DNA of 64,000 nt, from contig JAYKXP010000171.1 in NCBI GenBank assembly GCA_037176845.1, positions 25,973-89,972 on the forward strand, given 5' to 3'. Both the position numbers and the translations under genes were made by a program. The notes below the pieces were generated by a model that worked only from the letters and a program-made list of their open reading frames with translations, had not been told where the DNA came from and did not search any database. This DNA comes from Paramarasmius palmivorus. Lineage: Eukaryota; Basidiomycota; Agaricomycetes; Agaricales; Marasmiaceae. Positions 1 to 64,000 of this stretch are shown here, one piece after another. The stretch's first letter is position 1, and each line of letters begins with the position of its first letter.

Positions 1-42
1 GTCCAATATGGAAGGCATAGCCCGTTTTGGGCGTATTCGGCG

Positions 43-50
43 GTACAGCC
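43..50. repeat. Left target-site duplication of the hAT element
   Basis: GTACAGCC directly abuts the left terminal repeat and is repeated exactly at 4150-4157 next to the right terminus. Confidence 0.93.
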
Positions 51-65
51 TAGTGTTGCCGGAAG
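51..65 (+). repeat. Left terminal inverted repeat of the hAT element
   Basis: TAGTGTTGCCGGAAG. It matches the reverse complement of 4135-4149 without mismatch; similarity continues less perfectly inward. Confidence 0.92.
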
Positions 66-350
66 GCAAGTCGTAGGCGAGTCCGAGGCATCCCGATTAG
101 GACGACTTGATGGGACTTGACTCGGCCTGCCTCGATGCTTGTATCTGACTAGGTACGAAATAGGAAACCATGCCGCCGTTGCCGCTCACTCGATGCTGCT
201 GCCAGGATGCACATACTATTAGCAAAATGTATCTACAATGAATCTACAGTAATAGAAACTATATCAAAGAATATACTAATAGAATCCAAACATGTACGGA
301 GTACACTATTAATACTAGAGCCATTAAAACATAAGAGCTACTAGGTTCTT

Positions 351-3300
351 TTAGAGGCCAGACGTACCACCACTGCTACGAGAAGGTATAGCCGTGTCAA
401 TTAAGGTAAGTAATTCTTCAAGACGGTGCTCTGCCATCATATCATCAACTAGTTTGGGGTTTATATCAATGATTTCCTGCCCTTCGTCACGGTCACAGTC
501 TTCCTTCATCATACCTAAACCCTGCATAAAGTCCAGACAGTCACGGCGGTACGTGAACTTCATGATTTGGAGTCTCTCGAATGACTCCGGTTTGAGGCGA
601 TTACGTCTGTCGGTATCGGTTTCCTTGCTCGACGAGAATACACGCTCGCATGGCACGGCAGATGCCTGGATAGGTAACACATCCATCGCAATCCGGTATA
701 GGATGGGGTACTTGGATCGATTCACCTAAAAATGCATGAGCTTAGCTCGTTCTCATTATGAATAGAACATTACCTGCCACCAGCGAAGGAGATCAAAATC
801 CGACATCTCCGGTGAACCATCTTCAATGATCGATTCATCGCGAAACCGTTTTAACTCAGCATCAACAACGTCCTCGGCACTTGGATCATGTGAGTCTGTG
901 CTAGTGGTGCTCGTGAAGGATGCATTGGGGTCGAAATCGGAGAATGAAGCTGCAAGAGCATTCAAACGGCCAAGTCCTGACTGTTGATTACGTGCAGCAT
1001 GAGATGCTGATGCGGTGACTTGGACTCGCGATAGCTGTGCAGGCATCGTTGTGTCGGCGGCGGGAGAGGCACGTTGAAATTGAAGCATCTGGTAGGTGTA
1101 AATCAGTGACGTGACCAAGGGAACAAAACCTTAACCATACCGTGTTACGAACAGTCTCCTTAGCTGCCTGGTATTCACTAGTCGACCAGTGTCTCTTGAT
1201 CCACTGAAACTTGATGGTGGGATTTATAACTACAGGTATAACATGATATGAGTGACTCTACACAGGAGAACAGACACATACCCATGGCAAGTATATATAA
1301 CGGAGAGCTTCGAGAGTACTCGAGGTATTCCTCAAGCTTATTAATCGAAGCTTGTATAGCATGCGAAATTTTTGGAAGCTCAGACTTGAGTTTTCGAAGG
1401 TACATGATCAACTTCTCGTAAAGCGGGAGCACTAGCGAGAGTGTTGGGGTCTTCTCAGCCGATAAGATTTCTTGCATACAGTGAGGAAAGAACAAGAATC
1501 GTCGGACATCGACAAGGACACGGAGGTGAGCGTCCGAAAGGCCTTCTTTGATCTCTGGACGTTCCGACAGGAATTTGCGAACTGCCTATGCTCACATTAG
1601 ATGATAGTTGAGCAGAAGAGTGATCACTTACTGCGTAGAGCTCAAGTAGTCTGTCAATCATGAGGAATGTTGATGACCATCTCGTCTCAACATCCCTAAG
1701 CAAGACAACAACACGCAGAAGCTGCGGAGAGCCATCTGGCTTCAATCCCCAGCTTTGCGTGTTGTTTCCCTCCTGGATCAGGTCCATGAACTCCTCTCGC
1801 TTCAACCCTGAGTTTCGACATGAGTTAATGACACTACGTGCCATTGCACACACATCATCCTTCAGGGCATTCCAGTAGTCGGGGTCGTCGCGTAACTCTT
1901 GAGGAATGTTGTCTGAGTGGAAATCCTCATCGGCCCACAGCTCGACATCATCCCACTCATCGGGGATACGAATGAGATGCTTGAGCCCAGCCTGAACGGC
2001 AATGTTAATAACATGCGGAAAACAACTTTAAGCATCTGAGGTTAGTGTGTTGCTTGCCAGTTGAGTAAAATTTAGCTTACCGGATCCGATTTGTAGCCGC
2101 ATCAAAACTAAGGCCCAACTCTTGAAGGTATTTCGCAACGTCTGTCATACATGTGTTGTTATTTGACGCGTTGTCAAGAGTAATCGCTGAGATCTGCAAA
2201 CACCGTCAGAATGAATAGATCAAAGATAAAAGTAGATACCTTGTGTAAAATGCCGACATCACGAAGGATTCCTGTGAGTACTTCTGCAATATGTGAACCC
2301 GTGTGATCACCCTTGACGTGACGGAATGCGATGAGTTCTGACCGAAGCTCAAGGTGATTACCATTAGAGCTCAACGCCATATAATGAGCAGTTACTGCAA
2401 GGTAACTTCCGAGGTTGGCACGAGACCACATGTCAGAAGTCAATGCAATACGCCCAAGCGCAGTAGTCTAACATAAAGGTTACTAAATAGCATCATGGGA
2501 AGAAAGTTTTGACTTACCTGCATGCGCTCAATCATTGCAAGATACTCTATTTGAAAACGCTTCGCGATAAGCTCAGTGAGTGCCGTTCGGTGAGGAATCT
2601 GACTATCCTCAAGCTCTGCATTCAAATAAAGAAGTAGCTCCCGAAGTTCGGGACACTCGATCGCATTCATAGCCTGTAAGAACTGGTCAGGAAATTGATA
2701 GGGTAGGAGGTGACAAACTTACTTGGTCGTCTACAACAAACCATTTAATCAGCCTGATGTAAAAGCCCTCGAGCGTGAATTGAGGGCGTGGAAGCTTTCC
2801 GTCAGCGACCTTCTTGCGGACAACCTCCCAACCTTTCAGATGGTGGATCAGCACGAGCTCTTCCCAAGCTTTACCATGCTTCTGAAGGTGCTCGTGAAGC
2901 CGCTTATTCATGCCACTACGGTTGCGCCAAGTTTGCCAATGGTCACTAATAGAAAGATTGTCAGTTTGAAGGATAGATTGATCAAGAGATAAGTAGACTT
3001 ACGTGCAAAGGGTACAACCTATGAAAGGGTACTCTGTCTTGGAAGGTGGAGATGTGCACGGGCGCTCATTGACTGGTAACGTGTCCGGAGGTATGTCGGT
3101 CTTCAAAGGTCGCATAAAATACCAAATATCGGTCGCAAATGCTGAGTTTGTGTTGGCTATATTCTTGCTGAGAATGGACCCGAAATTGTGAGACGCGCCA
3201 GGCGTAAAGGCTTGCGGGGGAAGTGGCGATGGGCCTGTTGGCCCAATACCACTGACTGGCTGGGATGAAGATGGAGAGGATGTCGCAGAGGTGGATGTCT

Positions 3301-3766
3301 GTGGAGCAGAGGATGTAGATGATGTTGCCGGGGTGGTTGTGGTTGTGGTTGTGGTAGCATTAGGGGGCGTAGATGTCGCTTGTGGTGGTTGTGGTGCAGG
3401 AGGAGGGTGTGTTCGAGTGTTCTTTGGTCTTGTCTGCGCTGCAGGCCCGCGTTTACGCTTCTTGCGTTGAGGTTCTGGTTCCGGCTCAGTCTCAGGCTGG
3501 GAGACCCGTTGTACGGTGTTGCCAGCACTGTTGGTGTCGAAGTAGTGATGCTGGAACTGAATTTGAGGTGTCTGTAAGGAGTGTTGGTGATTAGATGGAT
3601 GTAGATAAGAAGATTGTTGTCCCCAAGGTACATGTTGGAAGTCGGGATTCCCATAGCCTAACTGCTGCTGCTGGTATTGTGCAGCCCATACAGCAGCTTG
3701 AAAGCATCGGCAGTGAGGAAGAACACCATGGCAATTCTGGCAATAGAACTGCCCTGGGCCCGACAT
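351..3766 (-). CDS. hAT transposase (multi-exon)
   Basis: Cut-and-paste transposase of the surrounding hAT element. I read about ten exons on the - strand joined by GT-AG introns of roughly 45-60 bp: 3766-3003, 2945-2723, 2673-2518, 2467-2240, 2193-2081, 2025-1632, 1585-1282, about 1209-1141, 1088-774 and 725-351. The start is the Met of MSGPGQFYC, because the upstream ORF extension lies in the promoter. A Pro/Thr/Ser/Gln-rich N-terminus (residues 1-210) is followed by a C-x2-C...H-x3-H zinc finger (CTLC...HEHLQKH) that spans the first intron. The catalytic domain shows TSDMWS (first Asp), TLDNASNN (second Asp) and ETRWSST. The C-terminal hATC dimerisation domain is clear (YPILYRIAMDVLPIQASAVPCERVFS). 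The junction near 1282/1209 does not stay in frame with the splice sites I tried, so a small lesion or an alternative intron there cannot be excluded. Confidence 0.88.
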
Positions 3767-4134
3767 GTACCAGGGGACAAGGAGAGGGAGGACGATGGAT
3801 ACAACCCCGGAGCGCAAGTATTTGAGGGAACACACCTATTTATACCCGTTCCTGCTTGTTGATTCTAATAAACAAACTTCACTGTCGTGACCAGCGCGTT
3901 GCGCGTCGCGTAGAGCGCGTGATAGGTTGAGGATAAACAGAATATATTGCCTTGAATACCGCCAGACGACGACGACGACTGTCCAGCACTGTCGCGACGT
4001 CGGGGCATTGGATCAAAAGAATTGAATCTCCGACTCAAACCCCACGAAAAGGAAAATCTCGTCACATCATTTTTATTTTCTATATATGGTACACACACGA
4101 GGCGAGGCAAGTCCTGCCTCAAAGGCGCCTCCGA

Positions 4135-4149
4135 CTTCCGGCAACACTA
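4135..4149 (-). repeat. Right terminal inverted repeat of the hAT element
   Basis: Reverse complement of the left terminus (51-65), 15 of 15 bases. Confidence 0.92.
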
Positions 4150-4157
4150 GTACAGCC
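4150..4157. repeat. Right target-site duplication of the hAT element
   Basis: GTACAGCC, an exact copy of 43-50, directly follows the right terminus of the hAT element. Confidence 0.93.
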
Positions 4158-4283
4158 CGCCGGCGCGCTCCCCGAGTCCGGAAAGCAAAATTTTTATGAT
4201 TCACACGCTCTCTGCCCATCTCGGCGAGGTTGTCGACGCTGCTTTTTTGCTACGACGCCTACTGTTGGTTACTGTCGACCGCT

Positions 4284-7200
4284 ATGCCCCAGGCACGAAG
4301 CCAGGAGGATAAAGACTTCATCGATGATCTTCCCAACCGAGTTCTGGTAGACTTCCGGAATGCAGTAAGCGGTTCCTTGATCAATTGAGTTCTCATTACA
4401 CTCTATCTGACACATCTTCAAAGACATTCAACCCCGGCTTCATCGAGGATAATCCGGCAATGTTCATGAACAACAACTGGGTCAATACTGAGCTTCTTCG
4501 ACAATTTCTCGCGCGTCAGAAAGAGGTTTACGGGCAAGCTTACCATGACGGTACGTGAATAACACGTTATTTAGTTGTTCTTCTTTAATTGTTAGGATCA
4601 GTAGATGCTCCATATATCAAGAAGGAACCGAAAGATCAGACTGAAGCCTTTCACATCAAGTCAGAAGACGTCGAAACTGTTCTAGAGTCTCGCTCGCTAC
4701 CCTGCCATGTGAATATGCGCATCACCATTGATGAGGAAGGCCATGAAGTTCACGAACTCTTGGATTCCTCCGATGAGGAGGTCCACAATCAAACTCAAGC
4801 ACCTGGCTCTAGGCCAGACCCTTCCGGCGTCTCGGTACAGGTCAGTATGCTCCAGGTGGAGAAATTCATTCAATGTCAAAAATAGAAGTCTTACTATTGA
4901 TAGGGATATGCTCCGAATGGTGCGAGTGCGGGTGCTGATGCCATGGGGACTGAGAATGACTCTTCGCGTGAACGTAACAGTGTACAGGATGAAGAAAATG
5001 ACAAGGTACATCCTAATAATCTATCTGCCATCCTTTTATTGAGCTCGGCCTATAGGTATCTCACTCTGGGCCTTCCCCCAATGAAGTGTTAGACCCTGCA
5101 GCGTTCACTCAAGTCTCTGACACTCGATGGGATGACGAAGGCCTGGTATCACGAGTAATCCATCATCCAGGGTTTGCCGTAACTTGAAAGACCAAAGTCA
5201 ATTACATTGAGTATCTGTCCGAGATTCCAAGAATGTATCCATGCCATAATGATACTGCGTATGTCCTTGATCTCCGTGTGGAGAAGTTTCGGCTCTCTCT
5301 TCCTGACCGAAATGGAGAGCCAGGAAAGAGATTAACACCTGATGCATTGGTTAAGGATGCGGTGAGTGCAGAAGACGTAAATCTGGATTAACTGAAGCTA
5401 AATGTATACCTTAGGATCAGGACTCGTGGTCTGGCAGTTCTGGGGCGAGCCACAACTGCCCACAAGCAACACTGTATCCCGGTGGTGCATCCATTGAATG
5501 CCGTCGGGTGATGTGCTACTGTGTGGGACTTTGTACATGCGAGTTGTTCGATAAAGAAAGGTTCCGCATTGAACGCCGGGATCTAGATCCTGGGCCCCGT
5601 GATGCCCTTTTGAATGCAGATAGAGAAGCGAGGCGAGATGAGGGGTCAACTGCACTAGAGACGACTATCAGGTATGCAATCCCTACTGTACAGTACTAGT
5701 GCCTACTCACAATGATATATAGTTTTTATAACATTATTATGAAACAAGGATGCCGTGCAATAGACTCCAATAAACAAAGATGCACTGGTCAATTATACAT
5801 GAAAAGCCTAACAGTTCGTAACTATCACTCCCTTCGTAGTTCGTACAGCTCAATATGGTATCCCAGGCACCCAAAAAAGGCTTCAAATTCTTTATTGCAT
5901 GCAATGGATGGAGTCCAAGCTTTCGGGATGGCCATCAAAGTCATAGCCTCCATGATGGAGTTGACGAGTCTTTACTTGCTGATCTTTTCACGGGAAAGGA
6001 GTTGACAAGTGGCACAGAGAAATGCTGTGTTACTGTTCCAGCACATATTGGACAGAAGCAAGAGTATTGCCGTAGGTTCAGGTACCTTTATTCGTCTATT
6101 CTATCCTGACTGTGTCATAGGGTATCCCCATACAAAGAACGGGTTAGTGTACAAAGCACCCATTATCAAGTCCAAATGTCCCGCTACACGTACCATGTTT
6201 GTTCCTTGTGACTGGAAGCGATATCCCTTCGTTCTCATAGTCCATGGGCCGAAGCCACACAATCACGCTATCCCAGTTGTCTCCAAGATGTCTCTCCGAA
6301 CAAAACAGGTATATCAGGAGTGCGTACGTGAAACTGGTGTTACTGGTGTTATTGGCATGACTGTACAGAAGGTTGATGCTGGTACGTTTGCTATTATTGT
6401 GATGATTTATGTCTCTGACAACATAATCTCATAGCCCAAACAACACGTAACCGACTCGGGACAGAAATTGTTGCTGAGTATGACCCATCACTGCTTAACA
6501 CTCGTAGTAAGCGAGAGCTGGTTGCGCAAGTCAAATCGGAAAAATTCCCAGCAGGAACAGGCTTCGAAGGTATATATATATATTTAGTGGTCTAAACCAA
6601 CAACTAATTTTATTCCCTCATTAAAGGAGTTCATCGTTTATTCCTGGATGACCGTAAACGCTCACCAGAGGATCGTTATGTTCATGATTATCATTACATT
6701 CCTCACGAGAACGAGCCTGATTCATTCATCATCATTACCTTTGTGCCTAGCCTGATGCGGCTGATTCACAAGGTGAAGACGTTTGAGGGTGATTTTACCT
6801 TCAAGCGCCTAATTCTACTGTACGAGTGGGAAATGGTGATTTGGTATCCGACTCTACAACGCAGTAAGCACTCTATTTTATTTGAAATCCAATATATTAT
6901 GTTCTCTCATCAATCATTTCTAGCATTGACCATTGGTCGTTTCTACACAAACCGCCAAACTGAAGCGAACTATCAGATACTGTTCGATCGTCTTCAGATT
7001 CAGATCGAGACACTTACTGGGTATCCTATCCGGTTCAAACGCCTAGTACCTGATGGGAATATCCACTTCATGATGACTGATATGGAAGTTGCCCAGATCA
7101 TCGGATGCTCGAAGTCAATCATGAAACAGAATGACCCGGCATTCAGTAAAATCACTACGGTAGACCCGCACCGATTTGCACCAGAGGTCATACGAGTATG

Positions 7201-8945
7201 TTACGTTCATTCAATCAGGTGAGAAGGATCATTCTCTTTGTTTACAAGCCTTTCATTAACGGCTGAATAGGGCAGTAAAAGACTTCGAAAAGTATGTTAA
7301 TCTTGGTAAGATTACCAAGAATGACTTCCGGAAGTTACTTGATTTCCCATCATTGTTGATGAACCGAAAGAGTCTTGAAGATTTCGATCTGTTTGTTTGT
7401 CAATTGAAGGTTGATGAGATTACAGGTATTTTATCAATATTCACTAACAAACTATCTATTTACTGTCGTTCTTCAGCATGGTGGTCACATAAGTATAGCA
7501 GCAAAGATGGTTACTTGCTCAAGTGCATTTGCAAGGGGCTTTCCCCAATTCCTGCTGCCGACCTCTACAATACTATCAATGACACAAACAGAGGCGAGTC
7601 TCAGCATGCGTGGACTGCACGTCAAACAGGAACTGGTCTATCGCCTGTCGAGGGGATCATTAGGTATGTGTATCAGTACAACACTTGGCTTGCGCTAATG
7701 TGTTTTGCAGTGCACGTCGTCTAGATGAGCAGGTTGCCCGTGAAGTGGCTATCGAGCTGAAGAGTGGTGTCCGTAAAAATCGTAATAACGATTCTACAAA
7801 CCGCAACACTCGTGCCATGGGGCGTAAAGATGCTGCAGCACGTAAAGCCGAAGCATCTAACCAAAGAGCAGAGATTCAAGATCAAATTGATGCTCTGAAG
7901 GCAGGGCATCGAGAGTCTTTGCAGCATCAAAAGGAACTGGAGACCAGGTTAGATGCAGTTCAAGGCTCAAAGGCAAAGTCCAAACAGAAATTGGGGCTTG
8001 ATCGTGCTCAGTCAAGCTCTAGTGGTTGTGTTAAATCTCGGAAAGATAAACAGACTGTATCTGGTAAGCCTCTCATTGCAATCTTTCATCCCAAACCTGT
8101 TCATACTCTGTTAAGCATCACCAGCACCACCATCATGTCCTGCTCCAATAGACATGCCATCCCAAGATATGTCTGAGCCAGGTGTTCAGGATGTATTGGG
8201 AGATACTGTGCTACCTGGGCTATTTAGCGCAGAGATTCCCTCCGGGTTTTATAACCTCCCCCACACGTCTTCATCGTCGTCATTCGCCTCTGATTTCGAG
8301 CCATTTATTGGAGATATAAACTCAGAGACAGGCTTCCATTCTGACTTCGGAGAATATCCTCCTTCGGATTCCTACTATGGATCCGATTATCTATCTGAGG
8401 GCTATATCTCTGATAGCATGGGCACACAAAGCTATCTTGAATCTACAGCTGATGGTGAGTGCCAAATGATTAATGTACTACTGAACTTGGGACTAAGTGT
8501 TCATCCAGTGAATTCAACAGTCTCTGAGTCTGTTCCAGGCTCAGAGTCTGTCTCTGCTACTGTAGGAGTGGGGAATCTTTCTGACAATGAATTCCTGGCA
8601 ATGTTAGAAGCAAACTCTGGATTTGACGGCAATCTTGGTGAATTCAATGTTGATGGATTGCCCTTTGTCAACAACGGCTATATTGACCCATTATTTAACA
8701 TCCCCTCTCCACTTAGCAGTCCTGACCGTTACGATCAGCGTCTACCAGCCCCTTCCCCAGCTCCACCCCCAGTTCCTGTAGCAGTGGAAATGGAAATGGG
8801 ACCTGAAAACAGCCGGAAGCGACGCCGCACAGCTGATGATTTGGCGCATGATGCAGCTGAAGTATGTGATTGGACTAGGGCGAGGAGAAAGACAAATAGG
8901 TCAATGGGTATTAGTGGAATAGGTGATGAAAGGGACACCGTATAA
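4284..8945 (+). pseudogene. Mutator-like (MULE) transposase with GCM/WRKY-like zinc finger; one in-frame TGA
   Basis: Multi-exon + strand gene, start ATG at 4284 (MPQARSQEDKDF), stop at 8943-8945. Order: acidic N-terminus; Cys-rich segment near 5510-5790 (CYCVGLCTC, then GCRAID..KQRC); a GCM/WRKY-like zinc finger near 6170-6290 (KCPATRTMF ... HNHAIP); a MULE-type DDE core with GDFTFKR (about 6790), YTNRQTEANYQ (about 6950), MTDMEVAQIIG (about 7075) and VCYVHSIR (about 7200); then TINDTNRGESQHAW (about 7575), matching the TNN..ES motif near the end of MULE cores. A coiled-coil-like basic region and an acidic Ser-rich tail ending in a KRRR cluster follow, spliced in frame at about 8070/8145. 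The reading frame runs through TGA at 5185-5187, so as written the product would stop early. I could not find the element's own terminal repeats. The family call rests on motif order only. Confidence 0.68.
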
Positions 8946-9169
8946 TGCTCAAGTAGCTTAGTTACTTTGCCTTGCATAGTGTAATACCAAAGTACCGCAA
9001 AAATCCCTGGGAAACATACCAGCTAAGTCCGAGATGTTAAGTTTCATATCTTGAGAGTGGTGTAACATTAAGATTCGATACTCAAATGCAAAGCTGGACA
9101 CTTGCATTGGAGCACATACGTCGCAACAGCTAAGCACCATTTTTTGTTAGAGTCTCAGAATAAAGGAAA

Positions 9170-9282
9170 CAAAAAATCGACACGCACTAGGATTGAACCT
9201 CCGGCGGTAAGGCTATCAGGTACCATAGGGCGCCGTTGTACTCACAACGCTGCAACACCGAAACCACTATGCCACGGACACT
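9170..9282 (-). ncRNA. tRNA-like pol III relic (degenerate tRNA or SINE head)
   Basis: On the - strand there is a good A-box match (TGGCATAGTGG, 9264-9274), a B-box match (GGTTCAATCCT, 9189-9199) about 75 nt further on, a 5-bp anticodon-like stem between them (CGTTG...CAACG) and a run of six T (9171-9176) after the 3' end, as expected for pol III termination. The acceptor and T stems do not pair well and the anticodon-like loop has six rather than seven bases, so this is not a convincing working tRNA. A degenerate class II (Ser/Leu-like) tRNA or a tRNA-derived SINE head fits best. Confidence 0.35.
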
Positions 9283-11525
9283 TATTTCCAAGTAATACTG
9301 CATAGCAATATACCGAGCACCGAGGGGATCTGCCACCCAAACCATCTATGTATCTATCTTGTAAAAACGGAGAATAGTGGACCGTTACAAATTAGTCCTA
9401 AAAAGATACACAGGATCAAAGCCAAGCACAGGTTTCTTGACTAAATAATTATGAACGTCAAGGCAAAGGCAGCAGTAATGTATGTACGGGGAGTTCAAGT
9501 TGTGTTCTTGCCGGAGCCATCCCGGAACTTGCCCGGCAGGCCCTGATTTCTGAACTTAGAATCTACGGTACATCAGGAAAATCAACGGTACAATGAAGAT
9601 TTGTATGTACCGTTGTTAATGTGAATGTACCGAAGTTGTTGTTAGCCGAATGTATGTTTGTACCGGACTCTGTCTATCCCGGTGTTTACAGGGCTCAGTT
9701 AACCACCTCGGAACTCTCACCACGCTCCTTGAACGTCTTCAACTCGGGATATACTTATTGCCCAATCGACTTTCAGACAGCCGCTATCTAGCTTCGAGGC
9801 TTTGAATCGCAGACTCCATCTAGCATAGGCTATGATTGTTAGGAAGATGAAAAGGTCTCGAAGTCATGACTACCTCAAAAGCTAGTGGTACGTTCTTTGT
9901 CTTTATCCCCATACCCAAACTTACCCATCCTCAGAACTGGAAGACATAAAGTCACGTTTTGATGCACAATTCGCAAGAGCAATAGCGCACCAAACATGAA
10001 GCTGTTACATGTAGTAGCCAATACAATACATTGACGGTTTCGCATCCCGCCTTCTGTGTGCGCACTAATGCTCTCGTGGGGTCTGCCGTCGACTAGTTCC
10101 TATCCGGACAAACAGAACATCGACCTTCGAGTTCTAAAGGAAGCAAGAGTAAGCTCGTGAAAGCTTCGAGCGAGCCGGTATACGTAACTAGTACCCCAAG
10201 CATCAAACTTCATCCCATCATACGCTGCTCCACGTTCAGCGCCCAGCTTCCAAATGTTCAGCACTAGGACGACTTTCAGCTTGCCTCACGTTATCCTTCC
10301 TCCAACCACCGAATAGACACGGGTCTATGTGCAGAAGACGCGTCCTGAGGACGCCTCACTTCACACACCCAAAACCAGCCCGATTGCGGTGTTGATGTTG
10401 GAGCGACGGAGACCCCAGCTTTCCGAGCTGAACTATCCGATCCAAGCTCAATGGACGACGAGAACGTCGTCATGTAGGTCCTAAAACTGCCGCGTTCATT
10501 CGACTTGGAGCTTTAGGGACAGAAGGCTTGAATTGGGCTGCGGCGAAAGCATCACAGTTCGCAGACATGCAGCCGTCGACGAACCGAGGTGCAGCATAAA
10601 CCGACATACGCCCTTGATATGATTTGTACTACTTGAGCTCTTCGACTAGCCCTTGCGGGATAATCGCACAAATGCCAGTTAGATAGATGGTGTGTGGTTT
10701 CTGGAACTCCAAAGGTTTTGATCTCTGACTGTTCCCGTTTATTGCTGTAGGCTTGAGAGTGAGAAAGAGAGAATAGAACGGTCGAGATTACTCACCTCGC
10801 GTGGAAATAGGTCTAATGCAAGCCGTACCTTCAAACGTTAGTCTATGTCCTCTAGCCCACAATATAGAACAAAAGCCATACCTCGAAGCCTTCAAGGTAT
10901 CATCGGCGTTTACCAGGTGATTTCGTAAGTGTGTGTGAGACACCTGTCACGACCTCAGATGGCGACACTTGACGTGGAGGTTCTTTGTGTATCGCTTACG
11001 CTAGAAGAAGCGAGCGCAGCTTCTACCTTCTCGCATGAGCTATTATTTCATCTCCCCTGCCCTAAAACATGATCAGTAAAGCTCACAGATTAGAAATATA
11101 CACATACCGTGAACGCTCGATCCTCAAAGATACCAGTGTTACCCGCGGAAGGTAACGCCGTCGAGCCCACCAGCCTCTGACACCTAGGTTCCGGAGTGCA
11201 AAAGAGTGAGCCTTTGCATAGGGAGCTGGAAGAAGTGCGAGGGCCGAAGCTCGGATTTAGAAGCTCGGAAATCAGGAACGCGAGAAGCGTTTAATCCGGT
11301 ACACCTCGAGGTCGAGGATAAAAAGGGTAGGATGACAGTGGTGCAATGGATGCACCAATGTCAAGCCTTAATTTTCCAGGCCCATGTCGGATAAAACCAC
11401 TTCGTTGAACTCTCGCGCGTGCCACATCTACATTCCACTCCAAGCTATTCCTAGCTCGTTGAACCTTCAGGCTTTGAGAACTTCACGCGAAGATAGCGTC
11501 CATGTACGAATGATTGGAGAGGCGA
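9283..11525. other. Non-coding or unrecognised stretch
   Basis: Apart from the hairpin at 9583-9615 I see no supportable gene. Open frames are short (60-70 codons) and unlike known proteins. GTGAGT/CTCAC-like splice signals near 10,790 suggest that further decayed copies of the array described from 11.5 kb may extend here. Confidence 0.4.
9583..9615. repeat. Small inverted repeat with GTACCG motifs
   Basis: Perfect 10-bp arms CAACGGTACA (9583-9592) and TGTACCGTTG (9606-9615) with a 13-nt loop. Several further TGTACCG or CGGTACA copies lie in 9565-9665, so this may be the edge of a small unrecognised repeat. Confidence 0.6.
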
Positions 11526-14500
11526 TCACATTCGGCCTTGGAATTCTGAAACACCGCGGAGTTCCAAGACTGCAGGAGTCGATGGACCAAGAACGTTGAG
11601 AGTAAAGTGCGTAATCAAGTCGCCACTGCTGAGAAATGCTCCGCTCTGCATGTAGAGGAGGCTGTAGGTGGTATGTTTCCGGGGTTTATGCTCCAACTGA
11701 AACTTTTTGAATTGGATGGGCGCTGTAAACGAAGACATATCAGTCAGACAACAGAAGAATAGAAAAGAAATGGTAGATTACTCACTAGAGCGGTAGGTGA
11801 AGACTATCCAGAGGAAAGGGTATCAGGAATGGGCAACGTTGCACTGACACCGAACGATAGGTGCTTATGTACACATAGTCAATACCCCGAAGATGAGGAA
11901 ACAATTTGTTTGCAAAACTGGTAGTGGTTGGTGATAGAATTTGGGTGTTGACACCCTGCATAACCATGAAGAATTCCAGCCCGCAGATGACAGTGATGGA
12001 CACCAGGAAGCGTGTTTGGGAAGGGATAAACTTTATGAAGGTTTCAAGGCAATGCAAAAAAATATACCGTATGAGGTGCGAGTAAAAATTTGAGCCTATC
12101 CTTGCGTAGGAGTGAGTAACTACGAAAAGCATTGAGTGAGAGCAGTAGCGTACGAGAATCGTGTCAAGCTTCCGGTCGTTCGAGCTTGCAGTCCCTTGAG
12201 TGGTTTTCCTGAAGGTATATTAGATCGAAAACAATGCTCAGGAAACGATTGAGCTGACCTTTAAGTATGTAGCACCGTGAAGAGATGAACGCGCTGTAAA
12301 CAACATGATTGTTTTGGACAGGAGAGAAGTGCCGGCGGCAAAAAAAACGCTTGCACCTTGCACCACCTCTTTCCTCATAATCAGCCAGCCATACGCGTAT
12401 ACTCCTCCAAAAATTCCGATGAAACATATCTGCATATTCTCCAATGTTAGTGCTTTTCCTCCTACATCCCTGGTAGTTCTCTCAACTCACCTCTCAGCGC
12501 AAAGCTGCGCGTCATGCCTTCGACCTCAACAATCCAACCTCTCCCATTGCTCTGAGCGGGCAGTCCGCTGGCTGGATAATCAGGAAAAGGTACGTATCCA
12601 CCACTTCAGCTGAATTCACGCTCTAATAGCCTCGATCCCTACCTAGGGTTTGATCTTGAAGCATCCAACGTGCGCCCGCGACCTCACTACCACCAAGAAC
12701 AACCTTGCGCATACCTCCGTAGCTCCAGCTCTACCGTGCCTCCCAACTACTATATCCCTCCATCCCCTACCTCTACTTCCAGCTTACTCTTGCTAGAAGA
12801 ATCACCACGTTTTATCTCCGCACATCCGACCAATACCGACACCCCAAGTTCACACCCGAGACTTCAAGAGTCCAGCTTTGGGTTCATGGTCACTCAGTAT
12901 TCAAACTTGGCTTTGAACGGAGAGTAGATGTCTAGTAAACCCTATCAACCAGGTTATAGCAAGGTGAGCACCGTTCTTCCATGTTCACGACTTTTACTCA
13001 CTCCGCTGTAGCCTAGACCCCAACACATCTCCAACCCGAACGACTACATGGATAAAAACACACCTCTGCCCCCGTTGCGCTCAATGTCCTCATATTCCTG
13101 CATCTCGACGATCGCCTACTGGCCCGTGAACTTCCCAGTTCAGCCCTCAGCGACGGTATAGATGCCATCCTCCAACGTTGGGTGCAGAGGCGATTTCGCG
13201 ATATCGGGGATCTGAGCTTTGGGAATTGTACCGACATTTCACTGGTCGTTAGCTGGGATGGTCGTCAAGTTGGTCCTTGGTCAGTTGAGGATAGAGGTCA
13301 AGACTCAAAAGACCCTCGGAAGAAGCGGCCAGCGAACTGTAAGTAACATATATATCTATCACCAACCCAGTTATTGTCAAGGCGCTGATGCTGTTCTAAG
13401 GCAACGTTATACGAAGAAAGCTCGAACCTCGAGATCTCCTTCCATTTACGGAAGGATGCTTACTACATATGGGCATCGACACGAGGGTTACTATCAGCTA
13501 GTTTAAAATTACAAGCTGTCGGGTGTAAAAGATCTCGTCGCAGGCAACGGGTCATCGTTCTTTTTCACAGTATTACTTGGACGTGTATACCGGAAGACGG
13601 TCCTGGTCCAACAGCGTATGATAAGGTACAGGTACAGGAATTCAAAGTCGACGAGCAAGGTGTGCCGCATGTATTGTATAAGATACATATCGTTGAATAG
13701 ATGGCATGAAAAGTATGGGATATAGCACTTGATAGGAAGAGTACACGCAGTCGTATCCAGAAACGTTAGCGAAAAAGGCCCTTCCCCGATTTTGAGATCC
13801 ATGCAATACCCATAAAGTGGTGGGTGTTTTCAATAACGGCTGTGGGCAAGGCTTCGGGTCGCTGACCGTCTTTGACTGGTTCCGAATGTTGTTACTGTAA
13901 ACGAAACAACATCAACATCAGCCAAGAACAGAAAAAAAGAAAGAGTACCCACCAAGGCTTACTCTATAATGCTCCATTATCCGCCGCTTTCTCCTCAATC
14001 AAGCCCAATCCATCATCCCTCCCATCCCCGTCGATGGCAGCCTACATAGGCGTAGGATGGTCTTCATTGCGCACCCAAATGATGTCCTGCCGCGTATTGT
14101 GCCGACAGCTGTCGATTTTACTTCGGGAACTTGGTGTATACAAGGCTAAAGGGCCTCATTCGTTGAGTGAAGAAGGACTGGAGCCAGGGCCTCGATCGAG
14201 GTGGAGCTGAGGGCGTGCATGTTTCAAGATATGGGGAGCCGAAAAAGGGAAAAAAGAGCCTTCAGGGAGCGGAACCAGCAAGGCCTCGTACAGCTCATGA
14301 AGAGCTTTGGGCATGGATCCAGAGGATAGGACTCTGAAGAATAGGTCTATGGGGTGGTATGGGGCAAAGAGTCCCAGTCAACATTCGGATATCGAGGAAG
14401 GCGGGTGTGCGGGAGACAAAGTTGAGGACCATTGCTTCCAAGCTCGCCAATTCAACAAAATGATTAGGGCTGGACTTTAGCTAGTTTGCTGGAGACAATA

Positions 14501-15196
14501 GTATGTTAGTAAAACACGACAAAAGAGTAGGGGACAGTGAGCACTTACTGGTACACCCACAAACTCGACTCAACCACCGATTCTACCATACGCATGCCCA
14601 TTCTTGTATCCAATACTCTACCGTCACCCCATGAACCACCATGAGCGCGTCCGTGACTTGGTGGAATGGTCGACACAAGGCCCGATAGCTGGCACGAGGA
14701 AACGGAGTGGGTTTAACTGCGTAGCCTTGGGATTCTCAGTTGCGGTAAAAGGGCCTATACGGAGAAGTAAGCTGGGATTATTGCGAAGGCGTCATTCCTG
14801 TGGAATCTTGCGAGGTGGGGACGGGAAAGGTGTAGGGTAAAGACTAGGATGCAAGGGTAGAGTACAGGCGACGGGACGCGTTATAATGCGAGTGGGAGGA
14901 AGAAAAGGGATGTATATAGCCCATATTGCGGAATGAGAGAAGCTGAAGCCTAGGTCGAAGTGGTTGAGGCTTTGTGGATGGTACTGTCGTGGAGTAATTG
15001 GGAACGGGTCGACGTAGTGTCGAGGAGCGCGTTTGAAAAGGTGACCGAAAGATGTTGGGGTATGCATGGATTACAATACATCTTCGAAGGTTTATATGGG
15101 GTTTTGGGGCTTGTACTTGGGTAGCTACAGGAGAGCCATGAACGATGGTGAAAAACGTCGAGAATAGTGAACATACCGACAGTCGTACCTCTTGAG
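11526..15196 (-). pseudogene. Left part of the decayed tandem gene-family array
   Basis: Two repeat units on the - strand. Homologous introns mark them: 11,723-11,785 (GTGAGT...CTGACTGAT...CAG) and 14,489-14,548 (GTAAGT...TACTAAC...CAG), 2.76 kb apart. The exon at 11,526-11,722 is open (APIQFKKFQLEHKPRK...). The stretch 11,990-13,990 is clearly homologous to 60,130-61,990, for example the - strand peptides CLETFIKFIPSQTRF here and CLETFINFIISQTRF there. Frames are broken in most exons and no domain is recognised, so I call it a family of pseudogenes. The right edge ends exactly in TACCTCTTGAG at 15,186-15,196, where the 27.6-kb insertion begins. Confidence 0.6.
15186..15196. repeat. Left 11-bp flank repeat of the large insertion (probable TSD)
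   Basis: TACCTCTTGAG, repeated at 42,842-42,852. The uninterrupted paralogue at 63,284-63,294 has the sequence once, with matching flanks on both sides. Confidence 0.7.
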
Positions 15197-15250
15197 TAGT
15201 CTTGAAACAATCCTTTATAACAGGACGCTCCAGGTATTCACTCGTTATAA

Positions 15251-15322
15251 AGTCTTGGACGGTTGTCATGATTTTTGTGACCTGTGGTGCGGACCTCGAA
15301 AATCTGACAGCGGCGGGACGGC
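15251..15322 (+). repeat. Left imperfect terminal inverted repeat of the large insertion
   Basis: Pairs with 42,770-42,841 in inverted orientation, about 75% identical with two short gaps; the inner part TGACAGCGGC and GGGACGGC is exact. Confidence 0.65.
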
Positions 15323-15524
15323 AACCGGAAATATCGCTGAATTAGGCAGGATACACCGAGAAGCCGTTCTGCGTTGTTCTCGTAGTATATCCTACAAACT
15401 TTCCGCAAACATCACTGTCTTGTTTCCTCGATTGAATGGTGTTTGAGATACGGATGATCCAAGCTCGTACGAGAACAACGGAGCTCACCCAGTCTCCGAA
15501 GTGTTTATGTCGGAACTTTTAAAT

Positions 15525-15760
15525 CTTGCCGATAAGGGCTGATAAGGCCCATAAGAGAATCGGGTCTTATCAGGCATGATAATGTTAGTCAACTTATCAT
15601 AATCATCCATGGCGCCAATCTTATGAGCGCTTATAACATAGGGCGGTAATAGGATAGCGCTGGCGCTTATAAGATCATGGCTTATCACATCAAAATTGAT
15701 GCGAGCCTCTTATCGTGCTCGCACCTGAGGGGCTCGAACGAAGGGCCTTATCATAGCCAC
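15525..15760. repeat. Cluster of TTATCA/TGATAA motifs near the left end of the insertion
   Basis: At least six TTATCA or GATAAG words plus several CTTATA/CATAAG variants in about 230 bp, including GCCCATAAG followed closely by CTTATCAGGC. The same pair of words, in the same order, recurs near 40,540-40,563. Such clusters resemble the subterminal motif arrays bound by some DNA transposases; that role is inferred. Confidence 0.45.
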
Positions 15761-15888
15761 CATTATGACAGTGGTTTTGATATGTGGGAGGCAGTCCAGC
15801 TGGCCCACCTTCTCTATATGTGTTTTAGAACATCAACTTAATATATACCGACATCTTTGGCCAAATAAAATCTTTCCTTGGTTGCTTT

Positions 15889-16213
15889 TGTCAGAGTTTT
15901 AGATTGAACTCTGTTAGCAGCGATAGCGCAGGTAAGCGCGATATAAACGATAGCAGATGACCAGAGGCCTTGAGATAGAACCAAGAGATGAACTGATGTG
16001 ATTCAATTATTGTAGGGTTTTCTGTCTAGCTTTTATACATGAGTAAGGATGAAAGATAAACCTAAAAGTACAAGTATAGACGCGATAGAAATAACTGTGG
16101 CTTTGTGTGGCTTTCTGTAAGTAAGTGGGTTAGACAAAATGATACGAGCGGGTCAAGAGATATTCTAAGATGTGGCATGCATATGTAAATATAAACGTTC
16201 TATATTTCCAACA
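15889..16213 (-). repeat. 3' LTR (relative to the - strand element)
   Basis: 325 bp, appears identical to 19,927-20,251. On the - strand it starts TGTTGGAAATATAG and ends CTCTGACA. Confidence 0.92.
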
Positions 16214-16225
16214 CTCCCCCTCAAA
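16214..16225 (-). other. Polypurine tract of the copia-type element
   Basis: On the - strand TTTGAGGGGGAG directly precedes the 3' LTR (TGTTGG...), the expected place and composition for plus-strand priming. Confidence 0.7.
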
Positions 16226-16257
16226 CCTTGGATTATGGAATGATCTGAGGTTTGACT

Positions 16258-19200
16258 CTAATCCAGATTGTCGAAGTATTCTCCGTGGAGGTTGCGATGT
16301 TTGACCCGGCGGAGTCTGGACTCATTGCGATTCTTCTTGATGTTTCTGTAGTTGCGAGTGTTGTCGTTGTTGGTGTGATTGGATACCCGCGGTTTCTTTA
16401 CTGTCCTGGTGCCTGATGATTGTCCTGCGATAATGTCCTTCTTTCCAGTTCGAATAGCTTCCTGGAATTTTACTCTTCTATGTCCACCTCTGGCCGATGT
16501 TTCTCCGTTATCGATCTGCATCTCATCAATCTTCGTAATGATCTCGTTGATTTTTCGATTGATTGTGCCTAATCCTTTTCCATCTAGATCCATCTCGTCG
16601 ATTCCTTGGGTAACGTTGTCGATATCAGCTTCGAATTTGGGTTTTTGCTCCCCCTCAACGAGTGGGATCTGATCCGGTTCTGGTGTGGTAGGAAGTGATA
16701 TGAGTGCTGGCATTTCGGGTGAATCAGCCTCGACTAGGCTTGGGAAAGGGTCTCCTGGCTTGTGTTCCGTAGCCTCCAATGCATAGATACCGTCTTTCTT
16801 CGGTATATCCAAAATGCATTCCCAACCTTTGTGGATCCTGATGTTGTCGCCACTGAAAATGACTTCGTAACCGTCCTCGGTGAGCTTGCTGATGGATATC
16901 AATGTGTGTCTGAACTTCGGGACGAGTAGACAGTCGGCGAGTACGATCGTGTGCCACTGGAAATTGTTGGTGGTGTACACAGTACAGTTGCCTTTCTCGA
17001 CGGCGAATGTGGTTCCTTCAGGTGTGCCGATGGGTCTGTGAGTGATGGACTGGCGCTCGGTGATACCATTTCGATAGGGAGTCATGTGTGAGGATGCGGC
17101 GCTGTCGAATACAAATTTTACGACTCCTTCCTCCTCCTCGAACTTCTCTGTAGCCATCTGTGCACTATCCCTCTCTTCCTTTGCCTGTGCCCAAATATCA
17201 TTGTAGGCGGCGGCCACGTCTACGTGTTCCTTCTTGCCTGGCTCTTCGATCAACCACCTGCTAATGACCTTCTCCCCCATAAAGGTACGATTGGCACTGT
17301 TGTAGCACAATCGGCATACCCTATGATCGAGGGTGACATGCTCGAATCCTTCGTCTAGGAAGTCGCTGGCGGTCTGGACTACTCCAATGACGGTGCGATC
17401 ACCTGTCTTGGGTGTGTGGCAAGTACCGGCTTCGCAGTTGGGGTCATAGGTCTGATATCCGACGAAATAGTTATTGACAAGTTCGTCTTTGAGGGTGCGG
17501 TTGACGACTGGGGGACATGGCCAGCTTTCGCTTTCGTAGTAACCTTTCCAGCTGTTCTCGTTGTTGTACATGTCGATGGTAGAAGTTGAGGATGAGTTTA
17601 GAGATGAGGTTGCTTTGACAGCGGTAAATGGGATGAGTACTGATGATGCTGGTTCTCGATATTCCTCTGTGCTTTTATAGGAGTTTTGCTGGCAGTCTTG
17701 GAACTGTTCTGTTTCATCTTGTTGAGAATCCACTCGATCTTCTTTGCATATGATCGCTTTGGTATCAATTGGTGTCTGTAAATCGACCATTGTGGCCATC
17801 GTGGTGTGCATTTCCACGGCCATGTATGCTGTTTCCTTGGATTTCTCTTCAGTTTCCTCGGTTTTTCCGAATTCTTCATCGTAAAACCATTCTTTCGGTG
17901 GGTTGTACTGTTCCACTGCTCGGATTTCCCTGGCTAACCATGTGCCTTCTTCCCATATTTCTTCTTCCATGGCTTTAACAGCACTTTCTTTGGTACTGCT
18001 TGCCTTCTCTTTTCCTTTTCTCCATAATTGGCTATCTTTAGCTTGCTTGGACTTTTCTTTATCCTCGGATTCATCATCTGATTTCCTGGATTTCGGCTTT
18101 GTAGCACATTTTGCGGCGATATGCCCTTTTCCTTGACATCTGAAACATGTGATCTCTTTGCAATCTCTATCTCCGCCCTGACGATCATTAAATCTCCGGC
18201 CTCTTCCTCGGCTATTAAATCCTCGGCCTCTATTGTTGAAATGATCTCGGGAATAGTTGGCTTCCTCCTTCTTGACTTTTCCTCGGCGCATTGCCTGTCC
18301 ATTTGCTTCAGCTCGAATAGCAGCAATCAGCTTGTCAACAGTTAAATCCTTGTTTGATTCACTGTATACGGTCATGACAGCTGTGATTGTTGAATTCAAT
18401 GATTGGGGAACTGATGCAATTAATGCATTCTTGAACTGATCATCCGAAATAGTGATGTTTCGTGATGTGAGTTCATTTCGGATATTGAGGAGTTCGTCAA
18501 TATGTTCATTGACTTTGCCAATGTCGTAGCAAGATAGATTGTATAGCTTGCGTTCCAGGTGTGCTTCTGTCAAAGGATTCTTTGTGTCGTAATCCTTCTT
18601 TAATCCTGTCCATAATGCTTGTGATGACTTCGCATTTCGATATCTTCGAAGTATGGTGTCCGGCAATTTTCCAACAATTGCGTTCATAAGATCGGCATCT
18701 GCGTCTCCTTCTTCTGCAGTAGTCAGGTACTTCCCATACCCTATCGACTTTGCTGCAAGTTCTACACGCATTGCCCACATGCCCCAGTTTGAGCCATCGT
18801 CCTTTAACTTGGTACAGTCGTTAAATGCTTTGACTGCTTTAGACATGTTGTCTTCTTCTTCGTCTGAATCAAATGATTCTTCCTTTGGTGGTCTCTTGGG
18901 AGATGGTGTTCTCGGTTTGGGTTTGGGACCTATGCTGGACGATTCTGGTTGATCGTCCTTCTCTTCGTCGGCAGGTGTTCCTTTGTCTTTGTCAGATACA
19001 GGTTTATCAGTATCAGCTTCTGATTCCTGTTCTGATTCTCCTTTATCCTGCTCTTGTTCCTTTTCTAGGTCCTGTTCTTCTTTATCGGATTCTTCACCAA
19101 ATCCTGATCCTTGTTCGAACTCTTCAGCAAGTTCAGTTTCCTGATCAAACTCTTCAGCAAGTTTGATCTGCTCTTCAACAGTTTCTTCCTGTGAAGCTGA

Positions 19201-19743
19201 TGTTCCCGCTGGTGGGAATACTAATGGTTGTGGTTCTGGTACTGTTGTTCGTAGTACGTTTCCTCGAACTACTGTTTCGTTGTGATCGTCACAATCCCTA
19301 AAATTTCCAACTAATAACGCTTCCTTTGGAGTCCTGACTCGATTTCTTCTGTTTGGACACGGTTGTTCTTCGCAAAGTTCCCACTTCCGTTTGTTGAGAT
19401 CTAAGTAACAATCTCATAGTTCGTCGACGTTGAACTGATGTGGCCAATGAACACAGATTAAATCTGTTCGAAGTGTGGGTTGTGCGGAAGATGCTGGTGG
19501 CGTGTGCAATCCTCCAACTGGACTCTGTCTCCTAGAAGGTATACGCGATGGATTCCTCGATGGATGTGATGATATGCTTTGTTGCTGTCCCGATGGACTG
19601 CCTGTTCTACTTCCTACTGGTGTAGGTTGTCTGCTAGGATTCCTGCTAGGGTTCCTAGATCCTCGTAATATTTGTTCTGGGTCGAACGTTCCTGATACTG
19701 GGGTACCGCTTCTGGATTGATAACGGCTACCTCTATCGGACAT
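16258..19743 (-). pseudogene. copia-type Gag-protease ORF with an in-frame TGA
   Basis: Structural polyprotein of the retroelement. From the Met at 19,743 (MSDRGSRYQSRSG) one frame runs to the stop at 16,258, about 1,160 codons, broken only by TGA at 19,416-19,414 (after HQFNVDEL). The part after the stop can start at Met 18,846. Order: basic Arg/Ser-rich N-terminus; acidic Glu-rich linker; UBN2-type copia gag domain (about 18,846-18,250; SNWGMWAMRVELA, ALWTGLKKDY); CCHC zinc knuckle CFRCQGKGHIAAKC (about 18,150); protease motif VFDSAASSHMTP (about 17,110); GAG-pre-integrase-like HTLISISKLTEDGYEVIF; then a charged tail with no integrase. The tail ends next to the polypurine tract, so pol is genuinely missing rather than cut off by the window. 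Confidence 0.88.
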
Positions 19744-19911
19744 ACACTAGTCCAATAGTCCTTTGCTTTGGGTAGGGGATATTCCGGCGTCCCTGCTCGC
19801 CACTCGATGTATGATCTTGGTTCTTTGTCCTTGGGGATATTACGGCGTCCCAAACTCGCCACTATACCAATATGAAATCGGTATTACTCTGGTTCAGCTA
19901 AGGTTTATAGA

Positions 19912-19926
19912 CCGGGGCCCATAACC
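19912..19926 (-). other. Primer-binding site candidate resembling the initiator tRNA anticodon arm
   Basis: Directly inside the 5' LTR the - strand reads GGTTATGGGCCCCGG. GGTTATGGGCCC is complementary to a GGGCCCATAACC-type sequence, which looks like the anticodon arm of initiator Met-tRNA (CAT anticodon). That would imply half-tRNA priming, as known for Drosophila copia. The host's own initiator tRNA is not in the window, so this is inferred. Confidence 0.5.
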
Positions 19927-20251
19927 TGTCAGAGTTTTAGATTGAACTCTGTTAGCAGCGATAGCGCAGGTAAGCGCGATATAAACGATAGCAGATGACC
20001 AGAGGCCTTGAGATAGAACCAAGAGATGAACTGATGTGATTCAATTATTGTAGGGTTTTCTGTCTAGCTTTTATACATGAGTAAGGATGAAAGATAAACC
20101 TAAAAGTACAAGTATAGACGCGATAGAAATAACTGTGGCTTTGTGTGGCTTTCTGTAAGTAAGTGGGTTAGACAAAATGATACGAGCGGGTCAAGAGATA
20201 TTCTAAGATGTGGCATGCATATGTAAATATAAACGTTCTATATTTCCAACA
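19927..20251 (-). repeat. 5' LTR (relative to the - strand element)
   Basis: 325 bp, appears identical to 15,889-16,213. Followed on the + side by GCTTT, the target duplication. Confidence 0.92.
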
Positions 20252-20369
20252 GCTTTCTGGGCAAATACCGCCACCATTGTATCTATATCAGTATATTCTG
20301 ATTATTACATGCAAGAAGTCTCATTACATAGTCCAAGAAATCAGTCTAAGAATATCTAACCACCACGGA

Positions 20370-23300
20370 GACGTGCCTGAGTACAAGTGTTCCAGACTGG
20401 CCTTTCAGCTGGCTCTTGATCACGTTGACAACCCTTACCCTTGCTTCGAGCCACTCACTGAACTTCTTTGCGGGGCCTCAGAGGTACAGTGGTACCAACT
20501 TCGGTCCCATCAGAAGACAGAGGGTGTGCTGGTACATCCAAGTCTACAACAGTAGGAGTGGGCGGGGGTGTAGATGATGGTGTCCCTGGATCAGTTGTGA
20601 CTTCCACACTATCATCACGATGAATGATAGTGGTGGATGATGATGAAGCAGCGGAGGAAAATGACTGAGGGGTAGTACCAACAGTGGATGAAGAGGCAGC
20701 TGATTGAGATGGTGGCTGGCTCGGAGGTGCTGATGTGGAACTTGTAGTGGGCCCTGCGGCAGAAATACTGAGACCTAAGAGTCATGCTGTATGTTAGAAA
20801 CTTCAACTCAATCAGATCAAATTCAGTGTAGCGTATCTTGCTCAATCGCTGCCATCTGATCTCGAATGTCTGATAGATACTCTGAACATTCAAATGTTCC
20901 GAAGCGCTCACCACTTGATGTTGTGATTCTGCTGAAGACACGTTCATTATAGAAGCCCCTTAGACTCTGAGCCCAATTGGAATCGCAGCTGATCTGTGTA
21001 TTGATGATTTTTCGGAACTCCCAGAAGTTTTGCAAGTAGTTGATCTCAGACTGCCTGCCGATTTCAGTCCATTGTGAATCATTTGCAAAGAGAACTTGGA
21101 CCTGAATTGATGAGATGTCAATAACATACCCAGCATAATTAGACTGAACATAGACATACCATGATAGCAGCAAATGCAATACATGCGCTATTGATTTCGC
21201 GGACATTCCAAGGGTGACCCAGCGTCCCTGATGTGGCCTTCAGTGTTGCATTATCCAAAGATGATTCACCAAATAGAATCATGTGCAGGATCTGAGAATA
21301 ATCAGCATGAATCCAAAACACTAATAGATTGGGCACTTCACCTTTGCCATGTACTCGTTCATGAATAGACCAGTCGGCTCCTCATGTTGATCTGGACAAA
21401 AGATTGGAGAGAATGCGCTCTTCGGCTTGTGAGGAAAGCGAAGGAGCTTGATCATGACTTCACTTTTGCCTCGCTTGCTCGCTCACAGCAGAAGCTGGCC
21501 ACAGAGTGCTAGGGATGTTGAGGTCATGAAAGATTTGCGCGGCCTTCCCACGAACATTATTGAGGGCTGTCGCACGCTGTGCATTGACCTGCTTTCCAAA
21601 CTGGAAAGGAAACAGTAAGGATTAATGAATGGATCAACAAATCAGAAGACGCACGGCAGTTTGGAATCTCGGATATTCTGCTGCTAGGATGCAGAGTTCA
21701 CGATCACTCAGATACTCGTGTAATTCAAGAATCGCTCCGGCTATAAAGTTGGTATCGTCCTCATATTGGGCTGGAGCATTGGGGTGTGGGGCGTTCAGGT
21801 TCAGATACTGACCAAAGACGCCTGGATATATCCAAGGGCAAACGACTAAGCTGTACCTCTTTCCAAGAAAAACAACTTTGTCGTGATTGAACCTAGGGTC
21901 CGACTCGATGGTTTGACCCTTCTTGGTGCGACGACCATGCTTCTAGAGAGCTAGCTGGACAGCTGAGGTCGCTAGTTTTATTAAAAAGACTCCGAAGATT
22001 GTCACCACCCCTTTTACATTAATTGCCCAATATCTTCATGTGTAATCTCTAATTCAATTAGACATTTTTTTGGCCTGTAGGGGTATATACAGCACACCAT
22101 TTATAAAAGGGTGCGCTTTAGGGTCAGAAAAATATTCCCACGGACTCTGGGACCATTCTGGAGCGCTTTTTTGGGCGCTTTTTCAACAGGAAATTTATTC
22201 CCACCATCCAGGGCATTATCTGGGATGCTCCCTGCTCCGCTTTTGGCTTCCCAAAAAGGAAGGTGGTCTTCCAGGGCCTGGGAAACCATTTTAGGGCGCT
22301 TTTGGGCGCTTTTTTCAGCGCTTTTTTAACAGGAAAATTATTCCCACACCTGCTGGCATCATTTAGGTGCCTCCCTACTCCGCTTTTGGCTTCCCAAAAT
22401 GGAAGGTGGCCTTACCTCACTATTTTCCACCTGGAATCAAATCATTGGGGGGCTATTGGGGCATGCTGGGGGGCTATAAAAATCGCATTTTTGAGGGAAT
22501 ATGTTCTAATATGTTCTAAAAGCATGCCACTGCAATTGGGGGGCAGGGCAATGCAAAAAAAGCGGTCCAAATATGGTAATTCAGGAAAATGGCCTATTGG
22601 ATCTTGAGCTACAGGCCAGATATTGACATGGGGTAAGTTGGAGGACCTAGATACATCAAATACAAGCCTGGGGACACCCAATAGTACATATATTGGTGGG
22701 ATAATGGTGCTTAAATATCAAAAATACTGAAAATCTCCGAAATTGGGGGAATAAAATTACAGGATGGGATGTGGTGCAGCTGGGGCTTAGATATTATGAA
22801 TCAGAGATGATATATATGTTCCCTTGATGGGTTTATAATCCTGGAGAGCTGCCTATTTTTCCAGATTTATTACAGCTAAATTCGCTTTTTTTGGACATTG
22901 GTGATACTATACCACAGGGAATGATTGGGATGGGCTAATTCTTGTTCATAACCCACTATAGGGTGTATAGATGACGAATATATACTTGCCCAGACACTCC
23001 TGTATGTGCAACACCTTGTTTAATCCAATGTATTGTACAGTTATGTAATACTACCAGTAATCCATGAATAGCACCTCAGGGAGGCATCCCAGCACCAAGG
23101 GGAGTTCAGAATCGAGTTCAGGCACCCAAAATACACTTTCCTACTATGAAAGGACATTGTTTGAATACATCTGTATGTTGCTACATAAAAAATACATAAA
23201 AAATCGCATTTTTAGGGGTTTTTTTGTACTGGAGCATGGGGACTGCTCCTAAAATCACCAAAAATGAATGAGAGACCGTTCACTATGTATAGAACAGGAA

Positions 23301-25401
23301 TATCAATTGCCTGCATGAATCCCATGACAGGAATCCATATGCCAGACTAATCAATTCCTGCACAATTACAGAAAACATGTACTATGGATGTAGTATTGCA
23401 AGGAGTGATCTGGGGACTTGGGGAACCTCAAAATCGAATTCAGGATGAAAAATCAGTTAAGAATATATCCAAGGTTGAAGGAAATCCATCCACAATTGAC
23501 TTCAATATGCATACATCAAGTTAAATGCACAAGTATATGTGCAATATATGTTAACTATAAGCATAAAACTTGTCAGATACATATCTCAAGCTACAGTGAT
23601 TGGATTCCTTTCAACCTTGGATATATTCTTAACTGATTTTTCATCCTGAATTCGATTTTGAGGTTCCCCAAGTCCCCAGATCACTCCTTGCAATACTACA
23701 TCCATAGTACATGTTTTCTGTAATTGTGCAGGAATTGATTAGTCTGGCATATGGATTCCTGTCATGGGATTCATGCAGGCAATTGATATTCCTGTTCTAT
23801 ACATAGTGAACGGTCTCTCATTCATTTTTGGTGATTTTAGGAGCAGTCCCCATGCTCCAGTACAAAAAAACCCCTAAAAATGCGATTTTTTATGTATTTT
23901 TTATGTAGCAACATACAGATGTATTCAAACAATGTCCTTTCATAGTAGGAAAGTGTATTTTGGGTGCCTGAACTCGATTCTGAACTCCCCTTGGTGCTGG
24001 GATGCCTCCCTGAGGTGCTATTCATGGATTACTGGTAGTATTACATAACTGTACAATACATTGGATTAAACAAGGTGTTGCACATACAGGAGTGTCTGGG
24101 CAAGTATATATTCGTCATCTATACACCCTATAGTGGGTTATGAACAAGAATTAGCCCATCCCAATCATTCCCTGTGGTATAGTATCACCAATGTCCAAAA
24201 AAAGCGAATTTAGCTGTAATAAATCTGGAAAAATAGGCAGCTCTCCAGGATTATAAACCCATCAAGGGAACATATATATCATCTCTGATTCATAATATCT
24301 AAGCCCCAGCTGCACCACATCCCATCCTGTAATTTTATTCCCCCAATTTCGGAGATTTTCAGTATTTTTGATATTTAAGCACCATTATCCCACCAATATA
24401 TGTACTATTGGGTGTCCCCAGGCTTGTATTTGATGTATCTAGGTCCTCCAACTTACCCCATGTCAATATCTGGCCTGTAGCTCAAGATCCAATAGGCCAT
24501 TTTCCTGAATTACCATATTTGGACCGCTTTTTTTGCATTGCCCTGCCCCCCAATTGCAGTGGCATGCTTTTAGAACATATTAGAACATATTCCCTCAAAA
24601 ATGCGATTTTTATAGCCCCCCAGCATGCCCCAATAGCCCCCCAATGATTTGATTCCAGGTGGAAAATAGTGAGGTAAGGCCACCTTCCATTTTGGGAAGC
24701 CAAAAGCGGAGTAGGGAGGCACCTAAATGATGCCAGCAGGTGTGGGAATAATTTTCCTGTTAAAAAAGCGCTGAAAAAAGCGCCCAAAAGCGCCCTAAAA
24801 TGGTTTCCCAGGCCCTGGAAGACCACCTTCCTTTTTGGGAAGCCAAAAGCGGAGCAGGGAGCATCCCAGATAATGCCCTGGATGGTGGGAATAAATTTCC
24901 TGTTGAAAAAGCGCCCAAAAAAGCGCTCCAGAATGGTCCCAGAGTCCGTGGGAATATTTTTCTGACCCTAAAGCGCACCCTTTTATAAATGGTGTGCTGT
25001 ATATACCCCTACAGGCCAAAAAAATGTCTAATTGAATTAGAGATTACACATGAAGATATTGGGCAATTAATGTAAAAGGGGTGGTGACAATCTTCGGAGT
25101 CTTTTTAATAAAACTAGTGTCTACGGGTGAGCTGGACTCTGAGATCTGCGACGAGCTGCCGCAGCTTGTTCTCAGTAGTGCGTAAAATATCAATGTTACC
25201 AGTAAGGATGGCGATGATCTGCACTTGAGTCGGCGACTATCCAAGTCATTGATGAAAAAAGTGGTAACTTACTTTGTGGGCTTCAGCATTTGTGAGCTCA
25301 CCAGTAGTAGGCAGTGTGAATGGCGTGAGTACAACATTGGGCACACCATCCTCTTCTGCATCAGAGTCATTGGGGATTGGTTGAGGTGAAGAGGTTGACA
25401 T
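20370..25401 (-). pseudogene. Uncharacterised basidiomycete-family gene split by a palindromic element
   Basis: Start at 25,401 (MSTSSPQPIPNDSDAEEDGV), intron, then IIAILTGNIDILRTTENKLRQLV up to 25,118. The palindrome 21,972-25,117 follows, and the coding sense resumes at 21,971 (KHGRRTKKGQTIESDPRF...). Downstream segments include LGKRYSLVVCPWIYPGVFG, VRGKAAQIFHDLNIPSTLWP, ACIAFAAIMVQVLFANDSQW and FWEFRKIINTQ. A Ser/Thr/Pro-rich tail lies at about 20,770-20,510, ending near a GTGAGT donor at about 20,480. The block pattern resembles a family common in Agaricomycete genomes that I cannot name with confidence; function unknown. A TAG lies just inside the right side of the break. It is divergent from the helicase gene, with about 250 bp between starts. 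Confidence 0.5.
21972..25117. mobile_element. Near-perfect 3.15-kb palindrome (foldback-like element)
   Basis: Arms 21,972-23,479 and 23,610-25,117 (1,508 bp each) are exact reverse complements in every segment I compared, around a loop of about 130 bp that still pairs weakly. Termini read CTAGTTTTATTAAAAAG. There is no transposase; the ORFs in it are mirror pairs of low-complexity frames. Each arm holds a direct duplication of about 143-bp period (about 22,155-22,420: GGCGCTTTT, AACAGGAAA, TTTTGGCTTCCC). No clear target duplication was found. It interrupts the - strand gene at 20.4-25.4 kb. Long arms and absence of genes fit foldback-type non-autonomous DNA elements. Confidence 0.9.
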
Positions 25402-25469
25402 GGACAGTGAGATCTTGAGATGCGAAGGGTAACGATTATCATCTGTGGCAACGACATAGTCTCCTGTAA

Positions 25470-25521
25470 GCAGACGGTATACCCTTTTTTGTGGTGAGGT
25501 GAGGGCGGGTATACCGTCTGC
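25470..25521. repeat. 15-bp perfect inverted repeat in the divergent promoter region
   Basis: GCAGACGGTATACCC (25,470-25,484) and GGGTATACCGTCTGC (25,507-25,521), 22-nt spacer. It lies between the - strand start at 25,401 and the helicase start at about 25,652. It could be a binding site for a dimeric regulator shared by both genes, or the ends of a tiny inserted element. Confidence 0.75.
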
Positions 25522-25651
25522 TATCAAAACCGCCCCGACTCGGGACCTCTCATCCGAGACACACGTGACATTCCCACGACACACAACGCGCCCCTAAGTA
25601 GTTTTTGCAAATAATGTATCGATAACTTATCAACGTGTTTTTCAAATAAAA

Positions 25652-27663
25652 TTGTGTTTTCCTCCTATGCTCATGGGGTTCAAGTTTTCTACAGATGCAG
25701 GGCGAGACCTTTGTCGTCAAATCCTCAGAGAAAGCATCCAGGAAGAGCCACATGAGCATCAGCTGGACGTCATCACAAAGCTTCTCGACAGGGTTGATGT
25801 TCTTTCCCTAGTATATACTGGCGGCGGTAAATCTGGGTATATCTACATGACACTGAAGGTCATTCTCAAGATACTAGAATGCCCAAGTCTATGCCCTGAG
25901 GCTAAATTCCGCCCGGATCCAATCATCGTTGTGGTCTGTCCAACTACAGCTCTAGAACAGGATCTGGTGAATTTTCCTTCCTGCTACAATTAAATGACGA
26001 TCTAATACTATGACAGGAGTTCAAGATGCGGAAATATGACATTCCAGCCCTTGTCATCAACAAAGAACAAAAGGACGAAGCAGCCAAACAGGATAAAGAC
26101 CTATTTGCAGAAGCACGGAAAGGATACAATGTTATTCTGGTGACACCAGAGATGCTTTCCTCTCCAAGCTTTGGTTGGTTTATACACCTTTCTGATATCA
26201 TTCCTCGTCTCTTCGCCCTCATGATTGATGAGGTACACCTTCTGCATGTATGGGGGCCAGCCTTTCGTCCAGAGTACATGCAAATAGGTCATCTTCGCAA
26301 GCGTTTCCCGGAACATACTGTAATGGCTGCATTTACAGCCACATTATGGTCAGGTCAGCCTCGAGATGCTGTGTGCCACTTTCTTGGTCTCCATTCCAGA
26401 CAGTTTCATTTCGTGCAGCGGTCAAACGCACGCTATGATATCAGGCTCTCCGTGAAACTGTTCCCCCACAGGAAGCAAAGTGAAAGGTTTCCTGAGCTCG
26501 ATTGGATACTTCAGGAAAAGGGCAAGATTTTGATCTATCATCGGAGCATCAAGACATGCAATAGGATATTGCATTATTTGCGGGAGAGGAGTCGGGAGAT
26601 CGATGGGATACGAATGTACAATGCACTTCATTCCAAAGGTTACAATGATGCCACAATGCAGATGCTCTGCCTCGGGGATCTAATCATCATTGCAACTGAT
26701 ACCCTGTCAGTTGGTATTGATGTTCCCGACATTGACTTATGTGTTGTCATTGATCCTCTAGATCTTGACGATGCATTACAGAAGGTTGGACGAGCTGGTC
26801 GGAATCGGACATTGGTTTCTCATCCTCGTGGTGTCATTTATCTTCCCAAGGCCATCTTCGATCCAGAAAAGGCAGAGGCAATCATTGATGATGCGAGAAC
26901 CAATCCACATAAACGTCTCGATGTCAGCCTTCCCAAACTGGTTCTCGCGCCATGCAAACTCAAAAATATCGATGAACAGTACGGCAACAAAGAAGACGAA
27001 TCATGTGGATGTGCCTCATGCAAGAATCACCCTAGACCTCCGTTCCCTTCACCCTGTACATGCAGCGGCTGTGATCCTTGGGCTCCTCCCAGCACCATGC
27101 ACCCTTCCAAGTCTACAGCATCGACAAAGAAATCAAAAGTCCCTTTTGCAATGTATGTCACAAAGGCTATGTGGGAAGTTGGGCTAAAACATTTGGAACG
27201 GCTTCGGGACACCATCATGGAGGATCTCACAATTGACGAGGATGTACTACCGGTCATGGTGCTTTCCCCAGTGAAGATGGAGCGGATTTTAAATGCATTG
27301 GAGGCTGAATTGAAGCACGAGGCGGTTGAAGCAGTGGCACAGGCGGATGAATTGGGATTGCTTGACAGTGAGCTGGCAGAGACTCCTTTGTTGAAGCCGT
27401 GGGTTGGGGGTAGTCCTGTTCTCTGACGACGCTCCAAAAGATTCCTGGAGGTGCTCATCAACATCCATCAAAAGTTTGAGGAGATGCGAAATCAGAAACG
27501 GGCGGAGAACAACACCAAAGCACAGGCACATCGACAACGCCAGAAGGCAGCGACTACAAACAACATACCAAGCGAGCAGCAGACCAAGCAGGACAATGAG
27601 GAAGCAAACAGCTCAGAAAATTCGGAATTATGTGAGGATGAGGAATCGGAAATCAAACATTAG
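25652..27663 (+). pseudogene. RecQ-family DNA helicase, in-frame TGA near the C-terminus
   Basis: 3'-5' superfamily 2 DNA helicase of the RecQ type. The start may be 25,652, 25,667 or 25,673; one intron at 25,967-26,016 (GTGAAT...CTATGACAG). Motifs in order: QLDVITKLLD (Q-like), TGGGKS (Walker A, about 25,820), VVCPTTALEQDL (Ia), MIDEVHLLHVWGPAFRPEY (motif II as DEVH, RecQ-type), AAFTAT (III), ILIYHRS (IV), IIATDTLSVGIDVPDIDLCVV (V) and QKVGRAGRN (VI). A cluster CGCASCK...CTCSGC after motif VI could bind zinc. The frame meets TGA at 27,424-27,426 and stays open for another 79 codons (coiled, Glu/Gln/Lys-rich) to the stop at 27,661. All helicase motifs lie before the TGA, so a working truncated enzyme is possible. 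Tail-to-tail with the DUF6589-type gene, 77 bp apart. Confidence 0.88.
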
Positions 27664-27740
27664 TATCATGGTATGTGGCACAGCATTGCAAAAGACGTCA
27701 AACTAAGCTCTGATTATTGTAGCGACTGTAATATACTGTT

Positions 27741-30713
27741 TTAATTATCATCAACATCCATACTCTGCTCTTCTTCACCACCCGAATCTTCGTCTGAGTC
27801 AGAATCGTCGTCACTGTCTTGTCCATCCAATTCAAACAATCCAAGTAACTCCTGTGCATCTTCATCGACGTCAATTGGTGCAGTAATCAGAACACCGTCA
27901 ATGACCTGGGCCATCATGAGAGGTCTAGAGTGCATAGAAGACTCTTCCTGGGTGTCCGGCTCGCCGTCTGCATCTTTGTTTGGGTCAACAGTGATAGTGG
28001 CGGAGGTTGCCTGCAAAGATTTGGATGACAGCCCATCATGGAATGCAGCATGGCGAATCCGACGCTTTCGCTTGTGGGAATTGAGTTTGCGTGTTTCAAT
28101 GATGTTGTAGCCTGCAGTGAACCGATCTGCATCAATCTTCTCTCCAATTTTCCGACCGGGAATAAACGAGTGAAGTTGACAGTTGCGATAAAGGTGGAGC
28201 AGTGTCTTGATATCTGCCTCAATGTTCGCTGCAGTGTGTCGTCCACTCTTCGCCTTCAAACCAAACCCTTCGAACCACTCTCGCTTCAGCTCGCGTACGC
28301 GGTGAATATTTGGTGACCATACTCGCCGAATAAATGTGTCACCATACTCAACACCTTTGTGGCGCACCACAGCATCCAACAGGCGGTTGTAGTATTCCTG
28401 GACTAGGTCTCCAAATGTAAAGCCACCTTCCTGCCCACTAAGGTTAACGAGAGAAATCTGAAGGATTGCGGTCTTCATTTCCTCATCAACATCTTCCTCT
28501 AGCATGAGGATTTTGTCAATAAGAAGATCAGTATAATTGCTGTTACCAGACCCGGCTAATGTAAATAGCTGATGTTTGGTGACCTCGTATACTCGTCCTG
28601 GATCTCCGATGGCAGCAGCGAGGATACTTTTGCGAAGGAGTGCACGTGATGTAGCGTATACCCGGTCTCCAATGAATTCGTCGTCATTGTCATCGTCACC
28701 AACAGCTACTGAGCTTGAAGCGGCATTCTTTCCTTTCGAAGCTTGACTCCGAGGCTTGCACTTCTTCGCTCCGGTGTGAACGGCGCGCTTCCTGTGATTA
28801 ATAGCTCCAAAGTCTTTACTAGAATCGTCGAAGACCTCTCCATCCCATGCCTGATGTACTGGGACTCCCAGCTTCTCTAGCAGCTTCAGGTTCCCTGAGA
28901 TTGCTGCAGTATAGCTTTGATTACTGGTGAACTTGAGAGCAAGCTTTTTGGCGATTTTGAAAAGCTCTTCCGTACTCGGGAGTGTATCTGACTTGCCGAG
29001 GGCATGGAAGTATTCAAATATATCGTCGCAACCTAAATGTACCCTGAAAGGCTAATAAGTACAGGATAAAATACGCAGTAATCTATATGCTTTCGTACCT
29101 GAGACAGTCTAACATTCTGCAATCAAGTACTAAAAAAAGCAATTGCACGCCTTCGTTGAAGTCGACTTTGCTGAGGTCTGCAGGTCTTCGACGTTCTAGT
29201 TTGGTCGCGCTATGACCGATTGTTGAAGGGTCCATGGTAAGCTCGGCACCATAGAACGTCGAGAAGATGGAGCATAGATCTGTCCAGTTTAAGTGCCAAC
29301 CCTCCGTGAGCCACAGGAATAACTCATGGCTATCAAAGGGGTTATCCTCAAACTGTAAGAAACTCTGCATCTCCGTGCCCTTGATAACCGTGAGACCATC
29401 GCCACCGATTGGTTGTTTGCGGTTCTTGTATTTGCTGGAGGTTTGTCCACTCTGCTCCATGAAATCAACGATACAATCCCGAAGCTCTGTATAAGTGATT
29501 TCATTCTTGGAGCAGGCGGAGAACGGATGAACCTTCGTCTTCTTGACAGGAAGCTGAAGCTTTGTAGCATGCTTTCGGTATAGCTCCGTGACTTGAGCAC
29601 CTCTGTTCTTCATCTCCGGGATGATCTCCGTCACAGCACGCACAAACTGGAGCACAATGACAGTTTGTAGATGCTTTTGATCAACTAAGGCGGCGAGGTC
29701 ATCAACAGTAACCTCATCAGCTCGACTCGCTGCCAACCTATCTCGAAAACGATCCAAATCGAAAGTGTTTACATTAACATAGTCCTCAGCCTCGAAGCTT
29801 GCACCAAATATACCGGTGAAGAGTTTGTTTTGTCGTCCGAGGGCCATGTCACGTTGCAGGTGATAGTTGTGAACGTTGTCGATTCGCCAAGTGTCGAGAG
29901 CATCTGGATCTTCTCCACGAGCCTTGAGAATTGCCAGCTCTTGTGACGAGAGACATTCCATTGCCTTTGTACAAGTTGTAAGGCTAGGTGTTCCGGCTAT
30001 GCAACTCTGCATTCGAAATATCTCCACAGGCGCAAGAACGGAGAAGTAAAGAAGGCCCTCAGCGAGAGGACCACGATTCGCTCTTGAGCTTTGAGAATAG
30101 CTCATACGGCCGAAAATGTTAACCAGAACCTGTTGTAAACAAAGATTCATGAGCACACGGCACGATTAATAAGGGTATGATGGACTCACCGTATCAAGCG
30201 GTCTATGTTCACGATCAACATGCACGCCATGCCGCTTCCGAGCAGACATAGACTTCACCAGATGCCACCCAATTGGTTGCATTGACGTGTAGAAGTCCCT
30301 AAGGAACTTCTGTGTACCTGATCCCGCGTGTTCCCACTGAATAAGAGCACCGGTGTCTGATCTGCCATCCGACCTCAGCCGTATGCGAATATCCTTTGAA
30401 CGGCAAGCTTTCTCTGCTTCTCGTGACACCTTTTGCTCCACCAATTGAACTGCAAGAGATGTCAAACCCTGACGCGCAGGTTTGATGTCAACTGCGCGTG
30501 GTTCAAACGCGTACAGGCCTGCCACTTCATTGGCAAGATTCTCTGAGATTCTGCCTGCAGGGTGTTTGAGCCACATATCTGTGACCTTTGACGGCCAAGA
30601 TCCACCATCACGACCACCTATAAACGCCGCGACACTTGCTACCTGTGTGCTGGTGGCCAACCCGGGTGTTGATTCTTTCTCGCATCAGCCTTGTGTTTCT
30701 CAACCATGCATCA
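27741..30713 (-). CDS. DUF6589-type protein of Agaricomycetes
   Basis: Three exons on the - strand: about 30,703-30,190, 30,129-29,099 and 29,043-27,741, with clean in-frame introns of 60 bp (30,189-30,130) and 55 bp (29,098-29,044). Recognisable family blocks: STPGLATSTQVASVAAF and FIGGRDGGSWP near the N-terminus, GPLAEGLLYFSVLAPVEI, TWRIDNVHNYHLQRDMALGR, KNEITYTELRDCIVDFM, GGDGLTVIKGTEM, WHLNWTDLCSIF, KVDFNEGVQLLFLVLDCR, and GSGNSNYTDLLIDKIL further on. It ends in a very acidic tail. The function of DUF6589 is not established. Invariant-looking Asp residues (IDNV, GGDGLT) would suit a nuclease or transposase core, but that is my inference. The 5' end is unclear because the second palindrome begins at 30,715. 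About 870 residues are visible without an internal stop. Confidence 0.72.
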
Positions 30714-30714
30714 A

Positions 30715-33435
30715 CTATGGTATGAACCAGTTGGTGCTGATGCATCCACAATGGTAACAACCGTAAAGCTATCTGAGGGCAAACTAGGCTGAGCAGTTAC
30801 CAATGATGTTACCAGTAGATAGACAGCATCCCGGAGCTCCTGGAGCTTCCCGGGGTTGGAAAGCTCCAGAATCCGGTGCTCCGGAGGATTGAACCTGAGA
30901 CTAACAAAATTGTTACTAAGCATCAAAGATCTCAGATCCTAATTCTGCGCAGACACTATATCCACTGATCCATGGTTCCTTAACCATATTATATGTGTGT
31001 ACTGACTATAGTCCCACTCTAGCAGGGCCAAATAGCTGCGCTTTTTTGGCTTTTAAAATTCCCACACTCTCTGGGCTGTAATCCAGCCACTGGGGGGCTA
31101 TTATAGCACAGAATGGGCTACTAAAAATCGGATTTTTGTGCTATTAAATTGTATTATGCTCTATTATGCTAGAGGAGCATTCCCACACTGCTCAGAACCA
31201 ATATTATATACAAAAAAGCAGTATAAACAGGGTGTAATCTGAGAATAGGCTATTGAATCATAGGCTATAGGGCAGATATTGACATGGGGTAAGTTGGAGG
31301 ACATAGATACATTGGATACAAGCCTGGGCATACCAAATAGTACATGGATTAGTGGGATAATGGTGCTTAAATATCAAAAATACTGAAAATCTCCGAAATT
31401 GGGGGAATAAAATTACAGGATGAGGTTTATTGTAGCTGGGGCTTAGATATTGTGGATGGGGGATGATATATATGTCCCCTTGATTACTAACTAGTTGCCC
31501 AAGCACTCCTGTACCCACAACACCTTGTTCAATCCAATGTATTATACAGTTATATAATACAGGCAGTAATACATGAATAGCACCTCAGGAAAGCATCCCA
31601 GCACCAAGGGAAGTTCAGAATCGAGTTCAGGCACCCAAAATACACTTTCCTGCCATGAAAGGACATTTTCTGATTACATCTGTATGTTGCTACATAAAAA
31701 ATACATAAAAAATCGCATTTTTAGGGATTTTTTTGTACTGGAGCATGGGGATTGCTCCTAAAATCACCAAAAATGAATGAGAGACCGTTCACTATGCACA
31801 GAACAGGAATATCAATTACCTCCATGAATATCATGACAGGAATCCTTATACCAGATGCACCTATTCTCAAAAACCCTTCTCCTCTCCCTCTGTATTATCA
31901 CAGCACTTCAGGGACTGATGGGAGCACTTTTGGAAGCATCAGAATTGAATTCAGAACAATCTAAATGCTGGAAAATGAGTCTGGGGTCAAGCAAATTCAT
32001 TCCCATCTGAGTCCAATACACATAGTAGTAGTTGAATGCTTAAGTACACCTATTTCAACATAGAGGCTCAGAGAGTGTTGAGAATAGCTTGTGACCACTG
32101 GAAACATGTCTAGGACATGCAAATACAACTTTCTACTCACCCCCCTTGTAGTTATAGAGCTGAATGAAAAAGTCAGAAAATGCAGTGGAAGGTTGACTGA
32201 AAGTGAGTTATCTGTAAGCCTATAGATATAACTATCTTATATCTCATGCTACAGTGGATGAATTTCCTTCAACCCTGGATATATTCTTAACTGATTTTTT
32301 ATCCTGAGTTCAATTTTGAGGTTCCCAAAGTCCCCAGACCAATCCCTGCAATACTACATCCATATTACATGTTTTCTGTAATTGTGCAAGAATTGATGCA
32401 TCTGGGATGCTTCCCTGAGGTGCTATTCATGGATTACTGGTAGTATTACATAACTGTACAATACATTGGATTGAACAAGGTGTTGCACATACAAGAGTGC
32501 TTGGGCAAGTATATGTTCATCATCTATACACCCTAGAGTGGGTTATGAACAAGAATTAGCCCATCCCAATCATTCCCTGTGGTATAGTATTACCAATGTC
32601 CAAAAAAAGCGAATTTAGCTGTAATAAATCTGGAAAAATAGGCAGCTCTCCAGGATTGTAAACCCATCAAGGGGACATATATATCATCCCTCATCCACAA
32701 TATCTAAGCCCTAGCTGCATTAAATCTTATCCTGTAATTTTATTCCCCCAATTTCGGAGATTTTCAGTATTTTTGATATTTAAGCACCATTATCCCACTA
32801 ATCCATGTACTATGTGGTATTCCCAAGCTTTTATTTAATGTATCTATGTCCTCCAACTTACCCCATGTCAATATCTGCCCTATAGCCTATGATTCAATAG
32901 CCTATTCTCAGATTACACCCTGTTTATACTGCTTTTTTGTATATAATATTGGTTCTGAGCAGTGTGGGAATGCTCCTCTAGCATAATAGAGCATAATACA
33001 ATTTAATAGCACAAAAATCCGATTTTTAGTAGCCCATTCTGTGCTATAATAGCCCCCCAGTGGCTGGATTACAGCCCAGAGAGTGTGGGAATTTTAAAAG
33101 CCAAAAAAGCGCAGCTATTTGGCCCTGCTAGAGTGGGACTATAGTCAGTACACACATATAATATGGTTAAGGAACCATGGATCAGTGGATATAGTGTCTG
33201 CGCAGAATTAGGATCTGAGATCTTTGATGCTTAGTAACAATTTTGTTAGTCTCAGGTTCAATCCTCCGGAGCACCGGATTCTGGAGCTTTCCAACCCCGG
33301 GAAGCTCCAGGAGCTCCGGGATGCTGTCTATCTACTGGTAACATCATTGGTAACTGCTCAGCCTAGTTTGCCTTCAGATAGCTTTACGGTTGTTACCATT
33401 GTGGATGCATCAGCACCAACTGGTTCATACCATAG
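30715..33435. mobile_element. Second palindromic (foldback-like) element, related to the first
   Basis: Outer arms (about 30,715-31,290 and 32,860-33,435) are essentially identical reverse complements; the ends read CTATGGTATGAACC. The inner parts are homologous to the first palindrome (for example the block around 31,268-31,420 against 22,615-22,765) but have diverged to roughly 90% and are asymmetric: the left arm lacks about 170 bp present at 32,520-32,690. A tentative 9-bp target duplication with one mismatch (CATGCATCA left, CATGTATCA right) lies 1 and 3 bases from the ends. The outermost 200 bp of each arm contain a mirror pair of coding-like frames (RFNPPEHRILELSNPGKLQ), perhaps a captured gene fragment. 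Confidence 0.85.
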
Positions 33436-33444
33436 GTTCATGTA

Positions 33445-34212
33445 TCAGTGAGAACCATACAGGTGCTCGCATGGAAGCATAACTGCATCGCCGTAAGACC
33501 AGTGTAGTTCATGCTTGAGAAACCAGAAGAACTTGTCCTTCTTCTGCTGTGCTGCAGTGTACACGATTTCGTGCCGCTCAGTTTTATTCCCCGGTGGAAT
33601 AGATACATCAACAAAAACACGGATGTCTGGAAAGGAGCGAATGTTAGGGGATAGTTGTGGGTGCGACATGCGTTCTTTGAGGGAAAATGGAAGAATTGGT
33701 CGTGTTTCAGGAGGAGATGGTGTGGATAGGGTGGGTTGGGGGCTTTCATAGGCATAGATCTGCGAGGATGAGCTGCCGGGGGTTGAAGTACCAAACGTTG
33801 GCACAAACCCCGGTTGAGCGGCAAAAACAGGCACAGGCTTGCCCACAGGGTTCGAGATAGGTATCTCCGACTTCTTTCGACGCTTTCGTGATGGGTTACG
33901 GGCCAACTCTGAAGGTGGTTCATTTTGATCACTGTTATGTGCTCTTTTGGCTCGGGCTCCAGCTTTGGCTGAGATTGGGGTATATGGGGTATTTGGAGCC
34001 GCTTCATGAATAAAGGAGAGTGGTGTGATGGCTGGCTGAGTATGTTCATGCTCTGTTTGGTGTTTGTTCTTAGATTTGGTAGGTGAATTGTGAACGGTGG
34101 AATGAATGAGCGGGACAGGTCTTTCAGACGGATTTTGGGGTTGTGAAGTCGAGTTTAGTGTATTATGATGTGGATATGATACAGAGAATGGGTCTAAAGA
34201 GAGTGGGGACAT
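33445..34212 (-). CDS. Proline/serine-rich ORF, possibly the displaced 5' end of the DUF6589-type gene
   Basis: 255-codon open frame starting MSPLSLDPFSVSYPHH. The first about 170 residues are low-complexity (Pro, Ser, Thr) with a nuclear-localisation-like SRKRRKKSE. The last about 70 (FPDIRVFVDVSIPPGN...KKDKFFWFLKHELHWSYGDAV) look like a folded domain. It ends ten bases before the second palindrome and points toward the DUF6589 exons on the other side. A GTATGG donor at about 33,462 and a CTGATGCGAG acceptor at about 30,704 could make the palindrome part of an intron, but that pairing shifts frame. A separate small gene is equally possible. Confidence 0.45.
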   Translation of the reverse strand: MSPLSLDPFSVSYPHHNTLNSTSQPQNPSERPVPLIHSTVHNSPTKSKNKHQTEHEHTQPAITPLSFIHEAAPNTPYTPISAKAGARAKRAHNSDQNEPPSELARNPSRKRRKKSEIPISNPVGKPVPVFAAQPGFVPTFGTSTPGSSSSQIYAYESPQPTLSTPSPPETRPILPFSLKERMSHPQLSPNIRSFPDIRVFVDVSIPPGNKTERHEIVYTAAQQKKDKFFWFLKHELHWSYGDAVMLPCEHLYGSH

Positions 34213-36806
34213 AGTTTAGGTGAAATAAATTAACGTGTGTCGGACGTCGAGGTGAAAAGAGAGAAGCGTGCGCAATCCGTTTTGGGAACAGTGTCCGTGG
34301 GAATGGGAAAAATCTCTCATCGAGGACCTCCCCGCTCCCACGCGCGTTTGATATCAGACTAGCAACGACATGCACTTATAAAGTTATGCTTTGCAACTAT
34401 CCGTGTCATGTTTTCCACACCAGGCTACGTACAATTACATCAAACAACTTGTAGCACCTATACTAATCTGGTAATCTGAACGAACTATCAGCCGAGGTCG
34501 AGATGTGGTAAAAGAGTGACTCACAGATTATGTGTAACCTGGCCAGTGTTTCTTTATCCGAAGAAACATATCAGCGTCAAGTACATCAACAACTAACCGA
34601 TCCTGATCTAAAGGATCCTCGGATGCTGCTACTACTAATGCCCCCCGAATAATGGAATGTACCGAAATGAAATGCTTCGGACCATCCAGCTGGAGCCTCA
34701 ACAATCCCAAGTCCTTGTTGCTTCATGTTCGACGAGCCGAGCTGACAACTTTATAGGACTGTACAAACGCAACTGGATACACTTCGTTATCAGCGTGGCA
34801 AGTGAACAGATGTTGAAGCTGAGCAAAAGCTGGCAAGCTTCCTGTGTTATACAAGCAAAAGTCAAAACGTGGAGCCTTGTTGAAGCTTGGATTACAACGC
34901 AAGTAGTCGGTGGTTAGCTTCCACATTTCGTATGATTCATAGTTTACTTTGAGGTACTGGAATGGTGTTGAATGGGTTCAATTGGTGTAAGGCCGTCTAG
35001 AGACAACAAAACACAACTCAACCTCTTTTGTGTGAGGATGGCTCGGCGTTGGCAAAGGTTCCGCACGGTAGTAAGATCAAGAAACAATGTATTATCACTA
35101 TAGACACTCTAGTACTCGATCTAGACCAACGAACAACAAAGGTGCGTGGTATAGAGAAAGGTATAAGGTGTATATTCGTATCCAACGAACACAGAAATCA
35201 ACAAAATGCAACAGGATAGTGCCCAAGTGCAGCTAGCCTCTTCAATATCCAAACTGGATCGATTCCAAACAAGTTCAACAATGACCAATATATGGCAATG
35301 GGAGGCCCTCAGTCCTCAGTGCCAAAACAATAAGTAAGGTGGCCCTCTGTCCACAATACTTCAGTTACAATAGATAAGGAGGCCCTCTGTCCTCAGTACC
35401 TCAACTTAGGTGGGAGTCCCTAGTACTCCAAACCTCGGTGGTCAAGTCAAATCCCGTCTAGACGCAACTCAGTACGTTCTATTCAAGAGACTACTGTACG
35501 CTTATCACAGCTATACAAGTAGCAAATCACTGACTCTGTGTCAGGTGGGGTATATTCTTAAATATTCTCTGAAGTCAAGTTCCAAAGTCGTTGATTGCTC
35601 TGTGCTATCTGACAGTGGGGGGATCTACTTGCTTGCCTTTTCGTATCGAAATGGGCCAGCTTATATACCCTCTAGCTGTCCTATTTACCCATAATCTACA
35701 GATACATACTTCTAGCTATGATTCTGATGGCTCGCTGCCCATACAAGGTATAGAACTACTTAAGAAGGAAATGAAATATTCTTTTTAGACAATCTTTCGT
35801 CCATATTCTGGGTTTATTCGCATTTTGGTCCTGAAAGCAGTTCCAAATATTTGGCTAGCTCCACGTCGGAAATCGCTCGGTGGACTATCCTTCTTCCTTG
35901 CGCTGACTCACTCTTGCTAGACTGCATGGTACATAGCTGTTGAGCGGAGACGGCTCTCCTTGGTATCGGATATCGTCAGGAACTGCCTAGACATCTTCCC
36001 TTCGAGTCCCTCCCTTAGAGTCTATTCTTCTATATTCTTCTAGGTTCAAGAATGCGTAATTCTATCACCATTCCTAGCTAGCACTTCGTCTAGCCAGGGG
36101 AAAGGTACGGTCTCTCCTCTGAGATATAATTCTCTGGTTGGTTTCGGATCTACACCTTTCGGCGATGAGTCCGAAATGTCCTGGGCAAGTAACTCGCTTG
36201 TAGTAAGCGGCTAGCGTAAAAACCCTAAAACCTTGCTTGCTTATCAAGTCGATCTTCGGCCGTCTAGCTTCGGATCTCGTCGATTTTACTAAGCTATGCT
36301 GAGAGCTTCGGATTAATCCAAGCTGCAACACGCGCGCTTCCTCCTAGAGCGGAAGATCCTCTTTCCATCATATCCTGCCAGCGTCTAGACTGGTCAGTCA
36401 ACAATGTGTCTCTACGCCTATGTGTCTATTCTGTGCCAAGTTCAAATCCCCTTGGTCGCAGACATTATTCAAGGTCTCTAGTCGCAACAACTCTTCCAGA
36501 TCAGTTATATAGCCTCATAAGAAGTCTATAGCCAATTCCATAGCGTTTCTATAGATGACACGACAACTGTCTTTCTAGTATAGACAGTCCTACAGTTTTC
36601 AGACACATCTAGCATGCATGGCTAAGTCCCCAGCTACCATAGCCTGATCATACGATCCATGAACAAGCATATAGACAGCTAGTTACTCTTTGTTAGAGCC
36701 TAAGTCCGCTTTCACTAGCTGCTCGGGCTCACACTAGTGCTCTTGTTTCCCTTATCAAGTGTATTAAAACTTGTTGAAGGCAAGAATATTCATCTAGATA
36801 CGCGAT
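34213..36806. other. Non-coding spacer, AT-rich, many CTAG and TCTAG words
   Basis: No gene supported; frames are short and unlike known proteins. Short tandem repeats lie at 35,301-35,429. Recurrent TCTAGA/GTCTAG words and several TATA-like stretches suggest old LTR or DNA-element debris, but I found no paired termini. Confidence 0.4.
35301..35429. repeat. Imperfect short tandem repeat
   Basis: Three to four units of about 35-42 bp, each starting GGAGGCCCTC, GTGGCCCTCTG, GAGGCCCTCTG or GGAGTCCCTAG and containing CTCAGTRCC-like and AATA(A/G)RTAAGG-like words. Confidence 0.65.
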
Positions 36807-39800
36807 TTATATTTTGGACCATATCAGCGTGATCTAAAAAATGTTGGTAACTAGGTTTGGAGAGTTAAGAACATATTCATACCTCCTCATGTGGCATGTA
36901 TTGAATCCATTGGTTACCTGGAAGCGGGATGCTATTGGCCTGCAAGGATTTTGACATAAAATCTGCGAGGTCAATTTGGAACTGATCACCCTCTTGTTGT
37001 GAAAGAGAGTGGAAATTAGTGAATGACTTGAAGGAGAGTGCTTTCAGCTGAGACCTGATGGTAAAGTGAATGCCACCCAATGATGCAGTGCCTTCGGTAT
37101 CAGTTGATGAGTCAATTTTGTCATCATTAAGAGCCATGAGGTGTTTTTGATAGTCCTCAAGCTCATCGATACCATCACGGATGAGGTCCGCGATGACAAA
37201 CTGGTGATTTTTTTCGTGAAATCTAAACACACACCCATCAATAATTACACCAAATGATTTAAAGGACCATTACTACACAACACACCTGTTCTGAAGTATC
37301 CTTGAAATTAGTTTGGCGCTGATAAATGTTCCGAAGAGGTCCATGCATCTTTTCATTTGGCTTAGTGCTATAGTTCCGAAGCACACCCTTCAGCTGGATG
37401 TTGTCGAAAAGGTGTTGAAACGGTCTTCATGGCACTTTGGGATATGGTCGTATTTCTGGGCCTTGATCAGTGATTTTCAAGGATACACAATGACCACAAC
37501 CTACCTCAATTGCTGATGAGAGCATAGGAATATATTCCTTTCCGATAGCCAGTGTATCCGATGTATGAACATGTAAGCCACCGTACATAATCACGTTGAG
37601 ATAGATACGCGTGCACTTGAGCAGTTGGTAACCAGCGCGATCAACATTTTCCTCTATCACACCCTGCGCTGCGAACAGAAATAGCTTGATTTCTAGATGA
37701 GCTGCGAGGATTCAGAAGCTATGATCAAAGTTTGATACACCTTTGATATATCACGGTGCTTGGACCCATCATTAAATGATATCTTTGTGACACCATCGAA
37801 GTGGTTAAGGTCACGCCAATGAGGAAAAGTGATGAATCTGCCAGTAAAGTCAGTAGAATTTCTATTCATATTCAAGAGGACATTACCGCTGGTCAATTTT
37901 TGCCTCATAATGACAACCTAGCTTGCTGAGATGTAGCTTTAACTGTGGGAATAAATGGGCACCCCAAAGCCCACTATCCGCAAAGTGTAGATCATCAAAT
38001 GAGACCGCGCGATATGGATCAAAGTTAGCAAATTGAAGGAACATATTCTATGTTAAAGATCAGACTAGTATGAGTGTACTCGATGATGAAAACATACCAT
38101 CACAGGTCGCATACCGTGTGTTCGTAATTCATCCTCTTGATCCCCCTTCCGGGCCATTTTGTCCACCTTTTGCATGATATTCTGAGTGTTCTGAGGCGTT
38201 CGGGGGTCCCATCTTCCTGTCAGATCTGAGAGTTGATCCATTGGAACCATACATTTTGGGCATGCCTTCTTTCCTTTCAGTCCTCAAATTAGACACATAA
38301 TACACCTATAGCAGTCAGTAATTTGAATGTGGCACTTATGAACACTTGCTGCTCTTCATAGTTGGCTGAAAGAACATAAAGGATAGGATAAATAAAACGT
38401 ATTACCCTGTCACCACATCTAATCATACAACCGACACAGCTGTACTCTAGAAGAGACTCAAACATTTTTAATGCCGACTCGTGCCACACAACACCCTTGA
38501 AATCAGCAAATCCTTTTTTACCCGAGTGCTCTGCGTCTTCGGGAACCTGTATATCAGTAGCAATGAACATGATTGAACCCTTTTGATAAAGTGTATAACT
38601 CACAACTGGATGCCATCTGATAACTCAGCCACCACTGAGCCCATTGGTATTTCGCAAATCGGATGGGACATTGCCAATCTGAGCAATGACTGGATACCCC
38701 TTTGCTGTACCAAATGTAGATAGCTTGTTCTTATCTGCATAAATGATAAGAAACAAAGATTTGGCATTGCTACCAAGTGATGGGTCTGAATTTAGAGTAG
38801 TCTGACATACATTGGTCAGTCTAGAAGGAGTACAAGGACAATTCTAATATTCATACCTGAATATCCCACCAAAGATCACTTGTCCACAGTTCAGTGATAA
38901 ACCGTTCCCAACAGCTACCATCAAACCGATAATTCCGACACGTATCCCATTCCATCTGTGAGGCTATTTTCGGGTCCTTCAAAACCTCTTCAATCCAGTC
39001 CCATGTCGGGTGCAAAAACACATCAAACCGGTGAGCCTCGCCATCAAGGGACGGCGAAATCTCTGTTCGGTGCCACTGATTGATTTATGAGTGACTGCTC
39101 TTGTTCTAAACATGGCAAATAAAATACCTTTGCTGTTTTCTCAGACGCCACATCCCAGATCTTTTCGAGCTGGTCGTGGGTGCTAAAACTCAGCTTCCCA
39201 CTCCCATACGATGCCCGCTCAATGAGATTTAGTAATCACTCTGTTTGTTTCTTGTTCATCGCACAATCAAGTGCAAGCTCTGCAACTTCAAAATCAAACC
39301 GTGTTGGAAACAGTCTCCACGGCTCCTTGTTGATAGGCTCTCTGTATTCTTCTTCCTGCTGGAAACCATAGTCACCAAACCGTTTCTGTTCTGTACCACG
39401 ACCACTAGCAGGGTGATACTCTGTCTTGATGTCATCAATCTCAGTTTGGATTATCACGGGTCCTGTTTCGCTGAGACCTTAAACAAGTATGAGTGACGAG
39501 AAATATCAAAGATGAGAGAACCCATACCAGAATCATGGTTGGGTAGATCAAAATTCATGGTTCCATGTTGGAAACGGGCTGTCTCTACTTCACACTAAGT
39601 CCGGTTGACTCGAGGAGATATTGGGTGAACATACCAATATTTGATGACATGCTCTGGCTTTGTGACAACCCCGCGCCCATTATTTCAACTAGTAGATAAA
39701 TTTACATCAATATGGGATAGTGGAATGAGTTTGACTATACATACTGGTTCCTGGACTATTTGTCGGAGGTCACAACAGCTCTTGTTGTACCCTGAAATTC

Positions 39801-39928
39801 AGGTTGGCCTCTTTGTCACGCTGTTTCTTCAGGCAACTTTTCTCGTGATTCTTGATTGGTGCCCCCTCCGTATATGGTTGTCCGCATGACGAGCATTTGA
39901 CCTTTCGCTTCATCCAGGGATTTGACAT
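36807..39928 (-). pseudogene. Plavaka-like (CACTA-related) transposase, in-frame TGA
   Basis: Multi-exon - strand gene. The start at 39,928 gives MSNPWMKRKVKCSSCGQPY with a C-x2-C...H-x4-C zinc-binding site. Blocks in order: SLDGEAHRFDVFLHPTWDW (about 39,040); FLIIYADKNKLSTFGTAKGYPVIAQ with NVPSDLRNTNGL (about 38,750-38,650); PEDAEHSGKKGFADFKGVVWH (about 38,550); RFIYPILYVLSANYEEQ (about 38,390); SFDDLHFADSGLWG (about 37,990); FITFPHWRDLNHFDGVTKISF (about 37,830); the 3' exon GGIHFTIRSQLKALSF and end ITLIWSKI after an intron (stop at 36,807). This order matches Plavaka-type transposases of Agaricomycetes. The frame contains TGA at 38,637-38,635, where relatives usually have Arg (GG-R-VVGW-like). 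I could not identify its terminal repeats. Confidence 0.75.
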
Positions 39929-40469
39929 GGTGCACAAGACAAAAAGAATAATTGGGAAGATAAATATGCAGAGAGAATTAAGGCAAGGAAATGCGACACC
40001 TTCATTTATATACGGAACATTTGCAGCCAACGAATACGATAGTTCAGCTCAGTATACGTCATCCACAGTTCAGCTATGCAGCTGGAGCAGCGATATTCCA
40101 GTTTAAATGACATACTTCCGTGAGCTTTCAGCACCAAGCCTGATAGATCCAGATTTGTCACTATTGGTGGTCATACCGTATGAAATGAACGCAATACTGA
40201 TTTCAATGTTGATGTACATGATGGATCTCTATGTACAGGCTGTGAATGAGATTATCAAGGAGCATCAGGGCTGTAGAAGCGGTTAATAGTATCCAAGCAC
40301 GCAGAGATATCTAAACTGACCTTACAGCATGCAAATTGATCCAGAGCAGCCCCAAATAGTTTCCTCTCTCGTCCTAATCCCCTGGTATACACATTGCAAA
40401 CAATCTGTTTGCCATAGAAGACTGCGGCGATGAAGGGAGGTGGTGGTTGAAGATTTCATGGCTGATAAT

Positions 40470-40565
40470 CAGCTGATAATCGGCAAGCCTCGATGTAACA
40501 GTCCGATAACCAGCTGATGATAGACTGATAACCAGCCCATAAGCGCCTACCTCTTATCAGGCCGA
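40470..40565. repeat. Cluster of TGATAA/TTATCA motifs near the right end of the insertion
   Basis: Six GATAAT, GATAAC or TTATCA words in about 100 bp, ending GCCCATAAG...CTTATCAGGC as in the cluster at 15,525-15,760. Confidence 0.45.
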
Positions 40566-42769
40566 ATTGGAATCTCTGACATAAGGATTTGAGGACAATT
40601 TGAGGAAACAATGCATGCCACAACAACACTGGCTACCAGTCAGAATGCTGCACCTTTCCAATGATGTTAGGAGCGTCTTCATCAACATCTATGCTCCAGG
40701 TCCAGGTGCATTGTCAGACCTCCGTCTTTATTAACCTGACAAACAGACCAATCTACTTAGCTCAACAGTTCGCTACCCTACATTTCAGTGTTATATGAGT
40801 GCATGCCAGTTCCCCGTCATCTTAGGCCTTCACTTCGAGCCACCATACGCTCCGCAGAATGCAATTTTTTTGACACTCGAGTTGCGTTAGACTGTTCCAG
40901 GCACGGAGATCATCACAACGATTCACAATCCCTCAGGCCTCAAGCCACGTCGATGATACGCCTGACTTTAATCACTTCTTTTTCGAACGCAAATACGCTA
41001 GTTTTGCACGTTATCATTGTTGCATAAACACATAATGGTTATAGAAGGACTAGTATGAGCCCTGAATAGCTAGTCATTGGACGGAAGGTGTTTTAGGTGG
41101 TTATATTAGTGGATCCTGGTACATGGTACGCCCCACATGGGTATCTGGCCACCACTTTTACTTCTACCAGTGGTTGTCGAAGTGCAATCACCTCCTGAGA
41201 ACTGTAGGGAGAAGGTCCTTAAGTGAATTCACTACGGACTACGCCTAGATCACCTACCGGATGCACCAAAGGGATTCTTACAAGTTAATTTACCCCTTCA
41301 TACACCCAGAAGAGTTATACTGGCTCGGGCATCACTCGGGACTGATGGCAGAGGGGGAAACTGATCAGAAATCACCGATGCCGGATACGGCAAGGGTCTA
41401 GAGACCTGTCGGCCGAAGTGGAACCTATTGATCGGAGCGGAGGCAAAGCTGTTCAAACCGTTGTTATGGTGGCGGAAGCGGATTCCCTCTGATATACCTT
41501 ATTGGAACACGTCCACATGGAGTGGATAAGAAAATTTAGAGGCGGTGTTATGTGGAGGAACGGTGTTGAGCGATGAGGAGCTCGGGAGGACCCTGCCAGG
41601 CCTCCGATTGGTGGAAAAGCGCTTGGCGCATGGAAAAGAAAATTTTATAAAGGCTAAACGCCTACCCGTCGGCCAGTATTCAACTCCTGTACCTTAAAAC
41701 AGAGTGTTACCACTCGCTTGTCACGCTATTTGCACCATATATGGACGTTGTGACCTATAGATTTCCCTGATATGTATATTTTCTCGTTGTATCTCTCTCC
41801 CGACTCTGTTTCATCCCTTTTCCGTCTCGTTCCGCAGTTATTCCGACTCAGATTACCTATTATTTCAGTTTATTCACCTTGGACAGTATAAAAAGGACAC
41901 CAAATGTACGGGGACCGGAGAGGATTCTGCCCCCCACTTGCACGTTACACGTTGTATGTGGTTATCGTACGAATAGATTGCTATTGTCCAATCAGAACTC
42001 TGCCCAAGTCAGGCCCTAGCCTTATTGAGAAGACTAGTTGAGATCTTACTGCAGACAAGAACTTGAGAGGTCGCGATAAAGACCAAATTGTTGGCTTTGT
42101 GTATTGCTCTACACGTCTCCTATTAGTGAAACTTTATACTAGTTCGTCTTGGTGGCGTTCTGGAAGTGTTTTAACCAGTTGGGTTACACTTTAGCATCGT
42201 AGAGAAGGCCTCGGTTTTGGTGGCTGAGCTTCCTTGCTTGCATGCTTTATAGAAGACAGTTTTGGTGGCTGTTTTCCGGCAGTTGTGCTGTAGTTTTACC
42301 TTAGAGAGAGTCAGATCACTCGAGGCAGTTTAGATCAAACCAAGATCAGCTTCATATAGCCCTTGGTGCCTTATTTCCTAGCTTATAGAAGCAAGGACGA
42401 CCCTATTACGCATCTATACAGGTGTACTTTCCTAGAACTTCGACGAATAGAAGTGATTTTACCCCTCTTGAGACCAAGCTTGAGTAGATATCTCTAAGCA
42501 CGGCAACTCTGATCACGCCGAACCACACTTGCACAACTACACCACAGTAGAGTGCTTTTGTACACTGAGAGCAGTCATAGTATTAGGTGATTTCACCAAA
42601 ACTAAGTGGTATTATCGAAAAGGATGTGATTTCACGCGGTAATGATATGGTGAATAGATATTGGAGAAAACGAAGACGGCCAGAGGACGAGAGAACGAGT
42701 GCTAACGAAATTTTCGAAAGAGAGATGTAATGATGACAAGCGTCAGGAATGTACCTACAGCCATTGCTG
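40566..42769. other. Non-coding stretch, LTR-like around 41.5-42.0 kb
   Basis: No gene supported. Two promoter-like TATAAA sites (about 41,648 and 41,889), each followed by GC-richer sequence, and a TGTTATG-type start near 41,546 look like a solo LTR. No matching target duplication was found, so this stays a suggestion. TTTTGGTGGCTG is repeated near 42,213 and 42,260. Confidence 0.3.
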
Positions 42770-42841
42770 GCCGTCCCATGCCGCTGTCAAAATTCAGACT
42801 CCAGACCACACGTATCGAAAATGCCAACAACTGTCCAAGCT
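42770..42841 (-). repeat. Right imperfect terminal inverted repeat of the large insertion
   Basis: Inverted match of 15,251-15,322. It abuts the 11-bp direct repeat at 42,842. Confidence 0.65.
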
Positions 42842-42852
42842 TACCTCTTGAG
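42842..42852. repeat. Right 11-bp flank repeat of the large insertion (probable TSD)
   Basis: TACCTCTTGAG, identical to 15,186-15,196. Array sequence resumes directly after it. Confidence 0.7.
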
Positions 42853-43230
42853 GTATATCTTGTATTCAATTTTTATGAGCTTCTGAAAGGTATGTTAGAT
42901 CTAAGAACAGTATACAGAAATCTTGGACACACCTTTCTATGCCTACCAAGATGAACACGTTGAAGGAGGTGGTTGTTGTGAGAAGAGAAGCGTTGGCATG
43001 CTCCCACTTTGACCACCACCTCTTGTTCATCCAATGCGTCGTCAACATTCCCAATCCACCATACACTCATCTTATCTGACCTCACCATAGGTATGTGTTC
43101 CTCCATCATATCCCCTGGTAGCATGCTCAGCCCATCTCTCAGGGCAACACCACACATCGTGCCTTTGACCTTGCTACCACAACTTCCTTCAGTGCTCAGA
43201 GTGGGATTTTGTAGACTGAGTAACTAAAGA
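42842..43230 (-). pseudogene. Array fragment on the right side of the large insertion
   Basis: The first 145 bp (42,842-42,990) are nearly identical to 63,284-63,430, including a - strand intron (donor GTAGGC, branch TCTAACAT, acceptor CTTTCAG) and the exon peptide KLIKIEYKIYLKR. Further right it matches the array module around 52.6-52.8 kb and 60.5-60.7 kb with lower identity. It is the continuation of the unit broken at 15,196. Confidence 0.65.
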
Positions 43231-43961
43231 ATAGGTGCGTTTTCGTCCCTTTGATTCATTCCTTGCTCTCACAACATTGTCACTGCCTAGACCTGGACCT
43301 GCCTCAGGATCCAGATGCACATCCCTCAGCCTCAGTCACCCTACGACATCAAAATCCTCGGTCTATGACAGTATGCATCCCTCTACTCCCTCTCTACATG
43401 CACTAGAACCAAAAACTACATTGCAGTCCTACCTCCAGAGCCCACACCGCCTCTCCCTTCTTGCTATTTCGGCACTACTTCAAAATTACGCCCTGTATCC
43501 CCTGCCAAACTCAACATCCCATACCCATACCCACACACTGGGCATAACCACAGCTCCTGCCCATCCGACCCAGCACTCTCTGCCACTGCTGGCAACTATC
43601 TCACACCTACGCCTATTATCAAACCCAAACCTGAGCTCTGAATACTCGAGGAACGATTATGCTAGCAGGTATCCAAGCCAGGGGTGTTGATAAAGATGGG
43701 TTATGGGCCATCAGAGCTTCTGGGGATGTAGGTGGTGACGAAAGGTTGACAGGTTGGATTTGTGTGTGCGCATGGAGCGACTACACCACCTCAGCATGGA
43801 TATCAGTCGCCCCATATACCATTCATGATCTTAATCTGTTGTGGGTATACAAACTGTTAATTTACACTACCACTACACTTACAGAGTGTACATATAATAA
43901 TTAGGCCAATTAAAACAAACTGATGAAACACAGAATGTAATAGAAACATGAACAAGAGTGT
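43231..43961. other. Spacer with a coding-like but unsupported frame
   Basis: A 151-codon + strand frame (43,235-43,690) is Pro/Ser/Leu/His-rich with TH repeats and overlaps decayed array sequence (the block CTCGAGGAACGATTATGC near 43,645 recurs near 48,455). I do not regard it as a gene. Confidence 0.4.
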
Positions 43962-46271
43962 TTAAGATGACATCTTCTGCTTTCGACGTCCAAAGTGCTG
44001 AGCAAACCACACCTTCAGCCGTTGTATCCATGATTTTCTGGAGTTGGAAGGGGGCTTGGGCATGAGTTCGATATGTACATCCACCACATGTGCTGCATCA
44101 GCTGCAGGCCCGAAATGGGTGTCTACAGTGGTTTCAACATTGACACTCATGCTCTCACCATTGGTGGTAACACTGGCCATATCTTCTGTCTCCTCATCTT
44201 GTAAATACTCTGTGTTAGAGTTATGCATCAAAGGAAGAACAGGGAAACATACCATCATCTTCAACCTCTTCAAAACGCCCATCACCAACAACTTCGAGAA
44301 TCGTCTGCCCAAGTGATCGGGCCAAATCCATCGACATGGGATCAAACCCTTCATGATCATTGAGCATCTTGATCACATCATGGGCATCGCGATCCCACCA
44401 GATATGCCAAACTTGGATGTAGGTCCTAAATGATGGAAGGCCCAACTTCTGCCGCTCACCCTCCGACACCTCTTTCCCAGTGGAGTCGAACGACCAATAG
44501 TACCTCCTCCCTCCCAGCCAAGCATCCCACTCTTTTTTGTCATTGCAGGGGCAGGGTACTGGTCGGATGAAGAGGTATATCGGTGTTGATGGGGGAATGT
44601 AAGTGTGTATATGTGATCCTTTCCGTTCCTGTTCAAAGTAGAGGCAAAAACGACTCAAAATAGCTGTTGTACACCAATCAGTACCAGCACTCTGACAAGA
44701 ACTACAATAAACTCACAATACTCCCCCCATTCACCCTCTTCAATCCCAAGCTGGCTGAAAATCCCATGTGCCTGTGACACCCATGAATCTGCAAAGGAAT
44801 CCCACAGACCCCCAGGCTGCAAATCGTAATATAACTCAAACGACTTGATGCTGGCAATGTCTGCCTGCGTCAACATAAACCTATACCCCCAATCAGCCCA
44901 AATAACCACTTCAACACCATTTCAAACACACCTCACAGTTCTATCATGCATCACAAGCGTGTTTTCTCGCATAGCATCTGGTACACGAAACTGCTCCTTC
45001 CAGGGGTAGTAATACCATTGATCTCTGTCTCCCGGGTAGTGAGCAATGACCTCTCGAGTTGTTCTGTGGTAAATTGTGCCAAGAAGAGATGAGAGGATGA
45101 GTTTGGTGTCTTCGTTGTCGGTCCACTCTGGGGTTGCTCTGTTGGAGAAGCGGATTCCTTGGATGATATTGCATACAGGAAGAATGCCAATGAGGTATTG
45201 GAAAAGAGTGCCGGTGTTGTTGTAGGTCTGGAGGTCGAGGGAAGGATGCTCACTACTGGAAAGTGCGAGACCTGACCAAGACCAAACAATGTAATTTAGA
45301 TCGGATGAATCAGCCACATAGGGCCCTCGGTGAAATGTGCCATTTCGGGGGTTGGTCCATAGTTCACAAAACAGCTAAAAGCTAAATTATGAGAATCAAG
45401 TTGGTATTTCGAGGAGTTTACATACCGTTTGCGCATCCACCCCTTGTGCTTTTGCTGACTGGACAAAGAGGAAAGTTAGAGCAAAGAAAATAGAATAGAT
45501 AATGAGTTTCACTGTACATAGCAAAGATACATCTCCAAGATGGATGAGAATCCATTTCGTTCAAATATGTGTGACACCGGTACAAGTGCTGCATCATGGT
45601 TGGAGCTAAGCATGGTTTTATCACTGACAGGAATCCTTAGCCTCACCATCATAAAACACGAGTGCCGGTAACATGTTGTAGGTGATATAGCCAAAAAGCT
45701 CCACCCAGTTTATGTCTCTGCATCTTTATCAGTACATGGAAGGCTCGGGAACAGGAATATGGACTACTCACTTGACAGCGGAAAAGGTTTTAAAATCTTG
45801 CTGGTAGGCCTACGGGGATGCAGAATGCTCAGCTGTGTCAGGAATTGAGAATGAGGGTATCCTCACCTGAACAGCATTGGTGCCTTCGTATTTGACATAC
45901 ATGAATTCCTTCTCCCCTTGATCTTCAATAGTAGCAGCGTAGATGACTCGACGGGCTTCCAGGCTTCCCCAGCCTTTTCGCTGGCCTTCCCAATCCCACC
46001 TCTTGACCGGAGTGTCTGCTATCTTCCGCTTGAGACGAATATCTGGTGTCTTGAGTTTGCGATACTGAGTATTTTAAGGTCAGAAAGACAGGTGAGATGG
46101 GAGTAAATATCGACGTACCTCAGTCAAGGCTGACGACTGTCCTTCACTTGGATCCACGAGACGCACCAGGTCATTTCCAGTGCCCAGACCATGGTTATTG
46201 TGCTGATTACCCCCGACAACTGAAATGATTCCACCGTTAATAGTGACATGGGAGCAACCTGTGAACGACAT
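43962..46271 (-). CDS. Uncharacterised Agaricomycete-specific protein
   Basis: Multi-exon - strand gene, start at 46,271 (MSFTGCSHVTINGGIISVVGGNQ), stop at 43,962. The N-terminus carries the short ING..I..V.GNQ motif common at the start of many mushroom proteins of unknown function. Then YRKLKTPDIRLKRKI and RRVIYAATIEDQGEKEFMYVKYEG, WVELFGYITYNMLPALVFYDG (about 45,690), SNHDAALVPVSHIFERN, LNYIVWSWSGLALS (about 45,290), TIYHRTTREVIAHYPGDRDQWYYY, LWDSFADSWVSQAHGIFSQLGI (about 44,790), WHIWWDRDAHDVIKML, DPMSMDLARSLGQTILEVVGDGRFEEV, and a basic C-terminus. Blocks and spacing match a widespread, functionally unstudied family. The splice near 45,630 did not resolve in frame for me, so integrity is not proven. 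It lies outside the large insertion and is probably a resident gene. Confidence 0.65.
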
Positions 46272-46299
46272 GCGGAAGGTGGTGGTTGAGGGTTAGGGT

Positions 46300-47890
46300 G
46301 TGCCAACGTGTGTAGAACGCATGTTCACCCTGAGGCTGTTCCCACACAGCAGTCGGACATTGAACGCGAGAATAGCATGATATCGATTGGAACTAAATTG
46401 AGGTGAGGTCATGCCGCATGGCGAACAGGACAAATGGCATTCTCAGCGTCTGTGCATAGCTTCGAACAAGCGCCTCAGAATCTGGGGTCACTATGTCGGG
46501 AACGGGGGCGATCTGCATCCCTAGGCATGGTCAAAGCGAAGAGGTGGCGGGGAACACCTTGACCTAGCATACGGAAGTCTAGTTCAGATGGTATGTACGC
46601 CAGCCTGACCGACACAAGGAAGGTGATCGAACTCGGAGCTGACATTGCATCCTTGAATTATTATTATTGAACGATCGAGGACCTTTGCTGTTACGGGCAG
46701 CACACCATTAGAGGAAAGTTTGGAGAAACGGTGATCAGAGTTCTCACCTCGCAATTGCAACTCTGAGCTCCATCCAAACCAACCCAGCTTCTATGTCCAA
46801 CCAGGACTGCAATTATCGAAGCTCACGGCACTCTTGAACACCTAGTTGGGACACCTTGGATCGTTTAGGTACTTCGACTTGCTCACAGTACGGTTTTGTT
46901 AGGCTGGTCGACTGGTTAGAGACGCATTTGATATCCGGATGTCAGGGACACGGTCCATTTCGACTGCAGCACCGAATGTAAAGACCCCGAGCGATCGCTC
47001 AGACTAAAGAAGGTTGCATCACTGGATCATAACGAGCCACTGGCAGCCTTTTGCGCGAAGCATTTTCTGGAGCTTGTCGGATGGAACGGGACCACCTATT
47101 ATCCATGCATGTTAAAGCTAGGATGATGCAAGAGGATGTTAACAGAATAGATCTTGCCAATACGAGGCCTGCTTACCATTCCCAAGTCAACCTTAAATGT
47201 GAATCCAAAGCGCCATTGGGCATCCTGGTTTCTCTTGCTGACTCCGACACCTGTCTCCACAATTTTGCGACCTTGGTAGGAGCCTGTATTGATCTGAGCT
47301 GGGGCGAGCGACGAAACGGTGGTTTTGTATCAAGTCATCTATCAACGTCTCCACGTCTTTAGTGCAACAGAAGGCACCCAAACCATCGAACGCCATGTGT
47401 TTCGCTGGATACTATACCTAGAAGAACGCAAGCGTTAGGTCATGAAAGGCTTAAGAAAGATAACACCTACAAATCCCATTCCAACATGGCACCTTCAAGG
47501 CAAAAGATATTGTTCAGAGTTGATGTGGGCATTGAAACATTGAAGAACCGACATCGCCGCAAATCATCATACAAGAGTAGCAAACCCAATCTCGAGATTT
47601 TCTGCCTGAGTTCCTGTTGTTGGAGGACGAATATGAGCTGCAGAACAAAAGTAGACAGGAAGAATCCACCGACCGCTTTGAACGCTTGAGCCTCGAGGCA
47701 TAATCGCTCCCGCTAACGAAAGTTCGGCATCCTTCGTTCAGCGCGGTTTCCGAAATAGGCTACCACGAATGTTTGCCTTCAACCGCGTAGCGTAGCCTAA
47801 ACCACCGATCCGATTCCATATTGTTCGATACGCGCATGAGCTCCAAATCTGATGTCTTCGCTTTGCGTTGATGAAACTTGCTATCTCTAG
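46300..47890. other. Unrecognised stretch
   Basis: Only short frames (60-100 codons) without known motifs. It probably includes the worn left edge of the right-hand array; nothing firmer can be supported. Confidence 0.35.
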
Positions 47891-49560
47891 TTGAAACAAC
47901 GAGGTATAAGCAACGGAAGAGATACAACGAGAGGTGCAGATATACCGATTTTCGCGTTGAAATGCTGCACATCTTCGGATTCTTCTCTTGAGCTTTCACC
48001 TCTACTCGAACTAGGCGGTGGCTCCTGGCCAAGGCCTAGAGCTCGAACATCACGTTCATCGATATGGTACCTGGTCAAAAGCAAGAGTTATTGATCATTG
48101 TATAACCGAGTCGCGCTAAACACAAATATCAGCGAAAAAGAAGCATCATACGGAGAGGTATCAAGACCTACCAACAAAGATATTCATGCACTAATATCGG
48201 CCAGCCGCTACCAGCACCGAGGATCATCCCAAACGTTCTGAGCCGCTCTTTCTAAACCTTGCATGCACCCAATACGACATCCTTCACAAACGAACACGAT
48301 ATCCAGATGCCATCGAGCCAAAGGAAGCATCAATTTGCTAGATGGTAGACGTGTCGGGACCTTGGTGAAATATGCTGTTCTGGCAGCAAATTTCCAGATA
48401 CGTGATAGGTATCGACACCTCGAGGCTAGTTGAAGCTTCAACGTTCAATCCTCGAAGGAACGATTATGCCTCGGCGGAATCCAGGGTCTCGGTGAAAGGT
48501 CAAAACCTTCCACGAGTTGAACACCAGCGCAGAAACCGGATGCTTGGGCTCGTAGATTCACCTCCTAGAACTACCACTTTCGGGTCCAATCTCTCGACGA
48601 CATCGAGAGGCAACACCCCCATCTGAATCTGGGGCTCTTTATGCTGCCTAGATGGCTAGGATGACACCGAAAGCTGACCCGAGCTCCCAGCGTGTAACAA
48701 TTCGGAGGATATGGGAAAGAGTTGAGTTGCGAGATAGGATAAGGGCGTAGGGTTTGCGGTTGCTGCCAGACCATGATAGTTGCGTCTTGAGGAGGAAGCA
48801 GGTGCGGCGGCATGACAGCAACTGGTAATGAGAAACTTTCTTCCTGAATTTGCCAAGTTGACTCAGAGCCTTTCAAAGCTGGGACTCCGTGTGGTTGTAG
48901 ACGCCGCTATAGCCAATATGGCATCAGTAAGGCGCATTACAAGAGCAACGAACGGCGAGCACTTACCCTGGACGTCGTGCAGTAGAACCAATCCAGATCA
49001 ACCATCTACTCCACCACGCTGGTCTTTTCATATAAACTTATCATCACCACATTGACACCATAAGCAGGCTCGCGACTTTGGGGAATGGACGACACGAGAG
49101 TCGCAAAGTCGATAGTGGGTGCGAACAAAGGGAGCGGGCGGAACTCGTAGTGCTCATGGAAATCCATGGTGGTTGCGGCATGAGGGCAATATATGAGAGG
49201 ATATGCGAGAAAAGGGAACGGGAGACTCGTTGAGACCGCGTTCGTCCTGCAGAGTTGTGAGAGCTAGGGAAAGGAAACGTGTAGCGTAGGATGCGGGGGT
49301 CGAGCACAGGGCGACCGGACGCGTTGTAATGGGAGTGGGAAGTAGGAACGGAAATTGTAGAGAGCCTATGTCGCGTGAATAACGCAACTGAGGCCTAGTC
49401 TTGTTGGCTGGAGTTGTGTTGAAGGTACTGTAGTGGTTTGAGTTCAGATGAATTAGAGATCGTCTCGGGATAGTGTTGAGGGACGTGTTTGAGAAGGCTG
49501 GTGGAGGATAACACATCTTTGAAAATGTAAATGACGTTCTGAGCTTATAATTGCCTAGGA
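47891..49560 (-). pseudogene. Array unit (decayed gene-family copy)
   Basis: 47,900-48,450 is homologous to 56,500-57,020 (for example CAATTTGCTAGATGGTAGAC here and CAGTTTGCTGGATCGTAGGC there). The diagnostic intron is at 48,907-48,966 on the - strand (GTAAGTGCTC...TTACTGATG...CTATAG). The following exon block (49,040-49,500) matches 14,780-15,060, 52,040-52,310 and 62,900-63,140, but carries several frame breaks. Confidence 0.6.
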
Positions 49561-52440
49561 GGAGCTATGTGTGACAGTGAACAGCGTCAGGAGTAGCGTA
49601 CATACCGGAATCCTAAGGGCATGCCTTGGATGATTCGGAATTAGGGCTGATCCTTCTGTGTCGCTGGAAAATATATCAGATCAAATAACGACGCAAAGAA
49701 AACGGTTGAGCATACCTCTATAGGCTTGCAGAGACAAACACCCATTGAATGAGGTGGTCGTTTTGAGGAGAAAAGTGCCGGCGGCAAAACGCTTACACCT
49801 CGACGACCACCATCCTTTTCCTCACTCATCGAATGCTCCTCCAAGGATTTCAATTCGGCATGCCCAACTCTTTTCCAATGTCACGACAGGTGCGTATTTT
49901 TCATCCTACATCTCTTGCTGTACGCTCAACCCATTGCTCAGGGTGAAATCACGCGTTATGCCTGCGACCTCGATACTCCAACCTGTTTCGGAGCCCACAG
50001 GAGGAATTTCGCGGGAAGAATGACTATGAAAAGGTGCAATTCAAAGCTCCAGCTCTACTCCCGCTCTCACATTCTTCACGCCGCCTAAAGCTCGGCCGCA
50101 AAGTACTCAACACGCCCGTCTCAAAATTACAACTCTACAACCAACAACACCCTCGCGAGCTCTACCGTGCCTCCTGCCTACCGTACTGCCCTACACCGCC
50201 TCTACTCCCAATCTACTCTCGCTAGAGGAATTGATGTATCTCCGCCCGACCAACACCAGCACCCCAAATCTACAACCCAACGCCTCGGTAGTCCAGTCCA
50301 TAAACCCAAACTACGAAGACGCTCCGTCCGAGTCCCTGCTACGAATTTTCTCGCATCTACCGGAATTTAACGATCAACGATCACCCAATACCTCGTACAA
50401 CTCTCAGCTACGGTACAGATCTATGCCATCCTCCAACGTTCGAGTTCCGGAGGTATTGGGTAGCCGAGCTCTGGTATTATGACGACGTGCGACTAGGATG
50501 GGCGTCGAGTCGGTATTTGGTCAGTTGAGGGGTGGAGATTAGACTCAGGAGATCCTTGGAAGAAACGGTCAACAAGCTCAGTAAGTAGCTAGGATATACA
50601 AGCTAGTTGTTATCAAGATGCTCATACTACTCTAGAGCAACGTTGAAAGCTCCTACATCAGCTCCAAGGCGCAGATATACCTTTCATGGATTCCTTCCAT
50701 TTTGGGAAGGACCCTTACTACATATGGGCAACGCCTTGAATACGACATTACTATCAACTACGTAGGTACGCTTTACAAGCTCTCGCCACAGTCAAAGAGC
50801 CATCGTTCCCTTTCATAGGATGACCTGAACATATGTACCGAGTGACTGGATAACGGCGTATTATTGGGTAGAGGTACTAAAGTCCAGAATCGATGAGAAC
50901 GATGCGTCGCGTGTATTGTAAAAGATATGTACTTGTTGAATGAATAACATCATTCTCTAAAAGACCGTCCACTGCCTACGTACTCGTATTCAGAAGCAAA
51001 AGCGAGGAAGGCATCCCCGATTTCGAGTTGTGTATCATACCCGGAAGGTGACGGGTGTTTTCAGGAGCGATGGTGGGGAATCTCTCATGTCGCTCGACGT
51101 TCTGTATGATCTAGGTTGACTACTGAAAGAACATCAACATCAGTCGATAGCAGAACAGAAGAAAGAGAGCACCCACCGAGACGGTGAGAATAGTTAGCGC
51201 TTCCCAGCTTTTCTTCGTAGCTCATTATCCCGTTTCCTTTCCTTCATCCGAGCCCGAATCAGCGTACCTCTCCTCACCTCCTCCAATGTGGGCGTAGGAG
51301 ACGTCCAATAGGTGCTCGAACGACATCCCCACGATGTGTCATGCTGACGATGACAGCCACCTGTATCTCTGCGCGAAGTTGATGCAGACAAGGCGTGATT
51401 TGGGCAGATCTCATGAGCGAAGAAAGCTTGGAGCTTTGGCTCGAGAGAAGTGGAACTGGGGGTGTCGATGTGCGGAGCCGAAAAAGGGGAAATGGAGGCG
51501 TCGGTTGGTAAAAAACCAACGAGCCTTCAGGCAGCTCATGGGAATAGGCTTGGAGTATGGGAGTAGGAAGAGTAGGGCCCTGGGGCGGGAGAATGGTGGA
51601 GAGTGGGGTGTTGCTGCCAAACTGATATGTTTGCGTTTCGAGGAAGGCGGATGTGCGAGAACGTTATTTTGAAGTTTGCCGCGCTCATTTACAGGCTGAA
51701 ACTGCCGCTGAGAGGTTGTCGATATCGCTATAGGTGATAAGATGTCAGTAAGTCGCATGCCAAAAGAAAGGAATCGAGCCTGAGAGCACTCACTCTGGGT
51801 GTTGTAAGGTATCACCGGTCACCAAAAAATCCAATTGAACCATCGATTCAACTTCCCTGAGCCTCTCGTCGCTATCTCTGCGACTCGATGGAATGTAGTT
51901 GGGGAGAAAATTCGGACTTGTCGCCGGTTGCTGGTCGCATAGGGTGCGTTGGTATTGAGGACATTCACGGTGTTATTATAAGAGGCTGGGTGATATACGA
52001 GGCGAGGAAGGATGACAAGAGTGTCGTGGAGACGTTCATCCTGCGGGATCTGGAGAGGTGGGGACGGGAAAGGTGCAACCATGAGGACTACGATGCGGGG
52101 GTAAAGTACAGGTCGCTAGACGCGTTGTATTGCGACTGGGAGAAGAAAAGGGATGAGTATAACCCATATCGCGAGAGGAGGGGAGTCGCAGCATATTCGA
52201 GGCGGTTTGGGTTGATCAGACGGCACTATAGTAGTTTTGGATTGGAGTGACTGGGAATGGGGTCGACGTAGTGTCGGGAGCGCGTTTGAGAAGGTGGCAG
52301 AAAGCTTTTGGGTTATTCATGAACAGAAATACATCTTCGAAGGTTTAGATAGCATTTTAGTGATTGTATTTGGCTTGGAGGAGCTATGAGTGACGGTGAA
52401 AAACGGTGAGAGTAGCGTACATACCGTCTCAGTGCCATGG
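49561..52440 (-). pseudogene. Array unit (decayed gene-family copy)
   Basis: Contains all modules of the about 2.8-kb unit: the conserved border GTAGCGTACATACCG at 49,595, the AAGTGCCGGCGGCAAA block at 49,773, the 50.3-50.5 kb block (CTATGCCATCCTCCAACGTT), the 50.7-kb block (TTCCATTTTGGGAAGG...CATATGGGCA), the diagnostic - strand intron 51,728-51,793 and the 52.0-52.3 kb exon block. The + strand frame 51,888-52,250 is open for 120 codons, but copies elsewhere are not, and intron signals favour the - strand. Confidence 0.6.
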
Positions 52441-55400
52441 ATGATTCTTTCTTGTGTTTCTTGAACTTGATTTTGCTGAGCTACGAGAGAATGTATATAA
52501 GATCCAGGAACGATATGCAAAGACAATTGAACCCACCTTTAAAATTATAGGCCAGCAGAAATGAACGCGTTGAACGAGGTGGACGTTTTGAGGAAAGGCA
52601 AGCGCCGGCGACGAACGCGCTTGCACCTCGACCACCATGACGTCGACCCTTTTCCATCCAATGCTTCCGAGTATGAGGGCTCTAGTTCCGCCATATATAT
52701 CGTCTCCAATGTGACAGGTGCGCATTATTTTGCCTACATCCCCAGCAGCACGTTCAGCCCATGTCTCACAGGAAAACTACGCGACATCGGTTCACCTCTC
52801 CGAGGAGTCAATCTTCCAGGTGCTCAGAGTGGGGACTTCATTCGCAATATATGTCGGACGTTCCGACTATGTCCTCACCTTCTCACTCTATGCTCTGTTC
52901 TCATGGCGTAGACACCGTCTAGGCAATCATAATGGCCTCGGATACTCAACAAAGTCAAGACCAGAAATTGAAACTGACCTTGAGCATCGTTCTTTCCCTG
53001 GCACCGTCAATCATCGACTGTATGCCCAACACTTCCTTGTCCGGGGTTGGGAGATCACTGCCAACGAAGCTTGCGATACCGCAACGTCTGAGTCCAGAGG
53101 TACCTATCTCTATACGTATGCAGGCCTTATCGCTGACATTGCCATCTCTATAATTCGGGAAGGTCGATTATGGCAACTAGTGCCTCGAACGCTTCACCGC
53201 TTCGTTCAATACCAGACGGCGGTCTTTATGACCTCAACCTCGACATCCTGACCTCTTTCGGTGTCCAGAGCAGGGATTCCGCTACCGAAAGATCAATGCA
53301 AAGGTGCGTTATCGACTATCCGATTTTCCTACCTCCATAACGTTGGCTAGGTCCACAGCTTGCTTCAAAGGACCATAAAGACCTCAATACTCTTTGAACT
53401 CAAACCACCGCCGGTACAGTAACCGTTCTTTGCAACTCCCTGGATCCAATACCTCCACCGCCAATGGTGCGCGAGGCTTCAAGTAATTCGCGGGCTGCAC
53501 CTATAATGAAGAACTGTAATTGCAGGAATAACAAGGAAACACCGAACGATAGAGGTTTCAAGCCATCGATGCTTTGAGGATTGAAGGTGACTATGTTTTC
53601 CGTTCTAGTCCCATACGTGAGCTCACTATATTATCGCATCTACAGTACAGGTTTCGATTCACCGTCAACCACTCCACAGGAACTCACTGTCGTATCCGAA
53701 CCTGATTCCTAGGTCTATACCCCTCTACCCTACGCCCAAACTTCCGACAAGATTGAGAGGCTCTCGACCGCCATGCAATCCTACGCAAAGGTAGGCTCTA
53801 CATTTTATACCTGTATTCCTTATGCTGATCCAGAGAGAGATCTCGTGTATTAAAGTCGTATTATTCATCCGAGCTGCCGCAATAAAATCGTGACCACAAA
53901 ATTTATGTTCATTATTACCAATTCCAATGCTTCCGATACGTTCGGACATGGTTGGCTCTGCACGTACACGAACGATAAGCCAACAGAAGCTTGAATGGCA
54001 TGAACACTTTCACGCCAGCATCAATCGACTCTAAAAGCGTTGGCAGCAAGAGGAATGGGTGTCAGTAAAACGCGTTGAAGAGACTAGGAGTAACCAGTAC
54101 TGACCATTTGTATGTGGAACAAGAACTTGACCATCATGACCACCGCACGATCCGCTGCAAACTTTTTCGTGACTTTTCACAGCTGGGATATACAAGGTAG
54201 GAGGGCAAGGGCTTTGTTGACTCGAGAAAATCAACGATTTCCGAATCCGGGAGCTCTACCAATGCCATCACACGTCCAAACCCTTATTCGGACGGTAACC
54301 GAAGAGACAATGTTATCCATAGCTCCAAGCCTGCGAAGAACGCGAGAATCAGCCGGTGAACCACTCAAGCAAGATGATGAACGACGTACACTTGCTACAG
54401 ACGTTGAACTTCGGCTCAGCATTATCATCCATCACCTCACCAATGAAAGAACTGCCAGAGTTGTGACGGCCCACCGAATACCTGCTCCTCCTTCCTCCTT
54501 GCTACACTCCCCAGTTGGCGCAGGTGGTGTCTGTGTGACGGTGCGGGAGTACGCTCTCCCTCGAATCCATCGTCTCCCCCTTGCGCCCATGCTACCTCTT
54601 CACCCAAATCCGATCCATACACACATCCACGATAACTAGGCCTCCACGACCAACGCTGCAATCCTAACCTGGAACAAGCCCAAACTCAAAGAAAGAACGC
54701 CCAACTTTGGAGCTGGAGGTGGATATGGGGGCAAGGTTCAGTGGTGGGTGTATCGACACCGAAACCTCGTCTACACCCGGATCTCTTCTTGGTAGAGCAA
54801 CCTCAAGGGAATACCCGTGCGTGCTAGGTGTTTATGATGAGGAATACGGGTTTAAGAGGGGGTAGTTAGTTTGTAGTTCGGGAAGGTAGACGTCTCCAGT
54901 ATTCTATTCGGGTGCTGTATCGATGAAGAGTGGGGTGTTTGGTCGGGGAGGACTTGGATCTTTTGCGTGTATAGGTGTGAATGGGAGTTAAAGGTGCGGA
55001 AGTCAGCAAACGGGTGGAAAGAGAGAGAGAGAGAGAGAAAAGGTACACACCTTGAACGTTACTGTACGACCAGCACCCTTCCCTGACGGTCTTTTTCTTT
55101 TGCTTTGCTGCTAACTGCTTGTCTGTAAGAAGCCCTCGCGTAGCCATGTTAGGTGGAGTGTGTTGACTGGGGGAGACAGCGGAGTGGGCGATGCGCGAGG
55201 CTTGAGGACGAGGAACTCGTGTAGAGATCGTTGTCTGGTGGAATCCGAGTTCCTAAGGAACGTGAGACCTTGGGCCAGTCGTCGTAGAGAGTATAGAAGG
55301 TTCATTTTGAGTGTTTGAGTTTAGGTTGTCGGGCTGGCGTTGGGTGTGGTGGACAAATGTATGTCTGTTCATGGCTTGAACGCGTTTTTGCGAGGGAGAC

Positions 55401-57180
55401 AGGAAGTTGTTGGGTCAAAGATGTGGCGGAATAAATTTTTGGGAATGTACATGAAGAATTGGGCGTGCGCTTGCGTCAGAGGAGGAATGAGCAACGATGA
55501 AAAACATAGAGACAAGAGGTAGCGTACATACCAAAAGTCCAGAAATCCTGCAACGCCTCGGGTGGTACTTGAAGTCGATTTTGTTGAGCTATTGAAAGGT
55601 ATGAGAATGAAAAAGGTTAGTAGGGAATGGTTGAACGTACATGGATGCGTTGAAGGAGGTGATGGTTTGGAAGAAAGTCAAACGCCGCGGCGAACGGTTT
55701 CGCTTTGACCACCATGTCACTTTCCTCAAAGAGCTCTAGCCTTCCATGCACATCTTAGTAGGTATGTCTACATATTTTTACATTCCTAGCGGTACGGTTG
55801 ATTTATCCCTCAGAGTAAAACACACTCAACATTCCGCCCTGACGAGGAAAATGTACGTTCCCGATACTTCAACGCATTTCTCATCCCCATACCGTATCTA
55901 CAGGCCTTGATTTACCATCGATCACTCAGCAGGCTCTTTTAACCCGATATTCAAACTCACACTTACAACGGGCTGCTTCAGCTCTACCGCAACCGCCGCG
56001 ATTACGCTCGAGGTTCATGGCCCAAAGTTCCAACGATATCAAGCTAGATTGACAGGTTCAAAGAAGACTATCATACAATAATAGGCAAAGGTACGGTCTA
56101 CGGCTTATATCTATATTCCCTATGTTGATACCGAATTCAGAGATAAACTTGAGCTTCAATATTGAATCCTTCGCGTCATTGATAGTACTCGAGATCCCTG
56201 TCATTCACGCTAGCACCTACAATACAAACTTGGTTTTCTGGTACTAAACCCCCGAGCGCGCGATTCCTTCGAACTGCGAAGAATGTTTACACCCAACGCT
56301 CCGGCTTCACTTCTCGTTGCTGCCTTGCTACACCCCATGGCTGAGTACCATAGCCCGTACTCCATCGGTATCTGTGCGCGTAGTTCCCTCAGTTCACAGA
56401 CCTCAACTATGCTTGCCCTAGCCTTCCAATCCAACCCATGATATTGGATGCTGCGCTAGTCGGGACAGCGAGATATCAGTGAGGAAAGGGCTGTAACAAA
56501 AAGAACAGACGTACCGGCAACCGTGTTGAAACCTTGCGCATCTTCAGCTCTTCTTGCGGACATTCATCTCTGCTCAGCCTCGTGGCCAAGCCCTGGAGCT
56601 TGAACCATTGACACGTTCATTTATAGGTACGGCGCCTTGTTCGTCAGAGAGTAACCTAGTGCTAAACCTAAGTATCAGCGAGACGAAGCGTTAAGTATGT
56701 GTAGATCCAAGACATACCAGCGAGGATATCGATTCGCTAACGTCAACGAACCGCTACCAGCCACGAAGTTCGACGCCATCCCAAAGGTTTTCAGGTTCCT
56801 TTCTAACCTTCGGCATACTCTTCACCACCTGTACCCGATACGCTGTCCTCCACGGACTAAACACAATACCCAGGAACCACAAAGGAGACGAAGGGGATTG
56901 TCGTCAGTTTGCTGGATCGTAGGCGTGCTGGAACTTAGGCAAAAGCTACTGTCCTGTCCAGAAAGTTCGAGATAAACGATATGTATCGAGCCCTTGAGGC
57001 TTGTCGAGAGTTTGATGTTTAGCAGCAATAGAAAGGTATTGGGTGAGCAATGCCGATGAAGGATGATACGCTCTAGGAGGCATAGACAGCATTTCTTTTG
57101 GCTCGTACTTGGGTAAGAGAAGGGATGAGCGACAGCGAAAAACAGTGAGAGTAAGGTACATACCGAAATCCTGGCTTATG
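52441..57180 (-). pseudogene. Two merged or partial array units
   Basis: Border motif GTAGCGTACATACC at 52,412 and 55,521. The block 53,735-53,870 is homologous to 56,090-56,180 (AAAGGTA.G.TCTAC...TATTCC.TATG.TGAT). The ATGAACGCGTTGAACGAGGTGG block occurs at 52,561 and, worn, at 55,641. Two + strand frames (52,718-53,251, 177 codons; 54,112-54,639, 175 codons) have no recognisable domain and overlap decayed modules, so I leave them out as genes. Confidence 0.5.
55021..55038. repeat. (GA)n microsatellite
   Basis: Nine uninterrupted GA dinucleotides. Confidence 0.95.
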
Positions 57181-60100
57181 CCTTGAACGGTTCTAGCTTG
57201 GTGCGGAATTTACTGAGTTATTCCAGAGTGTAGTATATTAGATCCAGGAAATATGTACGTAGAAGAGTTGAACGTACCGTTATAGTACCGCAAATAGACG
57301 AACATACATGGTTGAACGAGGTGGTCGCTTTGCGGGGAGCGCGTTTGAGAATGTGATTAGACGGCGGTTTGGGCTCATAGTCGCTTATTGGTCGCTTATG
57401 AAGAACAATGAGTGACGATGAAAAACATGGAAAGTAGCACATATACCGGCAGTCATAGTCATACCTTGAATGTTTCTATCTCAACGTGTATCCCGGAATC
57501 GTGATTATGAGTTACTAAGAGGTATGTTAGATCCAAAAATGATATGCAGAAAACAGCTGAACCCACCTTTGTATGCCCACAGAACCTCAAAACAAACGAT
57601 ACTGCATTTCGTGTCTATAGCCCGAGGAAAAGGCATATACAGCCTGGATCTCAACGAGTTACGATCAAATTGAGCTCGCTTCGAAAAAGAGCTGCAATCT
57701 CTCCAAAGAGGCTTCAAGTTCTAAGCCCGAGTCAGTCATCAATCAAGACCTCAAGCCATGTACATACCTCATTGAACCGTGTCCAGGAACTTGGAGCAAT
57801 TTCGAAGCGAATAGAAGCCCGAAGTAGAATTTAGGGCGCCTCTGTCGATATCAGAGGAGGAAGCGAGGAAGGTGAAGAGGACTTCAAAGAACTTCCCGAA
57901 GCTACTTTGCAAAGACGCCGCTTCGACGTCATGTCCACAGGAAGAAGTGATTACTTTTACTGCAATGAGAGAAGCATGCTCCGGATCCGAGAACGACTGA
58001 GAGCGAGCCAGGCCTAGGCCGCAGGATAATAACTCCAAATCCCTGCTCACAACACAGTCAGAATAGCGAAGGGTTGACTCGGAATGTTGATTCTTCGAAC
58101 AGGCATCGGCGTGTAGAAGCCAGTCATTCCCCAAATCGATCTTGCGTGAATAATACGATTTCGGTGAAGGTTGAATGATATTGTCACGGACTTGGGTAGT
58201 TGTATCTTGAAGTCTATACTACCGAACCGTTTGAGATCTGTTAGAGCCCAAAACCACCAACGTGTAGCGGTCAAACGTACCGTTTTAGGGTGAGCAGCCA
58301 AATACTCTTCCGCCTTTACCACCGCTACCTCTTTCCTCACCCAACCATGCTCCTTCAAGGATCGCGATCCTACATGCCCGCATCTTTTCCGACGTTGCAA
58401 TAGGCACGTGTATCTCCTCCTACATCCCTGGTAGCTCTCTCAACTCATGTCCCAGCGCACAACTAAGCATCACGGCTCCGACCTCAACATCGCGGCCTCT
58501 TTTGTTGCTTAGTGTGATTTCGCTAGGTGAATGACTACGAAAAGGTGCATTTACAACGCTCCAGGTTTTTCGGTTGGTTGGTACATTCGAAGATGATAAA
58601 GCGTCCAATACGATGTCCGAGAGTCGAAGATTCGAGAGTATCGTGCCGTGCTACTCCGACCCGTATATCGCGAGCGGTAATCGGAAGCTCAAACCTAAGG
58701 CTAGATTCCACGAAGACGGCAGCGCATGTGAGGGGTACTGAGGAATGATGATAAAGAAGCTTCATTTGGCCGGCTCGAGCTGCAGTCGTTCGGTAGTGAA
58801 ATGATAGGCTCATGGATGAAGTAGCTAGGGAAGAGGTTTAGCATGACGCTGCGGTGTGCTCCTTTTCCGACTGACCTTGTACCTCAATCTTTTGCTACAG
58901 CAGTGCGGTAATCTATCTGTCTTGTTCCAAAGCTTGCGCTAATCTAAGGGTTCAGTGGAAGGGAATGATATGTTTAGAAGGATTGTGACGTACCACTTAG
59001 TTCCTTGAGGATGGCGCGAAACCATCGGAGGTGAACCGTCATCGTGTACGCCCTTCTAAATGTTTGGTCACCGCCCCCAATTCTCGGCATCTCTACCTCC
59101 CATCCTGGTAATCCCCCGTTATACTGTATACTCGTGAAAAGAGCCACAGTGAGTGACCCGATATAGTGTCGGTTCCCTGATCGGGACATGGGTGTGAAGG
59201 GCGGAGATTTTCGTCTCTCCGCCATGGTTGGTAATGTTTTGACATTCTGGGACCTAAGGAACGAGAACTTGGGGCTTGGTGAACCACCTATAACGAGCAG
59301 TGATGGTCCCGATCCAGGAGGCAGCACGGGCGTTCAACGTGAAATCTACCGCGAGAATGTCAACATCGAAAGCCAATTCCCTGGCTCGTGTGGTGGGCAC
59401 AATACTGTCGAAGGCAAGCTATTGCGCCAGAGATCCTATCGATATCGATATTAAACTGAGCGTGTAAGGCTCGGAATCCAAATATGAGAAGCCAAGCGGT
59501 TTGGGAAAGGTTGGCGCGTGAGGCCTTGAGGGCCCATGTCATGTTCCCGAGGCGCTGAAGATGACTCTGGAGGGATAATGTGCAGGTAGACGTTCGACTT
59601 TCTTGATTCGGCTGAGATCTCAGATGTCGAAGCTGAAGATGTTGCTGTGGGAGGTTGGAAGTTAACAAGACGCGCTGAAAAGATGGTAAACACCTAGTAC
59701 TCACCCAGAACAGAGCTCTGGAGTTCCTTCGAACACCGAGCTTGATTCTAACATTGTCTTGGTACCGATGAATTTATCATAACCCAACACAATACAACCT
59801 TTTCATCTACGTTCGAGTGCGCAAGGAAAACGGCCACCAAGGGCAAGCGGAGCGGTAATCGCTGCGCGATGACAATGAAGACATCTACGGGTACCAAATG
59901 CGGCGGTAAGATGGCACTTGCTTTGTAGGACAACACTTGGAAAGAGCCGTATGGATGTGGTCGGCGATAACGGTGCTAAGGATCGTAGACTGGGAGTCAT
60001 TCAGGGCAGGATATGTCGGGTGCAGGGGTAGATCTGGGGGCCAAGTTGATTGGGTGGTGGAAGCCTACGATTTGTAGTTGTGAGATTGTTATGGCCTTTG

Positions 60101-60290
60101 AAGACGTGGAGGTGGTCGGGAACAGTGGTGACGGGCATCGGGAAGCGTGTTTGAGAAATGATAAAGTTGATAAAGGTTTCAAGGCAACGCAAAGGATACC
60201 TCGTAAGAGGTGTGAGGAGAAAATCGAGCCTGTCCTTGCGTAGGAGTGAGTAACTATGAAAAGCATTGAGTGGGAGCACTAGCGTACGAG
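57181..60290 (-). pseudogene. Array unit, rearranged
   Basis: Begins with two close copies of the border motif (57,160 and 57,445). Homology to other units at 58.3-58.7 kb (AAGGTGC block, - strand peptide VRKEVAVVKAEEY). The diagnostic intron at 59,675-59,704 is cut down to about 30 bp, too short to splice, which supports decay. Confidence 0.5.
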
Positions 60291-63200
60291 AATCCGTGTC
60301 AAGCTTCCGGCCGTTCGAAGTTGCGGTCCCTTTGAGTTTCCTGGGGTACATTAGATCAAAGACAATGCATAGGAAACAGTTGAGCTCACCTTTGCAGCAC
60401 CGTGAAGAGCCAAAGACGCTTTGAACGACATGATTGTTTTGGACAGGAGAGAAGTGCCGGCGGCAAAAATGCTTGCACCTTGACCACCTCCTCTTTCCTC
60501 ACTCAACCACAGTCCTCCAAGCATTCCAATTCAACATACTCACATCTTTTTCAACGCTGCACTAGGTACGTGATTCTCCTCCTCCTACATCCCTGGTAGC
60601 ACACTCAATCCGTCTCTCAGGACAAAATCACGCATCATGGCCGCCGACCTCAACAATCCGACTTCCTTCGTTGCTCTGTGCGGGCAATTCGCTGGCTGGA
60701 TGATCAGGAAAAGGTGCGCTTCTATTACTTCGCCTCATTTCCAGCTATCATAGCCTCAACTCCACCTAGGGATTGACCTTGGAGTACCCGGTGCGCCTAC
60801 CACCAAGAACACCCTTGCTCAAGCCCTCGTAGCCCAATCCCACCGTCCTCACAACCGACTATACCCTGCCTATACGCCAAATTTGATCTTACCAGAAGAA
60901 CCGTCAAGGGGTCGATGTACTGGATCTCCACACTTGTCTGTGACACCAACACCTCAAATCCACGCCCCAAGGTCTCGACAGTTTGGATCTCGGTCTATCG
61001 TCGCTCAAATGCAACAGTTGACGGAGACCAGATGCCTAGCTGACTATATCAGCTGGGTCATGGGGCTTGAACAAGGTGAGAACCAGTATTCCATATTCAC
61101 GACCTTTACTCACTCTACACGGCAGCCTAGATCCTCAAACTTCAGATATAGATCATGAACCCGAACGAATACACGAATACCAACACACCCCGCCCTCCGC
61201 TGCGTTGAGTGTTCTAGCATTTCCGCACCTCAGCGAGCACCTACCGAACCTCTACGGGGAGATCTTGGTCATCCTACAACGTTGAATGCAGACGCGATTC
61301 TGGGGGTATTGGGTTACCAAGCTCGGGGATTACACGTTCGATTGGAATGAGTGTCGAGGTCGGCCCTTCGTCAGTTGAAGGAGGATGGAGATCGCAGCTC
61401 AAGAGAAGTTAACGAGCTAGATAAGTAGCATCTTGATCTACGAGCTAGTTGCTCTCAAGATGCTGATGCTATCATTTTAGAGCAACATTGAAAGCTCGTA
61501 CCTCAAGCTCAAGCTTAAAGACCCCACCATCGTCGTGCTCCATTCTCGTTCGTCCACCTTCCATTTAGGGAAGGATGGTTACCGCATATGGACATCGACA
61601 CGGCATTTTCACTGGCTACTATACAAGCAATTCGAAGCAAAGGATCTTGCCGCAGTCAAAGGGTAATCGTTCTGTGACGCGTATACCGAAGGACTGGCCA
61701 ACGCGGTGTTATCAGAGAGAAATAGTGTAGTTCGGAGGTCAATGACGATGATGCATTGCATGTATGTATTAGATACACAGTAATTGAATGAACATCCTGG
61801 AAATCTTGATATGGGATATTATGATGTCTACCCGTACATGTAGTCCTATTCAGAACCGAAAGCGGGGAAGGCACATCCCCGATCTTAAGTTCCATGGAAT
61901 ATGTACCCGGAAGGTAGTGGGTGTCTTCAACGACGGTTGTGGGGAATGCTTCATGTCGCCAAACATTCTGGATGCTCTAGGTCAACTATTGCTGCACATG
62001 AAACAACATCAATACCAGATAAGAGCAGAATAAAAGGGAGAATACAGACAGCGGAAACAGCAGCACTCCCAGCCTTGCTCCGTGCGCCGCTTTTCCCTCA
62101 TCCAGACCCGACCAAGCGTATCCCATCCCCAGATCCCCAGACCCCCAATCACAGCCTAGGTTGGCATAGCGGCTTTATATCGCGTGCTCGAAGAATACCC
62201 CCACGACGTATCGCGCTGACAACTCCGTGAGCTTGGCGCATGTAAAACCAGGCTAGATTTTTTGGGTAGGTCTCGACGAGCAAAGGAAGAAAGGTGACAG
62301 AGCTCGAGTTCGGGTGGAGCTGGGGGTGTGAATGTGCGGAGCCGAAGAAGAGGAAATGAAGGTGTTGGTTGGTAGAACAACCCGGGAACGCTCGTGAAGC
62401 TTAGGACGAGCTTGGGGTATGGATCTGGAGGATGGATTTCGGAAGAGTAGGGGGCTACGAGGTGGTAGGGGGCGGAGAGTGGATGTTTGGACATTGAGGA
62501 AGACGGGTGTGCGGGAGACAGCTGAGGAGTGTTTTTCTTTCAAGCCTGCCAATTCCACCAAAAGACTACAACCGGACTTCAGCGAGGTTTTGTTGTTGCT
62601 GGAGACGATAGTATGTCAGTAAAACGCAACGAAAAGTGAGGGACAGTGAGCACTTACTGGTAGACCAACAAACTCAACTCAGTTGTCAATTCTACCATGC
62701 CTTCTTTTGTATCCACAAGTCTGTCATCGCCCTACGAACGTATATGAACCACCACGAGCGCGTCCGCGACTTGGCGGAAGGTATAGGACCGGACTCCTGG
62801 ACTGGACAAAGGGAGTAGGTGTAACCGTGTATGCTTGGGATTCTTGGTTGCGGTAGGAAGGGCCATATATGGAGAAGTAGGCTGGGATCATCGTGGAGAT
62901 GTTCATCGCGCGGAGTCTTGTGAGGTGGGCACGGGAAACGTGTCGTATTGGGACTAGGGTGCGGGGACCGACCACGGGTCACTGAACGCATTACAATGCG
63001 AATGGGAGGTTTGAAAGGGATGTGTATAGCGCATATCGCGGGAGGAGGAAAATTCCAGCCTAGTTGAAGTGGTTGAGGTATTATAACGATTTGAGCTTGG
63101 AGTGACTGGGAATGGGGTCGAGGTGGTGTTGGGGAGCGCGTTTGAAAAGGTGATGGAAAGCTTTTGGGCTATCCATAAATACGTCTTCAAAGGTATAAAT

Positions 63201-63440
63201 GGCGTTTTGGGGCTTGCTATTGCCTAGGAGGAGCGATGAGTGACGGCAAAAAACGGTGAGAGTAGTTAACATACCGACAGTCGTACCTCTTGAGGTATAT
63301 CTTGTATTCGATTTTTATGAGCTTCTGAAAGGTATGTTAGATATAAGAGCAGTATACAGAAAGTTTGAACACACCTTTCTATGCTTACCGAGATGAACGC
63401 GTTGAACGAGGTGGTCGTTGTGAGAAGAGAAGCGCTGGCG
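60291..63440 (-). pseudogene. Array unit; contains the uninterrupted paralogue of the insertion site
   Basis: Best match to the unit at 12.1-15.2 kb. The diagnostic intron is at 62,599-62,657 (GTAAGTGCTC...TTTTACTGAC...CTCCAG). At its right end 63,260-63,430 reads through TACCTCTTGAG without interruption and continues into the sequence found at 42,842 onward. The exon peptide IYTFEDVFMDSPKAFHHLFKRAP is open near 63,200, but later frames are broken. Confidence 0.6.
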
Positions 63441-64000
63441 GCAGGTAGGCCTGCACAACTGAGTTTAAAATTGGCGCAGCTTGTCTTATGATCGAGCGTC
63501 CTGTTTGGGTGACGTGTGAACTTTCGAAATAGTCATATAAGGAAGGTGGTTTTTGCGGAGGTATTTTCTGACAGCTCTGAGCTCATGCAGATGACGTTCA
63601 AGAACCTCCATGAATTCACAGTGAGCTACGTGTTTTTCGCACTCTGAGATCTGAGCTATCATCCCAGCTCGGTAGGAGTACAAAAGCTACCGCTTTAGGT
63701 CTCAAATTCAAAGCCTGTGAACTGAGAACTTGAACCCAGACTTCGAGGACGCTCCCGGGGCTCCGTTTCATGCTCCGAGTCGCGGCAAGCGCTCAGTGAG
63801 TTGTCAGTGAGTCAATTTCTCTGAAAACTAAGTGATCCTTGGCTAAAAACTTCAGGAAATCCTCATGCTCATACAATTGCTGCATGGGACACTGATTTGA
63901 AGGGAAAAATAGTCAACAAACGAATTCATGGCTAGCGTTGACTCGGCGTTGAGTAGAAAATCTACGGAAGCAAAGTTGTCCTGTCAGATCCAACATCCGA
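63441..64000. other. Unrecognised right edge
   Basis: No supportable gene in the last 560 bases; array similarity fades after about 63,440. Confidence 0.4.

Follow-up and report, generated by a model that had tools for sequence, protein, structure and literature searches.

A 27.6-kb insertion in a tandem array of Paramarasmius palmivorus is a nest of transposons whose founder carries a hairpin module at one end

The window, i.e. the whole stretch of 64,000 nucleotides that was analysed, contains a tandem array (no Pfam match for its genes in six frames of 59,500-63,500) which is interrupted by a 27.6-kb insertion (Table 1). As originally predicted, both borders carry the 11-mer TACCTCTTGAG (15186-15196 and 42842-42852), which is present once in the uninterrupted paralogue near 63,140-63,446. 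The expectation that the flanks would reconstitute this paralogue was borne out: when joined, they align to it without a gap at the junction. The right flank is 92% identical to it across 156 bp and the left flank 71% identical across 937 bp, and the empty site is therefore paralogous, not allelic. This confirms that the insertion exists and that it has a paralogous empty site. However, the predicted 11 bp do not represent the length of the target duplication, which is 9 bp. In six relatives of the founding element (E0) the element's own duplication is preceded by an end of ..CTTA or ..CCTA, and for this reason the TA at 42842-42843 was assigned to the end of E0, its match to a TA of the target being coincidental; a duplication of 11 bp is thereby ruled out.

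Table 1. Features of the insertion and its borders (positions in the window).
Feature	Position	Strand	Characteristics
9-bp duplication CCTCTTGAG, left copy	15188..15196		single in paralogous empty site, about 63,286
E0 piece 1 (left end, hairpin module, left TIR)	15197..15507	+	87-92% identical to L024-L027
Hairpin module of E0	15197..15251	+	55 nt, between target duplication and TIR; TIR starts at its end
E0 left TIR	15252..15322	+	76% identical over 71 bp to right TIRs of three copies; own-end alignment
N1, PlavakaA-like, with its nested contents	15508..40581		termini TGTCGGA..TCTGACA; TA duplication
LTR element, copia-type gag	15889..20251	-	LTRs 325/325 identical; duplication GCTTT
Palindromic (foldback-type) element 1	21961..25129		8-bp duplication AGCTGGAC
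Helicase + DUF6589 transposon (AcademH-like)	25457..34361		8,905 bp including palindromic element 2; 9-bp duplication GCAACGACA; ends TAGTCT..AGACTA
Hairpin module, helicase + DUF6589 transposon	25457..25515	+	59 nt; z -6.49
RecQ-like helicase frame (C-terminal part)	26014..27426	+	Helicase_C; best solved relatives RecQ, BLM
DUF6589 frames, three adjacent ORFs, putative transposase	27741..30684	-	PF20231 on 2/3 ORFs (E 1e-51, 4e-44)
Palindromic element 2, inside helicase + DUF6589 transposon	30686..33465		7-bp duplication CTCGCAT
High-copy 1.86-kb repeat	34969..36826		at least 42 match rows outside the window (identity 84-99%; best 40 of 65 candidates)
E0 piece 2	40584..40953	+	93-95% identical to L024-L027
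N2, 1,661-bp element	40954..42614		TCGA duplication; termini TGATAC../..GTATTA
E0 piece 3 (right TIR, right end ..CTTA)	42619..42843	+	86-89% identical to L024-L027
9-bp duplication CCTCTTGAG, right copy	42844..42852

Four uninterrupted copies of E0 (L024-L027, 952-972 bp) were found in the same genome, at C77, C62, C1 and C25, and they match the window only at the three E0 pieces. The imperfect TIRs of about 72 bp noted in the original prediction are real, as the left one matches the right TIRs of L024, L026 and L027 over 71 bp and the two ends of E0 in the window can be aligned with each other. The genome search that had been suggested for further copies did yield E0-type elements, flanked by duplications of 7-9 bp (in six other copies, 9 bp in two, 8 bp in three and 7 bp in one). 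E0 ends in TAG..TTA, and related elements in TAG..CTA. These comparisons show that E0, a non-autonomous transposon of 906 bp, entered the array with a 9-bp duplication, and that later nested insertions enlarged it to 27.6 kb. Once in the array, E0 was hit by the PlavakaA-like element N1 and by the 1.66-kb element N2.

N1 in turn contains (i) the LTR element, (ii) palindromic element 1, (iii) the high-copy repeat, and (iv) the helicase and DUF6589 transposon, with palindromic element 2 inside it. The palindrome arms measure 1,557 nt (99%) and 770 nt (98%). Palindromic element 1 was detected in at least 39 further places (best 40 of 191 candidates), and palindromic element 2 is missing from the C50 relative of its host transposon. 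Six of the seven delimited inserted units have their own target duplication; the exception is the 1.86-kb repeat, at whose borders a duplication was sought and none was found. The Plavaka domain of N1 (PF18759, minus strand, about 38.34-38.76 kb) scored 43.7 bits against a cut-off of 26.3, the match being partial (positions 112-233 of 325). PlavakaA elements, as outlined in PMC12730594, have a Plavaka transposase domain, 2-bp target duplications and TGT..ACA termini. N1 resembles them in its domain, duplication and termini, but it is broken and carries five other elements.

The helicase, DUF6589 and Plavaka matches and the two palindromes listed in the original prediction were thus all confirmed, although they lie in separate nested elements and do not form one gene set. 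Of the two readings offered there, a nested composite begun as a TIR element agrees with the uninterrupted copies and the separate duplications, and a very large mobile unit does not. Starship giant elements of Ascomycota are of a comparable size range and carry several genes between their borders. A single 27.6-kb element, with the helicase, DUF6589, Plavaka and palindromes as its cargo, would fit the one outer duplication and the TIRs at the outer ends; however, E0 copies of 952-972 bp exist without any of this cargo, most nested units bear separate duplications, the left end of N1, the helicase element, the 1.86-kb repeat and the palindrome have independent relatives elsewhere (the LTR element and N2 were outside this search), and none of the matches listed spans more than one unit. 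Movement as one Starship-like unit is ruled out by the short copies and the separate duplications, and there is practically no chance that the cargo reading is correct. The giant element resolves into nested transposons, which is ordinary; what stands out is that the transposon ends differ in structure, one of them having a hairpin module beyond the inverted repeat, and that 28 lone modules are well flanked.

The helicase and DUF6589 transposon of the window has a related copy at C50. A second gene-bearing element, at C22 (6,394 bp), has two convergent genes, one for a DUF6589 protein and one for a protein with DEAD and Helicase_C domains (DEAD, E 1.7e-11; Helicase_C, E 6e-10; best solved relatives eIF4A and DHH1, both weak). 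Duplications of 9 bp and TAG..CTA ends are shared by the C22 element, five relatives of 1,338-1,400 bp and the window element. On the basis of the 9-bp duplications and end sequences, E0 was assigned to this group as a non-autonomous member. A search with DUF6589 returned 59 relatives. D337 and D508 are conserved in at least 90% of 35 relatives and E708 and E711 are invariant, all four being candidate residues only for a DDE transposase of Academ type; DUF6589 was the sole potential transposase domain detected. A Pfam scan of these 35 proteins found DUF6589 in every one and otherwise scattered weak matches (best E 0.0043, in one member), and the sequence search for a relative of solved structure gave a single chance-level match (E 0.49). 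Our literature search found no publication on DUF6589, alone or together with "transposon". Its conservation and its linkage to these elements suggest that DUF6589 is a putative transposase.

The AcademH DNA transposons were reportedly founded as a group by Kojima in 2020. Outlines of later work describe them as encoding a helicase and producing 9-10-bp target duplications (PMC10045372) and as low-copy in Basidiomycota (PMC10799480); in Marasmius oreades, a relative, putative non-autonomous Academ elements are said to be widespread (PMC8290104). Both gene-bearing elements (C22 and window) encode a helicase and have a 9-bp duplication, and since these two features fit, we call the group AcademH-like, a label that compares it with AcademH by description only. 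The difference lies in the lone modules and in a hairpin module that sits beyond the TIR at one end, neither of which is mentioned in the excerpts examined. No paper on a hairpin module of AcademH appeared among the titles and abstract openings of the literature searched, a set outside which the founding paper lies.

The 54 bp between the left duplication and the left TIR, once considered unexplained, now prove to be a hairpin module of 55 nt, which sits at one end of the transposon and of which many copies occur alone. Members of the group carry such a module of 55-59 nt between the duplication and the TIR at one end only, as established on three elements (E0, the C22 element and the helicase and DUF6589 element of the window), at whose opposite end just TA lies between duplication and TIR. 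In the C22 and window helicase elements the inner left TIR, which aligns with the right end after the TA, begins directly after 55 and 59 nt, respectively; the module border is therefore the TIR border. Hairpin energy is strong only in the families of C22 (z -5.54) and of the window helicase element (Table 1), and weak in E0 (z -0.98) and a third subfamily (z -1.05). A Helitron-like reading of the one-sided hairpin was set aside because a target duplication exists and no Rep-type domain was found in the frames scanned (some ORFs, minus frames of 33,458-40,581, plus frames of 20,252-27,500 and the C22 ORFs).

When the left 300 nt of the C22 element were used as a query, all of the best 40 of 47 candidates matched from position 1-4, and no core without a module was seen among them. 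The match stopped at 38-57 in 26 and continued into the core in 14, half of the latter being E0-type, with a core too divergent to align further. In a separate search, one of 40 matches (C19:497718) covered the core only.

Many lone modules are flanked by target duplications. At 22 of 41 distinct sites the two copies of the duplication agree in at least 8 of their 9 bases (shuffled control: mean 0.63, maximum 5 in 500), and at nine sites they agree in all 9 (shuffled mean 0.22, maximum 3). A second, unrelated hairpin family gave 6/11 and 5/11 lone sites, respectively, which brings the well-flanked modules to 28. The lone modules do not have both transposon termini and were rejected as MITEs. 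Each of the 22 ends at the TIR border or short of it, none beyond, in a scan that allowed 4 nt more; four end strictly at the border, and manual reading raises this number to at most 11 when duplications of 8 bp or a base in common are tolerated. Two to three terminal bases of the right end remain in four modules (L041, L064, L087, L090), and the other 18 show no right-end trace.

We consider it probable, with moderate confidence, that the lone modules are scars of cut-and-paste excision with a long one-sided stagger. At each end, the transposase would place one strand cut at the outer border and its partner, on the opposite strand, at the TIR border; the two cuts would be 55-59 nt apart where the hairpin lies and about 2 nt apart at the opposite end. 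The module would stay on the moving strand, so that new insertions would carry it; it would also stay at the donor break, where end joining to the right duplication would produce the scar. The hairpin may keep both cut sites together, and the element-encoded helicase may assist in opening it. The Drosophila P element, as summarised in PMC7776569, makes a 17-nt staggered cleavage, equal at both ends and within the TIRs, with an 8-bp target duplication, and its donor break is repaired via end joining or homology. The likeness is one of working (the long stagger proposed here), not of kinship: the transposase is a different one and the excerpted text of that source mentions no hairpin module.

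A fixed outer end, an inner end variable within the 3' arm and intact duplications would also result if the transposase joined the hairpin end only, copying or transfer halted at the hairpin, and a 44-59-nt piece was sealed in with a normal duplication. One-ended insertion would equally suit the occurrence of hairpin ends alone and never of right ends alone in two of three right-end searches (none among four C22-type and none among seven E0-type matches; for the window helicase element, two of six, C72 and C40, 73% identical, have no assigned left end). A stalled copy, however, does not need an inner limit at the TIR border, and the right-terminal bases kept in four modules also argue against this explanation, which we regard as unlikely. 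Retention of some right-terminal bases, like internal deletions that keep both duplications, is what abortive gap repair would give, i.e. excision, refilling from a sister copy that halts at the hairpin (a natural stall point) and microhomology joining to the right duplication. Stops would then be expected in the core too, whereas 26 of the best 40 of 47 candidates stop at 38-57, and we judge this course of events quite improbable.

If the lone modules are scars, as we favour, each records one jump and the jump history of the group could be counted from an assembly, plasmid assays could test how a little-studied group of transposases cleaves DNA, and DUF6589, a domain of unknown function, would gain a function. 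Only tentatively do we propose the wider scheme, in which a DUF6589 and helicase transposase would either use a hairpin at one end to split its strand cuts by 55-59 nt, leaving scars, or insert a naked 44-59-nt hairpin alone, as a tiny one-ended mobile DNA.

Some results speak against the scar reading. A search with 25 joined flanks (19 lone, 6 full; best 40 of 49 candidates) revealed no site at which one copy holds a full element while another holds a lone module. Convincing duplications are absent from 19/41 lone sites and from 5/11 in the second hairpin family; in one of the 19, L053, the likeness to the core extends over the border by three bases (GTC). In favour of the scar reading, uninterrupted paralogues were read for three lone modules, at six places.

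The borders of the insertion carry the same 11 bp, TACCTCTTGAG, at 15,186-15,196 and 42,842-42,852, as originally predicted, and this sequence is present once in the paralogue near 63,286. When the left and right flanks were joined and aligned through the paralogue by script, the alignment was gapless at the junction, in agreement with the proposed reconstitution of an empty site. The right flank is 92% identical to the paralogue over 156 bp and the left flank 71% over 937 bp; the insertion and its empty site are therefore real, although the latter is an old paralogue rather than an allele. The outer duplication also exists, but with a length of 9 bp instead of 11 bp. The TA at 42,842-42,843 is the element's own, because six relatives (fetched loci L024-L029) terminate in CTTA or CCTA ahead of 7-9 bp duplications.

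Genome searches yielded 40 matches to the left border (the best 40 of 47 candidates) and 7 to the right border. Other copies with both ends were indeed present, since at four places outside the window both borders were full and lay approximately 0.95 kb apart. Full reading showed that these four loci (L024-L027) hold uninterrupted 952-972-bp elements, which match the inside of the insertion solely at 15,195-15,507, 40,581-40,953 and 42,615-42,843. Thus, the window copy consists of a 906-bp founding non-autonomous transposon (E0) and two insertions (N1 and N2). Of the two origins considered in the original prediction, the uninterrupted copies support a nested composite begun as a TIR element, and not a very large mobile unit.

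Units inserted in E0 or nested in N1 (window positions)
Unit	Position	Target duplication	Remarks
N1	15,508-40,581	TA	inserted in E0
N2	40,954-42,614	TCGA	inserted in E0
LTR element	15,889-20,251	GCTTT	copia-type gag; LTRs 325/325 bases identical
Palindromic element 1	21,961-25,129	AGCTGGAC	
Helicase + DUF6589 transposon	25,457-34,361	GCAACGACA	
Palindrome 2	30,686-33,465	CTCGCAT	inside helicase + DUF6589 transposon
1.86-kb repeat	34,969-36,826		at least 42 more match rows, 84-99% identical

N1 has the termini TGTCGGA..TCTGACA and contains a partial Plavaka domain (approximately 38.34-38.76 kb). PlavakaA elements are described as having 2-bp duplications and TGT..ACA ends (PMC12730594). The single long ORF of the LTR element matches copia-type gag and Pol_BBD only; this and the identity of its LTRs identify a recent, probably non-autonomous insertion. 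The arms of the near-perfect palindromes seem to be kept equal inside each copy, since they are 98-99% complementary within a copy while the two palindromes are 85-91% alike. The palindromic element occurs in at least 39 more genome places (best 40 of 191 candidates), and a relative of the helicase + DUF6589 transposon on contig C50 lacks palindrome 2. No target duplication was found around the 1.86-kb repeat.

The 54 bp left of the TIR, which the original prediction had left unexplained, proved to be common to E0, an element on contig C22 and five further relatives. This hairpin module is carried by the C22 element (6,394 bp, 9-bp duplication TTGTCATTC) and by relatives of 1,338-1,400 bp on contigs C29 (two), C70, C72 and C102, all five with 9-bp duplications. 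The window helicase + DUF6589 transposon is built alike: it begins with TAGTCT, has a subterminal stem and is flanked by a 9-bp duplication, but the sequence of its hairpin is unrelated. The module measures 55 nt in the C22 family and 59 nt in the window transposon; in both it directly abuts the left TIR, and at the right end TA alone precedes the TIR. Between subfamilies the loop is nearly constant and the stem sequences vary. Folding z-scores were -5.54 (C22), -6.49 (window helicase element), -0.98 (E0) and -1.05 (a third subfamily).

The C22 element (L031:2946-9339) encodes a DUF6589 protein and a DEAD/Helicase_C protein, convergently arranged. Solved relatives of its helicase are eIF4A and DHH1 (weak matches), and those of the window helicase indicate a RecQ-like protein. 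Relative to these genes the module lies at opposite ends, nearer to DUF6589 in the C22 element and nearer to the helicase in the window transposon. AcademH transposons are described as combining a helicase with 9-10-bp duplications (PMC10045372). The elements found here resemble them in these two traits, the helicase and the 9-bp duplications. At least 59 DUF6589 relatives were returned (8,000 candidates scored), and those with a named organism belong, by their names, to Agaricomycetes. One of them, P0001 from Paramarasmius palmivorus, is 100% identical to the query across 97% aligned. In an alignment of 35 relatives, at least 90% retain D337 and D508, and all 35 retain E708 and E711; these four are candidate catalytic residues.

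The loop pattern (up to 3 mismatches) had 125 matches genome-wide, compared with 17 for the reversed pattern. Flanks were fetched for part of the listed matches, themselves part of the 125. The fetched loci (L032 excluded, as it overlaps L031) held 70 occurrences; removal of 5 without a recognisable start and 4 duplicate loci left 61 modules. An exact duplication of at least 7 bases within 45 nt was detected in 20 of the 61 (shuffled mean 0.44, maximum 3 in 1000). The transposon core follows 20 modules and is absent from 41, L073 and L083 being counted separately among the latter despite resembling copies of one site. In 22 of the 41 lone modules the following 9-mer matches the preceding 9 bases at 8 or 9 positions (flank shuffle: mean 0.63, maximum 5 in 500). 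Of 15 places examined for the second family, 11 were retained (1 without a clear start and 3 duplicates removed), and 6 of the 11 gave such a match (shuffled mean 0.64, maximum 4 in 2000); both of these controls are raised by the inclusion of chance self-pairings. On contig C56 (L100), a second-family module and a right-end match (C56:49679-49758) are adjacent; the pair appears to be a short derivative that lost its interior and kept both ends.

With the TIR border at position 9 from the loop end, the inner ends of the 22 fell at positions 9 (4), 8 (5), 7 (3), 6 (2), 5 (1), 3 (2), 2 (3), 1 (1) and -2 (1). If a shared base or a duplication of 8 bp is allowed, position 9 is also a possible reading for seven of the eight at positions 7-8. 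Among the six of the second family, three (L091, L093, L095) stop at the TIR border.

A genome search with 25 joined flanks revealed empty paralogues, and the insertion was absent from all seven that were read. Six pair with three lone modules (L037, L082, L087), the target bases being partly diverged in the C250 and C111 paralogues, and the seventh with a full element (100% identical over 140 bp). Two more (C248, C42) are weaker. A full element and a lone module at one site were not found with these 25 flanks (best 40 of 49 candidates).

We infer that one strand would be cut at the outer border and the other at the TIR border, with a stagger of about 2 nt at the right end and 55-59 nt at the hairpin end, so that the module would be retained on the moving strand and also on the donor. 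For such a long stagger the P element is the closest known parallel, with 17 nt (PMC7776569). Alternatively, the lone modules may have arisen by one-ended insertion or by abortive gap repair. No lone right ends occurred among 4 and 7 right-end matches, and no core lacked the module among the best 40 C22-type matches. Against the cut model, two of the six matches to the right end of the window helicase element have no assigned left end, and one of the 40 left-border matches listed covers core alone.

The same hairpin sites were also observed on different contigs (L045/L046/L089; L087/L088; L058/L069), pointing to segmental duplications, or to haplotypes left uncollapsed, in the assembly of 68.3 Mb.
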